Source of the DNA: a virus
Virus record (IMG/VR): IMGVR_UViG_3300046163_000011
Coordinates: 1 to 57,797 of that record
Reading direction: 5' to 3' (one strand)
DNA length: 57,797 bases
Shown: positions 1 to 57,797 of the stretch, piece after piece
How the letters are laid out: each line of letters starts with the position of its first letter
Numbering within the stretch: position 1 is the stretch's first letter
Made by a program: the position numbers and the translations under genes
Notes under the pieces: generated by a model
What the model was told of the DNA's origin: nothing
Seen by the model: the letters and a program-made list of their open reading frames with translations, nothing else
The model's database searches: none

Positions 1-2
1 CA

Positions 3-233
3 CGAAAGCAGACAGACGATGACCGTCTCAGAATGTTTGTGGTGGAGCAGTTAAAGAATGAGGCCATGTCAGCACAGTCTGATGGGGCAAGGGTGCAAGC
101 CCTCACTGCACTGGGCAGAACGTGTGGGGCATTCGAGGATAAGCAGGTTATTGAGGATAATCGGGACACTCGCCAAGCCTCAGAGGTCAGGGCAGAGTTA
201 GAACGCAGACTGGCGGCAATGATGGGCGGCTGA
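3..233 (+). CDS. terS: Terminase small subunit, C-terminal part (cut by window edge)
   Basis: The reading frame is open to the left edge of the window, so the ATG at 33 is internal and the N-terminal DNA-binding part is missing. The visible part has the pattern common at the C-terminus of phage small terminases: a helix with ARVQALTALGRTCGAFEDK followed by a charged helix ending in ERRLAAMMGG. Small terminases recognise the packaging site and hand DNA to TerL, which begins about 1 kb downstream here. Family assignment is by pattern only and moderately sure. Confidence 0.6.
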   Translation, partial: RKQTDDDRLRMFVVEQLKNEAMSAQSDGARVQALTALGRTCGAFEDKQVIEDNRDTRQASEVRAELERRLAAMMGG

Positions 234-331
234 TCGTCACATGGCTAAAAACTGTCATAACAGTGGCTTATGGGGCGCGGCTAACGTGATACACGAGGGG
301 GAGACACCCCACCCACCCCCGACCCCCCTAT

Positions 332-601
332 ATGCATGACCCACATACACACGCTGACTACATGATGTTCCACTCAACCGAATATCCCCCAGAAATCTTT
401 TCAGGCCCATGCACTGATAAAAACTGCCGTAGAAGCTCGTCAGAGGACTTTTGCATCAAATGTGTGATGACACTACCTGAAGTGGAGGAATGGCCCTCAC
501 TGACGCCTGAAGAGGCAGGAATGCTATCTTTAATAGTGTTTGATCGGAAAGTAGCGCTTTGGGAGCTATGGGAAGTGCTAAGTAGCCCTACACAGCACTA
601 G
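332..601 (+). CDS. Hypothetical protein with a possible Cys cluster
   Basis: Unrecognised 89-residue protein. A C-x5-C-x8-C-x2-C arrangement (residues about 27-44) could bind zinc. Alternative in-frame starts exist at 362 and 365, and none has a convincing ribosome site; the 98 bp upstream gap is G- and C-tract rich without a clear promoter. Its end overlaps the end of the convergent minus-strand gene by 14 bp, which supports both being real but does not prove it. Confidence 0.45.
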   Translation: MHDPHTHADYMMFHSTEYPPEIFSGPCTDKNCRRSSSEDFCIKCVMTLPEVEEWPSLTPEEAGMLSLIVFDRKVALWELWEVLSSPTQH

Positions 602-776
602 CATTTAGTGGTTTGCAGATATAGTCAACTGTTTGCCAGTTCCCGTCTTGAGGTATGTTTTGATACTGCACTAGCATGTTAACGCATTCTTTCTCGGTAT
701 CGAACCACTGCACATCTTGTGTGCGGCATTCTCCGTTCATGCATACAGTCAGTAATATATGCCAAATAATTTTCAT
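588..776 (-). CDS. Small Cys-containing protein with hydrophobic N-terminus
   Basis: The chosen start MKIIWHILLTVCMNGEC lies directly after a run of nine G on the coding strand; the frame also stays open through that run to 839. The N-terminus is hydrophobic, followed by the pattern DVQWFDTEKECV and a final Cys in YICKPLN. The same design, a short hydrophobic start then a paired-Cys region, appears in the proteins at 28499-28702 and 29195-29401. It may be exported or membrane associated; function unknown. A TTGTA/TACAA palindrome lies about 40 bp upstream of the start. Confidence 0.55.
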   Translation of the reverse strand: MKIIWHILLTVCMNGECRTQDVQWFDTEKECVNMLVQYQNIPQDGNWQTVDYICKPLNASAV

Positions 777-815
777 AGCCCCCCCCCATAGTGATTTTCT
801 GCTGTAGGGCGAATA

Positions 816-831
816 TTGTATCATACTACAA
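816..831. promoter_or_regulatory. Dispersed palindrome, copy 1 (TTGTATCATACTACAA)
   Basis: Inverted repeat TTGTA-N6-TACAA, about 40 bp upstream of the minus-strand gene at 588-776. It is identical on the opposite strand to the core of the copy at 52306 except for one end base. Likely an operator for a sequence-specific DNA-binding protein. Confidence 0.6.
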
Positions 832-882
832 ATCTTCAAAGAATAGAGGCTAGGAATCCTACCCCCATAGGAATATTTCCCT

Positions 883-928
883 ACTAGTTCTTCTAACTAG
901 TTATATATATATATACTACTATACTAGT
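883..928. repeat. ACTAGT box array, copy A
   Basis: Three ACTAGT boxes start at 883, 896 and 923 (spacings 13 and 27 bp) around an alternating AT tract. The array at 50091-50145 has the same two spacings in inverted orientation and shares the block ACTAGTTCTTnTAACTAGTT. A TATACA at 946-951 sits 17 bp after the third box, so that box could fall at a -35 position. Candidate replication-initiator or regulator binding region. The rest of the 840-1048 gap shows no gene. Confidence 0.55.
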
Positions 929-1048
929 TAGAGAGGCATTGATGCTATACACTAGCCCTGAGCCATTAGTCTCCCGATGGCTCCGAGAGGGGTTGAGCGA
1001 TTTCTCCACGCTCCCCCTTTCGTCATCTTTTTGGGGACAGGAGAAAAA

Positions 1049-1288
1049 ATGTCAAACAACATAATACAGTTCCCCGGCAAGGAGAAGCTGAACGATCTGG
1101 ACTTAGAGCCTAATGATATGCTAGAAGCAATCATGGAGGAAGTGGAGATGACCGAAGCTATGGTTATTGGCTGGACTAAAGATGGAAATCTTTTTCTTGG
1201 CACCTCTCATGGTAAGGCACCGGATATGTTGTTCTTGATGGAGCTTGCCAAGACTGTTCTGATTGACAGATGCATAAGCGATGATTGA
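1049..1288 (+). CDS. Conserved small phage protein upstream of terminase
   Basis: Acidic 79-residue protein starting MSNNIIQFPGKEKL. The start at 1049 is chosen over 977 because an AGGAGA ribosome site lies just before it. The core pattern, an acidic helix followed by VIGWTKDGNLFLGTS and a helix, recurs beside terminase genes in marine phages. Its stop overlaps the ATG of terL (TGATG), so the two are probably translationally coupled. Function unknown. Confidence 0.7.
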   Translation: MSNNIIQFPGKEKLNDLDLEPNDMLEAIMEEVEMTEAMVIGWTKDGNLFLGTSHGKAPDMLFLMELAKTVLIDRCISDD

Positions 1289-2799
1289 TGTCAGCAATTG
1301 ATTCTGTAAAATCCAAGATATCTAAACTGCCACCGAAGCAACAAGAAGAGCTTTTAGCACTTTTTGCGGAGCTTGAAGAAGCGGAGAACGTAGAGAACTC
1401 CAGAATAGACTTTTTAACATTCGTAAGAAAAATGTGGCCTGCCTTTATACCGGGAGACACCACTCAATAATGGCTGACGCATTTGAGCGTGTGGCAAAGG
1501 GCGAACTAAAGCGTCTGATCATTAACATGCCACCTAGACATACAAAGTCTGAGTTTGCATCATATCTATTCCAGCTTGGTTTTTGGGCAAAATCCGGAAA
1601 AGAAAATAATCCAGACGGCACACACTGCTGAACTGGCAGTCGGGTTTGGTCGTAAGGTGCGTAACCTCATCGATCAGGAAGACTTCCAAAAAGTGTTTCC
1701 GGGCATAAACCTATCTTCCGACTCTAAAGCGGCTGGTAGATGGAACACAAACAAAAGAGGTGATTACTTTGCTATTGGTGTGGGCGGTGCCGTTACTGGT
1801 AAAGGTGCTGATGTACTCATTATTGACGATCCCCATTCGGAACAAGAGGCGGCATTGGGGGCTTACTCCCCAGAAGTCTACGACAAAGTATACGAATGGT
1901 ACACATCTGGGCCGCGACAGAGACTCCAGCCGGGCGGAGCCATAATAATTGTGATGACTCGCTGGAGTGTCAGAGACTTGACGGGCCAGATAGTCAAATC
2001 ATCCACCCAAAGAGAGGGCGTAGATGAGTGGGAAGTTATAGAACTACCAGCAATTATGCCGTCTGGGGATCCTTTGTGGCCCCAATTCTGGCCCTTAGAG
2101 CAGTTGGAGTCACTAAAAGCCGAACTTCCCATATCAAAATGGTCTGCTCAGTACCAACAAGACCCAACTTCAGAGGAAGGTGCGCTAATTAAGCGCGAAT
2201 GGTGGAAAGAATGGGAGAATAGTAGCCCGCCAGCCTGCGAAGCCATCATTCAAAGTTGGGATACGGCGTTTTTGAAGACGCAAAGAGCAGATTATAGCGC
2301 TTGCACCACTTGGGGAATCTTCAATTACCCAAATGAAACTGGCGAAACAGTGCCTAATCTGATACTCTTGGATGCATACAAGGAAAAATTGGAGTTTCCA
2401 GAGCTAAAAAGGGCCGCATACGAAAAATATTGGGAATTTGAGCCAGATCAGATGATTGTTGAAGCGAAAGCCGCTGGTTCCCCCTTGATTTTCGAGCTTA
2501 GGGCTATGGGAATACCCGTAACAGAGTTTACGCCGTCTAGGGGACAGGACAAAATTGCCAGAGTTAACGCAGTCACAGACTTATTCGCATCTGGGGTCGT
2601 TTGGTGTCCACCAACCAGATGGGCTGAGGAAGTTGTTGAAGAGTGCGCGGCATTTCCCGCTGGAGAAAATGACGATCTCGTTGACTCTACAACACAAGCA
2701 CTACTCCGCTTTCGACAAGGGGGGTGGATACGAAGTGCGATGGACGACTGGGATGATGAACCACAACTCTACAGAAGAGCAAAAGCAGAATACTACTAG
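1288..2799 (+). CDS. terL: Terminase large subunit (interrupted by three single-base indels)
   Basis: ATP-driven DNA packaging motor and nuclease. The N-terminus runs in three frames. Adding one base to each of the runs GGG 1452-1454, CC 1571-1572 and AAAA 1589-1592 restores FIPGRHHSIMADAF, then SYLFPAWFLGKNPEKK, and joins the long frame ending at 2799. Visible motifs are the Walker A-like INMPPRHTKSE, Walker B-like DVLIIDDPH, and nuclease-type acidic positions in IQSWDTAF and DDLVDSTTQAL. The start ATG 1288 overlaps the stop of the previous gene; a TTG at 1285 is in the same frame. Either the sequence is in error here or the gene is broken; the rest of the head operon is intact. Confidence 0.85.
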
Positions 2800-2800
2800 C

Positions 2801-2929
2801 GTGGTAGTTAGGTATGTTATTCACTCTGAAGTAGAGCATTACAAGCAGATGGGGTGGAAGCTGGGAAATGATCTCAGCCACTGCCATCATGGGCAATATG
2901 CTGTTATCATGCAAAAGGGCAACTTTTAA
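2801..2929 (+). CDS. Small conserved phage protein between terL and portal
   Basis: 42-residue ORF with a GTG start one base after the terL stop. The sequence contains VIHSEVEHYKQMGWKLG and a His/Cys motif SHCHHGQYAVIM, a pattern I recognise from short proteins next to phage packaging genes (helix, GW, then CHHG-AV-M). Function unknown. The longer frame from 2555 is a shadow of terL. Confidence 0.65.
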   Translation: MVVRYVIHSEVEHYKQMGWKLGNDLSHCHHGQYAVIMQKGNF

Positions 2930-2940
2930 GGTATTTTATT

Positions 2941-5385
2941 ATGGCTGTAGAAAAACAAATTGAACCGTCTCCGCTAGAGGCTGATGATGACGTAGGCCAA
3001 GTTCAGGTCGAAATAGTTAACCCAGATGCCGTTTCTATTCAGGATGAAGAAGGTGGCATGATCATCGACTTTACTGGTGATATCGTAGAAGATATCGTGG
3101 GGCCAGCGCATGATGATAATCTAGCAGAGTACATCGAAGAAGACGAATTGATGTCTATGGCCTCGGAGATTATCCACGATTTTAATACAGACCGTAACTC
3201 AAGATCTGACTGGGCTAGCGCCTATGTCAAAGGACTTGATCTTATGGGAATGAAAATAGAAGAAAGAACACAACCTTGGCAGGGTGCCGCAGGCGTGTTC
3301 CATCCAGTTATGACTGAGGCTGTTGTAAGATTCCAAGCACAAGCAATGGGGGAGTTGTTTCCTGCGTCTGGGCCTGTCAGGACTAAGGTTCTTGGGGAGA
3401 AGAAGAAAGAGAAGATTGATCAGGCAAAACGCATAGAAGATGAAATGAATTATCTTCTAACGGAAGAGATGACTGAGTACAGAGATGAAACGGAGTCTAT
3501 GCTGTTCCGTCTTCCTCTTGCCGGATCTTCTTTCAAAAAAGTTTATTATGACCCGCTTCTAGAGCGCCCAGTTTCCATGTTCGTTCCTGCTGAAGATTTT
3601 GTAGTATCCTACGGATGTTCAGATCTGGCTACATCACCCCGTTACACTCACGTTATGAAAAGAACAGCCAATGAAGTTGCGGAACTTCAGGTAAATGGTT
3701 TTTACCGTGACGTTGATCTTCCCGCACCCGAACCAGATTATTCTGATATTCAAGAAAAGTATGATGAGATTGAAGGCGAAACAACCACACTAGAGGACGA
3801 TGATCGCCACACCATTCTTGAAGTTCATATTGATATTGATCTTCCAGAGCCGTTTGAAGATAGTGACGGGCTTGCTAGGCCACACATTATTTCAATAGAT
3901 AAGTCATCCTCTACAATTTTATCAATTAGGAGAAATTGGTATGAGGACGATATTAAGAAGCGTAAAAGACTCCACTTTGTTCACTACCGCTACTTACCGG
4001 GACTTGGGTTCTATGGAACGGGTCTTATTCATCTTATTGGTGGTCTTGCTAAAAGTGCCACAAGTATTCTTCGTCAACTTATTGATGCGGGTACGCTCTC
4101 TAATCTCCCCGCTGGTCTTAAAGCTCGCGGATTGCGTATTAAAGGGGACGATTCGCCTCTCATGCCGGGCGAGTTCCGTGATGTGGACGTACCGGGGGGT
4201 GCAATTAGGGATTCGATTGCATTCCTTCCTTACAAGGAGCCATCATCAGTATTATATCAATTGCTCGGAAACATTGTGGAAGAGGGGCGAAGGATTGGCT
4301 CCGTTGCTGATGTGCAAGTTGGAAACCTCAACCCGCAAGCTCCAGTCGGAACTACGCTCGCGTTGATGGAACGTAGCATGAAGGTTATGTCTGGTGTTCA
4401 GGCAAGGCTTCACGCTTCTTTGAAAAACGAACTTCGCTTATTATCAAAGGTTATAAAAGATAATATGTCTGAAGATTATCTTTATGACATGGATAGCGAG
4501 TTTAACCGTCAGGAAGATTTTGACGACAGAATTGATGTTATTCCTGTGTCAGATCCAAACGCGGCGACAATGGCTCAAAGAGTTGTTCAGTATCAAGCCG
4601 CAATGCAATTAGCACAACAGGCACCACAGCTTTACGATATGGGAAAAATACATCGTCAGATGCTAGAGGTTCTTGGAATCAAAGATGCTGATGAGATTAT
4701 TAAGTTGCCTGAAGATATAGCGCCGAAAGATCCTGTATCAGAAAATATGGCTATTCTAAAACAAGAGCCAGTAAAGGCCTTCAAGTATCAGGATCACGAA
4801 GCGCATATAGCTGTGCATATGTCAGCAATGCAAGATCCAAAGCTACAAGAGATTGTCGGTCAGTCACCTTTCGCGTCAGTTATTCAGAACGCTATGTCGG
4901 CTCACATTACTGAGCATATTGCATTCCAGTACCGCCGTGAAATTGAGAAACAACTTGGTGTAGAGTTGCCTGATGAAGATCAGCCAATCCCAGAAGATGT
5001 AGAAGAACAAATCTCTAAGATGTCAAAAGACGCCGCAGAGAAGTTGCTTGGCAAGAATCAAGCAGAGCAACAACAGCAACAGGCTCAACAACAACAACAA
5101 GATCCTGTGGTTCAGATGCAACAGCGTGAACTGGCTATAAAAGAACAGGAGCTTCAGCATAAGATTGCTATGGATATGGCAAGGCTGGATCAGCAAGAGG
5201 TTAAAGATGCCGCGAACATGGCTCTACAGAAAACCCGTCTTGAGTCAGAAGAAAAGCGTGAAGGCGCTAGACTTGGGTTGAAAGCGGCAACTGAGCTTGA
5301 TAAAGAAGAGCGTAAGGATAAAAGAGAAGGGGCCAAAATTGGTCTTGATATAGCACGGGAGATGACTGTAAATGAGGATGAGTGA
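2941..5385 (+). CDS. Portal protein
   Basis: 814 residues, in the size range of P22-like portals. The portal ring sits at one capsid vertex and is the DNA channel. Position directly after terL, an acidic N-terminus, and a central region with GVFHPVMTEAVVRFQAQAM and LLGNIVEEGRRIGSVADVQVG support the call. The C-terminus is a long Gln-rich coiled coil (about residues 690-810), like the barrel extension of P22-type portals. The final codons overlap the start of the next gene. Confidence 0.85.
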   Translation: MAVEKQIEPSPLEADDDVGQVQVEIVNPDAVSIQDEEGGMIIDFTGDIVEDIVGPAHDDNLAEYIEEDELMSMASEIIHDFNTDRNSRSDWASAYVKGLDLMGMKIEERTQPWQGAAGVFHPVMTEAVVRFQAQAMGELFPASGPVRTKVLGEKKKEKIDQAKRIEDEMNYLLTEEMTEYRDETESMLFRLPLAGSSFKKVYYDPLLERPVSMFVPAEDFVVSYGCSDLATSPRYTHVMKRTANEVAELQVNGFYRDVDLPAPEPDYSDIQEKYDEIEGETTTLEDDDRHTILEVHIDIDLPEPFEDSDGLARPHIISIDKSSSTILSIRRNWYEDDIKKRKRLHFVHYRYLPGLGFYGTGLIHLIGGLAKSATSILRQLIDAGTLSNLPAGLKARGLRIKGDDSPLMPGEFRDVDVPGGAIRDSIAFLPYKEPSSVLYQLLGNIVEEGRRIGSVADVQVGNLNPQAPVGTTLALMERSMKVMSGVQARLHASLKNELRLLSKVIKDNMSEDYLYDMDSEFNRQEDFDDRIDVIPVSDPNAATMAQRVVQYQAAMQLAQQAPQLYDMGKIHRQMLEVLGIKDADEIIKLPEDIAPKDPVSENMAILKQEPVKAFKYQDHEAHIAVHMSAMQDPKLQEIVGQSPFASVIQNAMSAHITEHIAFQYRREIEKQLGVELPDEDQPIPEDVEEQISKMSKDAAEKLLGKNQAEQQQQQAQQQQQDPVVQMQQRELAIKEQELQHKIAMDMARLDQQEVKDAANMALQKTRLESEEKREGARLGLKAATELDKEERKDKREGAKIGLDIAREMTVNEDE

Positions 5386-5569
5386 ACAATCCATGTTTAA
5401 ACCCTTTAAGGATAAAATAAGGGGTTACATGAATGATATAGCCGATCACATGGCTGGCGGAGGATGCGCTGATCATGAAGAATACATTAGATTAGTCGGT
5501 AAGGTTGAGGCTCTAGCGTTGCTAGAAAGAGACTTAATTGACTACGAAGAGCGATTTATACAGGAGTAG
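5372..5569 (+). CDS. Small conserved protein after portal
   Basis: 65 residues starting within the last codons of the portal gene (ATGAGGATGAGTGA overlap). The pattern MSEQSMFKPFKDKIRGYMND, then a Gly-rich turn and a helix ending in LIDYEERF, is a common companion of portal genes in marine podovirus-type genomes. Function unknown. The 106 bp gap that follows holds a perfect 5 bp hairpin at 5620-5634 without a T tract, so I do not call a terminator. Confidence 0.7.
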   Translation: MRMSEQSMFKPFKDKIRGYMNDIADHMAGGGCADHEEYIRLVGKVEALALLERDLIDYEERFIQE

Positions 5570-5675
5570 GGCTTCCGAACTCTATTTTCTTAGTGTATCT
5601 TATCGTAAGTGGAGAACAACTGGGACAAGCCCAGCAAGGTACTGTGAGCCTTATATCACTGCAAAAGGAACAGAA

Positions 5676-6044
5676 ATGTATTCTGCAAAAAAGGAAGTCG
5701 ATCAACAGGTCGCAACTAAAATACCAGAACCTACTGGTTACAAGCTCTTGATTAAACCACTTGATGTAAAAGAAAAGACTGATGGCGGCATCTATATGCC
5801 AGACGCTCTAAAGAGCGCAGAGCAAACAGCTTCCGTTATTGGCTTTGTCGTTAAAGCAGGCCCAGATGCTTATGGAGACTCTGATAAGTTTCCTTCAGGG
5901 GCTTACTGCAAAGAAGGCGATTTTGTAATCTTTCGATCTTATTCGGGAACCCGATTTAAGGTGGAGAAGCAGGAATTTCGTCTGATTAACGATGACACTG
6001 TTGAAGCAGTTGTCGAAGATCCTAGGGGGTATGCAAGAGCATGA
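5676..6044 (+). CDS. GroES-like co-chaperonin
   Basis: Cpn10/GroES-type co-chaperonin, expected to cap host GroEL and help fold the capsid protein. Key regions are PEPTGYKLLIKPLD at the first strand, GGIYMPDALKSAEQTASVIG in the mobile-loop region, and a final strand with EFRLINDDTVEAVVED. About 122 residues; bacterial GroES is about 97. ATG 5676 follows an AAGGAAC ribosome site; the frame open from 5538 is judged non-coding upstream. It ends in an ATGA overlap with the scaffold gene. Placement between portal and scaffold fits an assembly role. Confidence 0.85.
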   Translation: MYSAKKEVDQQVATKIPEPTGYKLLIKPLDVKEKTDGGIYMPDALKSAEQTASVIGFVVKAGPDAYGDSDKFPSGAYCKEGDFVIFRSYSGTRFKVEKQEFRLINDDTVEAVVEDPRGYARA

Positions 6045-6970
6045 ATAACCAAGCGCTAAAAGAAGAAGTTGAATTAGAAGAAACTTCTGAACTTGAAATA
6101 GATATTATTGAGGACGTTCCTGAGCAGGAAAAGCCTCGCAGACCTGAAGGCACAGAGCCTCAAATTCCTGACGATGATGAAGTCGCTAACTATAGTGAAG
6201 GTGTGCAAAAGCGCATTAAACAGTTGCGGTTTGAGTATCATGAGGAAGAAAGGCGCAAAAAAGAAGCTGTTCGTCTACAAGACGAGGCAGTGAATTACGC
6301 CAAGACCCTTCAGGAAGAAAATGAAAAGCTACGCAAAACCCTTGAAGAGGGTGAGGGTATGCTGGTTAATCAAGCCAAAACTCGCGTTGAAGCTCAGATG
6401 GAGCAGGCGAAGCGAGACTATAAAGAGGCTTATGAGACTGGTGATCCTGACGCGATCATAGCGGCTCAAGAAAAGCTAACCAACCTTAATCTGGAGAAGA
6501 ACAAGGTTGAAAGCTATAAAGTTCCAAAGCGCCAAGCTCCGGAAAAAGCTCCTGTCATGGAGACAAAAGCAGAAGAAGCGCCTCAAGTAAGGGAGCCTGA
6601 TGCAAAAACAAAAGCATGGGCTGATGAGAACCCTTGGTTCGGTGATGATTCTGAAATGACAGGATACGCATTTGGCGTACATGAAAAATTAGTCAAGCAA
6701 GGACTGAACCCTCAGACCCAATCTGACGATTATTATAAGGCGATTGACGAGTCTATGCGTCAGCGCTTTCCAGACAAGTTTGATGTGCAAGAAGTTGAGG
6801 AAGCACCTGTACGTCAAACTGGTTCCGTGGTTGCCCCCGCTACTAGGAGTGCAAAAAAACCACGCAAGGTGCAACTGACCTCAACGGCTGTCGCTCTCGC
6901 CAAGCGATTGGGCCTAACCCCAGAGCAATATGCGGCGCAACTTATGAAGGAGCAATCCAATGCCAGATAG
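6041..6970 (+). CDS. Scaffolding protein
   Basis: 309-residue, highly charged, acidic N-terminal half with a long coiled coil (about residues 55-170, for example RFEYHEEERRKKEAVRLQDE), and a basic C-terminal helix region with ALAKRLGLTPEQYAAQLMKE. This matches internal scaffold proteins that shape the procapsid and bind the capsid protein through a basic C-terminus. Position before the capsid genes agrees. Sequence alone cannot exclude another coiled-coil structural protein. Confidence 0.75.
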   Translation: MNNQALKEEVELEETSELEIDIIEDVPEQEKPRRPEGTEPQIPDDDEVANYSEGVQKRIKQLRFEYHEEERRKKEAVRLQDEAVNYAKTLQEENEKLRKTLEEGEGMLVNQAKTRVEAQMEQAKRDYKEAYETGDPDAIIAAQEKLTNLNLEKNKVESYKVPKRQAPEKAPVMETKAEEAPQVREPDAKTKAWADENPWFGDDSEMTGYAFGVHEKLVKQGLNPQTQSDDYYKAIDESMRQRFPDKFDVQEVEEAPVRQTGSVVAPATRSAKKPRKVQLTSTAVALAKRLGLTPEQYAAQLMKEQSNAR

Positions 6971-7403
6971 ATCAAACCGTCAGTCTAAAACCCGTGAAAC
7001 CACGGAGCGCAAAAAAACTTGGACTCGGCAGTCTATGTTGCCCACACCCGATCCTAAAGATGGTACTGAGTACCGCTGGATCCGCACATCAACCCTTGGT
7101 AATGCAGACAATACGAATGTATCTTCCAAGTTTCGTGAGGGCTGGACACCTGTTAAGTCAGAGGATCATCCTGAATTAAAAGTTATGTCAGACATTGACT
7201 CTCGTTTTGAGGGGAATGTTGAGGTTGGGGGTTTGCTACTTTGCGAAAACTCAACCGAATACGTTGAGTCACGGCGCGAAGCGCACGATGGCATGAACGC
7301 AAATCAAATGGATTCTGTAGATAACAACTATCTACGTCAATCGGATCCTCGTATGCCGCTTCTAAATCCAGAACGGTCTACAAAAACTTCGTTTGGTAAG
7401 TGA
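6960..7403 (+). CDS. Virion-associated head protein of unknown role
   Basis: 147 residues, starting inside the end of the scaffold gene. The pattern YRWIRTSTLGNADNTNVSSK, then REGW and DHPEL, then RFEGNVEVGGLLLC, ending DNNYLRQSDPRMPLL, is shared by proteins encoded near capsid genes in many marine podoviruses and cyanophages. No enzymatic motif is visible. Probably a structural or maturation protein. Confidence 0.65.
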   Translation: MPDRSNRQSKTRETTERKKTWTRQSMLPTPDPKDGTEYRWIRTSTLGNADNTNVSSKFREGWTPVKSEDHPELKVMSDIDSRFEGNVEVGGLLLCENSTEYVESRREAHDGMNANQMDSVDNNYLRQSDPRMPLLNPERSTKTSFGK

Positions 7404-7459
7404 TCTCTTTTAGGGGCGCTTACTGTAATTTAATGGCTTAGAATTGAAGGAGAGATGAT

Positions 7460-8056
7460 ATGTCTTCAGTAGCCGCTCCCTTTGGTCTGCGCCCGATTGG
7501 TCGCCACGACACTGGTTCTTTGGAAGTATTCCGCCAGTTTCCTATCGCATCAGGTTATGCAACTAATATCGCAATGGGCGATATTGTGCAACTTGTTGAC
7601 GGTGGCACGGCAACAACAATCGAAAAGCAGTCCGCAGTAGGAACTTCAGCAATAGACCTAGTAGGTGTGTTTATTGGCTGTAAGTTTACAGACCCTAATA
7701 CAAAGCAAATGACTTTTTCTCAGCTTTGGCCCGCATCAACTGTTGCGTCTGACGCAATGGCATATGTGGTAGATGACCCGAATGTTCTGTTTGAAATTCA
7801 AGCAGACGGTGCGCCTACAAACGTAGGTGACATTTACGGCAAAAACTGCACTCTTATCCAGACAGCCCCTAACACTGATCTAAAAATCAGTCGTGTGGCA
7901 TTGGACATTTCTGAACTTGCTACAACCGCTACAGATCCAATCAAAGTGATTGATTACAAAGGTGGCGATCAAGGTGACGAAAAAGGTTCCGGTTTCCCGA
8001 TTCTGGTTTGTAAGTTCAACTACCACCAGCTGACAACAGCGGCTGGCGCGGCATAA
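7460..8056 (+). CDS. Capsid-associated structural protein (possible decoration protein)
   Basis: 198 residues, starting MSSVAAPFGLRPIGRHDTGS; this PFGLRP start and the beta-rich body typify proteins placed directly before the major capsid gene in marine phages. A GGAGAG ribosome site precedes the ATG. The position suggests a decoration or minor capsid role; this is inferred from neighbours rather than from a catalytic or binding motif. Confidence 0.6.
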   Translation: MSSVAAPFGLRPIGRHDTGSLEVFRQFPIASGYATNIAMGDIVQLVDGGTATTIEKQSAVGTSAIDLVGVFIGCKFTDPNTKQMTFSQLWPASTVASDAMAYVVDDPNVLFEIQADGAPTNVGDIYGKNCTLIQTAPNTDLKISRVALDISELATTATDPIKVIDYKGGDQGDEKGSGFPILVCKFNYHQLTTAAGAA

Positions 8057-8068
8057 GGAGTGTAAACA

Positions 8069-8974
8069 ATGGCTATTTCTCGCGCACAACTCCTGAAGGA
8101 ACTTTTGCCCGGTCTAAACGCACTGTTTGGTTTGGAGTACGACAAGTACGAAAACGAACATGCAGAAATCTATGAAACTGAGACATCAGAGCGTAGCTTC
8201 GAGGAAGAAGTTAAGCTGTCAGGTTTCGGTGCCGCTCCGGTAAAGCCGGAAGGTTCAGCGATTTCCTATGACAATGCACAGGAATCCTTCACTGCTCGTT
8301 ACAACCATGAAACGGTTGCAATGGGTTTCTCTGTAACTGAAGAAGCAATGGAAGATAACCTATATGACGCGCTTTCAGCACGTTATACTAAGGCTCTTGC
8401 TCGCGCTATGGCTTACACAAAGCAAGTCAAAGCCGCTTCTCTATTAAACAACGGCTTCACCACTTTCCAGTCTGGCGATGGTGTAACCCTGTTTAATGCT
8501 AATCACCCAACTGTACAAGGCGGCAACAATGCAAACCGTCCAGCAGTTGCGGCTGATTTGAACGAAACATCTCTAGAAGATGCAGTTATCAACATTGCGG
8601 CTTATGTCGATGAGCGTGGTCTTTTGATCGCGGCTCGCCCACAGAAGCTAATTGTTCCGCCTGCACTGATGTTTGTTGCAACTCGTTTGCTTCAGACTGA
8701 TGGTCGTGTCGGTACTGCTGATAACGACATCAACGCTCTTCGTTCAAACGGTTCGATCCCAGAAGGCTTCTCAGTCAACCACTACCTGACTGACACAGAC
8801 GCCTTCTTCTTGACAACTGACGTTCCAAACGGCATGAAGCACTTTGTCCGTACAGCAATGGCAACATCTATGGATGGTGACTTTGACACAGGCAATGTTC
8901 GCTACAAGGCCCGTGAGCGTTACAGCTTTGGCGTTTCAGATCCACTAGGCATTTACGGCTCACCGGGCGCGTAA
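8069..8974 (+). CDS. Major capsid protein
   Basis: 301-residue protein of the Mu gpT-like/HK97-fold type. Visible cues are an N-terminal helix with LLPGLNALFGLEYDKY, then ETSERSFEEEVKLSGFGAAP, a GFSVTEEAMEDNLYDAL helix, and RPQKLIVPPALMFVATRLL in the A-domain region. It lies after scaffold and decoration genes, has an AAGGAG ribosome site and is followed by a palindrome and a terminator, as expected for the last gene of the head operon. Confidence 0.85.
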   Translation: MAISRAQLLKELLPGLNALFGLEYDKYENEHAEIYETETSERSFEEEVKLSGFGAAPVKPEGSAISYDNAQESFTARYNHETVAMGFSVTEEAMEDNLYDALSARYTKALARAMAYTKQVKAASLLNNGFTTFQSGDGVTLFNANHPTVQGGNNANRPAVAADLNETSLEDAVINIAAYVDERGLLIAARPQKLIVPPALMFVATRLLQTDGRVGTADNDINALRSNGSIPEGFSVNHYLTDTDAFFLTTDVPNGMKHFVRTAMATSMDGDFDTGNVRYKARERYSFGVSDPLGIYGSPGA

Positions 8975-8975
8975 A

Positions 8976-8991
8976 TTGTACTATGGTACAA
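8976..8991. promoter_or_regulatory. Dispersed palindrome, copy 2 (TTGTACTATGGTACAA)
   Basis: Begins two bases after the stop of the capsid gene and just before its terminator, the same gene-palindrome-terminator order seen on the plus strand at 45797 and 52306. A TATAAT at 9032-9037 follows the terminator but lacks a good -35. Confidence 0.6.
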
Positions 8992-9000
8992 ACTTTTGCG

Positions 9001-9029
9001 AGGGCGGCTTTCGGGTCGCCCTTTCTTTT
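9001..9029 (+). terminator. Rho-independent terminator after capsid gene
   Basis: Stem AGGGCG (9001-9006) pairs with CGCCCT (9017-9022), extended by one or two weaker pairs, followed by TTCTTTT. It would separate the head operon from the downstream structural genes. Confidence 0.8.
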
Positions 9030-9097
9030 GTTATAATGATTTAGAACCTTGACAGTCACATGGTGTGGCTGACATTTGCCAAGACAAGGAGTTCCTC

Positions 9098-9325
9098 ATG
9101 GCTAACACTACCTTTTCGGGGCCGATTATTTCTACTAACGGCTTCCAATCTACTGGCATAGCATTTGCCGATCTTCCCGCCGCATCAACCACAACAGGTC
9201 GTATCATCTTCTGCTCTGACGCTCGCAAAGCGGCTGAGGGCGCTGGCAATGGTACTGGAAATCTTGTGTTTTCTGATGGCACCAACTACATCCGCGTAGA
9301 CACAGGCGCAACAGCAACCGCTTAA
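9098..9325 (+). CDS. Small virion protein
   Basis: 75 residues from ATG 9098, which has an AAGGAG ribosome site; the longer frame from 9065 has none. The start MANTTFSGPIISTNGFQS and the end with SDGTNYIRVDTG are typical of short beta-rich proteins encoded next to capsid genes in marine phages. Probably structural; exact role unknown. Confidence 0.6.
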   Translation: MANTTFSGPIISTNGFQSTGIAFADLPAASTTTGRIIFCSDARKAAEGAGNGTGNLVFSDGTNYIRVDTGATATA

Positions 9326-9337
9326 TGGGAGGCTGTT

Positions 9338-9616
9338 ATGGCTGATGTAAAAGCATATAATCACGCACAAGGCGCGGCGGCGGCTCTAGTGGGGCCGTCC
9401 AGATCTAGGATCAAAGGCATTCTTGTTTACGCTACTGCGGTGACAGCCTTTACTCTCAAAGACGGTAGCGCAACTGGCGAAACTCTTCTTGATATCACTA
9501 TTGCGGCTGGCTGGAATGATGTTTTTCTTCCAGATGACGGTATTTTGGCTAGCAATGGTGTTTATGTTCATGCCTTAACTGGCTCTGGAAGCAAATTAAC
9601 TTTATTGTTGGGTTAA
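9338..9616 (+). CDS. Small virion protein
   Basis: 92 residues with a strong GGGAGG ribosome site. The predicted all-beta sequence contains GILVYATAVTAFTLKDGSAT and ends in LTGSGSKLTLLLG. It sits between two other small structural-type genes and likely contributes to the head or head-tail region, but no family is named with confidence. Confidence 0.55.
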   Translation: MADVKAYNHAQGAAAALVGPSRSRIKGILVYATAVTAFTLKDGSATGETLLDITIAAGWNDVFLPDDGILASNGVYVHALTGSGSKLTLLLG

Positions 9617-9617
9617 T

Positions 9618-9909
9618 ATGCCTAGGAAAAAAGAAACGCCAATAAAGACCTCTGTGAAGTCTGGGAACTTCCGCGCTACAAAAAAGGGCGCGGGAATGAC
9701 CAAAAAGGGTGTTGCCGCTTATCGTAAAGCAAACCCCGGTAGCAAGCTAAAGACAGCAGTTACAGGAACCGTAAAAAAAGGGTAGCAAAGCGGCAAAGCG
9801 CCGTAAGTCCTTTTGTGCGCGTTCTGCTGGTCAAATGAAAAAGTTTCCTAAAGCGGCTAAAGATCCAAATAGTCGTTTAAGGCAGGCTAGAAAAAGATGG
9901 AAGTGCTGA
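9618..9909 (+). CDS. Basic Lys-rich phage protein, frame broken by one extra base
   Basis: The first frame reads MPRKKETPIKTSVKSGN and stops at 9783. Removing one base from the A7-G3 run (9773-9782) continues as KKGSKAAKRRKSFCARSAG and ends RKRWKC, the expected full length of a recognisable phage family (core GAGMTKKGVAAYRK-NPGSKL, then SFCAR, ending RW-C). The protein is extremely basic and could bind DNA. Its restored stop overlaps the next start (TGATG), which supports the repaired reading. Confidence 0.65.
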
Positions 9910-10109
9910 TGGCTGAAAAAGTAGAAATTACTGTTGCCAGAATCGAAGAGCGATTAACACAGCTTCAAGATGAAGTTCGGCACGTTCATAAAGAGGTTTC
10001 TGATCTGAAGGCGCAAGCTAACAGATGGAAGGGAGCTTTCTGGGTTATGCTTGCTGTTGGCGGAATAGTTGGAAGTATAGCTCATTTATTTATTGGATGG
10101 GTAAGATGA
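9909..10109 (+). CDS. XhlA-like small membrane protein
   Basis: 66 residues: an N-terminal amphipathic coiled coil (IEERLTQLQDEVRHVHKEV) and one C-terminal membrane segment (FWVMLAVGGIVGSIAHLFI). This layout resembles haemolysin XhlA-type proteins, which work with holins. ATG 9909 is preferred to 9897 because it overlaps the restored stop of the previous gene. Its distance from the lysis region leaves the role open. Confidence 0.55.
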   Translation: MAEKVEITVARIEERLTQLQDEVRHVHKEVSDLKAQANRWKGAFWVMLAVGGIVGSIAHLFIGWVR

Positions 10110-10474
10110 CCATTAACAGAACCAGCATAGGTTCTCAGTTGAAAGGCAATAAGATGAAAAAGAAGCCAGTCAAAAAGGCAAGCATGGGGAAGTTTTTAGA
10201 AACATTCTCTCCAGCTTATAGCATCATGAAGGGCAAAGGCCCTATCTCGGAGGGCATGAGCAAATTAGGTGGCGCAGGCCTTGGCGGTATAGCAGGAGCA
10301 TTGGCAAGCTCTCAAAGAAACAAGAGAGCCGCACCTAATCCTATGGCGGCTACACCAGCCGCGCCTATGGCCTCTAACGCCGCCACGCCAATGACGCCCA
10401 TGAAGGCTGGCGGAAAATTAGGCCGTGGCGATGGTTGCGCTGTTAAAGGCAAAACAAAAGGAACAATTAGATAA
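10106..10474 (+). CDS. Basic Gly/Ala-rich small virion-type protein
   Basis: 122 residues from ATG 10106, which overlaps the previous stop (ATGA); 10154 (MKKKPVKK) is an alternative. The N-terminus is Lys-rich, the middle is Gly/Ala/Pro-rich, and the C-terminus GRGDGCAVKGKTKGTIR is a tag I recognise from many marine phage genomes. Function unknown; likely a virion component or DNA-associated protein. Confidence 0.55.
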   Translation: MTINRTSIGSQLKGNKMKKKPVKKASMGKFLETFSPAYSIMKGKGPISEGMSKLGGAGLGGIAGALASSQRNKRAAPNPMAATPAAPMASNAATPMTPMKAGGKLGRGDGCAVKGKTKGTIR

Positions 10475-10626
10475 TGGACAAGAAGTCTGTAACTGCTCCA
10501 AAGGGGTTTCATTGGATGAAGTCAAAGTCAGGCTTCAAGTTAATGAAGAATCCTTCTGGTGGCTTTAAGCCACATAAAGGAGCGAGTTTAAAGGCGACCT
10601 TTCCAATTCAAAAGGTTCACAAATGA
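10474..10626 (+). CDS. Short basic phage protein
   Basis: 50 residues. The ATG uses the last base of the previous stop (TAATG) and the end overlaps the next start (ATGA). The sequence has TAPKGFHWMKSKSGFKLMKN and HKGASLKATFPIQKVHK, a pattern seen as a very short ORF in many phage structural clusters. Function unknown. Confidence 0.6.
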   Translation: MDKKSVTAPKGFHWMKSKSGFKLMKNPSGGFKPHKGASLKATFPIQKVHK

Positions 10627-10877
10627 GAAACTATAGACGCGAATATCAGACCTATCAGGGGTCTGCCGCGCAGAAAAAACGCAGAGCCAGTCGTAATGCC
10701 GCAAGAGCAAAGATGATTAAGCTAGGCAAGGTTAAGAAGGGCGATGGCAAAGATGTCGCTCATAAGAACGGTAATCCTAGGGACAACAGAGCTAAGAACC
10801 TAAAGGTAAGCTCGACAAAAAGTAACAGGTCATTTCCTAGAACTAGGACTGCTGGTAAGCGTAACAAGAGAGATTAA
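10623..10877 (+). CDS. HNH-like small basic protein
   Basis: 84 residues, strongly basic. The segment KKGDGKDVAHKNGNPRDN and then NLKVSSTKSNRSF follows the layout of phage HNH-like proteins (H-xN-PxxNxxxNLxxxxxxxN). Only one His is present at the expected first position, where catalytic HNH enzymes usually carry two, so activity is doubtful. It overlaps both neighbours by a few bases. Confidence 0.55.
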   Translation: MRNYRREYQTYQGSAAQKKRRASRNAARAKMIKLGKVKKGDGKDVAHKNGNPRDNRAKNLKVSSTKSNRSFPRTRTAGKRNKRD

Positions 10878-10981
10878 TGAAGGTTACAAATGTATGTATC
10901 AAGCGGAAACGGATTCGCCGTCCCGGTAAGCACAAGAAAAATACTAACAAGCGAAACAAACCAAAAGACTTCTTCGGTTAG
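10877..10981 (+). CDS. Very short basic peptide
   Basis: 34 residues starting MKVTNVCIKRKRIRRPGKHK and ending KPKDFFG. The start overlaps the previous stop (TAATG). A run of basic residues with RPG-H-K resembles short Lys/Arg peptides found in phage structural clusters. It occupies a different frame from the zinc-ribbon ORF that follows. Confidence 0.5.
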   Translation: MKVTNVCIKRKRIRRPGKHKKNTNKRNKPKDFFG

Positions 10982-11108
10982 AGTTCATTGTAGACGGTGC
11001 AATCGGTGTGGTGAGGAGTTAAAGACAGTGTTTGTGCATGGTCATGAGCAGTGTTTAGCTTGTAATTCTGTGGTTCAAGATTGTTGTCAAGGAGATATCT
11101 GTGCGTAG
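10890..11108 (+). CDS. Zinc-ribbon protein, start uncertain
   Basis: The second half carries CRRCNRCGEELKTVFVHG followed by QCLACN, a two-knuckle C-x2-C zinc-ribbon layout, and ends DCCQGDICA. The first ~30 residues from ATG 10890 overlap the 34-residue basic peptide in another frame and look non-coding. No good start lies close to the Cys region, so either the true start is unusual or an indel hides it. Confidence 0.45.
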   Translation: MYVSSGNGFAVPVSTRKILTSETNQKTSSVRVHCRRCNRCGEELKTVFVHGHEQCLACNSVVQDCCQGDICA

Positions 11109-11592
11109 ATATAGATCTGGTGGGAATACTGGTTACAAGACTTCTGATGAAGTTCTTGGCGCAGGAAAGTCTGTAAGGGCATCTGGTCAGTCAGTTAGGG
11201 GTAATACAATCCCTACTGGTACAGGCGCTAAAGCGCAGATGGCGAAACAAAAGAAGATTGTAGCGGCACAGTCCAAAAAGGGTGCCAATATAAAAATGGC
11301 TAAGTTTCCTAGAGCAACATCAGAAAAAAGCCCGGATCAGAAGCAAATGGATATGGCTATGAGGGCCATGAAGCTCGGAAGAAGCAAGCCAGTGTCAACT
11401 GCAAAGAGCGGAGGTAAAACGAAGTCTAGTGTCAATAAGTCAGGCAATTATACTAAGCCGTCTCTTAGAAAGCGGATCTTTAACAGAATCAAGGCGGGCG
11501 GCAAGGGCGGGAACCCCGGTCAATGGAGCGCAAGAAAAGCGCAAATGCTGGCGAAGGCTTATAAGAAAGCTGGCGGCGGTTACAAGAATTAA
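11101..11592 (+). CDS. Basic conserved phage protein with GQWSARKAQ motif
   Basis: 163 residues from a GTG start with an AAGGAG ribosome site inside the end of the previous gene. The C-terminus, RKRIFNRIKAGGKGG then PGQWSARKAQMLAKAYK, is a recognisable conserved module of phage proteins, preceded by a long Lys/Gly/Ser-rich disordered stretch. Net charge is strongly positive. Role unknown. Confidence 0.6.
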   Translation: MRRYRSGGNTGYKTSDEVLGAGKSVRASGQSVRGNTIPTGTGAKAQMAKQKKIVAAQSKKGANIKMAKFPRATSEKSPDQKQMDMAMRAMKLGRSKPVSTAKSGGKTKSSVNKSGNYTKPSLRKRIFNRIKAGGKGGNPGQWSARKAQMLAKAYKKAGGGYKN

Positions 11593-11627
11593 ATTTATCT
11601 TTCGGGAGAGGAAAGTGATGAACAAGA

Positions 11628-12077
11628 ATGGATCCATTATCAGCTTTAGCCGTTGCTCAGACTGCGTATGCGGCTATTCGCAAGGGATTCCAAGTAGGTA
11701 AAGAAGTAGAGTCCATGTCAGCGGATCTAGGACGCTGGATGGGAGCTATTAACACGGTTAAGAACAGCCACGAAAAGGCAAAGAAAAGAAAATTTGGGAG
11801 CATTGAAGAGGAAGCTCTTGAAACATTCGCCGCCAAGAAAAAAGCAGAGGCGATGGAACACGAATTAAGAACATTTGTTAACATGCATTATGGCCCCTCT
11901 TCGTGGCAACAAGTTATAAAAGTTCAGGCTGATCTTAGAAAGCAAAGAATGGCTGAGGCGGCTAGAATAAGACAACAAAGGGAAGAGATAGCTGTCTGGA
12001 TTGTGGTTATCTTGGGGATAGCAGTTCTAAGTGTTATAGTAATATTTGTATTATGGAAACTTATCAATGGCTCTTAA
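11628..12077 (+). CDS. Helical protein with one C-terminal membrane segment
   Basis: 149 residues: MDPLSALAVAQTAYAAIRKG at the N-terminus, a central helical and charged region, and a membrane segment near the C-terminus (IAVWIVVILGIAVLSVIVIF). It resembles a conserved protein of marine phages lying among structural genes. It could sit in the host membrane during DNA entry or late in infection; no experimental family is known to me. Confidence 0.6.
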   Translation: MDPLSALAVAQTAYAAIRKGFQVGKEVESMSADLGRWMGAINTVKNSHEKAKKRKFGSIEEEALETFAAKKKAEAMEHELRTFVNMHYGPSSWQQVIKVQADLRKQRMAEAARIRQQREEIAVWIVVILGIAVLSVIVIFVLWKLINGS

Positions 12078-12327
12078 AAAACCACAAAGAAGTTTAAAGG
12101 CTTGGGGCAAGCAAAAGTGGAGGACTAAAAGTGGTAAAAACTCCACCCAAGGATCAAAAGCAACCGGAGAACGTTATCTTCCGGCATCAGCTATTAAAGC
12201 CCTCTCGGCTAAGGAATACGCGGCCACCACCCGTGCTAAAAGAAAAGCAACTAAGGCTGGTAAGCAAGTCTCCAAACAGCCTAAAAAGATACGAGCTAAA
12301 GTGAAGCCGCATAGGAAGGTCAAGTAA
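12067..12327 (+). CDS. Basic DUF5872-like protein
   Basis: 86 residues from ATG 12067, overlapping the previous stop. The motif KQKWRTKSGKNSTQGSKA and then GERYLPASAIKALS has the layout of DUF5872-type proteins (K-W-x-K-G---G---YLP). Very Lys-rich at both ends. The family match is by memory of the pattern. The end overlaps the next start (TAATG). Confidence 0.5.
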   Translation: MALKKPQRSLKAWGKQKWRTKSGKNSTQGSKATGERYLPASAIKALSAKEYAATTRAKRKATKAGKQVSKQPKKIRAKVKPHRKVK

Positions 12328-13004
12328 TGGCTGTAGTAACACCAGACTTACCAGAAATTTTTGAAGAAGCGTTTGAACGTGCAGGGCTTCAAATGACAAC
12401 TGGCTACGACCTAAAGACAGCTAGGCGTAGCCTTAACTTATTGACATTGGAGTGGCAAAATCGTGGGCTTAATCTCTGGACTATTGACGATGGTACGATA
12501 TCCCTTACAGCAGGCACAGCAACTTATTCCATGCCTGCTGACACTATCGACCTCATTGAACATCAAATTAGAACGGGTACAGGTACAAATCAGGTGGATA
12601 CAAATGTGGAGCGCATTAGCGTTTCAACGTATGCAAAACAATCTGTCAAGAATACTGAGGGAAGACCTACCCAGATTTACATTGATCGCCAAGCAACGTC
12701 TGTCAGCTTTACTTTATGGCCTGTACCAGACTCTGGCACATACACTCTCTCGTATCATAGACTTCGTGGCATCTCTGGCATCTCGTCTGGTATAGGTTCT
12801 GTAGCAGATGTGCCGCCAAGGTTTGTTCCTTGCTTGGTATCAGGTTTGGCTTACTACATTGCGATGAAGAAGCCTGAAGTGGCGGCGCGTGTGACACCGC
12901 TTAAACAAGAGTATGAGTTCCAGTTCGAGCTTGCCGCTGGAGAGGATACAGACTCATCATCAATGAAGTTCGTGCCATACGACACGTTTTATCTAGGAGG
13001 TTAA
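12327..13004 (+). CDS. Head-tail adaptor, P22 gp4-like
   Basis: 225 residues. N-terminal helices (EIFEEAFERAGLQM, then ARRSLNLLTLEWQNRGLNLW) are followed by beta strands (GTATYSMPADTIDLIEHQIR) and a helical end with FVPCLVSGLAYYIAMKKP. This is the layout of the P22 gp4-type tail accessory factor that joins the portal to the tail. A second gp4-like gene lies at 14868. Confidence 0.7.
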   Translation: MAVVTPDLPEIFEEAFERAGLQMTTGYDLKTARRSLNLLTLEWQNRGLNLWTIDDGTISLTAGTATYSMPADTIDLIEHQIRTGTGTNQVDTNVERISVSTYAKQSVKNTEGRPTQIYIDRQATSVSFTLWPVPDSGTYTLSYHRLRGISGISSGIGSVADVPPRFVPCLVSGLAYYIAMKKPEVAARVTPLKQEYEFQFELAAGEDTDSSSMKFVPYDTFYLGG

Positions 13005-13005
13005 C

Positions 13006-13617
13006 ATGAAAAAGAAATCTATGGGTTATAAAGATGGCGGGAAAATTCCCACACCTAAGCCAAGACCAACTAAGCGTCAAAGAGCCAAGAGCAAAAGAAC
13101 AAGCACCCTTACTGGGCAAATAGATGAGATAATGAACCCCGGCGGTCGTGACTCAAGAGCAAACAAGAATAATCCTAGAAATGTTCCTGCTCTTAGTGAG
13201 GTGCTTCAGGGAACATATAGACATGCAAAAGAAAAGGTGAAGGATATGGCGTCTCCGATGAAGTCTGGTGGGAAGATGAAAAAGAAAGTTACGGGATACG
13301 ACAAAGGCGGCGCTGTTACAAGAGAGCAGAAGCTCGCGGCTTTGCGTAAAATTATGTCGTCAAAAGGCGGCTCAAGTTCCAGCGCCAAAAGTATGGAAAA
13401 GATGCTAAAGGATATTGGTTTTCCTATGAGCAAGAAGTCTGGTGGGTCGATGAAGCCTGTGCCAGCAGGGAAAAAAGGATTGGCTAAACTTCCCAAGCCA
13501 GTTCGCAATAAAATGGGCTACGCCAAGAAGGGTGGGCCAGTAAAAGCGGCAAAGAGTGGCGGATCATGTCGTGGTGGCGGTGCCGCTACGCGGGGCAAGG
13601 GTTATAGCAAGGCGTAA
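13006..13617 (+). CDS. Lys/Gly-rich basic protein
   Basis: 203 residues with an AGGAGG ribosome site. Repeated short motifs (KKKSMGYKDGGK, KKKVTGYDKGG, NKMGYAKKGG) and the C-terminal tag GGSCRGGGAATRGKGYSKA are typical of disordered, very basic phage proteins. Possibly a packaged, DNA-neutralising virion protein. It sits between the adaptor and the Zn-ribbon/cupredoxin gene. Confidence 0.6.
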   Translation: MKKKSMGYKDGGKIPTPKPRPTKRQRAKSKRTSTLTGQIDEIMNPGGRDSRANKNNPRNVPALSEVLQGTYRHAKEKVKDMASPMKSGGKMKKKVTGYDKGGAVTREQKLAALRKIMSSKGGSSSSAKSMEKMLKDIGFPMSKKSGGSMKPVPAGKKGLAKLPKPVRNKMGYAKKGGPVKAAKSGGSCRGGGAATRGKGYSKA

Positions 13618-13620
13618 TAG

Positions 13621-14439
13621 ATGTCGTATGCGAAGGGTAAAAGAGCATTCGGTTTTTGCGACAGGACTGGCGGCAGATACAAGCTGACAGACCTAGTTGA
13701 TGAATACCAGAATGGAATCAAGACTGGCCTGAAGGTTGGAAGGGATGTGGTTGATCAAGACCATCCTCAAAACTTTCTGGGCCGCTTGCGTATAAATGAC
13801 CCTCAAGCATTGTTAAACCCTCGTCCTGAGAGAAAAATAGAGTCTGTAACTGTTAAATTGCCAGCTTTTGACTCTGCTACTTTGAAGACCGTTCCAGTTC
13901 CTTTTCTAAGAGCAAAGGCTGGTGAGCTAAAAACAACAGGAACAACAATTCCTACCAATGTAAGGGTTATTCTTACAGGGGTTGCTGGTCAAGGCAGAGT
14001 TGGCACAATTCCATTTCCTCAAAATATTATAGTTCCGCTTACTGGGGTTTCTGCTCAAGGAGCAGTCACAGTTCCGATTGCTTCTGTTTCAGGAGGTTTA
14101 GCGGCGACTTATACCATTACTGTTGCTAATCCCGGAAGCGGTAACAAGTATTACCAAAGCGGCACACTGCCGGGAGCTTCTGGCGTAAACGTAAATGAAG
14201 GCTCTACATATCGTTACGATCAATCAGACGCCAGTAATTCAGGCCACCCTCTTCGCTTTTCAACCACGCCCGATGGCACTCATGGCGGCGGATCGCAATA
14301 CACTACGGGGGTGACAACAGTAGGCACACCGGGAACGTCTGGGGCTTATACTCAGATCACGGTGGCGGTAGGCGCACCAACACTGTATACTTACTGCACA
14401 GTTCATAGCGGTATGGGTTACAAGGTGAACACACTTTAG
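13621..14439 (+). CDS. Structural protein: eroded zinc-ribbon head plus cupredoxin-like C-terminus
   Basis: 272 residues. Residues 1-60 match a conserved phage N-terminal module (MSYAKGKRAFGFCDRTGGRY, then DQDHPQNFLG), but the usual C-x2-C pairs are mostly lost: only C13 remains. The C-terminal ~75 residues look like a cupredoxin: H209 in SGHPLRF and C259-H262-M265 in YCTVHSGMG, the ligand set of type 1 copper sites. The middle holds two similar beta segments (LTGVAGQG, LTGVSAQG). Location among adaptor genes implies a virion protein. Copper binding is inferred only. Confidence 0.6.
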   Translation: MSYAKGKRAFGFCDRTGGRYKLTDLVDEYQNGIKTGLKVGRDVVDQDHPQNFLGRLRINDPQALLNPRPERKIESVTVKLPAFDSATLKTVPVPFLRAKAGELKTTGTTIPTNVRVILTGVAGQGRVGTIPFPQNIIVPLTGVSAQGAVTVPIASVSGGLAATYTITVANPGSGNKYYQSGTLPGASGVNVNEGSTYRYDQSDASNSGHPLRFSTTPDGTHGGGSQYTTGVTTVGTPGTSGAYTQITVAVGAPTLYTYCTVHSGMGYKVNTL

Positions 14440-14448
14440 GAGTAAGAA

Positions 14449-14868
14449 ATGGCAATTACCACAACTATGTGTACAAGTTTCAAGCAAGAGATTCTTGAAG
14501 CTGAACACGATTTTACAACAGATACATTTAAGATGGCTCTGTATGCCGATACCGCTACACTTGGCTCGGCAACAACAGCGTATTCTACAAGCGATGAAGT
14601 CTCTGGCACTGCTTACACTGCCGGAGGGGCAACGTTAACAACAGTAGCGCCAACCACCAGCAATGGCGTTGCATTTGTTGATTTTAACGATGTAACCTTC
14701 TCAAACTCTACTATTACAGCAAGAGGCGCTTTAATTTATAACAGCAGTAAATCAAACAAGGCTGTTGCGTGTTATGACTTCGGGGCCAACCAAAGCTCTA
14801 GCAATTCAACATTTACAGTAGAGTTTCCAACAGCGGCATCCGGCACAGCTATCGTAAGGATTGAGTAA
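14449..14868 (+). CDS. Conserved marine phage structural protein
   Basis: 139 residues, all-beta and Thr/Ser-rich. MAITTTMCTSFKQEILEAEH, then DTFKMALYADTATL and GTAYTAGGATL, is a recognisable family pattern found near adaptor and tail genes of marine phages. Likely a virion protein; function not established. The end overlaps the next start (TAATG). Confidence 0.65.
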   Translation: MAITTTMCTSFKQEILEAEHDFTTDTFKMALYADTATLGSATTAYSTSDEVSGTAYTAGGATLTTVAPTTSNGVAFVDFNDVTFSNSTITARGALIYNSSKSNKAVACYDFGANQSSSNSTFTVEFPTAASGTAIVRIE

Positions 14869-15545
14869 TGTCTTTTACATTCGGAGAGCTAAAACAGGCC
14901 ATACAAGACTTTACAGAGAATGACGAGACAGGATTCGTAACGAATCTGCCTGTGTTTATTCGCTCTGCCGAAGATCGTATTCTTGTCAATGTTGACTTAG
15001 AGAACTTTCGTAAAAACGCTACATCGACACTAACTAGCGGAAATGAGTATCTATCCACTCCAAGTGATTTCTTGGCTCCTTTTTCTTTGTTCGTGACAAC
15101 CTCTGGCAGTGAAGGCTACCTGTTGGAGAAAGATGTTAATTTTATTAGAGAAGCCTACCCCGCCCAATCAACTCAGGCAAGACCGGAGTATTATGGTTTC
15201 TTTGATGCGACTGCCACAGTAGGCGCTGGTAATGTCCAAGCTAACTTTATTCTTGGGCCTACACCAAATCAAAATTACACAGTTGAGCTTCACTATTACT
15301 ACAGGCCAGCAAGTCTGACAGCTGGAGCGAACAACGAATATACATGGCTAAGTAGCAATGCTCCTAACGCCCTTCTGTATGGCTCTTTGATAGAGGCGTA
15401 CATCTACATGAAGGGTGAACAAGATGTTATTTCTATGTATGAAGGGCGCTTCCAAGAGGCAATCTCAAGACTGAAAGATCTCGCAGAAGCAAGAGAAAAC
15501 AATGACGCATACAGGCAAGGCCTGCCCACTAGTCCACGCACATAA
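14868..15545 (+). CDS. Second gp4-like adaptor protein
   Basis: 225 residues, the same length as the adaptor at 12327. Helical N-terminus (FGELKQAIQDFTEND), a beta middle with PSDFLAPFSLFVTTSG, and helical end (ALLYGSLIEAYIYMKGEQD). This layout is typical of phage adaptor proteins that form the ring below the portal. Having two such genes suggests two stacked rings. Confidence 0.65.
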   Translation: MSFTFGELKQAIQDFTENDETGFVTNLPVFIRSAEDRILVNVDLENFRKNATSTLTSGNEYLSTPSDFLAPFSLFVTTSGSEGYLLEKDVNFIREAYPAQSTQARPEYYGFFDATATVGAGNVQANFILGPTPNQNYTVELHYYYRPASLTAGANNEYTWLSSNAPNALLYGSLIEAYIYMKGEQDVISMYEGRFQEAISRLKDLAEARENNDAYRQGLPTSPRT

Positions 15546-15555
15546 GGAGTGAATA

Positions 15556-16605
15556 ATGGCTACAACGAATGCGGCAACCTCGTATCTGGAAAGAAGGATT
15601 CTTGACTATTTGTTCAAGAATGACTCTCTTTCCTTTGCCACGCCGGGCAATAGTATATACGTTGGTTTGGCTACCGCAGTACCGAATGCTGAAAACGGCA
15701 ACATAACAGAAGTTAATATTGTAACTGAAGATGCTGATTATGTTAGACAGCAAGTTACTGCCGCAAACTGGAAACAGTCTGTGACTACAGCGGCGGTGGC
15801 TATTGGTGCCTCTGATACATCAATAATCTTAGCTGATGCGGAAGCATTTCCAACATCAGGTACGGTTGTTGTGAATCAAGAGGTCATTACCTACACTGGT
15901 AAAGATGGAACGGCTAAGGCTGATGCTAATGGCGCTGTATCTTCATCTACATCTTTAGCTGTAGATGGAAACTCAGGAACTATAACAGTAGGTATGGTTG
16001 TCACAGGAACAGGAATATCTGGCACTGTTCGTGTTGCCACAGTTACAAGTCAAAACGCTTTGGTTCTTAGTTCAGCAATTACAATTTCTGACAACACCGC
16101 TTTGACCTTTACAGGGACAAGCATTTTGACAGGCTGTACTCGCGGCGCATCCTCAACCACCGCCGCCGCTCATTCTGTTGGTGACAATGTAATATCTGAT
16201 GCTCAGAGAGTTATTAACGATAACAACATTGAGTTTCCTCCATCAAGTGGCGTTGCCAACTACACAGTTACTCACGCCTTTGTTGCTGACAAAGACTTTG
16301 CTTCGGCGGATGTTAACGGCCCGGTGTCCGGATCAGCAAACGTTGCTCTTGACGGGAACGTAGGAACAATAGCTGTTGGGGATGTAGTAACAGGTGCTGG
16401 TATTACTGGTCATGTAACAGTTAATACAGTTACATCTCAGAATGCTATTGTGTTAAGTTCATCAGTTACATTGGCAGACAACGTAAAACTAAAGTTTGAT
16501 GGTTCTAATATGTTGTTTGTCGGACAGCTAGACGCTTCTAAGTTAATTGCTTCCGGTGATATCTTCCGTATCAATGCAAGTAACCTTAGCATCGAGTTGA
16601 AGTAA
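15556..16605 (+). CDS. Tail protein carrying two inserted repeat modules
   Basis: 349 residues. The N-terminal domain (ERRILDYLFKND, GNSIYVGLATAVPNAENG) is a common phage tail module. Two ~62-residue modules with the pattern GTI-VG--V-G-GI-G-V-V-TV-SQNA-VLSS are inserted at about residues 122-188 and 251-315. Without them the flanks read continuously: ITYTGK joins LTGCTRGASST, and VADKDF joins NMLFVGQLDASK. A third copy is in the next gene. Confidence 0.65.
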   Translation: MATTNAATSYLERRILDYLFKNDSLSFATPGNSIYVGLATAVPNAENGNITEVNIVTEDADYVRQQVTAANWKQSVTTAAVAIGASDTSIILADAEAFPTSGTVVVNQEVITYTGKDGTAKADANGAVSSSTSLAVDGNSGTITVGMVVTGTGISGTVRVATVTSQNALVLSSAITISDNTALTFTGTSILTGCTRGASSTTAAAHSVGDNVISDAQRVINDNNIEFPPSSGVANYTVTHAFVADKDFASADVNGPVSGSANVALDGNVGTIAVGDVVTGAGITGHVTVNTVTSQNAIVLSSSVTLADNVKLKFDGSNMLFVGQLDASKLIASGDIFRINASNLSIELK

Positions 16606-17062
16606 AAAGGTACTATACTACAAAATGGCGCTAACGATCAAAGACCGTGTAAAAGAAACTACAGCAACCACAGGAACTGGCACATATACTCTTGCTGGTG
16701 CTGTGGGTAGTTTTGATAGCTTTGCTGAAATAGGTGATGGAAACACCACTTATTATGCTTGCTCAGATGGTACGGCCTTTGAGGTTGGTATTGGCACATA
16801 TACCTTGTCTGGAACAACACTGGCTAGGACTACAATCTTAGAAAGCAGTAGCACAAAGATTACAGCAGACGTTAACGGCGCTGTGAGCGCCTCTACAGCC
16901 GTTACAGTGGATAACGTGCAAGGAGGTACTCTAACAGTGGGACAGCGCGTCAGAGGCTCTGGAATCTCCGGCGTTGTGACTATTGCTACAGTTAACAGCC
17001 AGACAAGTATTGTGTTGAGTACAGCGGTTACGATGTCTGACAACACCGCTCTTACGATTGGT
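15919..17062 (+). repeat. Three copies of a ~62-residue inserted protein module
   Basis: Copies at about 15919-16115, 16307-16500 and 16866-17062, the first two in one gene and the third in the next. Shared protein pattern: NGxVSxS, G-GTI-VG--V-G-GISG-V-VATV-SQ-A-VLS-A-T-SDN-AL. The nucleotide sequences are clearly diverged, so they are old or separately acquired insertions in loops. Confidence 0.65.
16608..16623. promoter_or_regulatory. Dispersed palindrome, copy 3, degenerate (AGGTACTATACTACAA)
   Basis: Right half matches CTACAA, left half is altered (AGGTAC in place of TTGTAC). It fills the gap between a stop codon at 16603-16605 and the ATG at 16625, the same junction position as copy 4. 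Confidence 0.4.
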
Positions 17063-17212
17063 GATGAGAAAATAAACTGGACATCAGGAACCCGTACAAT
17101 ATTTTGCACCATGCCTTCAGAGAAAATGATTTTTAATGATGCTTCTGACGTTCCGGTAAATTTAACTGAGCAAGATCCAAACGCATTGGCGTTTGCAATT
17201 GCATTGGGGTAA
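16625..17212 (+). CDS. Tail protein with one inserted module
   Basis: 195 residues. MALTIKDRVKETTATTGTGT, then GDGNTTYYACSDGTAFEVG and LARTTILESS, are the marks of a widespread phage tail-tip family. The inserted module (about residues 81-146) separates SSSTKI from KINWTSGTRTIFCTMP, segments that are adjacent in the family as I know it. Probably part of a fibre or tail tip. Confidence 0.65.
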   Translation: MALTIKDRVKETTATTGTGTYTLAGAVGSFDSFAEIGDGNTTYYACSDGTAFEVGIGTYTLSGTTLARTTILESSSTKITADVNGAVSASTAVTVDNVQGGTLTVGQRVRGSGISGVVTIATVNSQTSIVLSTAVTMSDNTALTIGDEKINWTSGTRTIFCTMPSEKMIFNDASDVPVNLTEQDPNALAFAIALG

Positions 17213-17215
17213 GAA

Positions 17216-17545
17216 ATGGCAAACTCGTTTAAGACATTTACAGATACGGGAGTGGGAACGAGTAATGCTGATGTGTATACTTGCCCCGCCTCAACAGAGA
17301 CAACTATCATTGGCCTCAACGTAGCCAACATACTTGCTGTTTCAGTTACCGTTTCTGTTCAATTGATTAATAGTGACGGTGACGATGTCCACATTGTAAA
17401 AGATGCAATTGTGCCTGTTGGATCGTCACTGGTGGCTGTTGGCGGCGATCAGAAGATTGTGATGAACGCCTCAGATATTCTTCGTGTAACTGCAAGTCAA
17501 GCATCTGCCGCTGACGTTACTGTGTCTGTACTGGAGATTACATAA
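17216..17545 (+). CDS. Small tail-associated protein
   Basis: 109 residues, all-beta: FKTFTDTGVGTSNADVYTCP, then IIGLNVANI and SVQLINSDGDD. The layout resembles the protein at 19102 (strand-rich, an NV-N-xxx-VTVxVxx motif), so the two may be paralogues. Likely forms a small virion subunit near the tail tip. Confidence 0.55.
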   Translation: MANSFKTFTDTGVGTSNADVYTCPASTETTIIGLNVANILAVSVTVSVQLINSDGDDVHIVKDAIVPVGSSLVAVGGDQKIVMNASDILRVTASQASAADVTVSVLEIT

Positions 17546-18762
17546 TGGCTTTAAGTGTTATTGGCAGAAATCAAATAGCACTAAACGTTAACTCGTTAGA
17601 GTGGCAGTCTTTAAAAAGCGCATCTTTTACCGCTTCTGCGGGAGAGGCGTATCCCATTGACACTACATCAGGGGCTGTAACGGTAACGCTTCCTGCGTCA
17701 CCTTCGGAAGGTCATACTGTTCAAGTTCTTGATGTTGCGGCTACTGCCGATACTAATTTTATTACCCTCGCCAGAAACGGGAATAATATTAATGGATCTG
17801 CTAGTAACTATGCGCTTGGAAAAGAGCGCGGTGTTGTGAGTGTTGTTTATTCAGGATCATCGCAGGGATGGTTTGTTTCATCAACAGCAGGGACAGGCTC
17901 TACTTCTATAGGAAAAATTCTTGCAGTTGACGCATTAATTATAGCTGGTGGCGGTTCTGGTGCGTCTGGCTTTGGTAATGGTAACGGATCTGGTGGCGGC
18001 GGCGCAGGGGGTCTTCTTTACGTTGCTTCAAAGCAAGTTATTGAAGGTTACAGCTATACAGTAACTGTTGGTGCTGGCGGCGCACAACAAACAGCGAACA
18101 GAGGAAACAACGGCGGCGGTCAAGTTGGTAATGATGGCAATAATTCTGTTTTTGACGGAAGCACCGCAATAGGCGGCGGTGGTGGTGGCTCCCCAAGCAC
18201 AGGCGGTCACACGGGCCGAGATGGTGGCTCTGGCGGCGGCGGCGGCTCTGGTAACGGAGCGGCTGGCGGGTCAGGGACAAGCGGTCAAGGAAACAACGGC
18301 GGCGCGGCCTCTACTGGCAGTATTTATCGCGGCGGTGGCGGAGGTGGTGCTGGTGCAGTTGGTACTGCGGGTTCGTCAACTCCAAACGGTGGTGCTGGCC
18401 TCAATACATACTCTGCCTTTACTACAGCAACATCAACAGGCTCAGGTGGATATTACGCTGGCGGTGGTGGCGGTGGTGACTACACAGGTAACAACACATC
18501 TGGCTCTGGTGGCGCTGGTGGTGGCGGGTCAGGTGCCGGAGGAACAAATAGTGGTGGTGCCGCAACAGCAAACACAGGCGGCGGCGGCGGCGGGGGAGGA
18601 TCTCCTGTCACAGGAAACACTGGTGGATCTGGCGGCGCTGGAGGTAGCGGCATAGTAATTATTAGATACTTAGGAAGCCAAACCGCTTCAGGCGGCACGG
18701 TAGTTGAGTCTGGCGGTTACGCTTACCACACATTCTTATCTTCAGGGACTTATATAGCATAA
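17545..18762 (+). CDS. Glycine-rich tail fibre/adhesin
   Basis: 405 residues. N-terminal ~130 residues form a beta-rich attachment domain; from residue 133 (ALIIAGGGSGASG) to about 375 the chain is dominated by poly-Gly runs with short aromatic or charged breaks, ending in GSGIVIIRYLG. This matches phage glycine-rich domains thought to pack as polyglycine-II-type sandwiches at fibre tips that bind host receptors. Long antisense ORFs over this stretch are composition artefacts. Confidence 0.7.
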   Translation: MALSVIGRNQIALNVNSLEWQSLKSASFTASAGEAYPIDTTSGAVTVTLPASPSEGHTVQVLDVAATADTNFITLARNGNNINGSASNYALGKERGVVSVVYSGSSQGWFVSSTAGTGSTSIGKILAVDALIIAGGGSGASGFGNGNGSGGGGAGGLLYVASKQVIEGYSYTVTVGAGGAQQTANRGNNGGGQVGNDGNNSVFDGSTAIGGGGGGSPSTGGHTGRDGGSGGGGGSGNGAAGGSGTSGQGNNGGAASTGSIYRGGGGGGAGAVGTAGSSTPNGGAGLNTYSAFTTATSTGSGGYYAGGGGGGDYTGNNTSGSGGAGGGGSGAGGTNSGGAATANTGGGGGGGGSPVTGNTGGSGGAGGSGIVIIRYLGSQTASGGTVVESGGYAYHTFLSSGTYIA

Positions 18763-19100
18763 TGGCATATGTAGGACAAAAACCAGCGACCACGCTCACA
18801 ATGCCCACCAGCCAGTATTTTAGTGGCAATGGGTCTGCGACTGCGTTTACGCTAAACAAGGGCGTGACTGTAAGCGAAGAGCTAGAGGTATTTGTTGATA
18901 ATGTTCAGCAGGAGCCGGGTTCTGGCAAGTCGTATACTGCGACAGGCACAACCCTAACATTTGATGCCGCGCCCTCATCAGGAACTAACAACGTGTATGT
19001 TGTCTACAGGGGTTTGTCTCAGTTTAACGCACGAATGGAAGATAACACTAAAGCAACACCCGGAAAGGCCATAGCTCTAGCAATGGTATTTGGAGGATAA
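18762..19100 (+). CDS. Tail fibre-type protein, GNGSATAFTL family
   Basis: 112 residues. MAYVGQKPATTLTM, then FSGNGSATAFTLNKGV and VFVDNVQQEPGSG, form a short domain common in marine phage fibres. It is repeated at the start of the protein at 20514 (FTGNGSATAFTLAQSV, VTIGNVVQEPGSS). The ATG overlaps the previous stop (TAATG). Confidence 0.6.
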   Translation: MAYVGQKPATTLTMPTSQYFSGNGSATAFTLNKGVTVSEELEVFVDNVQQEPGSGKSYTATGTTLTFDAAPSSGTNNVYVVYRGLSQFNARMEDNTKATPGKAIALAMVFGG

Positions 19101-19101
19101 T

Positions 19102-19464
19102 ATGGCGGCACCAAACATAGTAAATGTAGCAACAATCACTGCAAAAACAGTAGGCGCGGCTTTGACCACAACGCTAACTACCGACATCCTTGCTAATGCG
19201 GCATCGTCTGGGAAGGTGTTTAAGATCAACACAATTCTTGTGTCAAATGTTGATGGCACTAATAGCGCAGATGTAACTGTTGATTACTACAACGGTTCTA
19301 CTGGCTTTAAGATTGCAAACACCATTGCTGTTCCAGCAGATACCATGCTCGTTTTGACGGATAAAAGCACCTCAATTTATCTTGAAGAAGGGACAAAAAT
19401 TAGAGGAGGCGCATCTGCGGCTAGCGATCTTGAGATTCTTATTAGCTATGAGGAGATTAGCTAA
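19102..19464 (+). CDS. Small tail-associated beta protein
   Basis: 120 residues from ATG 19102, which follows a GGAGG site; the ATG at 19090 is inside the previous gene. Sequence features: KVFKINTILVSNVDGTNSAD and DKSTSIYLEEGTKIRGG, consistent with a jelly-roll or sandwich subunit. Possible paralogue of the 17216 protein. Function inferred from location only. Confidence 0.55.
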   Translation: MAAPNIVNVATITAKTVGAALTTTLTTDILANAASSGKVFKINTILVSNVDGTNSADVTVDYYNGSTGFKIANTIAVPADTMLVLTDKSTSIYLEEGTKIRGGASAASDLEILISYEEIS

Positions 19465-19937
19465 TGCCTCGTTTAGTTAGCGGTGCAACTGCTTGTTCAG
19501 GATTATCTAAAGTTACACCGTCTTGTCAGGCGCGAGGAAGGGCTTCGTCCACATCTTTAACAGCGGCGGCATCTGAATTTGATTATTTTACTGGCTGGAC
19601 TACAACAGACTTTAATCACGGCGCTCTTCTTAATTCTGGAGGTTATTGTGAAATTCCAAGTGGGTTCGGTGGCAAATATTTTATGACCTTTCAAACCAAC
19701 AGCACCACCACCACCAACTACAACACTGCTTGGATTTATCATTACGATGGAAGCACCTATACGCAAATTCAAAGAGATTATGCCTATAACGATTATTCCA
19801 ATTACACAGTAGGTGGCCCGTACATTTTTCATTTTGATGCGGGGGATCGATTATATTTTGGCTTTGATGATCGGTATGGGATTCCATCAGGATCAGACCA
19901 TTATAGCCGCATGAGTATGCGCTTTCTTGAGAATTAA
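19464..19937 (+). CDS. Possible C1q/TNF-like tail-tip protein
   Basis: 157 residues. After a Ser/Cys-rich start, the body has GGYCEIPSGFGGKYFMTFQ, then IYHYDGSTYTQI, FHFDAGDRLYFGFDD and a closing MSMRFLEN. The strand order and the aromatic F-F-D turn resemble C1q-like trimeric domains used as phage receptor-binding heads. Not a firm family call. Confidence 0.45.
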   Translation: MPRLVSGATACSGLSKVTPSCQARGRASSTSLTAAASEFDYFTGWTTTDFNHGALLNSGGYCEIPSGFGGKYFMTFQTNSTTTTNYNTAWIYHYDGSTYTQIQRDYAYNDYSNYTVGGPYIFHFDAGDRLYFGFDDRYGIPSGSDHYSRMSMRFLEN

Positions 19938-19946
19938 GGAAATAAG

Positions 19947-20501
19947 ATGCCTATAAGTCAAATAGTAGCAAGCAGTATAGCCTCTGGAGCTATTCCTGAC
20001 AGCACCGCTAGCGGAACAGTGGTTCCTTGGGGCGGCACCTCTGCGCCTACGGGCTGGCTAGATTGTGACGGATCTGCTGTTTCTCGTTCTACATACGCTG
20101 ATTTATTTACTGCTATTGGGACTACCTATGGTGTAGGAGACGGATCCAGCACGTTTAATATCCCTGATATTCGTGGAAGAACTGTTTGTGGTAAAGACAA
20201 CATGGGAGGCACAGCCGCTAACAGGCTAACATCAGGAGTTACTGTTGATGGTGCAACATTAGGAGCTAATGGCGGGTCAGAGACACACACACTTTCTGTA
20301 TCCGAAATGCCTGCTCATGGACACAACATAAGAGGTGGTAGCGGAAGCATCCCTGATTGGTTTGGGGGGTCAGGCGCGGCTTACGGCATGTTGCAATCAG
20401 GCGGTAGTTCGTATGGGAATTACATACAAAATCAAGGTGGCGGCGCGGCACACGACAATGTACAGCCAAGTATTATCTTAAACTATATTATTAAAACGTA
20501 G
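19947..20501 (+). CDS. Tail collar domain protein
   Basis: 184 residues with a clear phage tail collar domain: VPWGGTSAPTGWLDCDGSAV, then YADLFTAIGTTYGVGDGSST and FNIPDIRGRTVCGKDNMGG. The C-terminus has EMPAHGHN and ends VQPSIILNYIIKT, as in short-fibre collar proteins. It would sit at the base of or in a fibre that contacts the host surface. Confidence 0.85.
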   Translation: MPISQIVASSIASGAIPDSTASGTVVPWGGTSAPTGWLDCDGSAVSRSTYADLFTAIGTTYGVGDGSSTFNIPDIRGRTVCGKDNMGGTAANRLTSGVTVDGATLGANGGSETHTLSVSEMPAHGHNIRGGSGSIPDWFGGSGAAYGMLQSGGSSYGNYIQNQGGGAAHDNVQPSIILNYIIKT

Positions 20502-20513
20502 GCATAAAATATA

Positions 20514-21242
20514 ATGGCATATATAGGCATTGACCCAAATATAGGTGACATTACCTTCCAGAACTTTACAGGCAATGGAAGCGCCACAGCCTTTACACTA
20601 GCGCAGTCTGTTGTGAGCGGTGAAGCTCTTATCGTGACTATTGGTAACGTAGTGCAAGAGCCGGGTTCATCTGCCGCGTATACAGCCCACGGCAATACCC
20701 TGACATTCTCTGCCGCGCCAGCTAACGGGGATGTAATTACCGTGCGCTTCTTTGGTCGCGCCGTTGATCAGCCAACCAGCTATGCGATGGGTTTGTTTAA
20801 GTACACTGCCACGGCTAGTCAAACTGCGTTTACAGGGGCAGATGCTAACGGTGCGGTACTAGCCTTCTCTGGTAACGATGTGGATGTATATTTAAACGGT
20901 GTACACCTCGACAGCACTGATTTTACCCCCAGTAACGGAAATACCATTACACTGGCATCTGCGGCGGCACTCAATGACGAGCTTGTTATCCGCGCCTATC
21001 GTGCGTTTACAGTTACTGATACAGTGAGTAAGGCTTCTGGAGGTACATTTGCGGGGGAGATAACCGCTCCGTCATTTCAGACCACTAATAGCACGGTTGA
21101 TACAGCGGCGTTCCGCACGAATGATCAGACTGTAAACCAGAACACTACCATTGGCTCAACCAAGAATGCCTTGGCAATTGGGCCGTTAACTATTGATACA
21201 TCAACTACTATTACGGTTGATGGCAACTTAACAATACTGTGA
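20514..21242 (+). CDS. Tail fibre-type protein with two fibre modules
   Basis: 242 residues. An N-terminal GNGSATAFTL/VVQEPGSSAAYTA module is followed by a second module with FKYTATASQTAFTGADANGA and VDVYLNGVHLDSTDFTPSNG, then a repetitive Thr/Asn-rich tail (TNSTVDTAAFRTND). Such chains build fibres attached to the podovirus tail. Confidence 0.6.
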   Translation: MAYIGIDPNIGDITFQNFTGNGSATAFTLAQSVVSGEALIVTIGNVVQEPGSSAAYTAHGNTLTFSAAPANGDVITVRFFGRAVDQPTSYAMGLFKYTATASQTAFTGADANGAVLAFSGNDVDVYLNGVHLDSTDFTPSNGNTITLASAAALNDELVIRAYRAFTVTDTVSKASGGTFAGEITAPSFQTTNSTVDTAAFRTNDQTVNQNTTIGSTKNALAIGPLTIDTSTTITVDGNLTIL

Positions 21243-21249
21243 GGCACAG

Positions 21250-21771
21250 ATGGCTTCGATACTAAATGTAGACCAAGTAAAAAACGCAAATGGCACAACT
21301 TCGCCGCCTGTAAGCATTCCGGGTCATATTATTCAGATGCAGTCAAGTGTAAGCACGGCGGCTTCAAGTATTTCGTCACAAACTTACGCTGATATTCCTT
21401 CAATGACTGCAACAATCACACCGACATCTACAAGTAGTAAAATACTAATCCAAGTTAGCTTTGGTTTATTATGCTCCAATAGTACAGGAACTGGTTGTAT
21501 GATGAAACTTCTTAGAGGTAGCACAGAGATTGGACAAGGTGTTGGTGCAGATACACATAATGTGTTTATGCAAAACTATGATGGTGCAAACAGTGTATTC
21601 CACCAAGCTAGTCATATGTTTGTAGATAGCCCAAGCTCAACCAGCGCAATCACTTATAAAATGCAGTGGGCATTAACTGGGAGTGGTGAAACTTGGTACA
21701 TGAACAGGCGAGGCTCAGATAACTATGCCAGAACTTCATCAACATTCTTGCTTACAGAAATAGCGGGATAG
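21250..21771 (+). CDS. Tail-tip paralogue 1
   Basis: 173 residues. MASILNVDQVKNANGTTSP is a common fibre-type start. The body has ITPTSTSSKILIQVSFGLLC, then VDSPSSTSAITYKMQWAL and a closing SSTFLLTEIAG. The same skeleton occurs in the proteins at 21780 and, more loosely, 23247, so this is a tandem paralogue group, probably receptor-binding heads. Confidence 0.6.
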   Translation: MASILNVDQVKNANGTTSPPVSIPGHIIQMQSSVSTAASSISSQTYADIPSMTATITPTSTSSKILIQVSFGLLCSNSTGTGCMMKLLRGSTEIGQGVGADTHNVFMQNYDGANSVFHQASHMFVDSPSSTSAITYKMQWALTGSGETWYMNRRGSDNYARTSSTFLLTEIAG

Positions 21772-21779
21772 AGGTTGAG

Positions 21780-22286
21780 ATGAGTACATTATTTGTAGAT
21801 ACAATAAATGAGAAGACCACAAACAACGGAGTGTATATTCCGGGTCATGTCTTGCAGGTAAAAGAAACAAAATCAACCGCCAGAACTACCACAAGCTCAA
21901 CAAGCTATGTTGATTTTCTTACGGTATCAATTACACCCTCATCTACTAGCAGTAAAATATTAATAGATGCTCGTTTGTATGTTGGAACGAATTGGTGGAA
22001 CAACCGTTCAAAATTTGCTATTGCAAGAGATTCTACAATAATAACAGGAAACAGTGGTAATCTTTGGCCGTGGCAATATGGAGCAGATAGTAGTAATTCA
22101 CTTTATGAGTTTATGTTGAACACTGTTATTCTTTTAGATAGCCCCGCAACAACAAGCGCAATAACATACAAAGCTCAGTTAGCGAATCAAAATAGCGGAA
22201 CTACTCTTGCCATGAATGGTAATTACCAAACTTCAGGTACTAGTTATGGGCAAAGCACTATTATTGTGATGGAGATTGGCGGATGA
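21780..22286 (+). CDS. Tail-tip paralogue 2
   Basis: 168 residues. Shares with paralogue 1 the order: IPGH-LQ near the N-terminus, SITPSSTSSKILIDARL, LLDSPATTSAITYKAQL, and a final IIVMEIGG. The middle (NWWNNRSKFAIARDSTII) differs strongly, as expected for receptor-facing loops. Overlaps the next start by 4 bases. Confidence 0.6.
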   Translation: MSTLFVDTINEKTTNNGVYIPGHVLQVKETKSTARTTTSSTSYVDFLTVSITPSSTSSKILIDARLYVGTNWWNNRSKFAIARDSTIITGNSGNLWPWQYGADSSNSLYEFMLNTVILLDSPATTSAITYKAQLANQNSGTTLAMNGNYQTSGTSYGQSTIIVMEIGG

Positions 22287-22846
22287 CCAGCATATTAAAA
22301 GTCTCCCAGATTCAAGACCCGACAAACTCGAACACCGCGCTGTCGATTGACAGCAGTGGTAATGTTACTTCCGGTCAAAAACTATTGTATGGCTCTAACC
22401 AGCCTATGTTTTCTGTTAGAGGTCAAAACGGAAACGCGGCTATTTCTGGGCTTTCTTTAAGTAATATTTCTGATGAAGGCAACACAACATACATTAATAG
22501 CTTTAGCCAGATAGATGTTAATAGAGGAAGCCTATACAGTAACGGAAGATTAGTTGCGCCTGTTAATGGAATATATGAAATCTCTGCTCGGAGTGGGCAT
22601 GGCAGTGGCTCAACTAATTATCGTGCTTTAGTTGTTATTAAGCTAGATTCTAATGGGACTACTGGTGAAGAAATTTATAGGGTTTGGACATCTAATGATT
22701 ATGCCTATTATACATTGTCCTATTCTGGGTTTTTAGAATTAACTGCTGGCGAACAAGTAGCGGTAGGTTGGAATAGTGTTTATATGCCGCATACCACCAG
22801 TGACCATGAAGGCGCAACTGTGTTTTCAGCAAAATTAATAGGTTAA
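22283..22846 (+). CDS. C1q-like tail protein
   Basis: 187 residues. MTSILKVSQIQDPTNSNTAL is the fibre-type start. The rest follows the C1q-like pattern: PMFSVRGQNG, APVNGIYEISARSGHGSG, YSGFLELTAGEQVAVGWNS, and the end FSAKLIG. C1q-like domains form trimeric heads on fibres. Start overlaps the previous gene (ATGA). Confidence 0.65.
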   Translation: MTSILKVSQIQDPTNSNTALSIDSSGNVTSGQKLLYGSNQPMFSVRGQNGNAAISGLSLSNISDEGNTTYINSFSQIDVNRGSLYSNGRLVAPVNGIYEISARSGHGSGSTNYRALVVIKLDSNGTTGEEIYRVWTSNDYAYYTLSYSGFLELTAGEQVAVGWNSVYMPHTTSDHEGATVFSAKLIG

Positions 22847-22850
22847 AAAC

Positions 22851-23243
22851 ATGGCATCAGTATCAGAAGCAATCAAAGAATTAAATCCAGACATTCAGTG
22901 GGTTCTACGCGGAGAGCCAACCGATGCTTATGAGTTCAACACTATGTTCTCTGTGATTATGGGCGAAGATGACAGCGGCACAGCTATCGAGTCTTATGAA
23001 GATGACGACTGGCAGGGCATTACATGGAATGCAATTGAAAAAAAGTTATCCGAGCTTAACCTAGAAGAGCCTTTAAAACTACTTCGTGAAGAGCGTAATA
23101 GACGTATCGCTGAAACAGATTGGTGGGCATCATCTGATCTTACCATGTCTTCGGATCGCGCATCTTATCGTCAGGCACTGCGTGACATCACCGACACCTA
23201 TCAATCGCTAGACACTGTTGTTTGGCCTGTGAAGCCGGAGTAA
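22851..23243 (+). CDS. Phage tail assembly chaperone-like protein
   Basis: 130 residues. The C-terminal half, LREERNRRIAETDWWASSDL, then YRQALRDITDTYQSLDTVVWP, is the signature of Phage_tail_APC-type proteins (fibre assembly chaperones). It lies inside the tail-tip cluster, consistent with helping fibre folding. Confidence 0.75.
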   Translation: MASVSEAIKELNPDIQWVLRGEPTDAYEFNTMFSVIMGEDDSGTAIESYEDDDWQGITWNAIEKKLSELNLEEPLKLLREERNRRIAETDWWASSDLTMSSDRASYRQALRDITDTYQSLDTVVWPVKPE

Positions 23244-23246
23244 GGT

Positions 23247-23753
23247 ATGAGTAACGCCCGTAATCTTTCTAATCTGTTAGGGACAAGCGCTACCGTTCCG
23301 TCTGGTAATTTGCCTTCTGGTTCTGTTATTCAAGTTGCAACAGACACAAGTGGATCAAACACTGCTATTACAGGAAACACTTATACCGCCTCTTCTGTAT
23401 CAATTACTTTTACGCCAAAGAAATCAAACAGTACAATATTATTGATCTGGTCTGGTAATGTTTCGCAACAAACGAGTGGAGCAAACGGTTATGGTTTAGC
23501 TTTTTTTGAAGGAAATACACAGCTTAATACTCAACCGATGGATGGCTCAGGCCCTTTTACTGAATACAAAGATGAAACTCGTATTTTCTCCTATATAACA
23601 ATGAGCCATTCGATAAGTGCTAGTAGTACGTCAGCTAGAACATATACAATTAGAGGCCGAAAATATAATAGTTCTGTTTCAGATTTAAATATTGGCGTTG
23701 GAAGTGCAGTAGTCGGCACACAATCATTTACTGTTATGGAAATTTCAGGATAA
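23247..23753 (+). CDS. Tail-tip paralogue 3
   Basis: 168 residues. MSNARNLSNLLGTSATVPSG is a common fibre start. The body follows the pattern of the 21250 and 21780 proteins: SITFTPKKSNSTILLIWSG, SSTSARTYTIRGRKYNS and the end FTVMEISG. The final codon overlaps the next start (ATAATG). Confidence 0.55.
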   Translation: MSNARNLSNLLGTSATVPSGNLPSGSVIQVATDTSGSNTAITGNTYTASSVSITFTPKKSNSTILLIWSGNVSQQTSGANGYGLAFFEGNTQLNTQPMDGSGPFTEYKDETRIFSYITMSHSISASSTSARTYTIRGRKYNSSVSDLNIGVGSAVVGTQSFTVMEISG

Positions 23754-24472
23754 TGTTTGGTGAGTTTTGTATAACAGAAAGAGCTATAGCAAGTCATGGT
23801 ATTTTGACCTTTGGCTCTGGATCTGTTGATGCAAACTTTACCTCATCTCAAATTAGCTCTCCTGTATTCTCAGGCGTGTCTAGCATGGATGCTATATCCA
23901 GTATAAGCCGTGTTGGCTCTGGAGTCCTTACTGGTATCTCAGAATCATCTTTTGATTTTACACAAGAGTCAGCACCAACTAGATTTGCTACTGCTATATC
24001 TGGTCAAGTTATAAGTTTTGATCAGGCTTCTAAAGCGATAAAAACCGCTGTGGCTCAGTCTGAACAGTCTGCAAACTTTACACAAAAATCAGATGCCTTA
24101 AAAATAACCAGCGGAACTTCAGATCAGTCTGCTAACTTTACTCAGTCGGCGGCGGCTAATTTTACTGCTTCAGGTTTATCTGAGCAATCCTCTGAATTTG
24201 AAAGCTCGACTGCTGGAGGTATAGTAACCAGCGCCTCATCTGAAAATAGCTTTACATTCGACCTTATAGAAACTGCTGGCATTTTAATTTACAGAAACGA
24301 CTTCAATGTAGATTTTTCTTTCACTCAAGAAGCAGATGGGGATTTGTTGTGGGCGAAGATAAACGCGGGTACTCCAGCCGAAACATGGGTACAGATAAGT
24401 ATTTCTGGCGGTGCGTGGACACCTATAAACGCGAGTGGTACAATAGAAACATGGACTGAAAAGGTGGTTTAA
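23753..24472 (+). CDS. Repeat-containing structural protein
   Basis: 239 residues built largely from ~20-residue repeats with the core Q-SA-NFTQ-S: ESSFDFTQESAP, EQSANFTQKSDAL, DQSANFTQSAAAN, EQSSEFESSTAGG, ENSFTFDLIETAG, and VDFSFTQEADG. Such regular beta repeats suggest a fibrous stalk. The C-terminus (TWVQISISGGAWTPINASG) may form a small cap. No named family. Confidence 0.55.
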   Translation: MFGEFCITERAIASHGILTFGSGSVDANFTSSQISSPVFSGVSSMDAISSISRVGSGVLTGISESSFDFTQESAPTRFATAISGQVISFDQASKAIKTAVAQSEQSANFTQKSDALKITSGTSDQSANFTQSAAANFTASGLSEQSSEFESSTAGGIVTSASSENSFTFDLIETAGILIYRNDFNVDFSFTQEADGDLLWAKINAGTPAETWVQISISGGAWTPINASGTIETWTEKVV

Positions 24473-25403
24473 ATGCCAAGTACATATACACAAAATACGG
24501 GGATAGAAAAGCCGGGTACTGGGGATCAGTCAGGTACATGGGGCATAACTACCAACACTAACTTTGACATTATTGACGAAGCTCTTCATGGGCAGGCTCA
24601 GATTTCTATAGTTGGTAGCCAAGATCTGACAACAAATGACGGGTCTGTTTCTGACGGCATCAAGACTGTTATTGTTTTAACAGGATCTCCGGGGGCGACA
24701 TTTGAGCTTAGGGTAACACCTACAGATCAAGAAAAGCATTACAGCATCAAAAACGAAACAGACTCCGCTTGTAGGGTAATATATAAGGGCGTTACTTACT
24801 CTACATCAAATGGTGTAGAAATTGCTTCTGGTGCCACTCAAGCGGTTACTGGTGATGGTGGCGGATCATCTGGCGTTTTCAAGTCCTTGACGCCCAACAC
24901 TGATCTTGTGAACGATTTGACTCCTCAGCTTGGGGGAGATTTAGATGTTAATGGGCAGTCTATTGTCTCTGTTTCAAATGGGAATATAGGACATAGTTCC
25001 ACATGGAACAGGGGCCGTTAATGTAACTGGTACAACAAATATTGTTGGCGACCTAGATGTAGACAACGTAAACATTAACGGAAACGCCATAAGTGTTACA
25101 AATACAAATGCCAACTTGTCTTTAGACGGCAACGGAACTGGTAAGGTTCTTATAAGTAATCTTTCTTACCCAGCTACAGATGGCACAGCAAGTCAAGTTT
25201 TGACCACAAACGGGTCTGGTACGCTTTCTTTCGCCAGTGCCTCATCTAGTTTAGGATCTAGCCTTACATTAGGCAACTGGACTATAGAAGTTGATGGCAG
25301 TAACAATCTTCTATTTAAGTACAATGGTGATACAAAGGCACAAATGACTGCCGCTGGTACGCTCAATGTCGAAGACGACATAGTAGCATATAGTGGTGTT
25401 TAA
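24473..25403 (+). CDS. Tail fibre-type protein, frame broken by one extra base
   Basis: The first frame runs to a stop at 25021. Removing one G from 24989-24990 restores SNGNIDIVPHGTGAVNVTGT and joins the ORF ending at 25403 (about 309 residues). The start (STYTQNTGIEKPGTGDQSG, then TNTNFDIIDEALHG) is a very common fibre module; the second half has repeated short Asn/Gly turns (DVDNVNINGN, LSLDGNGTGKVLI). The ATG 25116 is therefore internal. Confidence 0.7.
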
Positions 25404-25405
25404 TC

Positions 25406-26146
25406 ATGCCAGCTTTACCCTCATCAGGGTCACTTTCCCTTTCTCAGGTGCAGGCCTCGTTTGGTGGATCAAGCCCAATTGGTATGTCAGAATATTATAG
25501 AGGCGGATCTTATGTTGCTAACAACGCAATAAACTCAAGCGTTCCAGCAAGCGGCGCTATAAGTATGTCTAATTTTTATGGCGGCTCTGGCACAACCACT
25601 AGAAGCCTGCAAGTTAATATGGACTACGGTTACGGAAACTCAGCCGTTGGCCTTACGTCAAGTTATTTCGGCAATGGCAATGCGGCGTCGGCTCCTTTTG
25701 GTTTTAGCGTTGGCACTAATACCCTTTGTTACCAGCCTGTTTTCCACGCGGGAACAGGATTTATTACTAGCGCTTCAATTACAGTTCAGCAAAACGAAGA
25801 TGTAAACCCTAACACGGGACACGTTATCCTTTATGGAGGCACAAGTCTCTCTACTGTAACTAATATAGTTGGTCAATGGAACGCGGGATCAAGCGGAAGT
25901 CAAGGCGGCAGTAGAAGTTACAGCATTACTTGGGACAGTGCTGGCCTTATAAGCGCTATAACGTATACAGGTGGTTATTACAATACTGGGATTATTTCAT
26001 TTGCAACCAACAATGTTTCAAGCGCGAGATCAAATGGTTACAAATGGTATGGATTTCGGTTAAAGAATCCATCTGGCTGGTCAAAAGGCTCAGATATCAT
26101 GCTGGGGACATTTTATAACTCTAACAGCTACACTCAACCTTCGTAG
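25406..26146 (+). CDS. Tail-tip/adhesin protein
   Basis: 246 residues. The N-terminus LPSSGSLSLSQVQASFGGSS, then IGMSEYYRGGSYV and ASGAISMSNFYGGSG, is a recognisable phage module, often at the start of small fibre proteins. The remainder is Ser/Gly/Asn/Tyr-rich (NMDYGYGNSAVGLTSSYFGN) without a named fold. Probably receptor-binding. Confidence 0.55.
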   Translation: MPALPSSGSLSLSQVQASFGGSSPIGMSEYYRGGSYVANNAINSSVPASGAISMSNFYGGSGTTTRSLQVNMDYGYGNSAVGLTSSYFGNGNAASAPFGFSVGTNTLCYQPVFHAGTGFITSASITVQQNEDVNPNTGHVILYGGTSLSTVTNIVGQWNAGSSGSQGGSRSYSITWDSAGLISAITYTGGYYNTGIISFATNNVSSARSNGYKWYGFRLKNPSGWSKGSDIMLGTFYNSNSYTQPS

Positions 26147-26154
26147 GTAAAAAT

Positions 26155-28044
26155 ATGCCTTTACAAAAATTACAATTTAGACCGGGCATAAACAAAGACA
26201 TTACATCCTATTCAAATGAAGGCGGATGGGTAGATGGCGATAAGGTGCGCTTTCGTCTTGGGTATCCTGAGAAGATTGGTGGGTGGCTAAAGTATTCTGC
26301 AAATCAGTTTCAAGGCGTTTGCCGCGCTCTGCACAACTGGATAACATTAGACGGATCAAACTTCTTAGGCCTTGGTACTCATTTAAAGTATTATATTGAG
26401 GAAGGCGGGGCCTTCAACGATATTACCCCACTAAGAAACACAACCGCCGCTGGAGATGTTACCTTCTCTGCCACTAATGGATCGTCAACAATAACGGTAA
26501 CGGACGCCAATCACGGCGCTATCCAAAATGACTTTGTGACATTTAGCGGCTCTGCCTCTCTTGGTGGCAATGTTACTGCGGCTATTCTAAACGCAGAGCA
26601 TCAAGTTACTAATGTTACTAGCTCAAGCCAATATGAAATAGTTGTTTCTGTAACTGCCAATGCATCTGATACTGCTAATGGCGGCTCCTCTGTTGTGGGA
26701 GCTTATCAAATTAACGTTGGTCTAAACTCTCAGGTTGGTGGAACTGGCTGGGGAGCGGGTACATGGGGGCGAGGCACATGGGGTTCAAGCTCTTCTTTGA
26801 CCACTACAACAAACATACGAATCTGGTCACACGACAACTTTGGCGAAGATCTTATTATTAATCCAAGAGACTCTAATGTTTATTACTGGGACAAGGGTAC
26901 TGGCCTTTCTTCTAGGGCAGTAGAGATTTCTACTTTAAGTGGGGCCAAGTCTGCGCCACAAGTTGCTAAACAAGTTCTAGTGTCTGATCAGGACAGGCAC
27001 GTTATTGCGTTTGGGTGTGACGCCATAGGAGCCAGCGCATCTGCCGCCCAAGGCAACGGTGTGCAAGATCCATTGCTTATTAGGTTTTCCTCTCAGGAAA
27101 ATGCCGTTGATTGGTTTCCTACAGACGCAAATACTGCTGGAGATTTGATTCTTGGATCAGGATCTCAGTTTGTTCAGGCAGTAGAAACAAAGCGTGAGAT
27201 TCTTGTGTGGACAGATACATCTCTTCACTCAATGAGGTTTATCGGCCCGCCATTTACATTTGGTCTACAGCAACTGGCATCAAACATCACTATTATGGGG
27301 CCAAACTCTGCCGTAGCAACAGAGGACGTTGTTTACTGGATGGGCATAGATAACTTCTACACTTATTCAGGTCAAACAACACAGCTAGAATGCACCGTTA
27401 AAAATCATGTGTTCAACGATTTTAACTTAGCTCAGACTGACAAGGTTTACGGCGGCATTAACTCTGAGTTTTCTGAGGTTATATGGCTTTATCCGTCTGA
27501 CTCAAACTCCCTTTCTAACGGCGGAACAGGGGAAATAGATAAATACGTTATATACAATTACAAAGACAAGACTTGGTACTATGGCACAATTGATCGTTCA
27601 GCTTGGATTGACAGAGGAACTAGGACATATCCTATAGCCGCAGAAAGCGGGTACTTGTATAACCATGAGTTTGAGTATGACGATGATGGCTCTGCAATGA
27701 ACTCGTTTATAGAATCCGCACCTATGGATATTGGTGACGGTGACAGGTTCAGCCTAGCCACAACTGTAATACCAGATTTAACATTCTCAGGATCAACACA
27801 ACTTGCAAGCCCGCAGGCAACGTTTACATTGAAGGCAAGAACAGAGCCGGGCGCGGCTTACAACAGTACATCATCAGGCAACACCATAAGAACAGCCTCC
27901 TCTCCAGTAGAAACATTTACTGAACTTTTAAATCTTAGGGTTAGAGGCCGATCTTTTGCTGTAAGAATTGACTCATCAGCCCTAGGAACAAAATGGAAAC
28001 TAGGATCTCCTAGAGTTGAAGTAAGGCCTGACGGTAGACGATAA
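26155..28044 (+). CDS. Packaged DNA stabilisation/tail hub protein, P22 gp10-like
   Basis: 629 residues. The start KLQFRPGINKDITSYSNEGG and VRFRLGYPEKIGGW, then repeated propeller-like strands (RIWSHDNFGEDLIINPRDSN, EILVWTDTSLHSMRF, VVYWMGIDNFYTYSG), match the P22 gp10/T7 gp12-type tail hub family. It plugs the connector and holds the fibres. The end overlaps the following gene (TAATG). Confidence 0.75.
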   Translation: MPLQKLQFRPGINKDITSYSNEGGWVDGDKVRFRLGYPEKIGGWLKYSANQFQGVCRALHNWITLDGSNFLGLGTHLKYYIEEGGAFNDITPLRNTTAAGDVTFSATNGSSTITVTDANHGAIQNDFVTFSGSASLGGNVTAAILNAEHQVTNVTSSSQYEIVVSVTANASDTANGGSSVVGAYQINVGLNSQVGGTGWGAGTWGRGTWGSSSSLTTTTNIRIWSHDNFGEDLIINPRDSNVYYWDKGTGLSSRAVEISTLSGAKSAPQVAKQVLVSDQDRHVIAFGCDAIGASASAAQGNGVQDPLLIRFSSQENAVDWFPTDANTAGDLILGSGSQFVQAVETKREILVWTDTSLHSMRFIGPPFTFGLQQLASNITIMGPNSAVATEDVVYWMGIDNFYTYSGQTTQLECTVKNHVFNDFNLAQTDKVYGGINSEFSEVIWLYPSDSNSLSNGGTGEIDKYVIYNYKDKTWYYGTIDRSAWIDRGTRTYPIAAESGYLYNHEFEYDDDGSAMNSFIESAPMDIGDGDRFSLATTVIPDLTFSGSTQLASPQATFTLKARTEPGAAYNSTSSGNTIRTASSPVETFTELLNLRVRGRSFAVRIDSSALGTKWKLGSPRVEVRPDGRR

Positions 28045-28274
28045 TGGCATTAAAAAACGTACCACCGCCCAGACTTCCAGAGCCTACATCAGAGTATTCT
28101 GTGTCTTATATGCAGGACTTATTGAGGGCGCTTGAAATATTTATTGAGCAAGAAAGAACTCCGGGAGAGTTACGGGGAACAAAAATCACGTTAACTGATC
28201 TGCCGATATCATCGACAGGTCTTGAGTCGGGAGCATTATTTAACGATTCAGGGACGGTGAAAATTGTACCGTAG
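28044..28274 (+). CDS. Small conserved tail protein
   Basis: 76 residues. YMQDLLRALEIFIEQERTPG, then LTDLPISSTGLESGALFNDS and the end GTVKIVP, is a common short protein after gp10-like genes. A helical trimerisation stretch is followed by beta strands. The stop codon lies inside a TTGTA/TACAA palindrome. Confidence 0.65.
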   Translation: MALKNVPPPRLPEPTSEYSVSYMQDLLRALEIFIEQERTPGELRGTKITLTDLPISSTGLESGALFNDSGTVKIVP

Positions 28275-28279
28275 TACAA
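28264..28279. promoter_or_regulatory. Dispersed palindrome, copy 4 (TTGTACCGTAGTACAA)
   Basis: Contains the stop codon (TAG 28272-28274) of the preceding gene and ends one base before the ATG of the first lysis-region gene. This is the boundary between tail and lysis genes. Confidence 0.6.
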
Positions 28280-28498
28280 ATGGATTATTTAAAGAGATTA
28301 ATCGAATATAACGTTATAGCTCGTCTGACAATGATTTGCAGTATAGCCATGTCTTGGCGATGTGCAGAGTGGTTTATGAGCCTCCCTCCAGAAGCTCAAA
28401 CAACAGGGGCTACTACATTTGTGTCTGTTATAATGGGTGTTATGACAGGCATATTTGGCATATGGATGGGGCAAGAATCTAGGGGAAGAAGTAAGTAA
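28280..28498 (+). CDS. Putative 2TM holin-type protein
   Basis: 72 residues with two membrane segments (about residues 12-34, VIARLTMICSIAMSWRCAEW; and 45-64, TTFVSVIMGVMTGIFGIWMG) and a charged C-terminus GQESRGRSK. This is a recurring small membrane protein at the start of marine phage lysis regions. No clear ribosome site; the ATG directly abuts the palindrome. A separate 3TM holin lies downstream. Confidence 0.55.
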   Translation: MDYLKRLIEYNVIARLTMICSIAMSWRCAEWFMSLPPEAQTTGATTFVSVIMGVMTGIFGIWMGQESRGRSK

Positions 28499-28702
28499 AT
28501 GTTTAAGGTGGTGGTATTAGCTTGCTCTATCATGTCTCCAGATAAGTGTTGGGAGTATCATGACATGACAGGGCCACACGAAACATACGAGAAATGTTCG
28601 GCTAGAGCTTACGAAATGGGCAATGATATAGGAATGATTAACAGAGGCAATATAATGCCAAAAAGTTTTAAGTGTGTGCCGTTAAAGGGAACTAGTTTAT
28701 GA
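28499..28702 (+). CDS. Small Cys-containing protein
   Basis: 67 residues, short hydrophobic N-terminus (FKVVVLACSIM), followed by SPDKCWEYHDMTGPHETYEKC and a late FKCVPLKG. The four Cys and the acidic-aromatic-Cys order resemble the proteins at 588-776 and 29195-29401. Likely membrane or periplasm directed; unknown role in the lysis region. End overlaps the next start (ATGA). Confidence 0.55.
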   Translation: MFKVVVLACSIMSPDKCWEYHDMTGPHETYEKCSARAYEMGNDIGMINRGNIMPKSFKCVPLKGTSL

Positions 28703-28794
28703 TTGAATGGATAAAAAAGATATTTTCACATAGTTTTGGTGATGTGTCAGAACACAGAAAGCACACAACTAAGTACGAAGATCTATGTATGTAG
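28699..28794 (+). CDS. Very short ORF in lysis region
   Basis: 31 residues, MIEWIKKIFSHSFGDVSEHR and on to a C-terminal CM. Starts by ATGA overlap with the previous gene. The amphipathic basic start could associate with membrane. Weak support beyond position and coupling. Confidence 0.4.
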   Translation: MIEWIKKIFSHSFGDVSEHRKHTTKYEDLCM

Positions 28795-28803
28795 GGCGTA
28801 GAA

Positions 28804-29202
28804 ATGCCAAAGCTAAGTGAAAACACCGAGGTATCTCTACCTCTCAGAAACATTCTTAGTATGGTCGCGGCGGCTAGTCTGGCAACGTGGGCTTACTTTG
28901 GCTTGATTGAGAGGCTGAACACGCTAGAAACAAATCAGACTATGATGAAGTCTGACTTGGAGCAAAACACAGAGTTTCGCATTAAGTGGCCTAGAGGTGA
29001 GATGGGTAGCTTACCAGCCGACAGTGAACAGTTTATGTTGATAGAGCATTTAGCGACTGAGCTAGAAAAGTTACAAAACGAGATAGAAGGCGGCAAAGCA
29101 CCTTACGATCAGCAACAGAAACTAACTTTAGAGTTTTACGAAAAGCGTATAACGAACTTAGAAGAAAACTTAGAGAAGATTAGAAACGGCAATCATGATT
29201 GA
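28804..29202 (+). CDS. Single-TM coiled-coil protein (spanin-like or structural)
   Basis: 132 residues. One membrane segment (about residues 15-33, NILSMVAAASLATWAYFGLI) is followed by a long helical region with LNTLETNQTMMKSDLEQN and later EKRITNLEENLEKIRNG. Location between holin candidates and a short overlapping gene at 29195 resembles inner-spanin architecture, but the partner gene has no lipobox, so spanin identity is only a suggestion. Confidence 0.5.
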   Translation: MPKLSENTEVSLPLRNILSMVAAASLATWAYFGLIERLNTLETNQTMMKSDLEQNTEFRIKWPRGEMGSLPADSEQFMLIEHLATELEKLQNEIEGGKAPYDQQQKLTLEFYEKRITNLEENLEKIRNGNHD

Positions 29203-29401
29203 GCTTACGTTTGTGTTATTATTGGTAGTGGGTGGCGAGAGGATAGAGTACACGCCTTATTCTTCTTTGTCTGAGTGCTTGTCTGTACGCAGAAAAATTA
29301 AACGTAACATAGGCCATACTAATAACTTTGATCAGAAGTGGTCATGTAAGGAGTTAACGGTGAAAATAGATAACGGTAATATTTTGGAGATTGTAAAATG
29401 A
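29195..29401 (+). CDS. Small protein with hydrophobic start and two Cys
   Basis: 68 residues, MIELTFVLLLVVGGERIEYT then SSLSECLSVRRKIKRN and WSCKELTVKI. It overlaps both neighbours by a few bases. The design parallels the proteins at 588 and 28499. No lipobox Cys after the hydrophobic start, so it is not a typical outer spanin. Confidence 0.5.
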   Translation: MIELTFVLLLVVGGERIEYTPYSSLSECLSVRRKIKRNIGHTNNFDQKWSCKELTVKIDNGNILEIVK

Positions 29402-29794
29402 TACAAGCGCTTATAGGCCCGGTTACCGGGTTACTGGACAAGTTTATTGAAGACAAAGACCAGAAAAACAAGTTGGCTCATGAAATAGCTACTATGGCAG
29501 AACGCCAGATGCATGAAGCTAATATGGGTCAAATTGAAATTAATAAAGCAGAAGGCCCAGCACAGAAGCATATTTGTGGCGGGCTGGAGGCCCTTTTTGG
29601 GGTGGGGTCTGGCCTTCGCCATGATATGGCATTTTGTTTTAGCGCCAGTCACTATGTTTGTTTGTTCTTATGCTGGTGTAGAGATACCAGAACTGCCAAC
29701 ATTTGATATGGATTCATTATTAACTGTGTTGATGGGTATGCTTGGCTTGGGTTCCCTTAGAACTTTTGAGAAGGTCAAAAAGGTAACTAAATAA
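29398..29794 (+). CDS. 3TM-type holin, frame broken by one extra base
   Basis: Removing one G at 29554-29555 joins MIQALIGPVTGLLDKFIEDK and GQIEINKAE to AQHRSIFVAGWRPFLGWGLA, giving a continuous ~131-residue protein ending TFEKVKKVTK. The A-HRS-FVAGWRPF-GW motif is the hallmark of the three-TM holin family linked with gene-transfer-agent release. Membrane segments follow at WGLAFAMIWHFVLAP and LLTVLMGMLGLGS. As written, the first frame continues out of frame to 29706. Confidence 0.75.
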
Positions 29795-29800
29795 CCAAAA

Positions 29801-29818
29801 TTTGTATGATGCTACAAA
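29801..29818. promoter_or_regulatory. Dispersed palindrome, copy 5 (TTTGTATGATGCTACAAA)
   Basis: Perfect 6-bp arms with a six-base centre, seven bases after the holin stop. It overlaps the weak -35 (TTGTAT) of the promoter candidate just downstream, so binding could repress it. Confidence 0.6.
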
Positions 29819-29833
29819 TAATGTTATTATAAT
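29802..29833 (+). promoter_or_regulatory. Candidate sigma70-type promoter
   Basis: Perfect -10 TATAAT at 29828-29833 with TTGTAT at 29802-29807 as a weak -35 (20 bp spacing, longer than ideal). It would transcribe the metallophosphoesterase and amidase genes. The -35 overlaps a palindromic operator-like site. Confidence 0.4.
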
Positions 29834-29863
29834 AGCAGTTTAAATGGCAAAACGGGGGGCGAT

Positions 29864-30901
29864 ATGCCTAGGCCAAAAACTGCTGATGATGTGCTTCGTC
29901 AAACAGCTGAATTATATTTAAGCAACAACCGATCTTTAAAAAAAGCCGCCGCTCAATCTGGTGTAGGATATCAGACATTTGTATCAAGAATCAGGGTTTG
30001 CAAAGAAAGAGGCATATTAGACGACACCCCATCCTCTACTAACGCCGAAAATGTGCCTGCAAAAGAAGTCAAAACAATTGTTATCGAAAACAAGGTAAGA
30101 ATACAGCCAAGAAAAACCAATCCTCTTGAAACAAAAAGAGTTCTTGCTATCGGTGATTGTCATGACGGGCCTGCAATACCTGATAAGAGTAGATTCTACG
30201 CTATGGGTGCATATGCTAGGATCAATAAAGTGGATCAGATTATACAAATTGGCGATATAGCCACTTGTGACTCACTTAACAGATTTGATCGTAACGAAAC
30301 TTTAAAAGGCAGAAATAAGCCAGCATTTAAAGACGATATGTACAGCCTTCAACAGGCTATAAGAGCGTTTGATCAGGGCTTGAAAAAGTACGATGTGCCA
30401 AAACACATTACATTAGGAAACCATGAAGACAGGATATGGTCGTTCACAAATAGAAACCCAGAGACTGTCGAACTGCTTGATCAACTGCTATACTCTACTA
30501 TAGAGGATCATGGATGGACGTATTCACCTTATGGCGAAATGTATTTTATTGGGGATGTTGGTTTTACGCACACTCCCATGAATGGCATGGGCAAGCCTTA
30601 TGGTGGTATGTACTGCGAGAATCAAATATCAAGAGACAGTTTGCACGATGTAGTGTTTGGGCATACGCACAAGAGGTTAGACAAAACATTTCCAAAGATT
30701 GGCGCACAGTTCTTAAACATAATCAATTTAGGATGTAGTCTACCGGAAGGGCATATAGAAGAGTATGCTAGACATAGTGTAACTGGTTGGAGTTATGGGG
30801 TCTACGATTTAAACATTGTAGATGGTAAAATAGAAGATAGGACATGGGTTCCTATGAAAAAACTGATGAGGGAATATGCAGATGGCTACAAGGGAGATTA
30901 A
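29864..30901 (+). CDS. Calcineurin-like metallophosphoesterase with N-terminal HTH
   Basis: 345 residues. Residues ~10-50 look like a helix-turn-helix (LSNNRSLKKAAAQSGVGYQT). The catalytic part has the classic metal motifs in order: IGDCHD, IGDIATCDS, LGNHEDR, a His in FTHTPMNG and VFGHTHKR. It would hydrolyse phosphate esters, nucleic acid or otherwise; substrate unknown. A GGGGGGC stretch precedes the ATG. The end overlaps the amidase gene by 20 bp. Confidence 0.75.
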   Translation: MPRPKTADDVLRQTAELYLSNNRSLKKAAAQSGVGYQTFVSRIRVCKERGILDDTPSSTNAENVPAKEVKTIVIENKVRIQPRKTNPLETKRVLAIGDCHDGPAIPDKSRFYAMGAYARINKVDQIIQIGDIATCDSLNRFDRNETLKGRNKPAFKDDMYSLQQAIRAFDQGLKKYDVPKHITLGNHEDRIWSFTNRNPETVELLDQLLYSTIEDHGWTYSPYGEMYFIGDVGFTHTPMNGMGKPYGGMYCENQISRDSLHDVVFGHTHKRLDKTFPKIGAQFLNIINLGCSLPEGHIEEYARHSVTGWSYGVYDLNIVDGKIEDRTWVPMKKLMREYADGYKGD

Positions 30902-31298
30902 AAAGGTAATCGTTCATTGTGCCGACACCCCAGAGGGTCGTGAGGTTTCAACGAGCGAAATTCGCCGTTGGCACACTGAAGAGCGAGGCTGGAGTGATAT
31001 CGGTTATCATTGGGTTGTTGAACTTGATGGTTCTGTGCATGAGGGTCGCCCTGAAAGTATCTCTGGCGCTCACTGTAGGGGCCATAACAAAGACAGCATT
31101 GGCGTCTGCTACGTTGGTGGGTCTGACGCTAATGGAGATCCTAAAGACACACGAACAGAGGGGCAGAAAAGTGCGCTTGCGTCCCTCCTCTCTGAAATAC
31201 TTGATAGACACCCAGAAGCTACGATCTATGGGCATAGAGACTTCTCAGAGAAAGCCTGTCCTTCATTCGATGCCAAAACAGAATACGCAGATTTCTAA
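30882..31298 (+). CDS. N-acetylmuramoyl-L-alanine amidase (endolysin)
   Basis: 138 residues, T7 lysozyme-like Amidase_2 enzyme that cuts peptidoglycan for lysis. Zinc ligands are visible in VIVHCADTPEG (first His), YGHRDFSEKACPSFD (second His, Lys and Cys), with GYHWVVELDGSVHEGRP between. No signal peptide, so export depends on the holin. ATG 30882 is preferred to 30876 for spacing from AGGGA. Confidence 0.9.
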   Translation: MATREIKKVIVHCADTPEGREVSTSEIRRWHTEERGWSDIGYHWVVELDGSVHEGRPESISGAHCRGHNKDSIGVCYVGGSDANGDPKDTRTEGQKSALASLLSEILDRHPEATIYGHRDFSEKACPSFDAKTEYADF

Positions 31299-31308
31299 GG
31301 AGTAAATT

Positions 31309-32529
31309 ATGCTACCACTATTACTAGGACTTGGGGGATCTGCACTAGCTGGTACTGGTGCGCTTACGGCTTTAGGGGCGTTTGGAACTCCTCTCGCGGC
31401 TGGCGCTATTGGCTCTGGTCTTGGTTCATTCTTAGAAACAGGTGATTTAGGTCAGGGCATTCAAACTGGCCTGTTGTCATTTTTAGGTGGTAAGGCTCTT
31501 GGTTCTGCATTTGGTGGAGGTGCTGGTGCTGGTGCTTCAACTATGTCTGGCGCGGCTCCAGTGGGCGGTGCGGCTAGTGTCGCCAACCCCGTAACAATAG
31601 GCGGCAACACAGTAAACGCCCTACAAAGCGTACCAGTGAACACGGCAAACCTTGGTCAGTCATTCGCAAATCTGCCAGCATCTACAGCTTCAGTCGGTAA
31701 CATGGGAGCAAATGTAGGATTAAAAGATGGTCTTACTGGTGGATTGACAGGTGGCGCTGGGTCATCAACTGGCAGTACATTCGGTAACTTTATGAAGTCT
31801 GATGCTATATCAAAAGGTATAATGGATCCGTACGCTCTGGGAGCTATAGGAACGACAGGGCTTGCCAGTTTGATGGGTGGCCCTCAAGGTGATTTTGCAA
31901 AGACAGAGGAGAAGTACATTCCAGAGGCAAAAGCTCAAGACAGAAAGCTGGCTTCAATACCAGCGGGGTATCGTCCGGGGATTGATCCAGAACTTAATTA
32001 TTTTCAGCCCTACAGCCTAAGCGCTAAGGGTCTAAAAGAGGGTGGCCTAACAGAGTTAGCCGATAACCCTATGGATGTCATGGCTGGTGCTGAACCAGAA
32101 ATGATGCAACCTAATGACAAAGAGATCATTAATGATGCTGTTGACGCCATTAAAGGCGAAGATCCACAGCCAGAGGTGGCTCTAGGAATGTTCCTGTCCC
32201 GCTACGGTGAAGAGGCACTACAAGACCTCGTTCAGCGTGTTCAAAGCGGGGAGTTTGACCAAAACGCCAATGTGGAAGAAGGCTTGGTCAACGGCGCTGG
32301 AGACGGTATGGATGACCTGATACCAGCGAAGTTAGAGGGAGAAGATGATGTTGTGCTGTCCAATGATGAGTTTATTGTGCCAGCAGACGTTGTGAGCGGT
32401 CTTGGTAATGGCTCGTCAGATGCCGGATCCAAGGCTTTATACGATATGATGGATCGTGTTCGGGAGATGCGTACTGGCAAGAAAGAGCAACCTAAACAGG
32501 TTCCACAGGGAGATATGTTGCCAGCATGA
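31309..32529 (+). CDS. Internal virion protein, Gly/Ala-rich
   Basis: 406 residues. The N-terminal half is Gly/Ala-rich and hydrophobic (LLLGLGGSALAGTGALTALG), able to insert in membranes; the C-terminal part has EVALGMFLSRYGEEALQDLV, GAGDGMDDLIPAKLEGEDDV and LSNDEFIVPADVVSGLGNG, a tag of ejected/internal proteins in marine podoviruses. First gene of the four-gene internal protein block. AGGAGT ribosome site. Confidence 0.6.
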   Translation: MLPLLLGLGGSALAGTGALTALGAFGTPLAAGAIGSGLGSFLETGDLGQGIQTGLLSFLGGKALGSAFGGGAGAGASTMSGAAPVGGAASVANPVTIGGNTVNALQSVPVNTANLGQSFANLPASTASVGNMGANVGLKDGLTGGLTGGAGSSTGSTFGNFMKSDAISKGIMDPYALGAIGTTGLASLMGGPQGDFAKTEEKYIPEAKAQDRKLASIPAGYRPGIDPELNYFQPYSLSAKGLKEGGLTELADNPMDVMAGAEPEMMQPNDKEIINDAVDAIKGEDPQPEVALGMFLSRYGEEALQDLVQRVQSGEFDQNANVEEGLVNGAGDGMDDLIPAKLEGEDDVVLSNDEFIVPADVVSGLGNGSSDAGSKALYDMMDRVREMRTGKKEQPKQVPQGDMLPA

Positions 32530-32945
32530 TAATGACAGCAGTTCCAACCGAAGGGTTGGATGTGGTTTGGAAAGACGCCGCTAAGGCCTTGGGAAAGTCT
32601 ATTCAAACCATGAAAGGTAAGTTTACGCTTGGCTCTTTGTACGAAGCGTTGAAAAAAGAAGAGCTTTTGTTGTGGATTATTGTTGATGATGGGAAAGTCA
32701 TAGCGGCGATAACAACAAAGGTTCTTGAGTATCCTAGCTGTAAAGCTATGGCAATGGATTGGATAGGTGGCGAAAGAATGGGTGAGTGGCTAGAAATGGC
32801 TCACGAAAAACTTATTCAACACTCAATAGAAAATGGGTGCAGTCACTTGGAAGGTTATGGACGTAAAGGATGGGGCAGATGGCTACAAAAATATGGTTGG
32901 AAGCCAGAGTACATAGCCTATCGAATGGAGCTATATAATGGGTAA
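32526..32945 (+). CDS. GNAT-fold-like protein
   Basis: 139 residues. The pattern WIIVDDGKVIAAITTKVLEY, then MDWIGGERMGEWLEMAHEKL and GYGRKGWGRWLQKYGWKPEY, is a compact GNAT-like fold common in phages between internal protein genes. The usual acetyl-CoA loop (Q/RxxGxG/A) is weak, so a structural or regulatory use is possible. Both ends overlap neighbouring genes. Confidence 0.6.
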   Translation: MIMTAVPTEGLDVVWKDAAKALGKSIQTMKGKFTLGSLYEALKKEELLLWIIVDDGKVIAAITTKVLEYPSCKAMAMDWIGGERMGEWLEMAHEKLIQHSIENGCSHLEGYGRKGWGRWLQKYGWKPEYIAYRMELYNG

Positions 32946-33864
32946 GTCAAAACCATCAACACCTTCTTCTCAGACGGTCAATCAGACCAATCTTCCGGCC
33001 TACGCAAAGCCGTACTTTGAAAGACTTCTGAAAAGAACTGAAAGCGAATCGCAACAGCCCTACAATCAATTTCAGGGCCAAAGACTTTCTAATGTGTCAG
33101 CCGATACAACTGCCGCACAAAACATGGTGCGATCTATGCAGTCAGGCATACAGGGCTTGCCACAAGCTCAGACAGGCACACAAGGCGCTTTAGCAAGAGC
33201 GCAACAGGGCCAAAACTATCAATCTCAAGATTTTGATAGCGCCGCCGCCCAACAGTATATGTCTCCATATATGCAGAATGTGGTAAATGTTCAAAAACAG
33301 CAAGCGATCCAAGATTTTCAAAGGCAAAATGCAGGACGGGCGGCGCAGGCGATCAACGCAGGAGCGTTTGGTGGGTCGCGCTCGGCGGTTCAACAAGCGT
33401 TGGCGGGGCAGGAACTCACCCGCCAGCTATCAGATATACAGGCTACGGGGCAACAGCAGGCATACGAATCGGCACAAGGCCAGTTCGGAGCAGACAGAGC
33501 CGCAAGAATGGACGCAGAAAAGCTAGGTCTTGGTGCGGCGGAAATGGCTGGCGCTCAAAGCGCTCAATTAGCAAAGCTAGGCCAAATGGCAAGAGATGGG
33601 GATGTTCAGGCGTCTCAAATGCTTGAGTCTATTGGTAAGGCTCAGGAAGCTCGTCAACAAGCTGGTCTGGATATTGCTTATGAGGATTTTGTACGTCAGC
33701 GGGATTACCCCCGCGAACAATTACAGTTCTATTCATCCATACTTAGAGGTGTCCCTGTTCAGCCGTCAACAGAATCTACCAAGTTCCAGTCATACAACCC
33801 CGTTCAACAACTACTTGGTACAGGCATTTCTGCTCTTGGGCTGTATAAAGGACTTATGAGCTAA
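32938..33864 (+). CDS. Internal/ejected virion protein, Gln/Ala-rich
   Basis: 308 residues, long helices rich in Gln and Ala (QQYMSPYMQNVVNVQKQQA, then INAGAFGGSRSAVQQALAGQ). The GAFGGSR turn between two helices is typical of podovirus internal proteins near the giant ejection protein. It overlaps the preceding gene by 8 bp and the next by 1 bp (TAATG). Confidence 0.6.
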   Translation: MGKSKPSTPSSQTVNQTNLPAYAKPYFERLLKRTESESQQPYNQFQGQRLSNVSADTTAAQNMVRSMQSGIQGLPQAQTGTQGALARAQQGQNYQSQDFDSAAAQQYMSPYMQNVVNVQKQQAIQDFQRQNAGRAAQAINAGAFGGSRSAVQQALAGQELTRQLSDIQATGQQQAYESAQGQFGADRAARMDAEKLGLGAAEMAGAQSAQLAKLGQMARDGDVQASQMLESIGKAQEARQQAGLDIAYEDFVRQRDYPREQLQFYSSILRGVPVQPSTESTKFQSYNPVQQLLGTGISALGLYKGLMS

Positions 33865-36266
33865 TGAATATCATCGACATCCAAGACAGTCTTAAAGATT
33901 TATCTGAGTCACAGCTTATAAAAGAAATGCAGATGCCTACTGGTAATGCTCCTCAGTTCCTTGTTCTGGGTGAGATACAGCGCCGTAAGCGTATGCGTGA
34001 TGACTTCGCCGCTCAACAGGCTAGTCAGCAAGGCACTGTTGCTCAGGAAGCAGTGGCGGCTATGGGTATTCCGCAAGCGGCTGGCATGGACATGAGACAG
34101 TCGATGAATCCAAAAAGTAGTATGGTACAAAACGCACCATCAGGCGGCATTGCCGATATCGCACAAGAACAGCCAATGAAGATGAATGAAGGCGGTCTTG
34201 TAAGTGGATTGTTTGCAAACACTGATCGCGGCAGAAATACATCAGACAAAGGCTACGAAATCCGCACAAACAAAGACGGAGAAAAAGTAGTATATAAAGC
34301 TGGAACCAATATATATCTTGGTAAAGCGGATAAACTTTTTGGCGACTCTCAAAGCTACATGGAGGGAGGAGTCTTAAAGTTTGATAAAGGCGGCGACACA
34401 CTAGGTATTCGTAACATGAATCCGGGAAACATTCGCCCCGGCGCTAAGTTCTTTGGTGAGTCTGGCTCAAAAAGTGGTTATGCCACGTTCAAAACCCCAG
34501 CACACGGCTTGAGAGCTTTGGCCCGTCTGTTCCAGACATATAAGGACGAGCATGACATAGACACTATTGATGAGTTTGTTGACCGCTACGCGCCAGCAGA
34601 TGACAACGATGAGAAGTCACGCCAGAATTACAAACAGTTCTTAGCTGACGCCTTGAACGTGGGTGTAAACGATGAGGTTGATTTGGTCGCCAGATCAGAA
34701 GACCTTATCCCTGCGGTTACTAAGTTTGAGAACGCTGGCAATATGCCATACTCAGATGACATGGTATCTGCGGCTATCAAGAGTTCATCTTTAGAAGATG
34801 AAGCGGAAGTTGACTCTATGTTAGCTGGCTTCGGGGCATCTAGCACCGCAGACTTTTCTACATCGCAAGCCGCTGAGACAGAACCTAGCTTGTTAAATAA
34901 ACTTGGGTTAGTTAGCCAAGCGTCTGCTTCCTCTACTCTAAATAACGCACCTCAAGTCACAGATGAAGACCAGATGAAGATAGATATGATCGAAACATAT
35001 CGAACATCTGACGATCCAGAAGGTATGGATGCAGAGAACACACTGAAAGAAATTATCAGAGACACAGATAACAACAGCAGTGCCGTTAGGGTAGCGGCAC
35101 AAAAGGCGTTGAACGAGATTGTGTCTCCTAAAACAGAAGAGTCTGGCTTCTTTGATTTCCTAAAAGGTACGGGCGGCAGTGCTGACCCTCTCAATCTCGC
35201 TGGCAAAGGCGGGAGAGGGGCTGGCATGGAAAACTCAAACAACCCCCTTGCTAGTATATTTGGGGCTGGGGGAAGCCCAACGACACCAGTAGGGGCAAGC
35301 ACAACAACACAAGGCAATGTTGGTGGGTTTCAAAGTGAAACAGAAGAGCCAAATATGCTTGATGGCGCTTTAGACTTTTTATTCCCTAACAGGGGTAATG
35401 TTGTTAGCGGTGGCGCTGATCCTTTGAACTTAGCTGGAAAAGGTGGCAGAGGAACTGGTATAGAAAACCCCAACAATCCTCTCGCCAGTATTTTTGGATC
35501 ATCAAGACCAACGGATATGTTACCAACAACGCCAGAAGATGCATATGATATCGGAAAATTTGGTGAGATGGGGCCACCTCCAGAAGACGATGAGTTTGGG
35601 AACATTGCTCCTGATGGTTCTATGCCTGCGACTGCGTTGCCTGCGACTACATTGCCAGCTGGTGTTTCAACAACCACGCAAGGCAACACTGTGGGTATGC
35701 CCGGAACAACCCCTATGCCTGACACTCAGGGTCAAGGTGATGACAAACAAGATCTTCCATTTGGAGATCCTTACGGTAACAACAGCAACGCAACAACATC
35801 TAGCGACTTGATGGCTGAGATTGATGAAATGAGAGCGAAGCTGGACAAGGACAGAGACAGCGACAAATGGCTTGCTTTGGCACAGGCTGGAATGGCTCTT
35901 ATGTCATCAACAAACCCAACTCTTATGGGTGCGCTTGGTGAGGCTGGTATGTCTGGCCTTACAGCATTGCGCGGCTCTGAGGGGGCTTACGACAAAGGCG
36001 TTGCATCATTGCTATCAGCCAAGTCAAAGCTGATCCCTAAAGCCACAAATACTACTCTAACACAATCTCAGGCAATGACTCAGATCAACCAAATTACAGA
36101 GCTTCTTAACAAAACTGTAGAAGTACCAGATCCGACAGATCCAACAGGAATGGGCAAGAAGCGTCAGTATGTAGTTATTGATCCAGTAGAAAGGCAAAGA
36201 CTTACCAATCTATTAACCAGCTTGTATGGTAAGACTGATATTGCAGATCTGAACTTAGCTTCTTAG
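33864..36266 (+). CDS. Internal virion protein with lysozyme-like domain
   Basis: 800 residues. Residues ~180-290 match virion peptidoglycan-hydrolase domains: GIRNMNPGNIRPGAKFFG, GYATFKTPAHGLRALARLFQ, then FVDRYAPADDNDEKSRQNYK. The N-terminus is helical with a Q/M-rich linker, and a duplicated ~28-residue segment (ADPLNLAGKGGRG and flanks) occurs in the middle. The C-terminal part is helical (WLALAQAGMALMSSTNPTLM). Likely opens the cell wall during DNA entry. Confidence 0.65.
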   Translation: MNIIDIQDSLKDLSESQLIKEMQMPTGNAPQFLVLGEIQRRKRMRDDFAAQQASQQGTVAQEAVAAMGIPQAAGMDMRQSMNPKSSMVQNAPSGGIADIAQEQPMKMNEGGLVSGLFANTDRGRNTSDKGYEIRTNKDGEKVVYKAGTNIYLGKADKLFGDSQSYMEGGVLKFDKGGDTLGIRNMNPGNIRPGAKFFGESGSKSGYATFKTPAHGLRALARLFQTYKDEHDIDTIDEFVDRYAPADDNDEKSRQNYKQFLADALNVGVNDEVDLVARSEDLIPAVTKFENAGNMPYSDDMVSAAIKSSSLEDEAEVDSMLAGFGASSTADFSTSQAAETEPSLLNKLGLVSQASASSTLNNAPQVTDEDQMKIDMIETYRTSDDPEGMDAENTLKEIIRDTDNNSSAVRVAAQKALNEIVSPKTEESGFFDFLKGTGGSADPLNLAGKGGRGAGMENSNNPLASIFGAGGSPTTPVGASTTTQGNVGGFQSETEEPNMLDGALDFLFPNRGNVVSGGADPLNLAGKGGRGTGIENPNNPLASIFGSSRPTDMLPTTPEDAYDIGKFGEMGPPPEDDEFGNIAPDGSMPATALPATTLPAGVSTTTQGNTVGMPGTTPMPDTQGQGDDKQDLPFGDPYGNNSNATTSSDLMAEIDEMRAKLDKDRDSDKWLALAQAGMALMSSTNPTLMGALGEAGMSGLTALRGSEGAYDKGVASLLSAKSKLIPKATNTTLTQSQAMTQINQITELLNKTVEVPDPTDPTGMGKKRQYVVIDPVERQRLTNLLTSLYGKTDIADLNLAS
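35178..35500 (+). repeat. Duplicated protein segment
   Basis: Copies at about 35178-35263 and 35412-35500 both encode ADPLNLAGKGGRG, then G-EN-NNPLASIFG. The codons differ at many third positions, so the duplication is old and held at protein level. Confidence 0.65.
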
Positions 36267-36275
36267 GATTGATAC

Positions 36276-39200
36276 ATGGCACTTATCCCAGTTCAGGATC
36301 CTCAGACAGGCAAACTGTATAACGTACAAATTGCAGGAGACACTCCAACTCAGCAAGAAATTACTGAGATTAAGGAGTGGCTTGCGTCACAGAGCCAACC
36401 TGTTGAAACCACAACTCCAATAGCAGAAACAACACCAGCAGAAGAGCCGGGCTTTCTTGAAAGCACCGCTGGCGCTGGCATTGACCAGATACAAGCACTG
36501 TTTGGCTCTGCCGCAGAGGGTGTTGGTAACGTCACAGGTTTTGATGGCCTGAGAGATTGGGGTCGTGAGGTCAACGAGGCTAACGAAGCTGAGTACGCAG
36601 AGAAGACTCAAAACAGACAACAGCTAGAAGATGTAGGTGGCGTTGGAGACTTTGCTAAATTCGCTGGGGAAAGCGTTGTAGAGCAGTTGCCACAACTCGG
36701 TATGTCATTAGCCGCTGGTTATGCTGGCGGCAAGGCTGGCGCTTTTACTGGTGGTGCAATAGGTTCTTTTGCTGGGCCTGCTGGTATAGCCATTGGCGCT
36801 GGTATAGGAGCTACGGTTGGTGGCGTTGGCGGTATGGTTGCCGCAAACTTGCCATTTATATATGGTTCTCACCGCGAAGCCCAAAAAGATCAAATAGAAG
36901 CTGGAGTACAGACAGAGGTAGATGAGGGAGTGGCGTTTCTTACCGCTATACCAGCTACTGCACTAGAGACAATAGCTGAAAAAGTTATGGTTGGTAAGTT
37001 CCTTACCCCTAAGCTCATTAACAGCGGCGGTATCTTTACTAGGGTAACTAAGAATGCCGCCACTGGTGCGCTTGTAGAAGCCCCAACAGAACTAGGTCAA
37101 CAGGTCATTGAAAGAGCGCAAGCTGGCAAAGACCTACTATCAGATGATGCTTTCAAAGAATACGGACACGCCGCACTTGTTGGCGGTCTTGTGGGTTCTA
37201 GCGTTAAGGGTACTGGTGGTGCATTCACTAAAGATCAGCGCAAAGTTGACTTAGAAGAAGAGGCGCTCAAGCGTTCTCAACTAGAACAAGATGAAAAGGT
37301 GGAGGACGCACAGCTTGTGGGTGGTTTTGCCGCCGCACAAAAAGAAGCAGATGCCAGAACAGAAGATGAGGTTGTAAAGGCTCAAGTCATTCAACAGGGA
37401 AGAAGTGTTGCTGATGACGAGAGAGCTAGGGAAAAAGCCGAAGCTCAAATCAACTCGGAGAACAAGCCCGTTAACTTTGCTGATCTTGACCCAGAAGTAG
37501 TTAAGACAATAAACATACAGAGGCAACGCGCACAAGCGGCTGGTATGCCTGTTGGCACTCCAAGGCGGACAACCATCGAAGAGATGCGGGCGCTTGGACT
37601 GGATGAAGCCGCTGACGTAGAGCTAAAGAAACAAAAGGACACCTTTGTAGACAAGCATGACCGCAACACTACAGAGCGCAAGTTCAGCCAAGAGCAATAC
37701 GACAAAGCTAAAGCCAAGATCCTTGAGTCTGGCAAAGCTGACGATAAGACGATCATTGAAAGCATCAGGGAAACGCTTCCAGAAGGTCAGGATAAAGTTC
37801 CTGTCACTCTTATTGAAGAGATACGTCAAGAGCTTGCTTTAAATCGTGTAATCGAAACCAATAACGGTAAAGACTATAACGTTGCTCCAGAAGGCATTCG
37901 TGATGAAGATGCCGCAGAGCCTTTGCGTCAACGAGTGTCTAGATCTCGCGCAAGACTTGATGCCATTCAAGCCAAAGTAAAAGAGCTTGAGACACTATAT
38001 GATCAACAAGCAACAATTAACCAAACCCCAGATCAAAAGTCTGCGGCTAGAGCAGAGCTTTCAACACAGCTACAAGGACTAAACGTAGAGGCCAAGCGTG
38101 AAGAAGCTGACATAAGAAACACACAGCGTCAGATCGATACTATAGACGCACAGACTGGCGCTAATGAGCAGATAGGCAATATTAGACACGATCAGGCGCA
38201 AGCGCGGCTAGCTTTTAGCGCCGCAAAGGAAGCCGCCAAAGCCCCTAAAAAAGCAGACTACGAAACAAGAATGCAAAAACTTGTTACTGGTCTGCAATCA
38301 TACCTTAAAGGTATTGGCCTAGGTGATGTGAACCTTACAGTTCAGTCATTGCTTGAGCCAGACAAGATTGCTGGTGGTCAGCTAGTCGAGGGTTATTACG
38401 AAAGCTCTAACAAGCTAATCGCCCTAGCCACAGATTTGTATGATCCTACACTTTCTGATGCAGAGTATGAAGCTAGGCTCCGGGCTGTATTGAACCATGA
38501 GATTATTCACGCAATGCGTGACGTTGGCGTGTTTACAGATGCTGAATGGAACACTCTTACCAATGCCGCCGCAAAGCGTAAGTACAATGTAATTATAAAT
38601 GGTAAGCCTCTTGAGCGTCTTTATACGTTCATGGAACGAGAGACTCGCAGACAACAGTTTACTCCTCCAGAAAGAATGGATGGAGAGACTCAAGAAGACT
38701 ACGACATCCGCAGTGAAGCCGCCGCCGCCAGACATCAGGATCTGGTAGAAGAAGAAGCTGTAGCAGAAATGTTCCGTGCGTGGACAGACGGCAGGCTGAA
38801 GCTAGGCGGTAAGCCGCAGAGCCTGTTCAAGCGCATGATCTCATTCTTGAGTGGCGTTGGTAAGGCTCATTACGATGAGGACATCACAGCATCAGATCAG
38901 ATCTTTGAGGGCATTGTCCGTGGTGACATGGCGTCTAGAGAGTTTAAGGTTGAGCCAAAATCAGTTCCAGAGACTGCGCCGGAAGAAGCAAAGATGTATT
39001 CTTACGGTCGCGTATTCCCTGACAACTTGTCTACATTTGAAGACGAGATCATCACTATTGATCAGGCACTGGATACGCACAACTTTCCACAGAATGTCCA
39101 AGACAAGCTACTGGGCTACACAAAAACAGAAGATGATGCTGACATACGGGAGGGTACAGTTGTAACTGTTCGCCTGAACTTAAACGGCAGAACATTCTTG

Positions 39201-42200
39201 GGGCCAGATGCCGAAGCGTACAAGAACGAGTACAACTCTCAGGTCGCTCAAATCAATCGTAGTGACGCACCTGCTTGGAAGAAAGACGGCATGAAAAGCG
39301 GCCTTCCTTTTGGCCTTAACAAGAAATACGAAGGCACTACATCAACAGCAATACAGACAGCGCACCAAGGCAGAAATCCAAAAGGCAAAGCTCTTGCGTA
39401 TGCCCCAGCAGTAACTGTGCGTGATGTGACATTCTTGGTTGATCAGGGTGCAAGAGCCTCTATCTCCACTGGACTTGCTAACAAGTTCCCAATGGCTGGT
39501 GTTGCTGGAAACATAGCCCACGGCGTTAACTCTACTCGTGGCGTAGAGGTAAAGTTTAATCCGTTTAAGCACCATGTATTCGTGGCTTCATTCCCACAGG
39601 CAGACGGCACTCGCGTAGAAGTGCCAATCAAGTCAGCAGAAGAAGCTACTGTATATGGAAACACTGTCTATGTTCGAGGCAAGCTAGAGTTCTATGAGGA
39701 TGGCGAGTTACCTGTAGCCAAGACATCAGCTACTGGCACTCTTACAAGAGCGCTAGAAGGTGACGACCCTGCCAATGTTGGCAATAAAGTTACAAAGCAG
39801 ACAAATGTACCATCCTACAATTTTGATCTGCCAGAGAACGCTCAGGGGGTTGAAGTAATATCAGACTTCCTAAATCAGGAAGAGATTGGACGTAAGTATT
39901 CTATCCGTCAGCTTACGCCGGAACTTGCCAAGCTAAGTATTCTGCATCGCCTTGATGAGGACGGTAACTTCAAGACTACATATAATATGCGTCAGAAGGC
40001 AGATGGCACTTACGGTATTGACTACATATCAAAGGGTGAGGCGCTACATCTTTTGCAATCAGAAAGAGGCAACGCAAAGTTTGAGTATGTCCCTAGAAAG
40101 GGGTTCAGCAAAGAGGCAGAGGAAGAAATAGCCATTGTCATGGCGGCGGAAGCCGAAGCCGCTTTGAACAGAGATGGCAATGCTATTGGGTGGTACGACA
40201 GAACACTGAAGCTGGCTAAGAAGATGCTTACGCCAGTGTTCCCAGAGATTGCCACAGACCCAGCCGCAGAAGCTGTGTTTGATTTTGCTCTTGCTGTCAC
40301 ATCAAACGGCATCGCTGTAGTGCAGAACTTTAAGTATGCCGCAGAACAGTATAGGGCTTTCAAAGAAACAGGGCGCTTCCCAGTTGTAGGTTATGGCGAC
40401 AGAGAAAAGGCCATGAAGAAGGCGTTTCTTTTCTACAACGCTATGTTGGAAAGTGGCAAAACTGAAGCTCAAATAGCAGAGTTCCTTGATCAAGACACAA
40501 CTCCCAAGTTGATGGATCAGAACAGCGTCTTGCAAGATCTTGGAATAACTGCGCCAGCAGGGGAAGGCAAAAACTCTCCAGTTAAAATGTCTTTTGTGAT
40601 TGGGCCGAAGATTGGTCAAGGCTTCTACCAGAACCTTAGAGGCAACTATGATGTGCTGACTATGGATATCTGGTGGATGCGTATGTATAACCGCATCACT
40701 GGCAATCCATTCAAGGACATCACTAACGCCACCCTAGATAAGGGCAGAAACGATGTCGTAAAGCTAACTAAGGCGGCTTTGAAAAGAAGCACAGATCCTA
40801 GCGAAGTGCAGTCCACTGAGGATTATACGTCAGAAGATCTGGCCTATGAAGCGCAACTGGTTCAGGATACCCTGAAAGCAGAAGATATAGACATTATCAA
40901 CAAGGATAATGTTGATCAGGCGACTCTAATAATTGAAAGTGCTTTTCAAAAAGCATTTAGAGATGCGCCTACAGATGCCAGACCAACAAAAACAGACCTA
41001 TTCAAAAGAACTGGCACACACGCAGAAAACCTTGGTGGTGATGTAGAGCAAGCGGCTCCTAGAGGTTCAACTGATCGCACACAACAACGCCGCATCGCCA
41101 AGAGAGCCTTGGACATTCTTGAGGAGAACACAGGCACACGCATTAGCATGGCTGATTTTCAAGCCCTAATGTGGTATCCTGAGAAGCTCTTATTTAGAAG
41201 TGTAGGTGTTCGCCCCGGTCAAGGTAGCGACAGTGATTACGTTGACGGTGTTATTGAGCTATTAAGAGCGGAAGGAATTACAGATGGTCAGATCGAAGAA
41301 GCACTCCCCACAACAGACAGACACAGAGTCAATCCTGATGTCGATCCCAGACGACAGGATGGAGGAGTTCGTGAGGGAGTTGCAGATGACCGCTCCACCT
41401 CAGATTCCAAAAAGTACAGCGGCAGAATCCTTGCCCGAAACCTCAGAGACTTCATAAAGCAAAATCCAGATGGATACACTATAACCACTGGGGGCGGCTT
41501 TGCTGACATTGACGGAAAGTATGCTGTTGCTCCCCTGAAGTCTGCTGAGATAATCAGTGGTAACACACTACCCACATCTGTTTTGCTTGAGTACATTGAG
41601 CAGACAAGGCAGATATCAGAGATATATGGAACAGAGCTATATCTCGGTGGTTGGTTAAACAGCGAAAATAGTAAATTCTATCTCGACAGCACAATGCTGG
41701 TTGATGAGCTAGACACTGCCCTCTACATTGCTGATGCTGGTCAGCAAGAGGGGATATTTGACTTTAACACGTTTGAGGAAGTGAGAACCCAAAATGGCAT
41801 CAACCAACTCAGAGAAAGTGGAACTTATCGGAGTGAACTCGCGGAGCGATACCTCAGAGATACTGAAGAAGCTGACAAACAATTTACGAGCGCAAGGGCT
41901 GAACGTGGTGGACGATTTATCACCGCAGAGCAAGTTGCCGCAGAAAGACGCGAAGAACTCCTAACAATCAGTTCTGTTGCTGATGAGGACTATGCATTCA
42001 CAGAGTTTATCTCTCCAGAGATGGAGCAGATGGTTCGTCAAATTGATAATGTAATATCAGCACAAGGCTCAGAACAGCCATCTCGTCTGTACGCTCGCCG
42101 TCCAGTACGTCAGTTTGCTCCAGTGGCTAACGCTGTAGCTCAACGGCGCATGGACAACGGTGAAGATGTAAACATGAAGTTTCCGAATGTCCACGGGTAC

Positions 42201-45200
42201 ATGGTGGACAACTTCCAAACTGGCGAGCAAATACCTGTTTATCTGTTTGCTGGTGACGATGTAAGCCCAGATGACGATGGGGTATCTGGTGATAAAAACC
42301 ACGGCCTGTTTCACATCATACAACGCAACCACGACAAAGAGCTTGTCGAGCAGTCAAAGTACCCAAGTGTACAACAGGCTATATATGACCTGTTAAAGAA
42401 ATGGGAATCACAGGGTTATAGAGACGGATCTGCTGTTGTCGCAATGCCAACAGGCAACTTTGAGTTAGCACTTGAATGGAATAATGACATTCCTCGCAAG
42501 TCAGGCCCGCTAAAGCTGGTGCTTACAAAAGCTAGAGACAAGTCTGGCAAGCCTTTTTATTACATCAAGACATTCTATCCATTTGGTGCGGAGAAGAAGA
42601 AAAGTGTGCGGTCATTCAACCCACAGCTTCTCAACACCACTGCGTATACTCCGACTGTGCAGAACATGATTGGTCAGGCAGAAAACAACATCACTTATAC
42701 TGCCTCCTTAAATTATCTGTCTAAGTTTCTTTACATTCCTGCTGGCCTGAACATGGACAGGGCAAAGGATTGGTCAGAGCGTCTCATTACGCAATTCCAA
42801 GACCGATTTGTGCATATTGGGAAAATCGTAGATGAGATGAAGGCTAATGGTGTGACCGTCACAGACATGATGGACACATACCTGCAAGAGAGCAATGCCC
42901 AAGGTATAATAGGAGATAAGCTAAGAGAGAGAGAAAACCTACACTATAATAAACTTGGCAAACAAATATCAGAGCTTGAGGTGACTGATGCTGAGTTCAA
43001 TGATTTAAAAGGCGCATCTAATAGAAATCGCAACCCACAAGGCGGCAGTCCGTTTGGCTTTGTAGAGACTGACTATACATACAACAAAAGCAAGGCTATG
43101 ACATTAGCAGAAGCGTATCTGTATGCCTTACACGCAAAAGAAAGAAATCTTCGCATACAAAAACATATTGATCCTACCAGTGAATCTGGTTCAGGTATGA
43201 GTGATGCAGAAGCAGACGCGATCCTAAATCAAATATCTCAGATGTCTCCGGAGACACAGCAGAAGCTAAGTGAAATTCGTAGTAGCCTACAAAATCTTAT
43301 ACAAGACACAAGAAATGTTCGCGCTGAATCTGGTCTAACAACATCTGACATGACAACTCAGATAATAAATGATCCAAACGATCCTGATGTTACGATAGAA
43401 GTGGAAGAGTTTGTAGATTACATACCTCTACGAGGAAAGTTTGATGTTCTTGGTGAGGCCAGCGAAGAGGGAAACTTTGGCGCTACAAGAAGCCCACTTT
43501 ATGGAGCTAGAGGCCGCGAAGATAAACAGATGCTTGGTCGTGAGTATAGCGGTTATGCTACAACAATTATTGTTGGAGCTATGCAACAGAACCAGAACTC
43601 GGTTATTCGTGGTGAGCGTAATAAGGTTGGTCAGAGCTTTTACAGATTGTTGCTCGGTCAACAAGACGCTGACGGAAATCCATTGCCAGATGACCAAAAA
43701 GCAGAAGTGCAGAGAATTATGTCTCAGTACGCCTACATAATGGACAAAGTACCAATGCGGCGTATCTTGGACAAGAATGGCAGGGTTTCAATTATTCCTG
43801 ATCCAAGAGGAAAAGAAGGAAAGCTATCTGTAAAGATTGATGGTGAAGAAGTCCTTATAGATTTTTACGACCCAAGAATCGGTCAAGCAATGATCGGAAT
43901 GAGCGGATCTCCAGAGAAATCTAATGGATTTATGAGAGCGGCATTCAAGTTCAATAGATATCTGTCCACAATTAACACCACATACAACCCATCATTCTTC
44001 TTTACCAATATCTTCCGTGATATCCAAACTGCTGGTGTGAACATCAATCAGTTTGAACGTGAAGGTCTTACTAGAGAAATGATGAGCAACGTAAAACAGT
44101 CTTGGAAAGCTGTTCGCGCTGGAGTTCGCCTTGAAGAAGAAAGCTCGATAACAAGAGAAGACGCATTGCAACCGGGGTTTGACATTAACTCTGTTTCTGA
44201 CGTTGACCTATTTAGACTGTTCCAAATTTTTGGTGGTCAAAATGCTCTGAACCAGACCAGTAGTTTGCAAGACCAAATTGAAAATATCGACAGTATTCTT
44301 GGAGATATACCGCGTGAAGGATTTAAGGCTGAAGTAAAAGACTTTGCTGGAAAGTATGCGGCTCCAGTAAAGAGACTTGGTAAATTCTTAGAAGACTACA
44401 ACACAGTCGCTGAAAATATGATGCGTGTAGCCGCATTCAAAGCACTCGCTCCAAGGGTTGGTATGGAGAAGGCCGCTTTTGCCGCCAGAAACCTTACAGT
44501 TGATTTTGCAAAAGGTGGTGAGAACAAAACACTTCTGAACTCCCTATACCTTTTCTACAACGCATCTATGCAGGGTTCATTCGCAATTCTCAATGCTCTT
44601 GCCCGTTCAAGAAAAGTGCAGAAGATTTGGGCTGGTATAGTTGTGGCTGGTATGGTGCAAGATCAGTTGAACGCCATGCTGTCAGAAGAAGATGAAGATG
44701 GCGATTTGGTGTATGACAATCTTAAGCAATGGAGACTTGAAAATAACATCATGTTACCACTTGGGAACAAGAAATACTTACAGATACCCCTGCCATATGG
44801 TCTGAACGCCGCATTTAATATGGGCAGATCACTTAGCAGATTCTCAAGAGGCCAATACTCTATAGGACAAGCTGGGTCAACAATCTTTGGAACTGCCACA
44901 GATGTGTTTAACCCATTCGGCGGCAACCTTGGTGCTGTTATAACAGGAGAAGATGGCGCAAGCATAGGCAACGTAATTGCTCCTACAATAGCAGATCCTT
45001 TTATTGACGTTATGTTTGATAATACAGATTTCAAGAACAGTCAGATTGCAAAGAAGCCAAACGCATTTGACCCAACACCTACACCTAACTCACATCTGTA
45101 CTGGTCAACAACAGACCCTAATTTTGTGAAAGTAGCACAAGCCATTAACTCACTTACTTTTGGTAGCAGTGTAGAAAAAGGCTTCATAGATCCATCACCT

Positions 45201-45692
45201 GATGTTCTTGAGCATATATATCAGTTTATGACTGGCGGCGCTGGGTCATTCGCCGCAAGGGTTGGCAACTTCGGCATAAATGTAGCCCCTGCCGCACTAC
45301 AGGGTGACTTTGAAGAAGATATGATACAAGCCACACCAATAGCCAGACGCTTCGTTGGCTATGTAGGAGAGCGTGGTGACACAGAAGAGTTCTTCAACGG
45401 AAGAGATAAAGTTTTGCTTGCTGGTGAGGTTCTGAAGAACGCATACGCAGTAGGAAACATGGAAGAAGTTGAGAGCGTGAAGAAGAGGTTTACAAAAGAG
45501 TTGCGTATCTACGGAGCGATTAAGAATGTAAACAACGCTCGTAACCGCATCCTACGCAAGATGGCAAAGATCAAAGACAACCCAAGGATACCTAAAGCCA
45601 CTAAGGATGCCGCTATCAAAAAGTTGAGCGAACAGGTAAACGCGATAGTGATGCGTGGTAATCAATACCTCAACCAATACGACATACAGTGA
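36276..45692 (+). CDS. Giant polyvalent/ejected virion protein (3138 residues)
   Basis: Expected to be packaged in the head and ejected with DNA. Residues ~139-195 are Gly/Ala-rich and hydrophobic (AGGKAGAFTGGAIGSFAG), able to form a membrane channel. A coiled-coil zone follows to ~680. H741-E-I-I-H745 in LNHEIIHAMRDVG is a zincin-type metallopeptidase motif. Later modules include ASISTGLANKFPMAGVAGN and GYTITTGGGFADIDGKYAVA. The C-terminal third contains an LPD38-like region (NSLYLFYNASMQGSFAILNA, then NIMLPLGNKKYLQIPLPYGL). It is intact over 9.4 kb and is the largest gene of the window. Domain names rest on motif recognition only. Confidence 0.7.
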   Translation: MALIPVQDPQTGKLYNVQIAGDTPTQQEITEIKEWLASQSQPVETTTPIAETTPAEEPGFLESTAGAGIDQIQALFGSAAEGVGNVTGFDGLRDWGREVNEANEAEYAEKTQNRQQLEDVGGVGDFAKFAGESVVEQLPQLGMSLAAGYAGGKAGAFTGGAIGSFAGPAGIAIGAGIGATVGGVGGMVAANLPFIYGSHREAQKDQIEAGVQTEVDEGVAFLTAIPATALETIAEKVMVGKFLTPKLINSGGIFTRVTKNAATGALVEAPTELGQQVIERAQAGKDLLSDDAFKEYGHAALVGGLVGSSVKGTGGAFTKDQRKVDLEEEALKRSQLEQDEKVEDAQLVGGFAAAQKEADARTEDEVVKAQVIQQGRSVADDERAREKAEAQINSENKPVNFADLDPEVVKTINIQRQRAQAAGMPVGTPRRTTIEEMRALGLDEAADVELKKQKDTFVDKHDRNTTERKFSQEQYDKAKAKILESGKADDKTIIESIRETLPEGQDKVPVTLIEEIRQELALNRVIETNNGKDYNVAPEGIRDEDAAEPLRQRVSRSRARLDAIQAKVKELETLYDQQATINQTPDQKSAARAELSTQLQGLNVEAKREEADIRNTQRQIDTIDAQTGANEQIGNIRHDQAQARLAFSAAKEAAKAPKKADYETRMQKLVTGLQSYLKGIGLGDVNLTVQSLLEPDKIAGGQLVEGYYESSNKLIALATDLYDPTLSDAEYEARLRAVLNHEIIHAMRDVGVFTDAEWNTLTNAAAKRKYNVIINGKPLERLYTFMERETRRQQFTPPERMDGETQEDYDIRSEAAAARHQDLVEEEAVAEMFRAWTDGRLKLGGKPQSLFKRMISFLSGVGKAHYDEDITASDQIFEGIVRGDMASREFKVEPKSVPETAPEEAKMYSYGRVFPDNLSTFEDEIITIDQALDTHNFPQNVQDKLLGYTKTEDDADIREGTVVTVRLNLNGRTFLGPDAEAYKNEYNSQVAQINRSDAPAWKKDGMKSGLPFGLNKKYEGTTSTAIQTAHQGRNPKGKALAYAPAVTVRDVTFLVDQGARASISTGLANKFPMAGVAGNIAHGVNSTRGVEVKFNPFKHHVFVASFPQADGTRVEVPIKSAEEATVYGNTVYVRGKLEFYEDGELPVAKTSATGTLTRALEGDDPANVGNKVTKQTNVPSYNFDLPENAQGVEVISDFLNQEEIGRKYSIRQLTPELAKLSILHRLDEDGNFKTTYNMRQKADGTYGIDYISKGEALHLLQSERGNAKFEYVPRKGFSKEAEEEIAIVMAAEAEAALNRDGNAIGWYDRTLKLAKKMLTPVFPEIATDPAAEAVFDFALAVTSNGIAVVQNFKYAAEQYRAFKETGRFPVVGYGDREKAMKKAFLFYNAMLESGKTEAQIAEFLDQDTTPKLMDQNSVLQDLGITAPAGEGKNSPVKMSFVIGPKIGQGFYQNLRGNYDVLTMDIWWMRMYNRITGNPFKDITNATLDKGRNDVVKLTKAALKRSTDPSEVQSTEDYTSEDLAYEAQLVQDTLKAEDIDIINKDNVDQATLIIESAFQKAFRDAPTDARPTKTDLFKRTGTHAENLGGDVEQAAPRGSTDRTQQRRIAKRALDILEENTGTRISMADFQALMWYPEKLLFRSVGVRPGQGSDSDYVDGVIELLRAEGITDGQIEEALPTTDRHRVNPDVDPRRQDGGVREGVADDRSTSDSKKYSGRILARNLRDFIKQNPDGYTITTGGGFADIDGKYAVAPLKSAEIISGNTLPTSVLLEYIEQTRQISEIYGTELYLGGWLNSENSKFYLDSTMLVDELDTALYIADAGQQEGIFDFNTFEEVRTQNGINQLRESGTYRSELAERYLRDTEEADKQFTSARAERGGRFITAEQVAAERREELLTISSVADEDYAFTEFISPEMEQMVRQIDNVISAQGSEQPSRLYARRPVRQFAPVANAVAQRRMDNGEDVNMKFPNVHGYMVDNFQTGEQIPVYLFAGDDVSPDDDGVSGDKNHGLFHIIQRNHDKELVEQSKYPSVQQAIYDLLKKWESQGYRDGSAVVAMPTGNFELALEWNNDIPRKSGPLKLVLTKARDKSGKPFYYIKTFYPFGAEKKKSVRSFNPQLLNTTAYTPTVQNMIGQAENNITYTASLNYLSKFLYIPAGLNMDRAKDWSERLITQFQDRFVHIGKIVDEMKANGVTVTDMMDTYLQESNAQGIIGDKLRERENLHYNKLGKQISELEVTDAEFNDLKGASNRNRNPQGGSPFGFVETDYTYNKSKAMTLAEAYLYALHAKERNLRIQKHIDPTSESGSGMSDAEADAILNQISQMSPETQQKLSEIRSSLQNLIQDTRNVRAESGLTTSDMTTQIINDPNDPDVTIEVEEFVDYIPLRGKFDVLGEASEEGNFGATRSPLYGARGREDKQMLGREYSGYATTIIVGAMQQNQNSVIRGERNKVGQSFYRLLLGQQDADGNPLPDDQKAEVQRIMSQYAYIMDKVPMRRILDKNGRVSIIPDPRGKEGKLSVKIDGEEVLIDFYDPRIGQAMIGMSGSPEKSNGFMRAAFKFNRYLSTINTTYNPSFFFTNIFRDIQTAGVNINQFEREGLTREMMSNVKQSWKAVRAGVRLEEESSITREDALQPGFDINSVSDVDLFRLFQIFGGQNALNQTSSLQDQIENIDSILGDIPREGFKAEVKDFAGKYAAPVKRLGKFLEDYNTVAENMMRVAAFKALAPRVGMEKAAFAARNLTVDFAKGGENKTLLNSLYLFYNASMQGSFAILNALARSRKVQKIWAGIVVAGMVQDQLNAMLSEEDEDGDLVYDNLKQWRLENNIMLPLGNKKYLQIPLPYGLNAAFNMGRSLSRFSRGQYSIGQAGSTIFGTATDVFNPFGGNLGAVITGEDGASIGNVIAPTIADPFIDVMFDNTDFKNSQIAKKPNAFDPTPTPNSHLYWSTTDPNFVKVAQAINSLTFGSSVEKGFIDPSPDVLEHIYQFMTGGAGSFAARVGNFGINVAPAALQGDFEEDMIQATPIARRFVGYVGERGDTEEFFNGRDKVLLAGEVLKNAYAVGNMEEVESVKKRFTKELRIYGAIKNVNNARNRILRKMAKIKDNPRIPKATKDAAIKKLSEQVNAIVMRGNQYLNQYDIQ

Positions 45693-45865
45693 TGAAGAAG
45701 AGAAACCCTATCGCCAAGTTAATACGAGATCCGAGATTTAACAGTAGATCTGTTAAGTCGAAGAAGGTGTACACTAGGAAGGGTAGGCAAAAAGAATTTG
45801 TAGCAGGGTACAAAAAGGGGCTAGGTCAATATGATCCAGCCCCTTTTTATTTAGCCACTATTTAG
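45692..45865 (+). CDS. Short basic protein; last gene of the late block
   Basis: 57 residues, MKKRNPIAKLIRDPRFNSRS then VYTRKGRQKEFVAGYKKGLG. The first 35 residues match a very common short phage peptide (MKKRNPIAK---RDP-F). The start overlaps the giant gene's stop (TGATG). Its 3' half contains a TTTGTA/TACAAA palindrome and a terminator, and its end overlaps the convergent minus-strand gene by 8 bp. An earlier stop would be expected; the extension may be recent. Confidence 0.6.
   Translation: MKKRNPIAKLIRDPRFNSRSVKSKKVYTRKGRQKEFVAGYKKGLGQYDPAPFYLATI
45797..45814. promoter_or_regulatory. Dispersed palindrome, copy 6 (TTTGTAGCAGGGTACAAA)
   Basis: Perfect 6-bp arms directly before the terminator between the convergent late (+) and early-type (-) operons. 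Lies within the last 60 bp of the 57-residue gene. Confidence 0.6.
45812..45848. terminator. Bidirectional rho-independent terminator
   Basis: AAAAA, stem GGGGCT (45817-45822), loop, stem AGCCCC (45838-45843), TTTTT. Works on both strands, between convergent operons. Confidence 0.85.
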
Positions 45866-46205
45866 GCTCTCTACCAGCCCAATACTTAGGAGTGTTGAGT
45901 ATCTTATTTCTATACTCTTCATCATTACTCAAGCGATACTGTTCTGTATCCCAGTGCCTGTTGATGTTACAATTCCAGAAGTAATACCAACCATGATGCT
46001 TGCCATATTTTGTCACTTCAATAGCAGGGCTGTACAAGATTGTTACCTTTCTTTCCTTGTCTGAAAGATCACCAAGTTCTTTTCTGTGATAATAATGCAT
46101 CTCCCCGTATCCTAACTCTCTGAGTGTTATGGCTTCAAATAGCTTATCGTTCACTATCTTCTCGCCATCCTCTGTGAACCAATGTTTAGGTTTTGCTCCG
46201 TACAC
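45858..46205 (-). CDS. Hypothetical protein
   Basis: 115 residues from a GTG at 46205 preceded by CAGGAG; the longer frame to 46262 overlaps the upstream gene and lacks a ribosome site. Contains LRELGYGEMHYYHRKELGDL, then WYYFWNCNINRHWDTEQYRL. Rich in aromatic residues and His; no family recognised. Last gene of the minus-strand recombination operon. Confidence 0.55.
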   Translation of the reverse strand: MYGAKPKHWFTEDGEKIVNDKLFEAITLRELGYGEMHYYHRKELGDLSDKERKVTILYSPAIEVTKYGKHHGWYYFWNCNINRHWDTEQYRLSNDEEYRNKILNTPKYWAGREPK

Positions 46206-46221
46206 GACTGTCTCCTGTGAA

Positions 46222-46422
46222 CTATTGTGAAGTTTCTTGTGTTTGATTGTGCTTATCTTCAATCCATTTCACAATTACTTCACGCTTCCATCGCCTAATT
46301 CTTGGCGATAATACGATTGGTGGTGGAAAACTCTCATCTGTGTTGATGATGTGGTACACAGACTTTGGCCTAATGGATAGCATTTCCGCTATCTCTTTAT
46401 GGTCAACTAGGTTGGTGGTCAT
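46222..46422 (-). CDS. AlpA/excisionase-like HTH protein
   Basis: 66 residues. DHKEIAEMLSIRPKSVYHII is a winged-HTH/MerR-type recognition unit, followed by FPPPIVLSPRIRRWKREVIV, the usual AlpA/Xis-like wing (FP-P---RRW----V--W). Could act as excisionase or transcription regulator; no integrase is visible. It is the clearest small DNA-binding regulator here and a candidate for reading the dispersed palindrome. Confidence 0.7.
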   Translation of the reverse strand: MTTNLVDHKEIAEMLSIRPKSVYHIINTDESFPPPIVLSPRIRRWKREVIVKWIEDKHNQTQETSQ

Positions 46423-46874
46423 TCTTGATACCCCTTTTTATTTCTTGTGAACTTTTCAACCAAAGTCTTGAACTGTTCACGGGCTTTTGAATTGTTCCTG
46501 AGTTCCCCTCTGCTTTCTATGCCAAGATATGCCCTTAGACCGTCAGCAACCACTGCCTCACAGTCTGTGGGATCATAGTCATGTATAAAACCACATATCT
46601 TCATGAACTCTGCAAACTCAGGATTTCGACATAGCAGACCAGCTTGAGATATCATCTTGTTAATCTCTCTGTTCTGATCTGGTATTTGTGGGGTATCGTC
46701 ATCACCCAACTTAACCATAGCCACCATATAACGAGAGCCTACCCAATCTGTGTGTAGGCTTGGTGGGCATTCATTGGGATGCAGTGCAAGCCTTAATATT
46801 ATTCCATCCTTGCCCTGAGACATTGACGTTTTAACCGCCTCAAAGTTAACGGCGGCATCTCTTACATCAGCCAT
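46419..46874 (-). CDS. Conserved phage protein of unknown function
   Basis: 151 residues. KTSMSQGKDGIILRLALHP, then WVGSRYMVAMVKLGDDDTPQ, LLCRNPEFAEFM and GIESRGELRNNSKAREQF form a recognisable conserved phage pattern within recombination or replication modules. No catalytic motif. Overlaps both neighbours by a few bases. Confidence 0.6.
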   Translation of the reverse strand: MADVRDAAVNFEAVKTSMSQGKDGIILRLALHPNECPPSLHTDWVGSRYMVAMVKLGDDDTPQIPDQNREINKMISQAGLLCRNPEFAEFMKICGFIHDYDPTDCEAVVADGLRAYLGIESRGELRNNSKAREQFKTLVEKFTRNKKGYQE

Positions 46875-47118
46875 CGTACTTACCCTTCTTTAAATGTCCA
46901 TTTGCATTAACATTCAGTTTTATTTCAACCAACTGATCACGCGCCCTTTTTTGCACATTACCTTGAAAGTTCCCGCGCTTTTGGTTTGAGTAGCTTCTGT
47001 CTTGCCTAGTGCCGACAACAGAAAGACCGTAATTTTTAAAGTTAACAACCCTGTCGTGCATCATTTTTATATGAGCCGCAAATTCCTCAGTTGTCATATC
47101 AGCCGCGCTCTTGTCCAT
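46867..47118 (-). CDS. Hypothetical protein
   Basis: 83 residues, helical N-terminus (DMTTEEFAAHIKMMHDRVVN) and basic C-terminus (NQKRGNFQGNVQKRARDQLV). Overlaps both neighbouring genes, consistent with translational coupling. No family recognised. Confidence 0.5.
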   Translation of the reverse strand: MDKSAADMTTEEFAAHIKMMHDRVVNFKNYGLSVVGTRQDRSYSNQKRGNFQGNVQKRARDQLVEIKLNVNANGHLKKGKYDG

Positions 47119-47359
47119 TTCCGTCTCCTTTCGCCAGCTTTATTCTGCCAAGAGCCACATCAACCATAGCGCACCACATATCTAGCCTGTTGTGATGAGT
47201 TGGAAGTTCAGCTACCACTTCTAGCATTTCATCTGTAGGTTGCCTCATGGCAATGATTGCCTGTTCAGCCAAGTGGTCATAAAGAATTGGTGTGCCATTA
47301 GACATCAAGCCTTCATGAGCCTTCATAATAGCGAATGCTACTTTATCAACTTGCTCCAT
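47099..47359 (-). CDS. Hypothetical helical protein
   Basis: 86 residues from ATG 47359 with a GGGAG ribosome site; the frame upstream to 47437 lies in the HNH gene. MEQVDKVAFAIMKAHEGLM, then DHLAEQAIIAMRQPTDEMLE, resembles short helical proteins in phage DNA-metabolism operons. Function unknown. Confidence 0.55.
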   Translation of the reverse strand: MEQVDKVAFAIMKAHEGLMSNGTPILYDHLAEQAIIAMRQPTDEMLEVVAELPTHHNRLDMWCAMVDVALGRIKLAKGDGNGQERG

Positions 47360-47633
47360 TAAATTTCTCCCAATTAACACGCGCCCAAGAAATAGGGTCA
47401 ACGCCTTGCAAATCCCACCACGTTCTTTCGTCACCAAACAAATGCAACTTCATGTGGCAAGGGTGGCACAGAGGAACACACCAGTTGTCTCCCACCTTCA
47501 TTCCCATAGCATTAGGCTCTGCGAACATGATGTGGTGAGCCTCTGCGCCATACCCACAGACCAGACACGGAGATCCGCGCAAGGTCTGCAAGTATTTCTT
47601 AGACCTGATCCGCTTAGAACGGAACGCTGTCAT
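47346..47633 (-). CDS. HNH-type nuclease (DUF968-like)
   Basis: 95 residues. SPCLVCGYGAEAHHIMFAEP has the Cys pair and the HH of the nuclease, then MGMKVGDNWCVPLCHPCHMK supplies the second Cys-rich knuckle, ending in GDERTWWDLQGVDPISWA. This order is typical of DUF968/HNH phage nucleases in recombination modules (Rap-like Holliday junction functions). Overlaps both neighbours. Confidence 0.7.
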   Translation of the reverse strand: MTAFRSKRIRSKKYLQTLRGSPCLVCGYGAEAHHIMFAEPNAMGMKVGDNWCVPLCHPCHMKLHLFGDERTWWDLQGVDPISWARVNWEKFNGAS

Positions 47634-47910
47634 CTAGCTTTCCAGCAGACTGATCAGAAGAACCATCACTGTTTGGATTTTCTTCAAACTTATTTCCAAG
47701 CAACGACAGAAATACTGCGCCAGTCTTCTGGCTCATTTTTTTCCACCCGATAAGAGACAGAACAGGCTTCTCAACACCCCTCTCCATCTGGGCAACAAGG
47801 TCTTGCAAGACCTCATCAGAAAGTTCTAACTTGCCTGTGTAGTCAGGTGATTTGTCAGAACGCTTACGATTGTTGGTGAATAAAACACCTGATGGTGGAT
47901 ACTGGCTCAT
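47614..47910 (-). CDS. Small protein with SSB-like acidic tail
   Basis: 98 residues. YPPSGVLFTNNRKRSDKSPD, then YTGKLELSDEVLQDLVAQME and SLIGWKKMSQKTG, form a conserved phage pattern next to annealing-protein genes. The last residues DDSVPF mimic the acidic C-terminal tip of single-strand DNA-binding proteins (DDDIPF), which recruits replication partners. ssDNA binding itself is inferred. Confidence 0.6.
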   Translation of the reverse strand: MSQYPPSGVLFTNNRKRSDKSPDYTGKLELSDEVLQDLVAQMERGVEKPVLSLIGWKKMSQKTGAVFLSLLGNKFEENPNSDGSSDQSAGKLDDSVPF

Positions 47911-48557
47911 GCCGCTTTTCCTTCTAAAGTTTCTTTGTGAGCGATGAAGTCTTTGAACACATCATCGTATAGGGCTTTGTCTTTTGTCTCCAAAAGATCG
48001 ATGGCCTTCTTGTTCTTTGCCCAAAACCCCCTTAATTCAGTTATGTCATTACACTCCGGTATGAAAGTCTTAAACACTTCCCCGACAAGGCTGTAGTCCT
48101 CAACGGTTTTTTTCTCACCGTTTTTGTTCTCAAGCTGTATCGTTTCTGGCTGTGGCTCAACACCCTCTGGCAAGTCTTCGCCAGCGTATATATAATGACC
48201 CAATCCGTGCATAGCACAGCACTTAGCCAAGCACCTCTGAATAGCAGTGTTAACGCTAAACGAGTCTGGATGCTTCATGGCTTTGTTTTTGAAATCCAGA
48301 ACAGGCAGTAACTCTGTCTGCTCATCGTCACCAATTTTTACAGTGACAGACACAAAAGCAAATCCTTGATCGTCCTTCATGTATGGATAAGTTCCATTTG
48401 TAGTATTGTACAAATGTTTTTGAAAGACCGCATTTGGGTAATGCTTCTTCACAATCCCCCAAGCCCATGCCCATGACAGGTACGTTAAGTTCCCCTTCTT
48501 CTCGGTGTGTTCAGACACATCGATACCAGAAAGCGTTTCCCATATTGTTTCGCTCAT
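47907..48557 (-). CDS. Single-strand annealing protein, DUF1071-like
   Basis: 216 residues. HTEKKGNLTYLSWAWAWGIV, then NTAIQRCLAKCCAMHGLGHY and IYAGEDLPEG, are the hallmarks of DUF1071-type (Rad52-superfamily) phage annealing proteins. It pairs with the PD-(D/E)XK exonuclease just upstream as a two-gene recombination system. Overlaps both neighbours (ATGA). A TTTGTA/TACAAA palindrome lies inside the coding region. Confidence 0.85.
   Translation of the reverse strand: MSETIWETLSGIDVSEHTEKKGNLTYLSWAWAWGIVKKHYPNAVFQKHLYNTTNGTYPYMKDDQGFAFVSVTVKIGDDEQTELLPVLDFKNKAMKHPDSFSVNTAIQRCLAKCCAMHGLGHYIYAGEDLPEGVEPQPETIQLENKNGEKKTVEDYSLVGEVFKTFIPECNDITELRGFWAKNKKAIDLLETKDKALYDDVFKDFIAHKETLEGKAA
48397..48414. 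promoter_or_regulatory. Dispersed palindrome, copy 7, intragenic (TTTGTAGTATTGTACAAA)
   Basis: Perfect 6-bp arms but inside the annealing-protein gene, about 145 bp after its start; the only clear copy well inside a gene. It may act as an elongation roadblock or be a chance match. Confidence 0.4.
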
Positions 48558-49438
48558 TCACTAATCTCCTTTTTATACTGAGAGCAAAATTCAGCAACTC
48601 CACAATAGTTGCCCTTACATCGCACCAGTTCCCCAGCGCGGTGTTCTATTTCGACAGGAACAGATTGCCCTGCCGCAAAAGCGTCTGCGTCTGGTTCGTT
48701 CTCAAACACGCGCATCGCTCTTTTTAAACCCTTCTTTTTAACTGCCCAACTATCATCTCTTTTCCATTGATCACTGGGATAACATTTCACAAACTTATCT
48801 TCCAAGTCTTCCTCAAGGTCATACCGAAGTTCTGCCTGTTGATGAGCCTCTACCCTATGCTTTGCGTACTCAATTCTACGCTGATCAGACCATAGTGGTA
48901 TCTCTACCATAGCTACTGGCGCTTGAGGATAATTTGATTTGTATTGAGCATCTCGCCTGTTCCAATCCCTGAGAATTGCACAGATGGTTAACTTGGATAC
49001 TTTAAGACCTTTTGCCCTCTGGACGAGAAGAGCATACATATTCAGTTGCCGCTCCCACTCAACCTTGCCATGAATTACAGACCAAACGCTGGTCACTTTG
49101 TAATCGGTTATCTCAACAGAAGAGCCTTGTATCTTTTGGTGGTCTATCGCGCCAGATAAAGTCCACCCATCAATATCCACGAACAGACGTTCCTCTAAAA
49201 GAACGTCCTTCTCTTTTGAACTTTCTAGAATGTGATGAACTGCGGTTCCAAACAAAGGCCAAACCATATCGGTTACATCTGCTTGCCGATCAGAAGCGTA
49301 GTGCTTACGCATCTGATTTACCCTCGGACTGTCTATAAGTGTCGTAACGCTTATGTCAGCTTTGCCTTTACTATATTTATCGTTTCTGGCAAAGTCTAAA
49401 AAAGGTTGCGGTAGTCCGAATTTGTTGGTTATGTCCAT
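48554..49438 (-). CDS. PD-(D/E)XK exonuclease, RecB/Cas4-like
   Basis: 294 residues. Nuclease motifs: LFGTAVHHILE, GAIDHQKIQGSSVEITDYKV (motif II-III with D and ExK-like), then EWERQLNMYALLV. The C-terminal CKGNYCGVAEFC could hold an iron-sulphur cluster, although a fourth Cys is not obvious. It resects DNA for the annealing protein. First gene of the minus-strand recombination operon. Confidence 0.8.
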   Translation of the reverse strand: MDITNKFGLPQPFLDFARNDKYSKGKADISVTTLIDSPRVNQMRKHYASDRQADVTDMVWPLFGTAVHHILESSKEKDVLLEERLFVDIDGWTLSGAIDHQKIQGSSVEITDYKVTSVWSVIHGKVEWERQLNMYALLVQRAKGLKVSKLTICAILRDWNRRDAQYKSNYPQAPVAMVEIPLWSDQRRIEYAKHRVEAHQQAELRYDLEEDLEDKFVKCYPSDQWKRDDSWAVKKKGLKRAMRVFENEPDADAFAAGQSVPVEIEHRAGELVRCKGNYCGVAEFCSQYKKEISE

Positions 49439-49451
49439 AAGTTGTCTCCTT

Positions 49452-49488
49452 CCTCTAGGGTTATCTCATAGAGGCAAATAGATGTCAA
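49452..49488 (-). promoter_or_regulatory. Promoter and possible operator for the recombination operon
   Basis: Reading leftwards: TTGACA (49488-49483), 17 bp, GATAAC (49465-49460), then the start at 49438. A 23-bp inverted repeat CCTCTA-N11-TAGAGG (49452-49474) overlaps the -10, so a repressor could bind there. Confidence 0.6.
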
Positions 49489-49508
49489 TAAGAAAATAAG
49501 GCACTTAA

Positions 49509-49907
49509 ATGTCTATAAAAACACATGAGTTTATTGTTTTTGGAGAGCCAGCTTCAAAGGCCAACAGTAGAAAAATTGTTTTGATACGAGGCAGACCAGC
49601 GTCTATAAAATCTGACAAGGCAAGAAAGTATGCAAAGTATTTTTTAGAGCAAGTACAGCCGATAGAAGAAATGTTCACAGGAGATGTTTGTGTTGAGATG
49701 GCAATTTTTTATGCCTCAAGAAGACCAGACCTTGATGAAAGTCTCATTTTGGATTTGATGCAGGGGGTTATTTACGCCAATGATCGACAGGTTAAACGGA
49801 AAAATATATATTGGGGGCTTGATAGAGAAAACCCAAGAACACTTATCAGAGTGTTATCTTTGGAGAGCAGTGATATCCCAAGCAGTCTCAGACGCATATC
49901 TGGATGA
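49509..49907 (+). CDS. RusA-like Holliday junction resolvase
   Basis: 132 residues. FIVFGEPASKANSRKIVLIR at the N-terminus, then the catalytic acidic cluster SRRPDLDESLILDLMQGVIY and a second NDRQVKRKNIYWGLDRENPR, as in RusA (D-rich active site; enzyme cuts Holliday junctions). Typical RusA proteins end near LIRV; the extra 19 residues overlap the next gene in another frame. Confidence 0.85.
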   Translation: MSIKTHEFIVFGEPASKANSRKIVLIRGRPASIKSDKARKYAKYFLEQVQPIEEMFTGDVCVEMAIFYASRRPDLDESLILDLMQGVIYANDRQVKRKNIYWGLDRENPRTLIRVLSLESSDIPSSLRRISG

Positions 49908-50091
49908 CTATAGGCACAAACAGTCAGTAGCCGAGTGGATAGACACAGAAGACTTTGAAACTGTATGTGACTTTGCTGGTGTTGCCACACCACAAATGAG
50001 AGATAATATTCGTACCATACTACAATCAAAGCCAGCTATTGCCCGATACAAAGGCAGAAAGCTAAAAGATTTAATCGACAAAAAACACTGA
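49819..50091 (+). CDS. Conserved phage protein, start uncertain
   Basis: Core LWRAVISQAVSDAYLDDYRH, then EWIDTEDFETVCDFAGVATP, matches a common phage helical protein (WRAVI-QA--DA, DF--VC--AG) found near replication genes. The TTG at 49819 is the nearest plausible start and overlaps RusA by about 90 bp. In homologues as I recall them the protein begins just before WRA, so an indel near 49851-49863 is possible. Confidence 0.55.
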   Translation: MIEKTQEHLSECYLWRAVISQAVSDAYLDDYRHKQSVAEWIDTEDFETVCDFAGVATPQMRDNIRTILQSKPAIARYKGRKLKDLIDKKH

Positions 50092-50145
50092 CTAGTAATA
50101 CTAGTTATAATATATATAAATATATAACTAGTTATAAGAACTAGT
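50091..50145. repeat. ACTAGT box array, copy B
   Basis: Four ACTAGT boxes start at 50091, 50100, 50127 and 50140 (spacings 9, 27, 13). Spacings 27 and 13 repeat those of copy A (883-928) in opposite orientation, with an AT-rich centre. It sits just upstream of the primase-helicase promoter, as expected for a replication origin or regulator site. Confidence 0.6.
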
Positions 50146-50180
50146 TGGCGGCACTTTTCCACATCATCCAAAAAACCTGA

Positions 50181-50209
50181 TTGACAGGCTCTCCTGCTGA
50201 TAATATGTT
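50181..50209 (+). promoter_or_regulatory. Candidate promoter for the primase-helicase gene
   Basis: Perfect -35 TTGACA (50181-50186), 17 bp spacer, TATGTT (50204-50209) as -10. It lies 24 bp before the ATG at 50233 and downstream of the ACTAGT array. Confidence 0.55.
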
Positions 50210-50232
50210 AGTGGTGTCGTGGAGAAATTATT

Positions 50233-52005
50233 ATGCAAGAAAACACTGTTATCCGTGGGGCGGCAGTCCGTCTAGGTTCTGGGCAACACAAAATTGTCTG
50301 CCCTTTCTGTTCAAGTCAGCGGAAAAAAGCTAATCAAAATCAGAGAACATTATCCCTCAAGATAGATGGCAGTGATATTCTGTATAACTGTTGGCACTGT
50401 GACGAGAACGGCATTGTTCCGTTTGAAGAAAAACAGATACCAATCAAGAGGGGAATTACTAAGATGGCTTTAGCTGTAAAGCATGACTATTCAGAATTAT
50501 CACAGAACACTATCGACTGGCTCAAGAAGCGCAGTATATCAGAAGACACAGCCAAGGACGCTGGCATTCAAACAAAGCGTCACTTCATAAACAGTTTGCA
50601 AAAAGAAGTTGAGTGTGTGGTGTTCCCATACACCAACAAAGGAAAGACCTACGCGGCAAAGATCCGTGCGTTAGAAGACAAGGGGTTTTCTTGTAACGGC
50701 GCACCAGCCAACTTCTTTAACTATGACAACATTGATCCGACAGATGATATATTTATTGTCGAGGGGGAAATGGATGCTCTTTCATTTATTGAGGCTGGAT
50801 TTGATAACGTGGTAAGCGTCCCAAATGGTGCAGTGATGAAGGTTGTTGATGGTAAGATTGACCCACAAGAGGATAACAAATTTAGATTTTTGTGGGATGC
50901 CAAGGACAAATTAGAACAAGCCCCTAAAGTAATACTCGCCACCGACAACGATGAAGCTGGCAAGGCTATGGGCGAGGAGATTGCCAGACGTATTGGCAAA
51001 GATAAATGCTGGGTTGTTGAGTTCCCAGATGGTGTAAAAGATGCCAACGAACTTCTGGTAAAGAAGGGGCGTAATGCGTTTGAAAAAATCATTGCGGGAT
51101 GTTCGCCCTATCCTGTGTCTGGTCTGTATGAGCCTGACCATTTCTTTGACAAGCTGGACACGTTATACGAAAAGGGTATGGGCAGGGGAGCATCCACTGG
51201 GTACAGCAACCTAGACGAGTTCTATTCGATTGTTGAAGGTCAGCTTACTGTGGTGACAGGCCACCCATCGTCAGGAAAGTCTGAGTTTGTTGACCAGCTA
51301 ATGGTAAATCTAGCTGAGGAAAGAGGGTGGAAGTTTGCCGTTTGCTCATTTGAGAATGACCCACCACTGCACATAGCCAAGCTAATATCTAAACGAATGC
51401 GTAAGCCGTTTTTTGCGGGACACACGCCCAGAGTTACGTCAGAAGAATTAGAAGAGGGAAAAAAGTTTGTCAAAAATCATTTCTCATTTCTGTATCAAAA
51501 CGATGGGGCAATGGCTACTGTGGATGGGATTATTGAACGCCTAAAGATTGCTGTTATGCGTCAGGGCGTAAGGGGTGCTGTTATAGACCCATACAATTAC
51601 ATTCAACAGGATAAGGGTGATCAGAGCGAGACAGGTTGGATATCCGATATGCTGACAAAGTTACGGGTGTTTGCAATGAGTCATGATTTGCACCTTTGGT
51701 TTGTTGCTCATCCGACTAAGATGTTGCGAGGCGTTGACGGTAAGATACCGCCGCCGAAGGGTTATGATATCTCTGGATCTGCCGCATGGTTTGCCAAAGC
51801 TGACATAGGTATAAGTGTGCATAGACCAGACCCAGTTGCCTCTGCAATGTCTGAGGTTCACGTTTGGAAGTGTAGGTTTAATTGGGTTGGTAAGCAGGGC
51901 GTTGCTGAATTGTATTTCGACCCACTGTCTATGACCTACTCAATAAACAACAGTAAAGATAATTTCCCAGCAAAGCCTATGGCGCTCAGTGAGGTTCCGT
52001 TTTGA
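50233..52005 (+). CDS. Bifunctional primase-helicase, T7 gp4-like
   Basis: 590 residues. N-terminal zinc knuckles C23-x2-C26 (CPFC) and C53-x2-C56 (CWHC); TOPRIM domain with FIVEGEMDALSFIEAGF (~residue 174) and LATDNDEAGKAM (~235), and a RecA-like DnaB-type helicase with Walker A VTGHPSSGKSEF (~340) and WFVAHPTK. It would unwind and prime the replication fork. GGAG ribosome site. The stop overlaps the next start (TGATG). Confidence 0.9.
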   Translation: MQENTVIRGAAVRLGSGQHKIVCPFCSSQRKKANQNQRTLSLKIDGSDILYNCWHCDENGIVPFEEKQIPIKRGITKMALAVKHDYSELSQNTIDWLKKRSISEDTAKDAGIQTKRHFINSLQKEVECVVFPYTNKGKTYAAKIRALEDKGFSCNGAPANFFNYDNIDPTDDIFIVEGEMDALSFIEAGFDNVVSVPNGAVMKVVDGKIDPQEDNKFRFLWDAKDKLEQAPKVILATDNDEAGKAMGEEIARRIGKDKCWVVEFPDGVKDANELLVKKGRNAFEKIIAGCSPYPVSGLYEPDHFFDKLDTLYEKGMGRGASTGYSNLDEFYSIVEGQLTVVTGHPSSGKSEFVDQLMVNLAEERGWKFAVCSFENDPPLHIAKLISKRMRKPFFAGHTPRVTSEELEEGKKFVKNHFSFLYQNDGAMATVDGIIERLKIAVMRQGVRGAVIDPYNYIQQDKGDQSETGWISDMLTKLRVFAMSHDLHLWFVAHPTKMLRGVDGKIPPPKGYDISGSAAWFAKADIGISVHRPDPVASAMSEVHVWKCRFNWVGKQGVAELYFDPLSMTYSINNSKDNFPAKPMALSEVPF

Positions 52006-52304
52006 TGAGTGGTGGTTCTGATACCCGAAGGGGTGTAATGATGCTCAGTGAGGCTCAGAGCGCGATTAATGATAGGGGTGAGAACTATGGAACGCCCTTG
52101 GATAACTTTACGCGCATAGCTAAACTTTGGTCTGTTGTTTTGGGCGTAGAAGTACAGCCGCATGAGGTGGGGTTGTGTATGGATTTGGTAAAGACAGCAC
52201 GTTTGATTGAAACGCCTGACCACTACGATAGCTGGGTGGATAAAGCTGGCTATGCGGCGGCAACAATAGAATGTTTTGAAAAGGGCAACACAACGCTTGA
52301 TTAA
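52005..52304 (+). CDS. DUF6378-like protein
   Basis: 99 residues. EAQSAINDRGENYGTPLDNF, then RIAKLWSVVLGVEVQPHEVG and LVKTARLIETPDHYDSWVDK, is the DUF6378 pattern, often seen after phage primase-helicase genes; a MazG-like pyrophosphohydrolase role has been suggested from its helical D/K pattern but is not proven. Internal ATG 52038 with AAGGGG is an alternative start. Confidence 0.75.
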   Translation: MSGGSDTRRGVMMLSEAQSAINDRGENYGTPLDNFTRIAKLWSVVLGVEVQPHEVGLCMDLVKTARLIETPDHYDSWVDKAGYAAATIECFEKGNTTLD

Positions 52305-52305
52305 A

Positions 52306-52323
52306 TTTGTAGTATGATATAAA
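52306..52323. promoter_or_regulatory. Dispersed palindrome, copy 8 (TTTGTAGTATGATATAAA)
   Basis: One mismatch in the right arm. It starts one base after the stop of the DUF6378-like gene and precedes two hairpins, the same gene-palindrome-terminator order as at 8976 and 45797. Confidence 0.55.
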
Positions 52324-52328
52324 TATAA

Positions 52329-52352
52329 GGGGAACAGGAAAGTTGTTCCCTT
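52329..52352 (+). terminator. Hairpin after the primase operon
   Basis: GGGAAC (52330-52335) pairs with GTTCCC (52345-52350). Only TTCC follows, so it is a weak terminator by itself. Confidence 0.4.
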
Positions 52353-52360
52353 CCACGACA

Positions 52361-52391
52361 AAGGGGCTGGCGTAAAAACCAGCCCCTTATT
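52361..52391. terminator. Strong terminator between convergent operons
   Basis: GGGGCTGG (52363-52370) pairs with CCAGCCCC (52379-52386), loop of 8, followed by TTATTCT on + and TTTGT on -. The remaining stretch to 52484 shows no convincing gene. Confidence 0.75.
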
Positions 52392-52484
52392 CTATGGGTG
52401 GTTGATGCGGTCAGGGAGGAAAACCCACTGCCACCGCACCAACCTTGAGGCTTACCCATTAAGCCCTCACACTCTGGCAGTGGA

Positions 52485-52688
52485 TTATCTGGTTGTGTTC
52501 CAGTGCATAGCGCATACCCGACCATTCGGTTCAAGGTCTGCGAAGTCACCATTTTCTGAGTTCGATAGCGTGTATTTTTCGCTATACTTGTCATAAACCA
52601 TTGTGGTGACATGAAGGGGAACAAGGCCCACCTTTTGGCACTCAAATATGTAAGACTCTTTTGCCTTATCGAAGGTTAACTCGCCCAT
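52485..52688 (-). CDS. Hypothetical protein
   Basis: 67 residues from ATG 52688, which has a GGGAG ribosome site; the frame to 52736 lies in the previous gene. MGELTFDKAKESYIFECQKV, then DKYSEKYTLSNSENGDFADL. Two Cys, otherwise no recognisable features. Last gene of the right-hand minus-strand block. Confidence 0.5.
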   Translation of the reverse strand: MGELTFDKAKESYIFECQKVGLVPLHVTTMVYDKYSEKYTLSNSENGDFADLEPNGRVCAMHWNTTR

Positions 52689-52866
52689 GTTTACGCTCCC
52701 TTCTTGTAAGTTTAACAGCGCCAACAAACAAAACAAATGTTCCTGAGTACATAATTATCACACCTGTTATAAGATTGTTGTGCGGGTTCTCTAACCACCC
52801 AATACCAGCCATCATCATTAGAAGGCCAAGAATAAATACAAACCCCCAAAAAACTTTATCTCTCAT
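52666..52866 (-). CDS. Small membrane protein, two TM segments
   Basis: 66 residues from ATG 52866 (GGGAG site). VFWGFVFILGLLMMMAGIGW and LITGVIIMYSGTFVLFVGAV are hydrophobic helices separated by a short ENPHNN turn, with a basic C-terminal tail TRRERKHGRV. Possible membrane-active early phage protein; unknown function. Overlaps both neighbours. Confidence 0.55.
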   Translation of the reverse strand: MRDKVFWGFVFILGLLMMMAGIGWLENPHNNLITGVIIMYSGTFVLFVGAVKLTRRERKHGRVNLR

Positions 52867-53122
52867 CGTACATTCTCCCTGTGAGCATATCAATATGATA
52901 TGTAAACTCATCATAAGTAAGCCAGTGATAAGGCGTGTGGTCAAGGTGAAATGAAGGTGTGGTCATGCCCTTGTGTGTTATGGGGCTGTCGTTAACGTCC
53001 ACATCTTCAACCTTATAAACATAATGCCAAGCCTTGCGGATCCCCTCATCGTCCTCATCGATCTCTGGCATATAACGATAGCCGTTGTATCGATAGGATG
53101 GTGCGTTATGCCAACTAATCAT
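52856..53122 (-). CDS. Hypothetical protein, aromatic/His-rich
   Basis: 88 residues with a GGGAG site before ATG 53122. SWHNAPSYRYNGYRYMPEID, then TTPSFHLDHTPYHWLTYDEF. Rich in His, Tyr and Asp; no family recognised. Overlaps the previous gene (ATGA) and the next by 11 bp. Confidence 0.5.
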   Translation of the reverse strand: MISWHNAPSYRYNGYRYMPEIDEDDEGIRKAWHYVYKVEDVDVNDSPITHKGMTTPSFHLDHTPYHWLTYDEFTYHIDMLTGRMYDER

Positions 53123-53310
53123 CAGTGCATCTCCCTTTGTTTGTGTAGCTTTGCAATCATCTTTAGCTTTTTGCCAGCCGATACTGCATGGGTGACAGAC
53201 TTATCTGCCACCTTATCTTCATGCATCTTTTGATTGTAGAAAGAATTAAGGGCAAGCAACAAGGCGTTTACCTCTTTAGAAGTAAACGAGATTTGTGTTT
53301 TCTTCTGCAT
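53122..53310 (-). CDS. Hypothetical helical protein
   Basis: 62 residues from ATG 53310. TSKEVNALLLALNSFYNQKM, then HAVSAGKKLKMIAKLHKQRE: two helices, basic C-terminus. Similar in type to the next protein (53276-53473); both look like small helical phage early proteins. ATG choice is moderate, as only GAGG lies upstream. Confidence 0.45.
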   Translation of the reverse strand: MQKKTQISFTSKEVNALLLALNSFYNQKMHEDKVADKSVTHAVSAGKKLKMIAKLHKQREMH

Positions 53311-53473
53311 CGTCAACAGCCTCTTCCAAAGTTTTTTGAGCATTCAGGGTTTCAATTAACTTTTCCCTGTTGTCATAATCATATGGCTGGGTAAGCTGTT
53401 CAACTAAATTGTCGAGTGCTACACCAACCGCGCAAGCCTCACCCTTAGTGAGAGTTAGTTTTACTAGTGACAT
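53276..53473 (-). CDS. Hypothetical helical protein
   Basis: 65 residues with AAGGAG before ATG 53473. LTKGEACAVGVALDNLVEQL, then REKLIETLNAQKTLEEAVDD, suggest two helices in a small acidic bundle. Shares the T-xE--A----L-NL motif style with the 53122 protein (FTSKEVNALLLALNSF). Function unknown. Confidence 0.5.
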   Translation of the reverse strand: MSLVKLTLTKGEACAVGVALDNLVEQLTQPYDYDNREKLIETLNAQKTLEEAVDDAEENTNLVYF

Positions 53474-53573
53474 CGCGTTTCATCTCCTTCCATACATCCA
53501 TTACAAAACAACACCAGCCGACCATGCCGACTGATGAACCAATAATTAAAACAATCCAAACTAAATCATTCAT
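53445..53573 (-). CDS. Very short single-TM protein
   Basis: 42 residues, MNDLVWIVLIIGSSVGMVGW then a Cys pair and a basic tail KEMKRDVTSKTNSH. AGGGGAAG precedes the start (53576 is one codon earlier). One membrane helix. It fills the gap between neighbouring genes and overlaps both, so it fits the compact operon. Confidence 0.5.
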   Translation of the reverse strand: MNDLVWIVLIIGSSVGMVGWCCFVMDVWKEMKRDVTSKTNSH

Positions 53574-53781
53574 CATCTTCCCCTTCTATTTCATATTCTA
53601 ACCAGCCATTAGAAGCGTCAACTCCCAACAAAAACATTTCTTTATCTGCTTCTGTATTGAAAGCGTATGTTTCAGACTTATCTCTATCTGTACCCCATAT
53701 AATGGTAACAGCGTGATTTGCATTGTCGATATCCTCTTGGACTTGACCGATGCAATTAACCAGTGGTTTTTGTACTACCAT
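53566..53781 (-). CDS. Hypothetical protein
   Basis: 71 residues. MVVQKPLVNCIGQVQEDIDN, then DRDKSETYAFNTEADKEMFL and an acidic end YEIEGEDDE. AAGGAG lies 8 bp before the ATG, and the ATG itself is inside a TTTGTA/TACAAA palindrome, so a protein bound there, or an RNA hairpin, could affect expression. Family unknown. Confidence 0.55.
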   Translation of the reverse strand: MVVQKPLVNCIGQVQEDIDNANHAVTIIWGTDRDKSETYAFNTEADKEMFLLGVDASNGWLEYEIEGEDDE

Positions 53782-53786
53782 ACAAA
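53769..53786. promoter_or_regulatory. Dispersed palindrome, copy 9, over a start codon (TTTGTACTACCATACAAA)
   Basis: Perfect 6-bp arms. The start codon of the minus-strand gene at 53781 lies in its centre and the AAGGAG ribosome site directly upstream. Perfect pairing in RNA would place the AUG in a loop. Confidence 0.6.
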
Positions 53787-53839
53787 TTTCTCCTTTTGTA
53801 ATCCTCGCCAGCGTCTATGCCAGCATCTACAACTATCAT

Positions 53840-53868
53840 GAAAAGAAGGGCGGCAACTGCCGCCCCTC
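53840..53868 (-). terminator. Rho-independent terminator (minus strand)
   Basis: On the minus strand GGGGCGGCA-GT-TGCCGCCC is followed by TTCTTTTC. It ends transcription from the 54131 gene and isolates the 53781 gene, which then needs its own promoter. A 27-residue frame (MIVVDAG...) in 53787-53839 is not called because it lacks a ribosome site. Confidence 0.75.
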
Positions 53869-53873
53869 TGTAA

Positions 53874-54131
53874 TCACGTTTCATTCTTTATAATTCGTCT
53901 AATTTTGAAGCGATAATGCAAAACTTTTTTGCCCCACCAAACCCTATTGTATCGTCCGCTGGAAAACCCATATATATTGAATGCATCGGGACGGTTAAAT
54001 GTTTTCCATCTAAGGATGTAAAAACAGAAAATTACCCAATCACCTTCATTTACTTCATCCCAAGGACGAGGCCAATCAGATGGGGTGTTTAGTTTGGGTT
54101 TCTTGAATTTGTTGCCATTTTTATTTTTCAT
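53874..54131 (-). CDS. Hypothetical basic protein
   Basis: 85 residues with GAGGAG before the ATG. Lys/Asn-rich start (KNKNGNKFKKPKLN), then WPRPWDEVNEGDWVIFCFYI and YNRVWWGKKVLHYRFKIRRI: many aromatic residues and strands. No family recognised. Followed by a clear terminator. Confidence 0.55.
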   Translation of the reverse strand: MKNKNGNKFKKPKLNTPSDWPRPWDEVNEGDWVIFCFYILRWKTFNRPDAFNIYGFSSGRYNRVWWGKKVLHYRFKIRRIIKNET

Positions 54132-54155
54132 GATTTTCTCCTCATCATCATTATA

Positions 54156-54932
54156 TTAGGTGTTGAACATCTTGGTCATATTACGAACCGCACGTTGACG
54201 TAACAGCTTGTAGGCCTTGGTCACGGTGTCGCTGTATGAGTGTGGGATAGCGTCCTTGCCATCAGCGGTTGCGACTGCTGGGTTGTGTTGTGACGTATCG
54301 CCGTATGTGCATAGGTAGCCTATCTCTGACGTACCCAGTCCATTCTTGAATGCTACAGCAGTCACCCTGTAGACGGTCATCCCTTCCTCTTGACAATATT
54401 TTACGTCAATAGGCTTTGCGGATAGAACAAACCTCTTGCCCTTGGATGAATTGATAATGGCAAGGCCACGCTGAAACACTGCACGATACCAAGAAATGCT
54501 GACTATTATATCAGTTGATTTGTTCCAACTGCTTTTGGGGTTGTTCTGTTCTGTGCCTACTTCTTTAGAAGAAGTGGCAATGTGAACATCAGTATTTGAG
54601 CGAGGGAAAAACTCCCCAAGTGTACTTCTTGCTTGGTCTTTTGTTAAGACCTTGTGCTTGCCCATAGGGTTGTAAGTTTCACGCAATGAACGGCTGTTCC
54701 TGTATGAACTTATCGCGCCCATGAGGTCATCTACATAATCATAAAACGCACCATACACCTTAAAGCCTTGAGATGTTTCTGTATCGAAATAATCTTTCAG
54801 TCCATCTAAGTTATGGCGGCTGGCTATCCTGATATCCTTAGCCATTTTATGAGGAACGCCCCAAGCATCGCAGGTATCAAGCATCTGCTTTTTTGCCAGT
54901 TCCATCATTTTGTAATTTTTTACTGCGTCCAT
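54156..54932 (-). CDS. Hypothetical protein downstream of the metallopeptidase/VWA gene
   Basis: 258 residues with a GGGAG site. Helical N-terminus (VKNYKMMELAKKQMLDTCDA), middle with HNLDGLKDYFDTETSQGFKV, then beta-rich C-terminus (GKRFVLSAKPIDVKYCQEEG, MTVYRVTAVAFKNGLGTSEI). No family recognised. It has the same leader (terminator, palindrome, GGGAG) as the VWA protein and the 57409 gene, so it probably belongs to the same regulated group. Confidence 0.6.
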   Translation of the reverse strand: MDAVKNYKMMELAKKQMLDTCDAWGVPHKMAKDIRIASRHNLDGLKDYFDTETSQGFKVYGAFYDYVDDLMGAISSYRNSRSLRETYNPMGKHKVLTKDQARSTLGEFFPRSNTDVHIATSSKEVGTEQNNPKSSWNKSTDIIVSISWYRAVFQRGLAIINSSKGKRFVLSAKPIDVKYCQEEGMTVYRVTAVAFKNGLGTSEIGYLCTYGDTSQHNPAVATADGKDAIPHSYSDTVTKAYKLLRQRAVRNMTKMFNT

Positions 54933-54946
54933 TTTATTACTCCCAA

Positions 54947-54964
54947 TTTGTAGTGTGATACAAA
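54947..54964. promoter_or_regulatory. Dispersed palindrome, copy 10 (TTTGTAGTGTGATACAAA)
   Basis: Identical to copy 12 (57423-57440). It lies 15 bp upstream of the start at 54932, between a terminator and a GGGAG ribosome site. Confidence 0.7.
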
Positions 54965-54965
54965 A

Positions 54966-54989
54966 TTAGAAAGCCGCACTAGGCGGCTT
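54966..54989 (-). terminator. Terminator overlapping the end of the VWA gene
   Basis: On the minus strand AAGCCGC-CTAGT-GCGGCTT is followed by TCTAATTTT. The stem includes the last codons and the stop of the upstream gene. Confidence 0.7.
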
Positions 54990-56118
54990 CCTCTATTACT
55001 GCGATATCCCCGAAGGGCGGTGTCTTAGCGAAGCGGCTATCAGGTGCAGTAGATAGCCATAGCACTGGGTAGTCAGGCACCGTGTCTGGGTAATCCCAAA
55101 TGCCCATATCAGATACGACAAACATCTTGTCGCATCCTATTTGGTTGTCTCTGACATAGCGGAACAAAGGCTCTACATTAGTACCGCCCCTGTCATCACA
55201 GTCTAGCTGGGGCATTGTCTCACCCTTGGCTAGTGTAGTGTGACGAGTGCAACCGCCTGACCATGTTATGATGGTGACACTCTCAGGCTGGTAGTCCTCA
55301 ATAGCCTGATTGATAACGCCTAGTGCCATCTCCAATTCCTGACCAGACATAGAGCCTGATGTATCAGGTGCAATCACCCAGTCACCAACGCCTAGCTTTT
55401 TGACAGATGGATACCAGATGCGCTGTTGCGTCCAATACTTTTTCTGAGGGCGTGAGAAGGTGTAATCATCTGGCTGATCACCGCCAGCGAACCGCCGCAC
55501 AACGTCACCCCAATCGACAGTGACGCGCCGCATCTTGGCAATAATCTCCTCAATAGCGGCTGGCAGTTTGCCAACAGATTTTGCCGCATTCGCCGCCATC
55601 ATGGCACGTTGCTTGATGCTTGCCTGTTCCTGCTTGACCTGACCTTGTGATAGGTCAGAGCCGTCAGCGTTCTTTTGCTGTTTGACCTCACCCCAGCCGC
55701 CGCCCTCGCCGCCTTCTGGTGGTTGCGGTGGTAACAGGTCGTAAATCTTTTCTGCGGTCATCCCAGTATATTGTGGGTCAATCAAACCACCTTGCGGCAG
55801 TACCATGCCGCTATCGGTCAGCCAGCCGTTGATTGCATAATCGCAAGCAATGTTCCACTGCTCATGGTCACGTTTGCCCATGCGGATATGATGCCCCATA
55901 AATATGTGAGCAATCTCATGAGCGACAACACCCATGATTTCCTCGACAGTGTGAGCATCAACAAAGGCAGATGAATAGCCAATGTCCTTGCCATCAGTGT
56001 ACATTGTGTCGTGGTCATCATCCTGTTTCATACCGCAAGACATAGCCATAGACCCGAAGAAGGGATGCTGTAACATCAGCTTTGTGCGGCAGATAGCGAT
56101 TTTTTTCTGTGCGTCCAT
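54979..56118 (-). CDS. DUF2201-type metallopeptidase/VWA protein
   Basis: 379 residues from ATG 56118 (GGGAGT ribosome site; the frame to 56157 reads through the leader). N-terminal zincin H67-E-I-A-H71 in VVAHEIAHIFMGHHIRM, then HEQWNIACDYAINGWL. Gly/Gln-rich linker (~131-165). C-terminal VWA domain with the MIDAS set: D252-T-S-G-S256, T313 in DRGGTNVEP, and D337 in FVVSDMG. Proteins of this type work with MoxR AAA+ ATPases, encoded just upstream, in protein remodelling. Role in a phage is unknown. Confidence 0.85.
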   Translation of the reverse strand: MDAQKKIAICRTKLMLQHPFFGSMAMSCGMKQDDDHDTMYTDGKDIGYSSAFVDAHTVEEIMGVVAHEIAHIFMGHHIRMGKRDHEQWNIACDYAINGWLTDSGMVLPQGGLIDPQYTGMTAEKIYDLLPPQPPEGGEGGGWGEVKQQKNADGSDLSQGQVKQEQASIKQRAMMAANAAKSVGKLPAAIEEIIAKMRRVTVDWGDVVRRFAGGDQPDDYTFSRPQKKYWTQQRIWYPSVKKLGVGDWVIAPDTSGSMSGQELEMALGVINQAIEDYQPESVTIITWSGGCTRHTTLAKGETMPQLDCDDRGGTNVEPLFRYVRDNQIGCDKMFVVSDMGIWDYPDTVPDYPVLWLSTAPDSRFAKTPPFGDIAVIEEAA

Positions 56119-56133
56119 TGTGTAACTCCCAAA

Positions 56134-56151
56134 TTTGTAGGGGGGTACAAA
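56134..56151. promoter_or_regulatory. Dispersed palindrome, copy 11 (TTTGTAGGGGGGTACAAA)
   Basis: Centre is GGGGGG. That centre can instead pair with CCCCCC (56140-56162 hairpin GGGGGGT-N9-ACCCCCC), so two structures compete, a possible attenuator. It lies 16 bp upstream of the start at 56118. Confidence 0.65.
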
Positions 56152-56168
56152 ATGCACCCCCCAGATTG

Positions 56169-57197
56169 TTAGCGTTTCGGCATCAACTCGCGGCAGTTGT
56201 CCAACATAAACTGGCGAAACTTTGCATTAGTCACCAGCTTATTGTCGCGTGTGAATGCGTCCTTGATTGTGAATACCGCGAACTCCTGATGTGGTAATCG
56301 TGCAAGGTAAGCCATGCAAGGCTCAACATTGGATGGGTTGATGCGGTCAGCGATAGCCGCGCAGACTGCATACAGGACAGACGGCTCGTCAGGGATAGGC
56401 GCACCCGATGGGTTGCCGATGATTTCCTTGTCGATGTCGGGGCAAGTGTCGAACACTTTTTTGTAGCCGTAATATTCGGCGGCGTTGCCCTCACCAACCT
56501 GACCAGCGACAGCTTCCATCTCAACGACTGTATCCAGACCCCACTTGCAGATTTCATCAACCTTGAACCATGAGCGCGGCGAACCAAACGCCATAGCGTC
56601 CTTGTCGAACTGGTTGAATAACTCAGGGCGGAAACGTGCCAAGCCCTTGAGGACTGGGCTGATGCCCTTCTTGTTTGCGTGAGCCACAAATTCGTCTAGG
56701 TCAAAATCGACATTTACAAATGTCAGGCGGTCACGCAGATGCGAAGGTATCTGGTTAGTGCCTGCCCTGTCTGACATACGGTTGCCAGCACATACGATAG
56801 ACCAGCCATCAGGCAGTGAATGCTCACCAATGCGGCGTTCATTAACCAACTGAGCCATGATGTTCTGGTTGGCAACAGGGGCTTGAGGCCACTCATCGAT
56901 GAAGATAACGCCCTCGCCTTGGCTAGGCATCCACTCAGGGCGAAGCCTGACCATCTGACCAGCCTGTTCGACAAGCCAGCCAGCAATCTCGCCAGCGTCA
57001 TATTGAGCCAGCGACAGGATAACAAGACCAAAGTTTTCATTGTCCTGTCTTTTGCTTTCAACAAACTGATGAACGATAGAGGTCTTGCCCTGCCCAGGGC
57101 TTGACATATAGGACAGAACGACACTTTCCAGCGCATTGCCGCTAGTTTGTGACTGATAAGAAGCCTCGATGAGGGCGAATGCTTGTGATAATTTCAT
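56169..57197 (-). CDS. MoxR-type AAA+ ATPase
   Basis: 342 residues from ATG 57197 (CAGGAG site). Walker A SSPGQGKTS (K38), Walker B GVIFIDEWPQ (D101-E102), sensor 1 VCAGNRMSD (N139), and an SRH-like SHLRDRLTFV segment. The C-terminal half is helical (ARFRPELFNQFDKDAMAFGS). MoxR ATPases act with VWA-domain partners; the DUF2201/VWA gene follows 50 bp later, so the two very likely form one complex. Cytoplasmic; substrate unknown. Confidence 0.85.
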   Translation of the reverse strand: MKLSQAFALIEASYQSQTSGNALESVVLSYMSSPGQGKTSIVHQFVESKRQDNENFGLVILSLAQYDAGEIAGWLVEQAGQMVRLRPEWMPSQGEGVIFIDEWPQAPVANQNIMAQLVNERRIGEHSLPDGWSIVCAGNRMSDRAGTNQIPSHLRDRLTFVNVDFDLDEFVAHANKKGISPVLKGLARFRPELFNQFDKDAMAFGSPRSWFKVDEICKWGLDTVVEMEAVAGQVGEGNAAEYYGYKKVFDTCPDIDKEIIGNPSGAPIPDEPSVLYAVCAAIADRINPSNVEPCMAYLARLPHQEFAVFTIKDAFTRDNKLVTNAKFRQFMLDNCRELMPKR

Positions 57198-57202
57198 GAT
57201 AA

Positions 57203-57409
57203 CTACTCCTGATTTTGTGTGTGTTTTTTGCAGTGAAATTTGTGCGATATCTTGGCGGCATCCTCTATGCACTTTACCCAGTCTTTATCGCGTGAATGCT
57301 TGCCATGCACTCGCTTGAAACTTTCCCAAGAGAGCGGCTCCCATAAGCCAGCGACATCATCGCAATGCTCATGCCAAAGTTGCATTCTGGTAGGCTCAAC
57401 TATCATCAT
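57203..57409 (-). CDS. Hypothetical protein
   Basis: 68 residues from ATG 57409 (57406 is an alternative) with GGGAGTTGAA before it. MIVEPTRMQLWHEHCDDVAG, then WESFKRVHGKHSRDKDWVKC and a His/Lys-rich end KFHCKKHTQNQE. Several His and three Cys could bind metal. It precedes the MoxR gene by 5 bp and carries the palindrome leader, so it is likely the first gene of the ATPase/VWA unit. Confidence 0.55.
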   Translation of the reverse strand: MMIVEPTRMQLWHEHCDDVAGLWEPLSWESFKRVHGKHSRDKDWVKCIEDAAKISHKFHCKKHTQNQE

Positions 57410-57422
57410 TTCAACTCCCAAA

Positions 57423-57440
57423 TTTGTAGTGTGATACAAA
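57423..57440. promoter_or_regulatory. Dispersed palindrome, copy 12 (TTTGTAGTGTGATACAAA)
   Basis: Identical to copy 10. Lies between a G/C-rich terminator and the GGGAG site of the 57409 gene. Confidence 0.7.
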
Positions 57441-57464
57441 ATGGGGGGCAGTGTTGCCCCCCCC
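57441..57464 (-). terminator. G/C-rich terminator before copy 12 palindrome
   Basis: On the minus strand GGGGGGCA-ACAC-TGCCCCCC followed by ATTTTGT, where the T-rich tail is the arm of the palindrome. Confidence 0.65.
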
Positions 57465-57471
57465 TGTTTGG

Positions 57472-57797
57472 TTAGGATGCTTCAGCAAACTGCTCGACCA
57501 TCTCATTGATAGCGGCGGTTGCGTCAGCCTCAGTATCGCCAGCGGCTTGTGCGGCCTCAGATGCGGCCTTTTCCATTTCGGAACGTAACCGCAGAGCATC
57601 AGCCAGCGCACCGACTACTGGCAATTCACCGCCGACACCGACACCGAACAGGGCGTCAATATCTTCCCATTCCATGCCGCCAATCCACTTGTCACCATCG
57701 ACACGGTTGCCCTTGTCATCCTTTTTGGTGGAACGCTTGCCAGCGATTTTCTGGACAATTTTTGCCACCTCGCTGACTGCATCCTTACCATAAATTG
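57472..57797 (-). CDS. Hypothetical protein, N-terminus beyond the window
   Basis: The frame is open to the right edge (reading IYGKDAVSEVAKIVQKIAGK), so the GTG at 57768 is probably internal. At least 108 residues are visible: basic start, KWIGGMEWEDIDALFGVGVG, and a long Ala/Glu-rich helix ending EMVEQFAEAS. No family recognised. It is upstream of the ATPase/VWA unit and separated from it by a terminator. Confidence 0.5.
   Translation of the reverse strand, partial: IYGKDAVSEVAKIVQKIAGKRSTKKDDKGNRVDGDKWIGGMEWEDIDALFGVGVGGELPVVGALADALRLRSEMEKAASEAAQAAGDTEADATAAINEMVEQFAEAS

Follow-up and report, generated by a model that had tools for sequence, protein, structure and literature searches.

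Dispersed 18-bp palindromes of switching specificity in marine phages and a covarying phage protein as candidate reader

Networks of stoperators have been documented in temperate actinobacteriophages (PMC6550527). In cluster A phages such as L5 and Bxb1, many such sites are dispersed through short intergenic spaces, and the motif and its repressor diverge together (PMC6550527, PMC9283540). Comparable repeats occur in lytic phages. The T1-like phages Stevie, T1 and TLS carry predominantly intergenic repeats, 16 in Stevie and 20 in T1, which their authors liken to stoperators and whose role the authors of the Stevie study call unknown (PMC4319613, PMC11447400). Cyanophage N-1 contains 21 motifs of the kind shared with A-1, typically between ORFs, and a stoperator function was considered for them (PMC4916379). 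Phages of alphaproteobacteria use operator sites for the host regulator CtrA, and those phages may defer lysis (PMC9437464).

The stretch of marine phage DNA analysed here (the window, 57,797 nt) and its metagenomic relatives (genomes or contigs) carry a family of 18-bp palindromes that resembles these systems in part. The first-pass annotation had likened the sites to cluster A stoperators. The likeness holds for their dispersal and their preference for short intergenic junctions, and possibly for the joint divergence of motif and protein, which appears here as a covariation that common descent explains to a considerable extent. Other features differ. Cluster A sites are asymmetric 13-bp sequences, predominantly in one orientation, bound by a monomeric repressor and carried by temperate phages with an integrase or parABS, whereas the sites here are palindromes, and tyrosine integrase, resolvase and ParA (PF00589, PF00239, PF13614) were found in none of 19 genomes, the contigs of which are perhaps incomplete. 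The present sites also have several very different spellings and are associated with a different protein without described relatives. The T1-like repeats either lack symmetry or follow the direction of transcription, and the cyanophage motif is asymmetric; the consulted portions of those papers name no binding protein for the former and no covarying protein for the latter. CtrA sites differ in belonging to a host regulator. In our literature search no report of a comparable palindrome system was found for such phages, and the available part of the paper on HTVC023P-type phages (PMC9599517) mentions no palindromes, promoters or integrases. A prophage search in GTDB genomes located relatives of the large terminase (TerL) at six loci, all in metagenome-assembled genomes and on contigs between 6.6 and 62.5 kb long, which is neutral as to integration.

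The pattern TTTGTA-N6-TACAAA occurs in the window in seven exact copies and in 12 copies at up to one mismatch. Every other spacer between 0 and 20 gave no exact copy and 0-3 copies at one mismatch, and second-order Markov simulations of the window (n = 200) gave means of 0.00 and 0.33 with maxima of 0 and 3. A symmetric position weight matrix (PWM) fitted to the window yields 19 sites. The same fitting returned 14-21 sites from six real genomes and 0-4 from simulated copies of them, three each. Chance, named in the first-pass annotation as the origin to check, does not account for the sites in any of these tests, and the dispersed family is confirmed. With three mismatches allowed, the pattern hardly exceeds chance (52 matches against 38.9 expected; three of 100 shuffles reach 52), and such weak matches were therefore left unused. 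All twelve copies listed earlier are present; eight begin as given, and those at 815, 8975, 16607 and 28263 lie one base to the left. Being palindromic, the sites have no orientation.

3-233, plus strand: C-terminal part of a small terminase-like gene (TerS), cut by the contig end
815-832: ATTGTATCATACTACAAA, intergenic, separating the TerS-like gene from those ahead of TerL; this family junction has a site in 8 genomes
8975-8992: ATTGTACTATGGTACAAA, immediately past the stop codon of the gene for the major head protein
16607-16624: AAGGTACTATACTACAAA, degenerate, three mismatches, between two genes and abutting ATG 16625
28263-28280: ATTGTACCGTAGTACAAA, final base is the A of ATG 28280
29801-29818: TTTGTATGATGCTACAAA, exact, 45 bp upstream of ORF 29864
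45797-45814: TTTGTAGCAGGGTACAAA, exact, convergent junction, followed by a terminator-like hairpin at about 45815-45849 (by eye)
48397-48414: TTTGTAGTATTGTACAAA, exact, within the Sak-like annealing gene
52306-52323: TTTGTAGTATGATATAAA, directly 3' of a stop codon, ahead of a convergent gene pair
53769-53786: TTTGTACTACCATACAAA, exact, overlapping the start codon of minus-strand ORF 53566-53781
54947-54964: exact, flanked by a terminator-like hairpin and by the ribosome-binding site (RBS) of minus-strand ORF 54156-54932 (both by eye)
56134-56151: exact, ahead of the RBS of the metallopeptidase/VWA-like gene 54979-56118 (minus strand)
57423-57440: TTTGTAGTGTGATACAAA, exact, 31 bp past the stop of the candidate regulator gene
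3598-3615: PWM site inside the portal gene
27573-27590: weakest PWM site (score 16.6, may be chance), inside ORF 26155-28044
34114-34131: AAAGTAGTATGGTACAAA, PWM site inside ORF 33864-36266
38435-38452: PWM site inside the giant LPD38 ORF (36276-45692)
39804-39821: PWM site inside the giant LPD38 ORF
43276-43293: TTCGTAGTAGCCTACAAA, one mismatch, inside the giant LPD38 ORF
50009-50026: TTCGTACCATACTACAAT, PWM site inside a small conserved ORF

The copy at 16607 is the weakest of the twelve, as its earlier description as degenerate implied, and it and the 28263 copy do end at or beside an ATG. The copies at 45797 and 48397 had been set apart as non-intergenic. This is correct for 48397; the 45797 copy is intergenic, 104 bp past the stop of the giant ORF. 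The 53769 copy, assigned to an intergenic gap, covers a start codon.

In the relatives, the palindromes read TTTGTA-N6-TACAAA, AAAGTTA-N4-TAACTTT, AAAGTTC-N4-GAACTTT or AAAGTGCA-N2-TGCACTTT, all with the same 18-bp geometry (half-sites TTTGTAC, AAAGTTA, AAAGTTC and AAAGTGCA). Sites are palindromic in every class, and all classes share a consensus G (+-6) and T (+-5). Metagenomic contigs longer than 25 kb carry 8-27 copies; the window carries 12 by pattern and 19 by PWM. The fetched parts of the isolates HTVC027P (41 of its 58 kb) and 023Pt_psg01 (39 of its 60 kb) contained no comparable dispersed family, with four and one poorly defined matches, respectively. The outcome of a check proposed in the first-pass annotation, conservation of the sites beside conserved flanking genes, is mixed. 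Several relatives keep the flanking genes without the window's spelling and have a palindrome of the same geometry instead, often at the same junction. Many junctions retain a site across differences in spelling. For the major head protein family, the 3' junction has sites in genomes of three classes (A, B and C). The giant and AlpA-like genes have one at their convergent junction in 14 relatives (classes A and B), and the junction of the 56134 site is occupied in 20 genomes, again of classes A and B and with near-identical ones counted. Within genes, the Sak-like site occupies the same codon in nine genomes, all of class A, with differing peptides, and in ORF 33864-36266 eight genomes, spanning classes A, B1 and B2, have a site at the codon of 34114. 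At the conserved FVQSHFS codons of primase, 6-mer matches inside the gene may reflect protein conservation rather than sites.

The sites, their positions, class switching and covariation were all obtained by computation. Before counting, G017 and G020 (without a motif model) and HTVC027P, 023Pt, G014 and G015 (fewer than five sites) were left out. The near-identical genomes G013, G008, G007, G046, G048 and G041 were retained in totals of site counts, gene-body placement, junctions, same-codon sites and TerS-upstream distances. They were removed from protein covariation (family, window and partial r), nearest-neighbour and tree analyses, from start-codon/RBS and mismatch counts, from the TerS promoter count and from per-gene site density. 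G010 was additionally removed from the start-codon/RBS and mismatch analysis, and G040 from the TerS-upstream promoter analysis. The window's cut regulator protein was omitted from the window-covariation, partial-correlation and tree analyses. Covariation families comprised at least 18 genomes each, with proteins truncated at 1500 residues (whole protein) and 1200 (20-aa window).

Placement favours gene junctions. Across 40 genomes or contigs, 331 of 575 sites lie outside gene bodies, a fourfold excess over the 83 expected; the remaining 42% are inside genes. With gene starts from our own simple caller, the positions of which may be off, 103 of 184 tandem intergenic sites fall between 20 bp inside and 40 bp ahead of a start codon. 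An RBS-like motif begins 2-5 nt past the site in 47 of these 103, and 30 have none. A site precedes the TerS start by 13-139 bp in 28 of 32 relatives.

The best candidate for a protein that binds these sites is encoded at the right end of the window.

57472-57797, minus strand: gene of the candidate regulator, of which the contig end leaves the C-terminal 107 residues; picked by site covariation

In relatives, this uncharacterised protein of about 220 aa is complete. A 240-aa version (L006:70-792, start assigned by us) is identical to the window fragment across the shared part. The regulator ranks first of 35 families in covariation with the site (r 0.615, partial 0.553), and its predicted second HTH helix is the best 20-aa window of all 35 families (r 0.73; next family 0.64). 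This helix corresponds to residues 81-98 of model m2914477fcd6c, and two AF2 models, the alignment of which is largely shared, agree on the two-helix unit. The nearest relative more than 15% apart shares the site class in 28 of 30 cases. A test on trees does not discriminate: the regulator shows five class changes and eleven other proteins show 4-8, so that common descent explains much of the correlation. In 18 new loci, of which five share their helix sequence with a protein of the existing set, a forecast of class A or not-A from the regulator helix failed three times (L058, L073, L078), and a four-class forecast was right in 10, tied in two and wrong in six.

No likeness of the regulator to a described DNA-binding family emerged by sequence or fold in the databases scanned. 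Scans of five members against Pfam, PHROG and NCBIfam at E 0.001 found nothing, and tblastn with three queries against 50,697 phage records gave no match. The best PDB fold matches (Z 5.5-5.7) are uninformative. The HTH of the TetR family is N-terminal. TetR-type fold rows were set aside because most start at residue 37 of the chain or further on, largely beyond that HTH, the MexL row excepted. The sole usable fold match is A0A6J5P665 (BFVD), an uncharacterised protein of an uncultured phage (49% identity, E 6.9e-14).

We infer, with a probability of about 0.6, that the palindromes are sites of one phage-encoded dimeric repressor, stoperator-like in action and outside the stoperator family. 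A single regulator for all sites had been proposed earlier, and one geometry genome-wide, the junction preference and same-junction retention in relatives agree with it. The product of gene 57472-57797 would bind all palindromes, probably as a dimer with one monomer per half-site and the helix of residues 81-98 as the contact. Bound at RBS-near junctions, operon ends and intervals within long genes, it would act as a roadblock to RNA polymerase during transcription, and at the site upstream of TerS it may block initiation. At this last site, however, a promoter-like pair ends in only 6 of 23 cases, compared with 15 of 183 other tandem sites and 77 of 1980 random positions. The whole phage genome would be held down with the regulator's own region nearly site-free, as with cluster A stoperators. 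The 29 regulator genes with 500 bp upstream hold three sites against 11.2 expected from overall density. The regulator gene itself has none (3.3 expected), an absence that is not peculiar to it, since TerL (6.1) and 56169 (5.2) also have none. The purpose may be timing, superinfection immunity or an episomal pause.

If this is true, lytic-looking phages can hold their genome silent or ordered. The new element would be a palindromic, multi-specificity, stoperator-like version in common marine phages in which no lysogeny genes are detectable, and it could help account for dispersed repeats without an assigned role in other lytic phages. An uncharacterised protein that covaries with over a dozen sites in each genome offers a testable protein-DNA recognition code and possibly a new DNA-binding family. 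At slightly less than even odds, we extend this tentatively to widespread integrase-less marine phages: an evenly spaced system of repression and organisation would use such a new family, and specificity switches would rewrite at least a dozen sites with one helix, giving rise to immunity-like groups among phages of lytic appearance.

Sites are spaced more evenly than in a null matched for location inside or outside genes (sum of CV 11.49 against 17.21, sd 0.91, p 0.001), and this is seen in 16 of 17 genomes, with G041 and G042 left aside. Even spacing, together with the in-gene share, is not demanded by a junction roadblock. It would suit sites that organise, protect or segregate the phage genome in a centromere-like or nucleoid-protein role, with secondary effects on transcription, and so would the excess in the giant gene (70 sites against 40 expected), Sak (22 against 3.2) and primase (20 against 8.7). 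We consider this unlikely, however, given the excess outside gene bodies, the placement near RBSs, the ParA ATPase (PF13614) missing from the 19 genomes searched, and other long genes with fewer sites than expected, namely TerL with none and the portal gene with 5 against 9.6.

The repressor reading could also hold with a different protein, which the first-pass annotation had put forward.

46222-46422, minus strand: AlpA-like HTH protein, 66 aa, with weaker covariation

It is a recognised wHTH type, just under the Pfam cut-off for AlpA, is more variable than its neighbours and has a homologue in all eight first relatives with the replication region covered. In nine genomes of class A, a set that includes three near-identical ones, a site starts no more than 3 bp from the stop codon of its gene. 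We initially favoured this protein, which differs between classes, and downgraded it after the covariation, window and partial-correlation results. Its nearest relative is of the same class in 27 of 32 cases and its tree changes number five, values that hardly separate it from the regulator. Its covariation is low, however (r 0.32, partial 0.19), its best window (0.40-0.43) lies toward the N-terminus and its recognition-helix windows reach r 0.25-0.30. Given the regulator its partial r is -0.19; given the AlpA-like protein, that of the regulator is 0.51. G028 has class B2 sites, yet its AlpA-like protein has its closest counterpart in a class A genome. That the AlpA-like protein reads the sites and the regulator merely travels with site class is accordingly improbable, and the right-end protein is the better candidate. 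The linked TerS, identified by a PHROG match of a relative's full protein to terminase small subunit (1.9e-16; the window fragment by itself has no match), also covaries (r 0.55), with nearest-neighbour agreement of 24 of 27. Its best windows (0.55-0.60) lie in the C-terminal half, and the N-terminal half gives 0.13-0.43. It is set aside as a binder only in part because its partial r given the regulator is still 0.25.

A host regulator, which had been offered as another possible reader, is very improbable because site class switches in step with the phage protein. Phages, virulent ones included, do use host regulators such as CtrA in alphaproteobacterial phages, but the CtrA sites described in the available text cluster in terminal repeats or in gap regions and are not evenly spread (PMC9437464). 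Here at least three spellings of one geometry occupy the same junctions within one phage group.

We give least credence to the palindromes as RNA hairpins (terminators or translation control) or promoters: any palindrome can fold as RNA, and terminator-like hairpins lie within 20 bp of 32 of 147 intergenic sites in 15 genomes (519 of 6000 random intergenic positions), but base identities are fixed beyond mere pairing, no -35 or -10 element was found at a fixed distance to the sites, and G-U mismatches are no more frequent than A-C ones (65 and 66), which points to recognition at the DNA level.

The 18-bp dyad TTTGTA-N6-TACAAA described in the first-pass annotation is present in the window in 7 exact copies, and in 12 if up to one mismatch is allowed at a spacer of 6; other spacers from 0 to 20 gave zero exact copies. 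That annotation had called for a comparison with chance, and the palindrome withstood it: 200 second-order Markov simulations of the window averaged 0.00 exact copies and 0.33 with at most one mismatch, versus 7 and 12 in the real sequence.

The window, a viral contig of 57,797 bases, matched no phage record at the DNA level over its first 25 kb. By large terminase (TerL), the nearest isolates include phage 023Pt_psg01, phage DSL-LC04 and Pelagibacter phages HTVC027P and HTVC023P (51.7-56.6% identity). Searches with the window's TerL, primase and HNH proteins recruited 240 viral loci, some sharing a contig, and 43 relatives were retrieved as full or partial contigs. One relative's TerL (locus L351, NYWV01000005.1) comes from a contig of 62.5 kb that was binned with a Porticoccaceae genome, which hints at a gammaproteobacterial host.

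Among the relatives, 8 of the first 20 examined have the exact core, as have 8 of the next 30. When every 5-base dyad was counted at a range of spacers, those lacking this core proved to carry a different palindrome in the same register. The site spellings fall into classes A, B1, B2 and C, with a consensus G at ±6 and T at ±5 common to all. Sites were called with a symmetric position weight matrix (PWM) for each genome, with the cut-off set to allow about 0.3 false sites in each simulated genome. This gave 575 sites in the 40 genomes or contigs having at least 5, among 46 sequences examined. PWM fitting yielded 0-4 sites on simulated genomes and 14-21 on the six real genomes.

Site classes: half-site, outside to centre, and helix pattern of the candidate regulator, by eye
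Class A: TTTGTACnn (window variant TTTGTAG); most proteins xMAxKxxKN
Class B1: AAAGTTA
Class B2: AAAGTTC; most proteins ATxKRYxEN
Class C: AAAGTGCA; S(N/S)VKRY

Sites are concentrated outside gene bodies (331 of 575, versus 82.6 expected). The 326 sites placed at junctions comprise 221 tandem, 62 convergent and 43 divergent cases; because the background set (gaps of 8 bp or more) has 1001, 84 and 89 junctions, respectively, convergent and divergent junctions are over-used. Of the tandem sites, 103 lie close to a start codon; in 47 of these a motif resembling a ribosome-binding site starts 2-5 nt past the site, and in 30 there is none. A -35/-10 pair at a fixed distance from the sites was looked for and not found. 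Junctions retain a site across spelling changes between relatives. For example, 20 genomes, drawn from classes A, B1 and B2, have a site at the junction between a metallopeptidase/VWA-like gene and an ATPase-like gene, a pair reminiscent of CobT and CobS. At 54156-57272 of the window, minus-strand genes stand in series, divided by a terminator-like hairpin, a site and a ribosome-binding site; they include one metallopeptidase/VWA protein (DUF2201) and one ATPase by PHROG.

Some sites within genes are also fixed in position. In a Sak-like gene, nine class A genomes share the codon at which the site sits, with differing peptides; ORF 33864-36266 shows such codon-level agreement in eight genomes, spread over classes A, B1 and B2. 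Other in-gene matches, for example those at the primase codons for FVQSHFS, may stem from conservation of the protein. Site spacing is more even than in random placements keeping the inside/outside proportions (p 0.001, 17 genomes), and a role in genome organisation is possible from this evenness. The site load of long genes is uneven, being above expectation in some and below it in others.

Distances between site PWMs were compared with distances between proteins for 35 families, among which are two window genes:
57472-57797 (-): candidate regulator, about 220 aa, cut by the window end
46222-46422 (-): AlpA-like protein, 66 aa, with a helix-turn-helix (HTH)

The candidate regulator family ranked first (r 0.615, or 0.553 as a partial correlation on mean genome distance), followed by the neighbouring small terminase TerS (0.548), RusA (0.535, 20 genomes) and the neighbours at 54979 (0.48) and 56169 (0.44). 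The AlpA-like protein, which the annotation had named as a candidate reader of the sites, reached 0.316. Its position is conserved and its sequence strongly divergent between relatives; this protein may follow a changing target of its own, unconnected with the palindromes.

Class changes needed on trees are similar in number for many proteins, so shared descent explains much of the correlation between site and protein. The case for the regulator depends on where within the protein the signal peaks. In 20-residue sliding windows, the best value of all families (0.73) falls in the candidate regulator, in a stretch aligned with GLKEATIKRYMENSVGAIR of a class B2 protein; RusA (0.64, 19 genomes) and TerS (0.60) come next. 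In both AlphaFold2 models built (mean pLDDT 80.5 and 86.1; pTM 0.55 and 0.66), a helix and a four-residue turn precede the peak helix, residues 81-98, and the long C-terminal helix in the models could be a dimerisation element. The window pairs its variant site TTTGTAG with a variant regulator helix, read through L006, a relative whose complete protein has its C-terminal 107 residues in common with that of the window. In two relatives, G026 and G028, both sites and regulators are of class B2, yet class A genomes hold the closest matches to several of their other proteins. In 18 loci outside the class derivation, 5 of which bear a helix that the set already contained in identical form, A versus not-A was called correctly in 15; the three misses have in common one helix to which nothing in the set is close. 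Four-class prediction in these loci was right in 10, tied in 2 and wrong in 6. As the libraries searched returned no named relatives, the candidate regulator is termed a DNA-binding protein by inference only.

A regulator dimer would probably sit just upstream of ribosome-binding sites and at operon ends, where it would impede polymerase reading through from upstream genes. Of 32 relatives, 28 have a site 13-139 bp upstream of TerS. In 6 of 23 cases this site marks the end of a promoter-like pair; the corresponding figures are 15 of 183 for the other tandem sites and 77 of 1980 for random positions. The regulator gene and 500 bp upstream hold 3 sites in 29 genomes, versus 11.2 expected from overall density. 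Such a site-poor region would allow the regulator to be produced while the remaining genome is repressed, a reading that is suggestive only, since other genes are also free of sites. Timing, exclusion of superinfecting relatives and an episomal pause are candidate roles.

Compared with cluster A stoperators (PMC6550527, PMC9283540), the likeness lies in site number, placement and co-divergence with the repressor, whereas symmetry, orientation, protein and lifestyle differ. Lytic T1-like phages have intergenic repeats of unknown role (PMC4319613, PMC11447400). Given these partial matches, we file the palindromes as a system that would act like stoperators but stand outside that family. Ordinary lysogeny is not indicated, as a search of 19 genomes turned up no tyrosine integrase, resolvase or ParA. 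Domains of the cI/Cro-like HTH_3 type occur in 3 of the 19, the relatives G031 and G033 above the cut-off and G003 below it, and none is in the window. Those above the cut-off are:
G031, 41564-41731: HTH_3 domain
G031, 35459-35593: HTH_3 domain
G033, 2117-2269: HTH_3 domain

Two AT-rich blocks of the window (880-936 and 50088-50150) contain repeated ACTAGT and TATATA runs, and are possibly an origin or sites of another regulator. An ACTAG-N6-CTAGT dyad is over-represented in two relatives, G003 and G007. The giant ORF 36276-45692 encodes a very large polyvalent protein (3138 aa) that carries an LPD38 domain and matches a virion-structural PHROG, and it adjoins a DNA-ejection-like gene.

Follow-up and report, generated by a model that had tools for sequence, protein, structure and literature searches.

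A phage MoxR-type ATPase and metallopeptidase-VWA pair lies in a conserved four-gene operon and tracks replication genes, not head genes

We analyzed a stretch of 57,797 bases (hereafter, the window), an IMG/VR entry from an aquatic bacterial virus that is classified as linear and whose relatives form a podovirus lineage of 48 to 62 kb. It encodes a MoxR/midasin-like AAA+ ATPase (A) and, next to it, a DUF2201_N metallopeptidase fused to a VWA domain (V). The pair is already known, since it has been published for the core genes of N4-like phages and for jumbo phages. What is new here is that in this lineage the pair is embedded in a conserved operon, U-ATPase-VWA-X, and that it tracks a block of replication and recombination genes, not the head genes.

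The gene for A (positions 56169 to 57197, minus strand, 342 aa) runs from an ATG at 57197 to a stop at 56169. The gene for V (54979 to 56118, minus strand, 379 aa) runs from an ATG at 56118 to a stop at 54979, and has an alternative in-frame GTG start at 56157. The first-pass annotation had placed both genes correctly, on the same strand and 50 bp apart; A is the upstream one. Directly 3' of V is X (54156 to 54932, minus strand), which encodes a fast-evolving 258-aa protein of no known family. U (57472 to 57797, minus strand) lies upstream of A, and the window end cuts the gene, leaving the C-terminal part of a protein of ~228 aa. A 78-aa ORF (57203 to 57439) with an uncertain annotated start lies between U and A; it had no Pfam or PHROG family match and was absent from every neighbor cluster of eight or more loci. 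The order X-V-A-U on the minus strand, between the primase and TerL genes, is found in the window and in G001, G002, G003, and G008, and in each of them the operon is oriented opposite to the late block.

The Walker A, Walker B, and sensor motifs that had been read in A are present in the window and conserved across 87 two-gene loci. Walker A is SSPGQGKTS at residue 32, Walker B is FIDE with D101 and E102, sensor-1 is N139, sensor-2 is R208 in a PRSW motif, and R157 is a candidate arginine finger. K38, E102, and N139 are each conserved in 85 of 85 cases, R157 in 82 of 85, and R208 in 86 of 86. Residues 26 to 335 gave a full-length family match to phrog_1297 (2e-59), the N4 gp24 family, and homologs of A carry N4 gp24-like annotation. 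With the window protein alone as query, the sole Pfam matches were to PF00004 and PF13245, and neither reached the cut-off. The family profile, searched against the PDB, matched midasin AAA modules first (1.8e-34), followed by Clp/VCP-type ATPases, CbbQ (4.9e-8), and NorQ (4.3e-7).

V carries both of its domains in one chain, the metallopeptidase N-terminal (PF13203, 5.4e-42) and the VWA domain C-terminal (PF09967, 1.6e-11), and matches phrog_1314 (2.2e-89), the N4 gp25 family. The HEIAH zinc-site motif (residues 67 to 71) and the full MIDAS set (DTSGS at 252 to 256, GGT at 311 to 313, and D337) reported earlier for this protein are both present and nearly invariant across loci. H67, H71, and a conserved D93, which is probably the third ligand of the HExxH site, were found at 87 of 87 loci and E68 at 86 of 87. 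The AlphaFold model of V has a pLDDT of 86, and its C-terminal half matched VWA/MIDAS folds, including the ArnB paralog VWA2 and the MDN1 MIDAS. The family is labeled "HNH endonuclease" in PHROGs (phrog_1314) and in many phage records, a label that the domains of V do not support. In the V homolog of Ochrobactrum phage ZX86 (L014, 4944 to 6158), HMLWH replaces HExxH; the loss of the catalytic Glu with retention of the MIDAS suggests, from sequence, that proteolysis may be dispensable in that lineage.

A tblastn search of phage records found V in 528 and A in 766, including LUZ7 genes annotated as N4 gp24-like and gp25-like. Viral contigs scanned with A and V queries yielded about 100 loci; narrow V alignments were used for these collection scans because wide ones (13 sequences) were too diverse. 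A scan of genome contigs with A found no relatives. In all 87 distinct two-gene loci A was upstream of V, and in 86 of them the two genes shared a strand; these counts do not represent independent events, since the 87 loci include close relatives. Where a single gene was found, the end of the contig or locus accounted for it, the one exception being Vibrio phage 1.150.O, whose A gene shares the strand of V and lies 5.9 kb upstream. The A and V distance matrices correlate (r = 0.93 over 79 loci; permutation maximum, 0.21), and neither protein is unusually fast-evolving. The pair was found in podoviruses, jumbo phages, Vequintavirinae, and a cyanophage. With the two genes co-occurring in relatives and their catalytic residues nearly invariant, the claim that the phage carries its own MoxR-VWA pair, with active sites intact, is supported, and the pair is strongly conserved.

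The accompanying claim, that no role has been defined for such a pair in phages, was too strong. The pair corresponds to the N4 gp24 and gp25 families, and a role in virion assembly has already been proposed. Papers on N4-like phages count N4 gp24 and gp25 among the core genes, under the labels "unknown" or "vWFA" (PMC4193335, PMC7650795, PMC2784036), and place them among the middle genes (PMC4193335). A review describes an ATPase and metallopeptidase-VWA pair in group 2.2 jumbo phages and gives the virion-assembly proposal (PMC7824862). We found no report in the literature of a test of the role of the pair in phages, and no genome-wide N4 screen in the accessible portions of the CRISPRi-ART papers.

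N4 gp24 and gp25 belong to the same two protein families as the window pair, in the same order and with intact motifs. Unlike the window, the N4-like loci examined had no detectable U or X beside the pair, and the window phage differs from N4 in its virion genes and primase. The group 2.2 jumbo phage pair (ASV44729/ASV44728, PMC7824862) has the same domain architecture and pairing. The window phage, in contrast, is small and podovirus-like and has U and X, and in its lineage the pair is not distributed as the head genes are. Roseobacter phage CRP-7 (gp07, gp15, and gp16) is the closest isolate for both proteins (40% for the ATPase and 31% for the VWA protein). As in the window, an X homolog comes directly after the CRP-7 VWA gene, but a 1.7-kb gap holding seven small genes separates its ATPase and VWA genes, and no U was detected. 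RavA-ViaA, NorQ-NorD, CbbQ-CbbO, and midasin also combine an AAA+ ring ATPase with a MIDAS VWA domain, with remote similarity to the window pair. We know of no DUF2201_N metallopeptidase domain in the partners of these systems.

U and X were recognized by clustering the neighbor genes around the pair. Of the environmental loci with enough sequence on the relevant side, 49 of 63 had U upstream and 40 of 56 had X downstream, each always on the strand of the pair. No PHROG family and no convincing Pfam family was found for either. Planktothrix phage Pag-Yong1 encodes a relative of U (UMO76054, 1e-7), and profile comparison identified CRP-7 gp16, likewise located after V, as a homolog of X (hhalign probability 94.8, P = 5e-8). 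The model of X (pLDDT 90) had no match in a PDB structure search and one in BFVD, a 321-aa protein (1e-8) equal in length to CRP-7 gp16 and possibly the same protein. Of 521 pairs compared, 519 showed lower conservation in X than in V. A relationship between U and X was rejected, and an X homolog after V in Pag-Yong1 was not supported (hhalign probability 0.6 to 0.8).

The distribution of the pair was compared with that of the virion genes. The window shares TerL (48 to 57%), portal, a GroES-like protein, MCP (56 to 73%), adaptor, and a 629-aa structural protein with six relatives: Pelagibacter phages HTVC023P and HTVC027P, DSL-LC04, 023Pt_psg01, CRP-901 (all but TerL, within the stretch examined), and Pag-Yong1. 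The GroES-like co-chaperonin, encoded at 5538 to 6044 in the structural block, is common to all compared relatives. In HTVC023P, HTVC027P, DSL-LC04, 023Pt_psg01, and CRP-901, none of the four genes A, V, X, and U was found above E 1e-3 by a profile search of the stretches examined, and neither PF13203 nor phrog_1297 matched anything in their whole records. The pair and U are both present in Pag-Yong1. The primase-helicase and exonuclease were found in six of six pair-positive phages and a Sak-like annealing protein and RusA in five of six; none of these were found in the negatives. CRP-7 has other virion genes than the window, yet it encodes the pair, X, and the same primase-helicase. In G010, which has the pair, TerL is the sole gene in common. 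CRP-7 joins the window before Pag-Yong1 does in both protein trees (node supports of about 0.9); Pag-Yong1 shares the virion genes of the window, yet its pair is more distant from that of the window than the CRP-7 pair is. In LUZ7, the pair precedes the helicase and DNA polymerase genes. The pair thus tracks the replication/recombination block, in a sample that holds few independent losses and gains and in which the pair is confounded with the whole block. Since the pair follows this block and is missing from relatives with the same head genes, the distribution favors a role in the intracellular phase of infection over one in head assembly. Maturation of virion proteins, one of the functions proposed in the first-pass annotation, is disfavored for head proteins on the same grounds; the other two, dismantling of host complexes and counter-defense, are candidate roles.

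Our preferred reading, which we hold tentatively, is a phage MoxR-VWA remodeling machine with an intracellular client, for which X would provide specificity or be the client itself. Remodeling or proteolysis inside the cell during takeover would fit the distribution better than head assembly does. By analogy with RavA-ViaA, NorQ-NorD, CbbQ-CbbO, and midasin, the machine is most likely of the type that joins a ring ATPase to a VWA client-gripper, here with a fused protease. The ATPase would form a hexameric ring and the VWA domain of V would dock on it, holding the client by the MIDAS metal; the energy of ATP hydrolysis would then be used to pull or remodel that client. At the docking point, the fused HExxH domain may cut the client or bind metal. 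The client would be a host protein complex or a phage replication or transcription complex, not a capsid part, and the machine would probably be made in the early or middle phase. In the lineage of the window, the fast-evolving X may supply client specificity or be the client.

The main alternative, a possible but unlikely one, is virion assembly or maturation, in which the pair would fold or trim a structural protein, here most plausibly a giant LPD38 protein (36276 to 45692, 3138 aa; PF18857, 7e-32). This giant is likely an ejected polyvalent protein, and its C-terminal part resembles large proteins from Stx, Vibrio, and DarB-like Burkholderia phages. It was considered as a client since LPD38 tracks the pair: giants of 2564 to 3208 aa occur in 10 of 11 pair-bearing environmental contigs and another in Pag-Yong1 (2772 aa), and none was found in the five pair-negative relatives. 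Because of this co-segregation in the lineage of the window, the giant ejected virion protein could be the client. The jumbo-phage proposal, with its Acidianus two-tailed virus precedent (PMC7824862), the encoding of phage RPP1 virion proteins near gp24/gp25 (PMC4193335), and the injection of a giant protein by N4-like phages as well (PMC7650795) point the same way. However, CRP-7 and G010 carry the pair without an LPD38 protein, and the whole head/portal/adaptor block is common to pair-positive and pair-negative relatives. The spread of the pair from podoviruses to jumbo phages, Vequintavirinae, and a cyanophage and the orientation of the operon opposite to the late block also argue against virion assembly. 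Giants like the LPD38 protein are also present in Stx and Vibrio phages.

A counter-defense or host-takeover protease, which overlaps with the intracellular remodeling machine that we prefer, is distinctly unlikely as a separate explanation. V would cut host defense or regulatory proteins, and X would be a rapidly diversifying target adaptor. The near-universal retention of HExxH, the faster divergence of X than of V, and the lineage-specific flanking genes are consistent with such a role. Against it, N4-like phages of various hosts have the pair among their core genes (PMC4193335), which points to a constant need, and A and V do not evolve unusually fast. PADLOC profiles of anti-phage defense matched neither A nor X, and the only hit to V, capP at E = 0.026, was counted as no defense match. 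In a bolder version, which we regard as less likely still, U-A-V-X would be a phage-specific four-component AAA+ remodeling protease. X, a new family for which the PDB yielded no structural relative, would be its rapidly evolving client-recognition subunit and would turn the conserved MoxR-VWA engine toward host targets in early takeover. Cofactor insertion or activation of a phage metalloenzyme, as NorQ-NorD and CbbQ-CbbO do, is very improbable: the ATPase/VWA architecture is the same and NorQ and CbbQ are among the profile matches of A, but no metalloenzyme gene was seen after the pair in the phages compared, and the fused metallopeptidase is unlike NorD or CbbO. The two linked families added here, U and X, one of which could name the client, and the separation of the pair from the head genes make the role of the gp24/gp25 machine in phages a testable question.

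A palindrome, TTTGTA-N6-TACAAA, is present in the window in seven perfect copies and five with one mismatch (at 815, 8975, 28263, 29801, 45797, 48397, 52306, 53769, 54947, 56134, and 57423, among others). Ten of the 12 copies are intergenic, although the window is ~92% coding, and no 6-N6-6 palindrome exceeded two copies in 20 Markov shuffles. The pair and its flanking genes had been thought to share a leader. The palindrome, together with an SD, does precede X (54947 to 54964), V (56134 to 56151), and ORF 57203 (57423 to 57440), but it does not precede A itself, and with 12 near-perfect copies in the window it is not operon-specific. Because it is also found at late-gene boundaries, the palindrome is a genome-wide element and not a mark of the U-A-V-X operon. 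It is a candidate operator or an RNA element, such as a processing-like site; no protein cognate to it was found. Relatives have repeated palindromes of their own: AAAGTT-N6-AACTTT in L032, a AAAAGTGCACTTTT-like one in L065, and TATGTAC-N4-GTACATA in L021.
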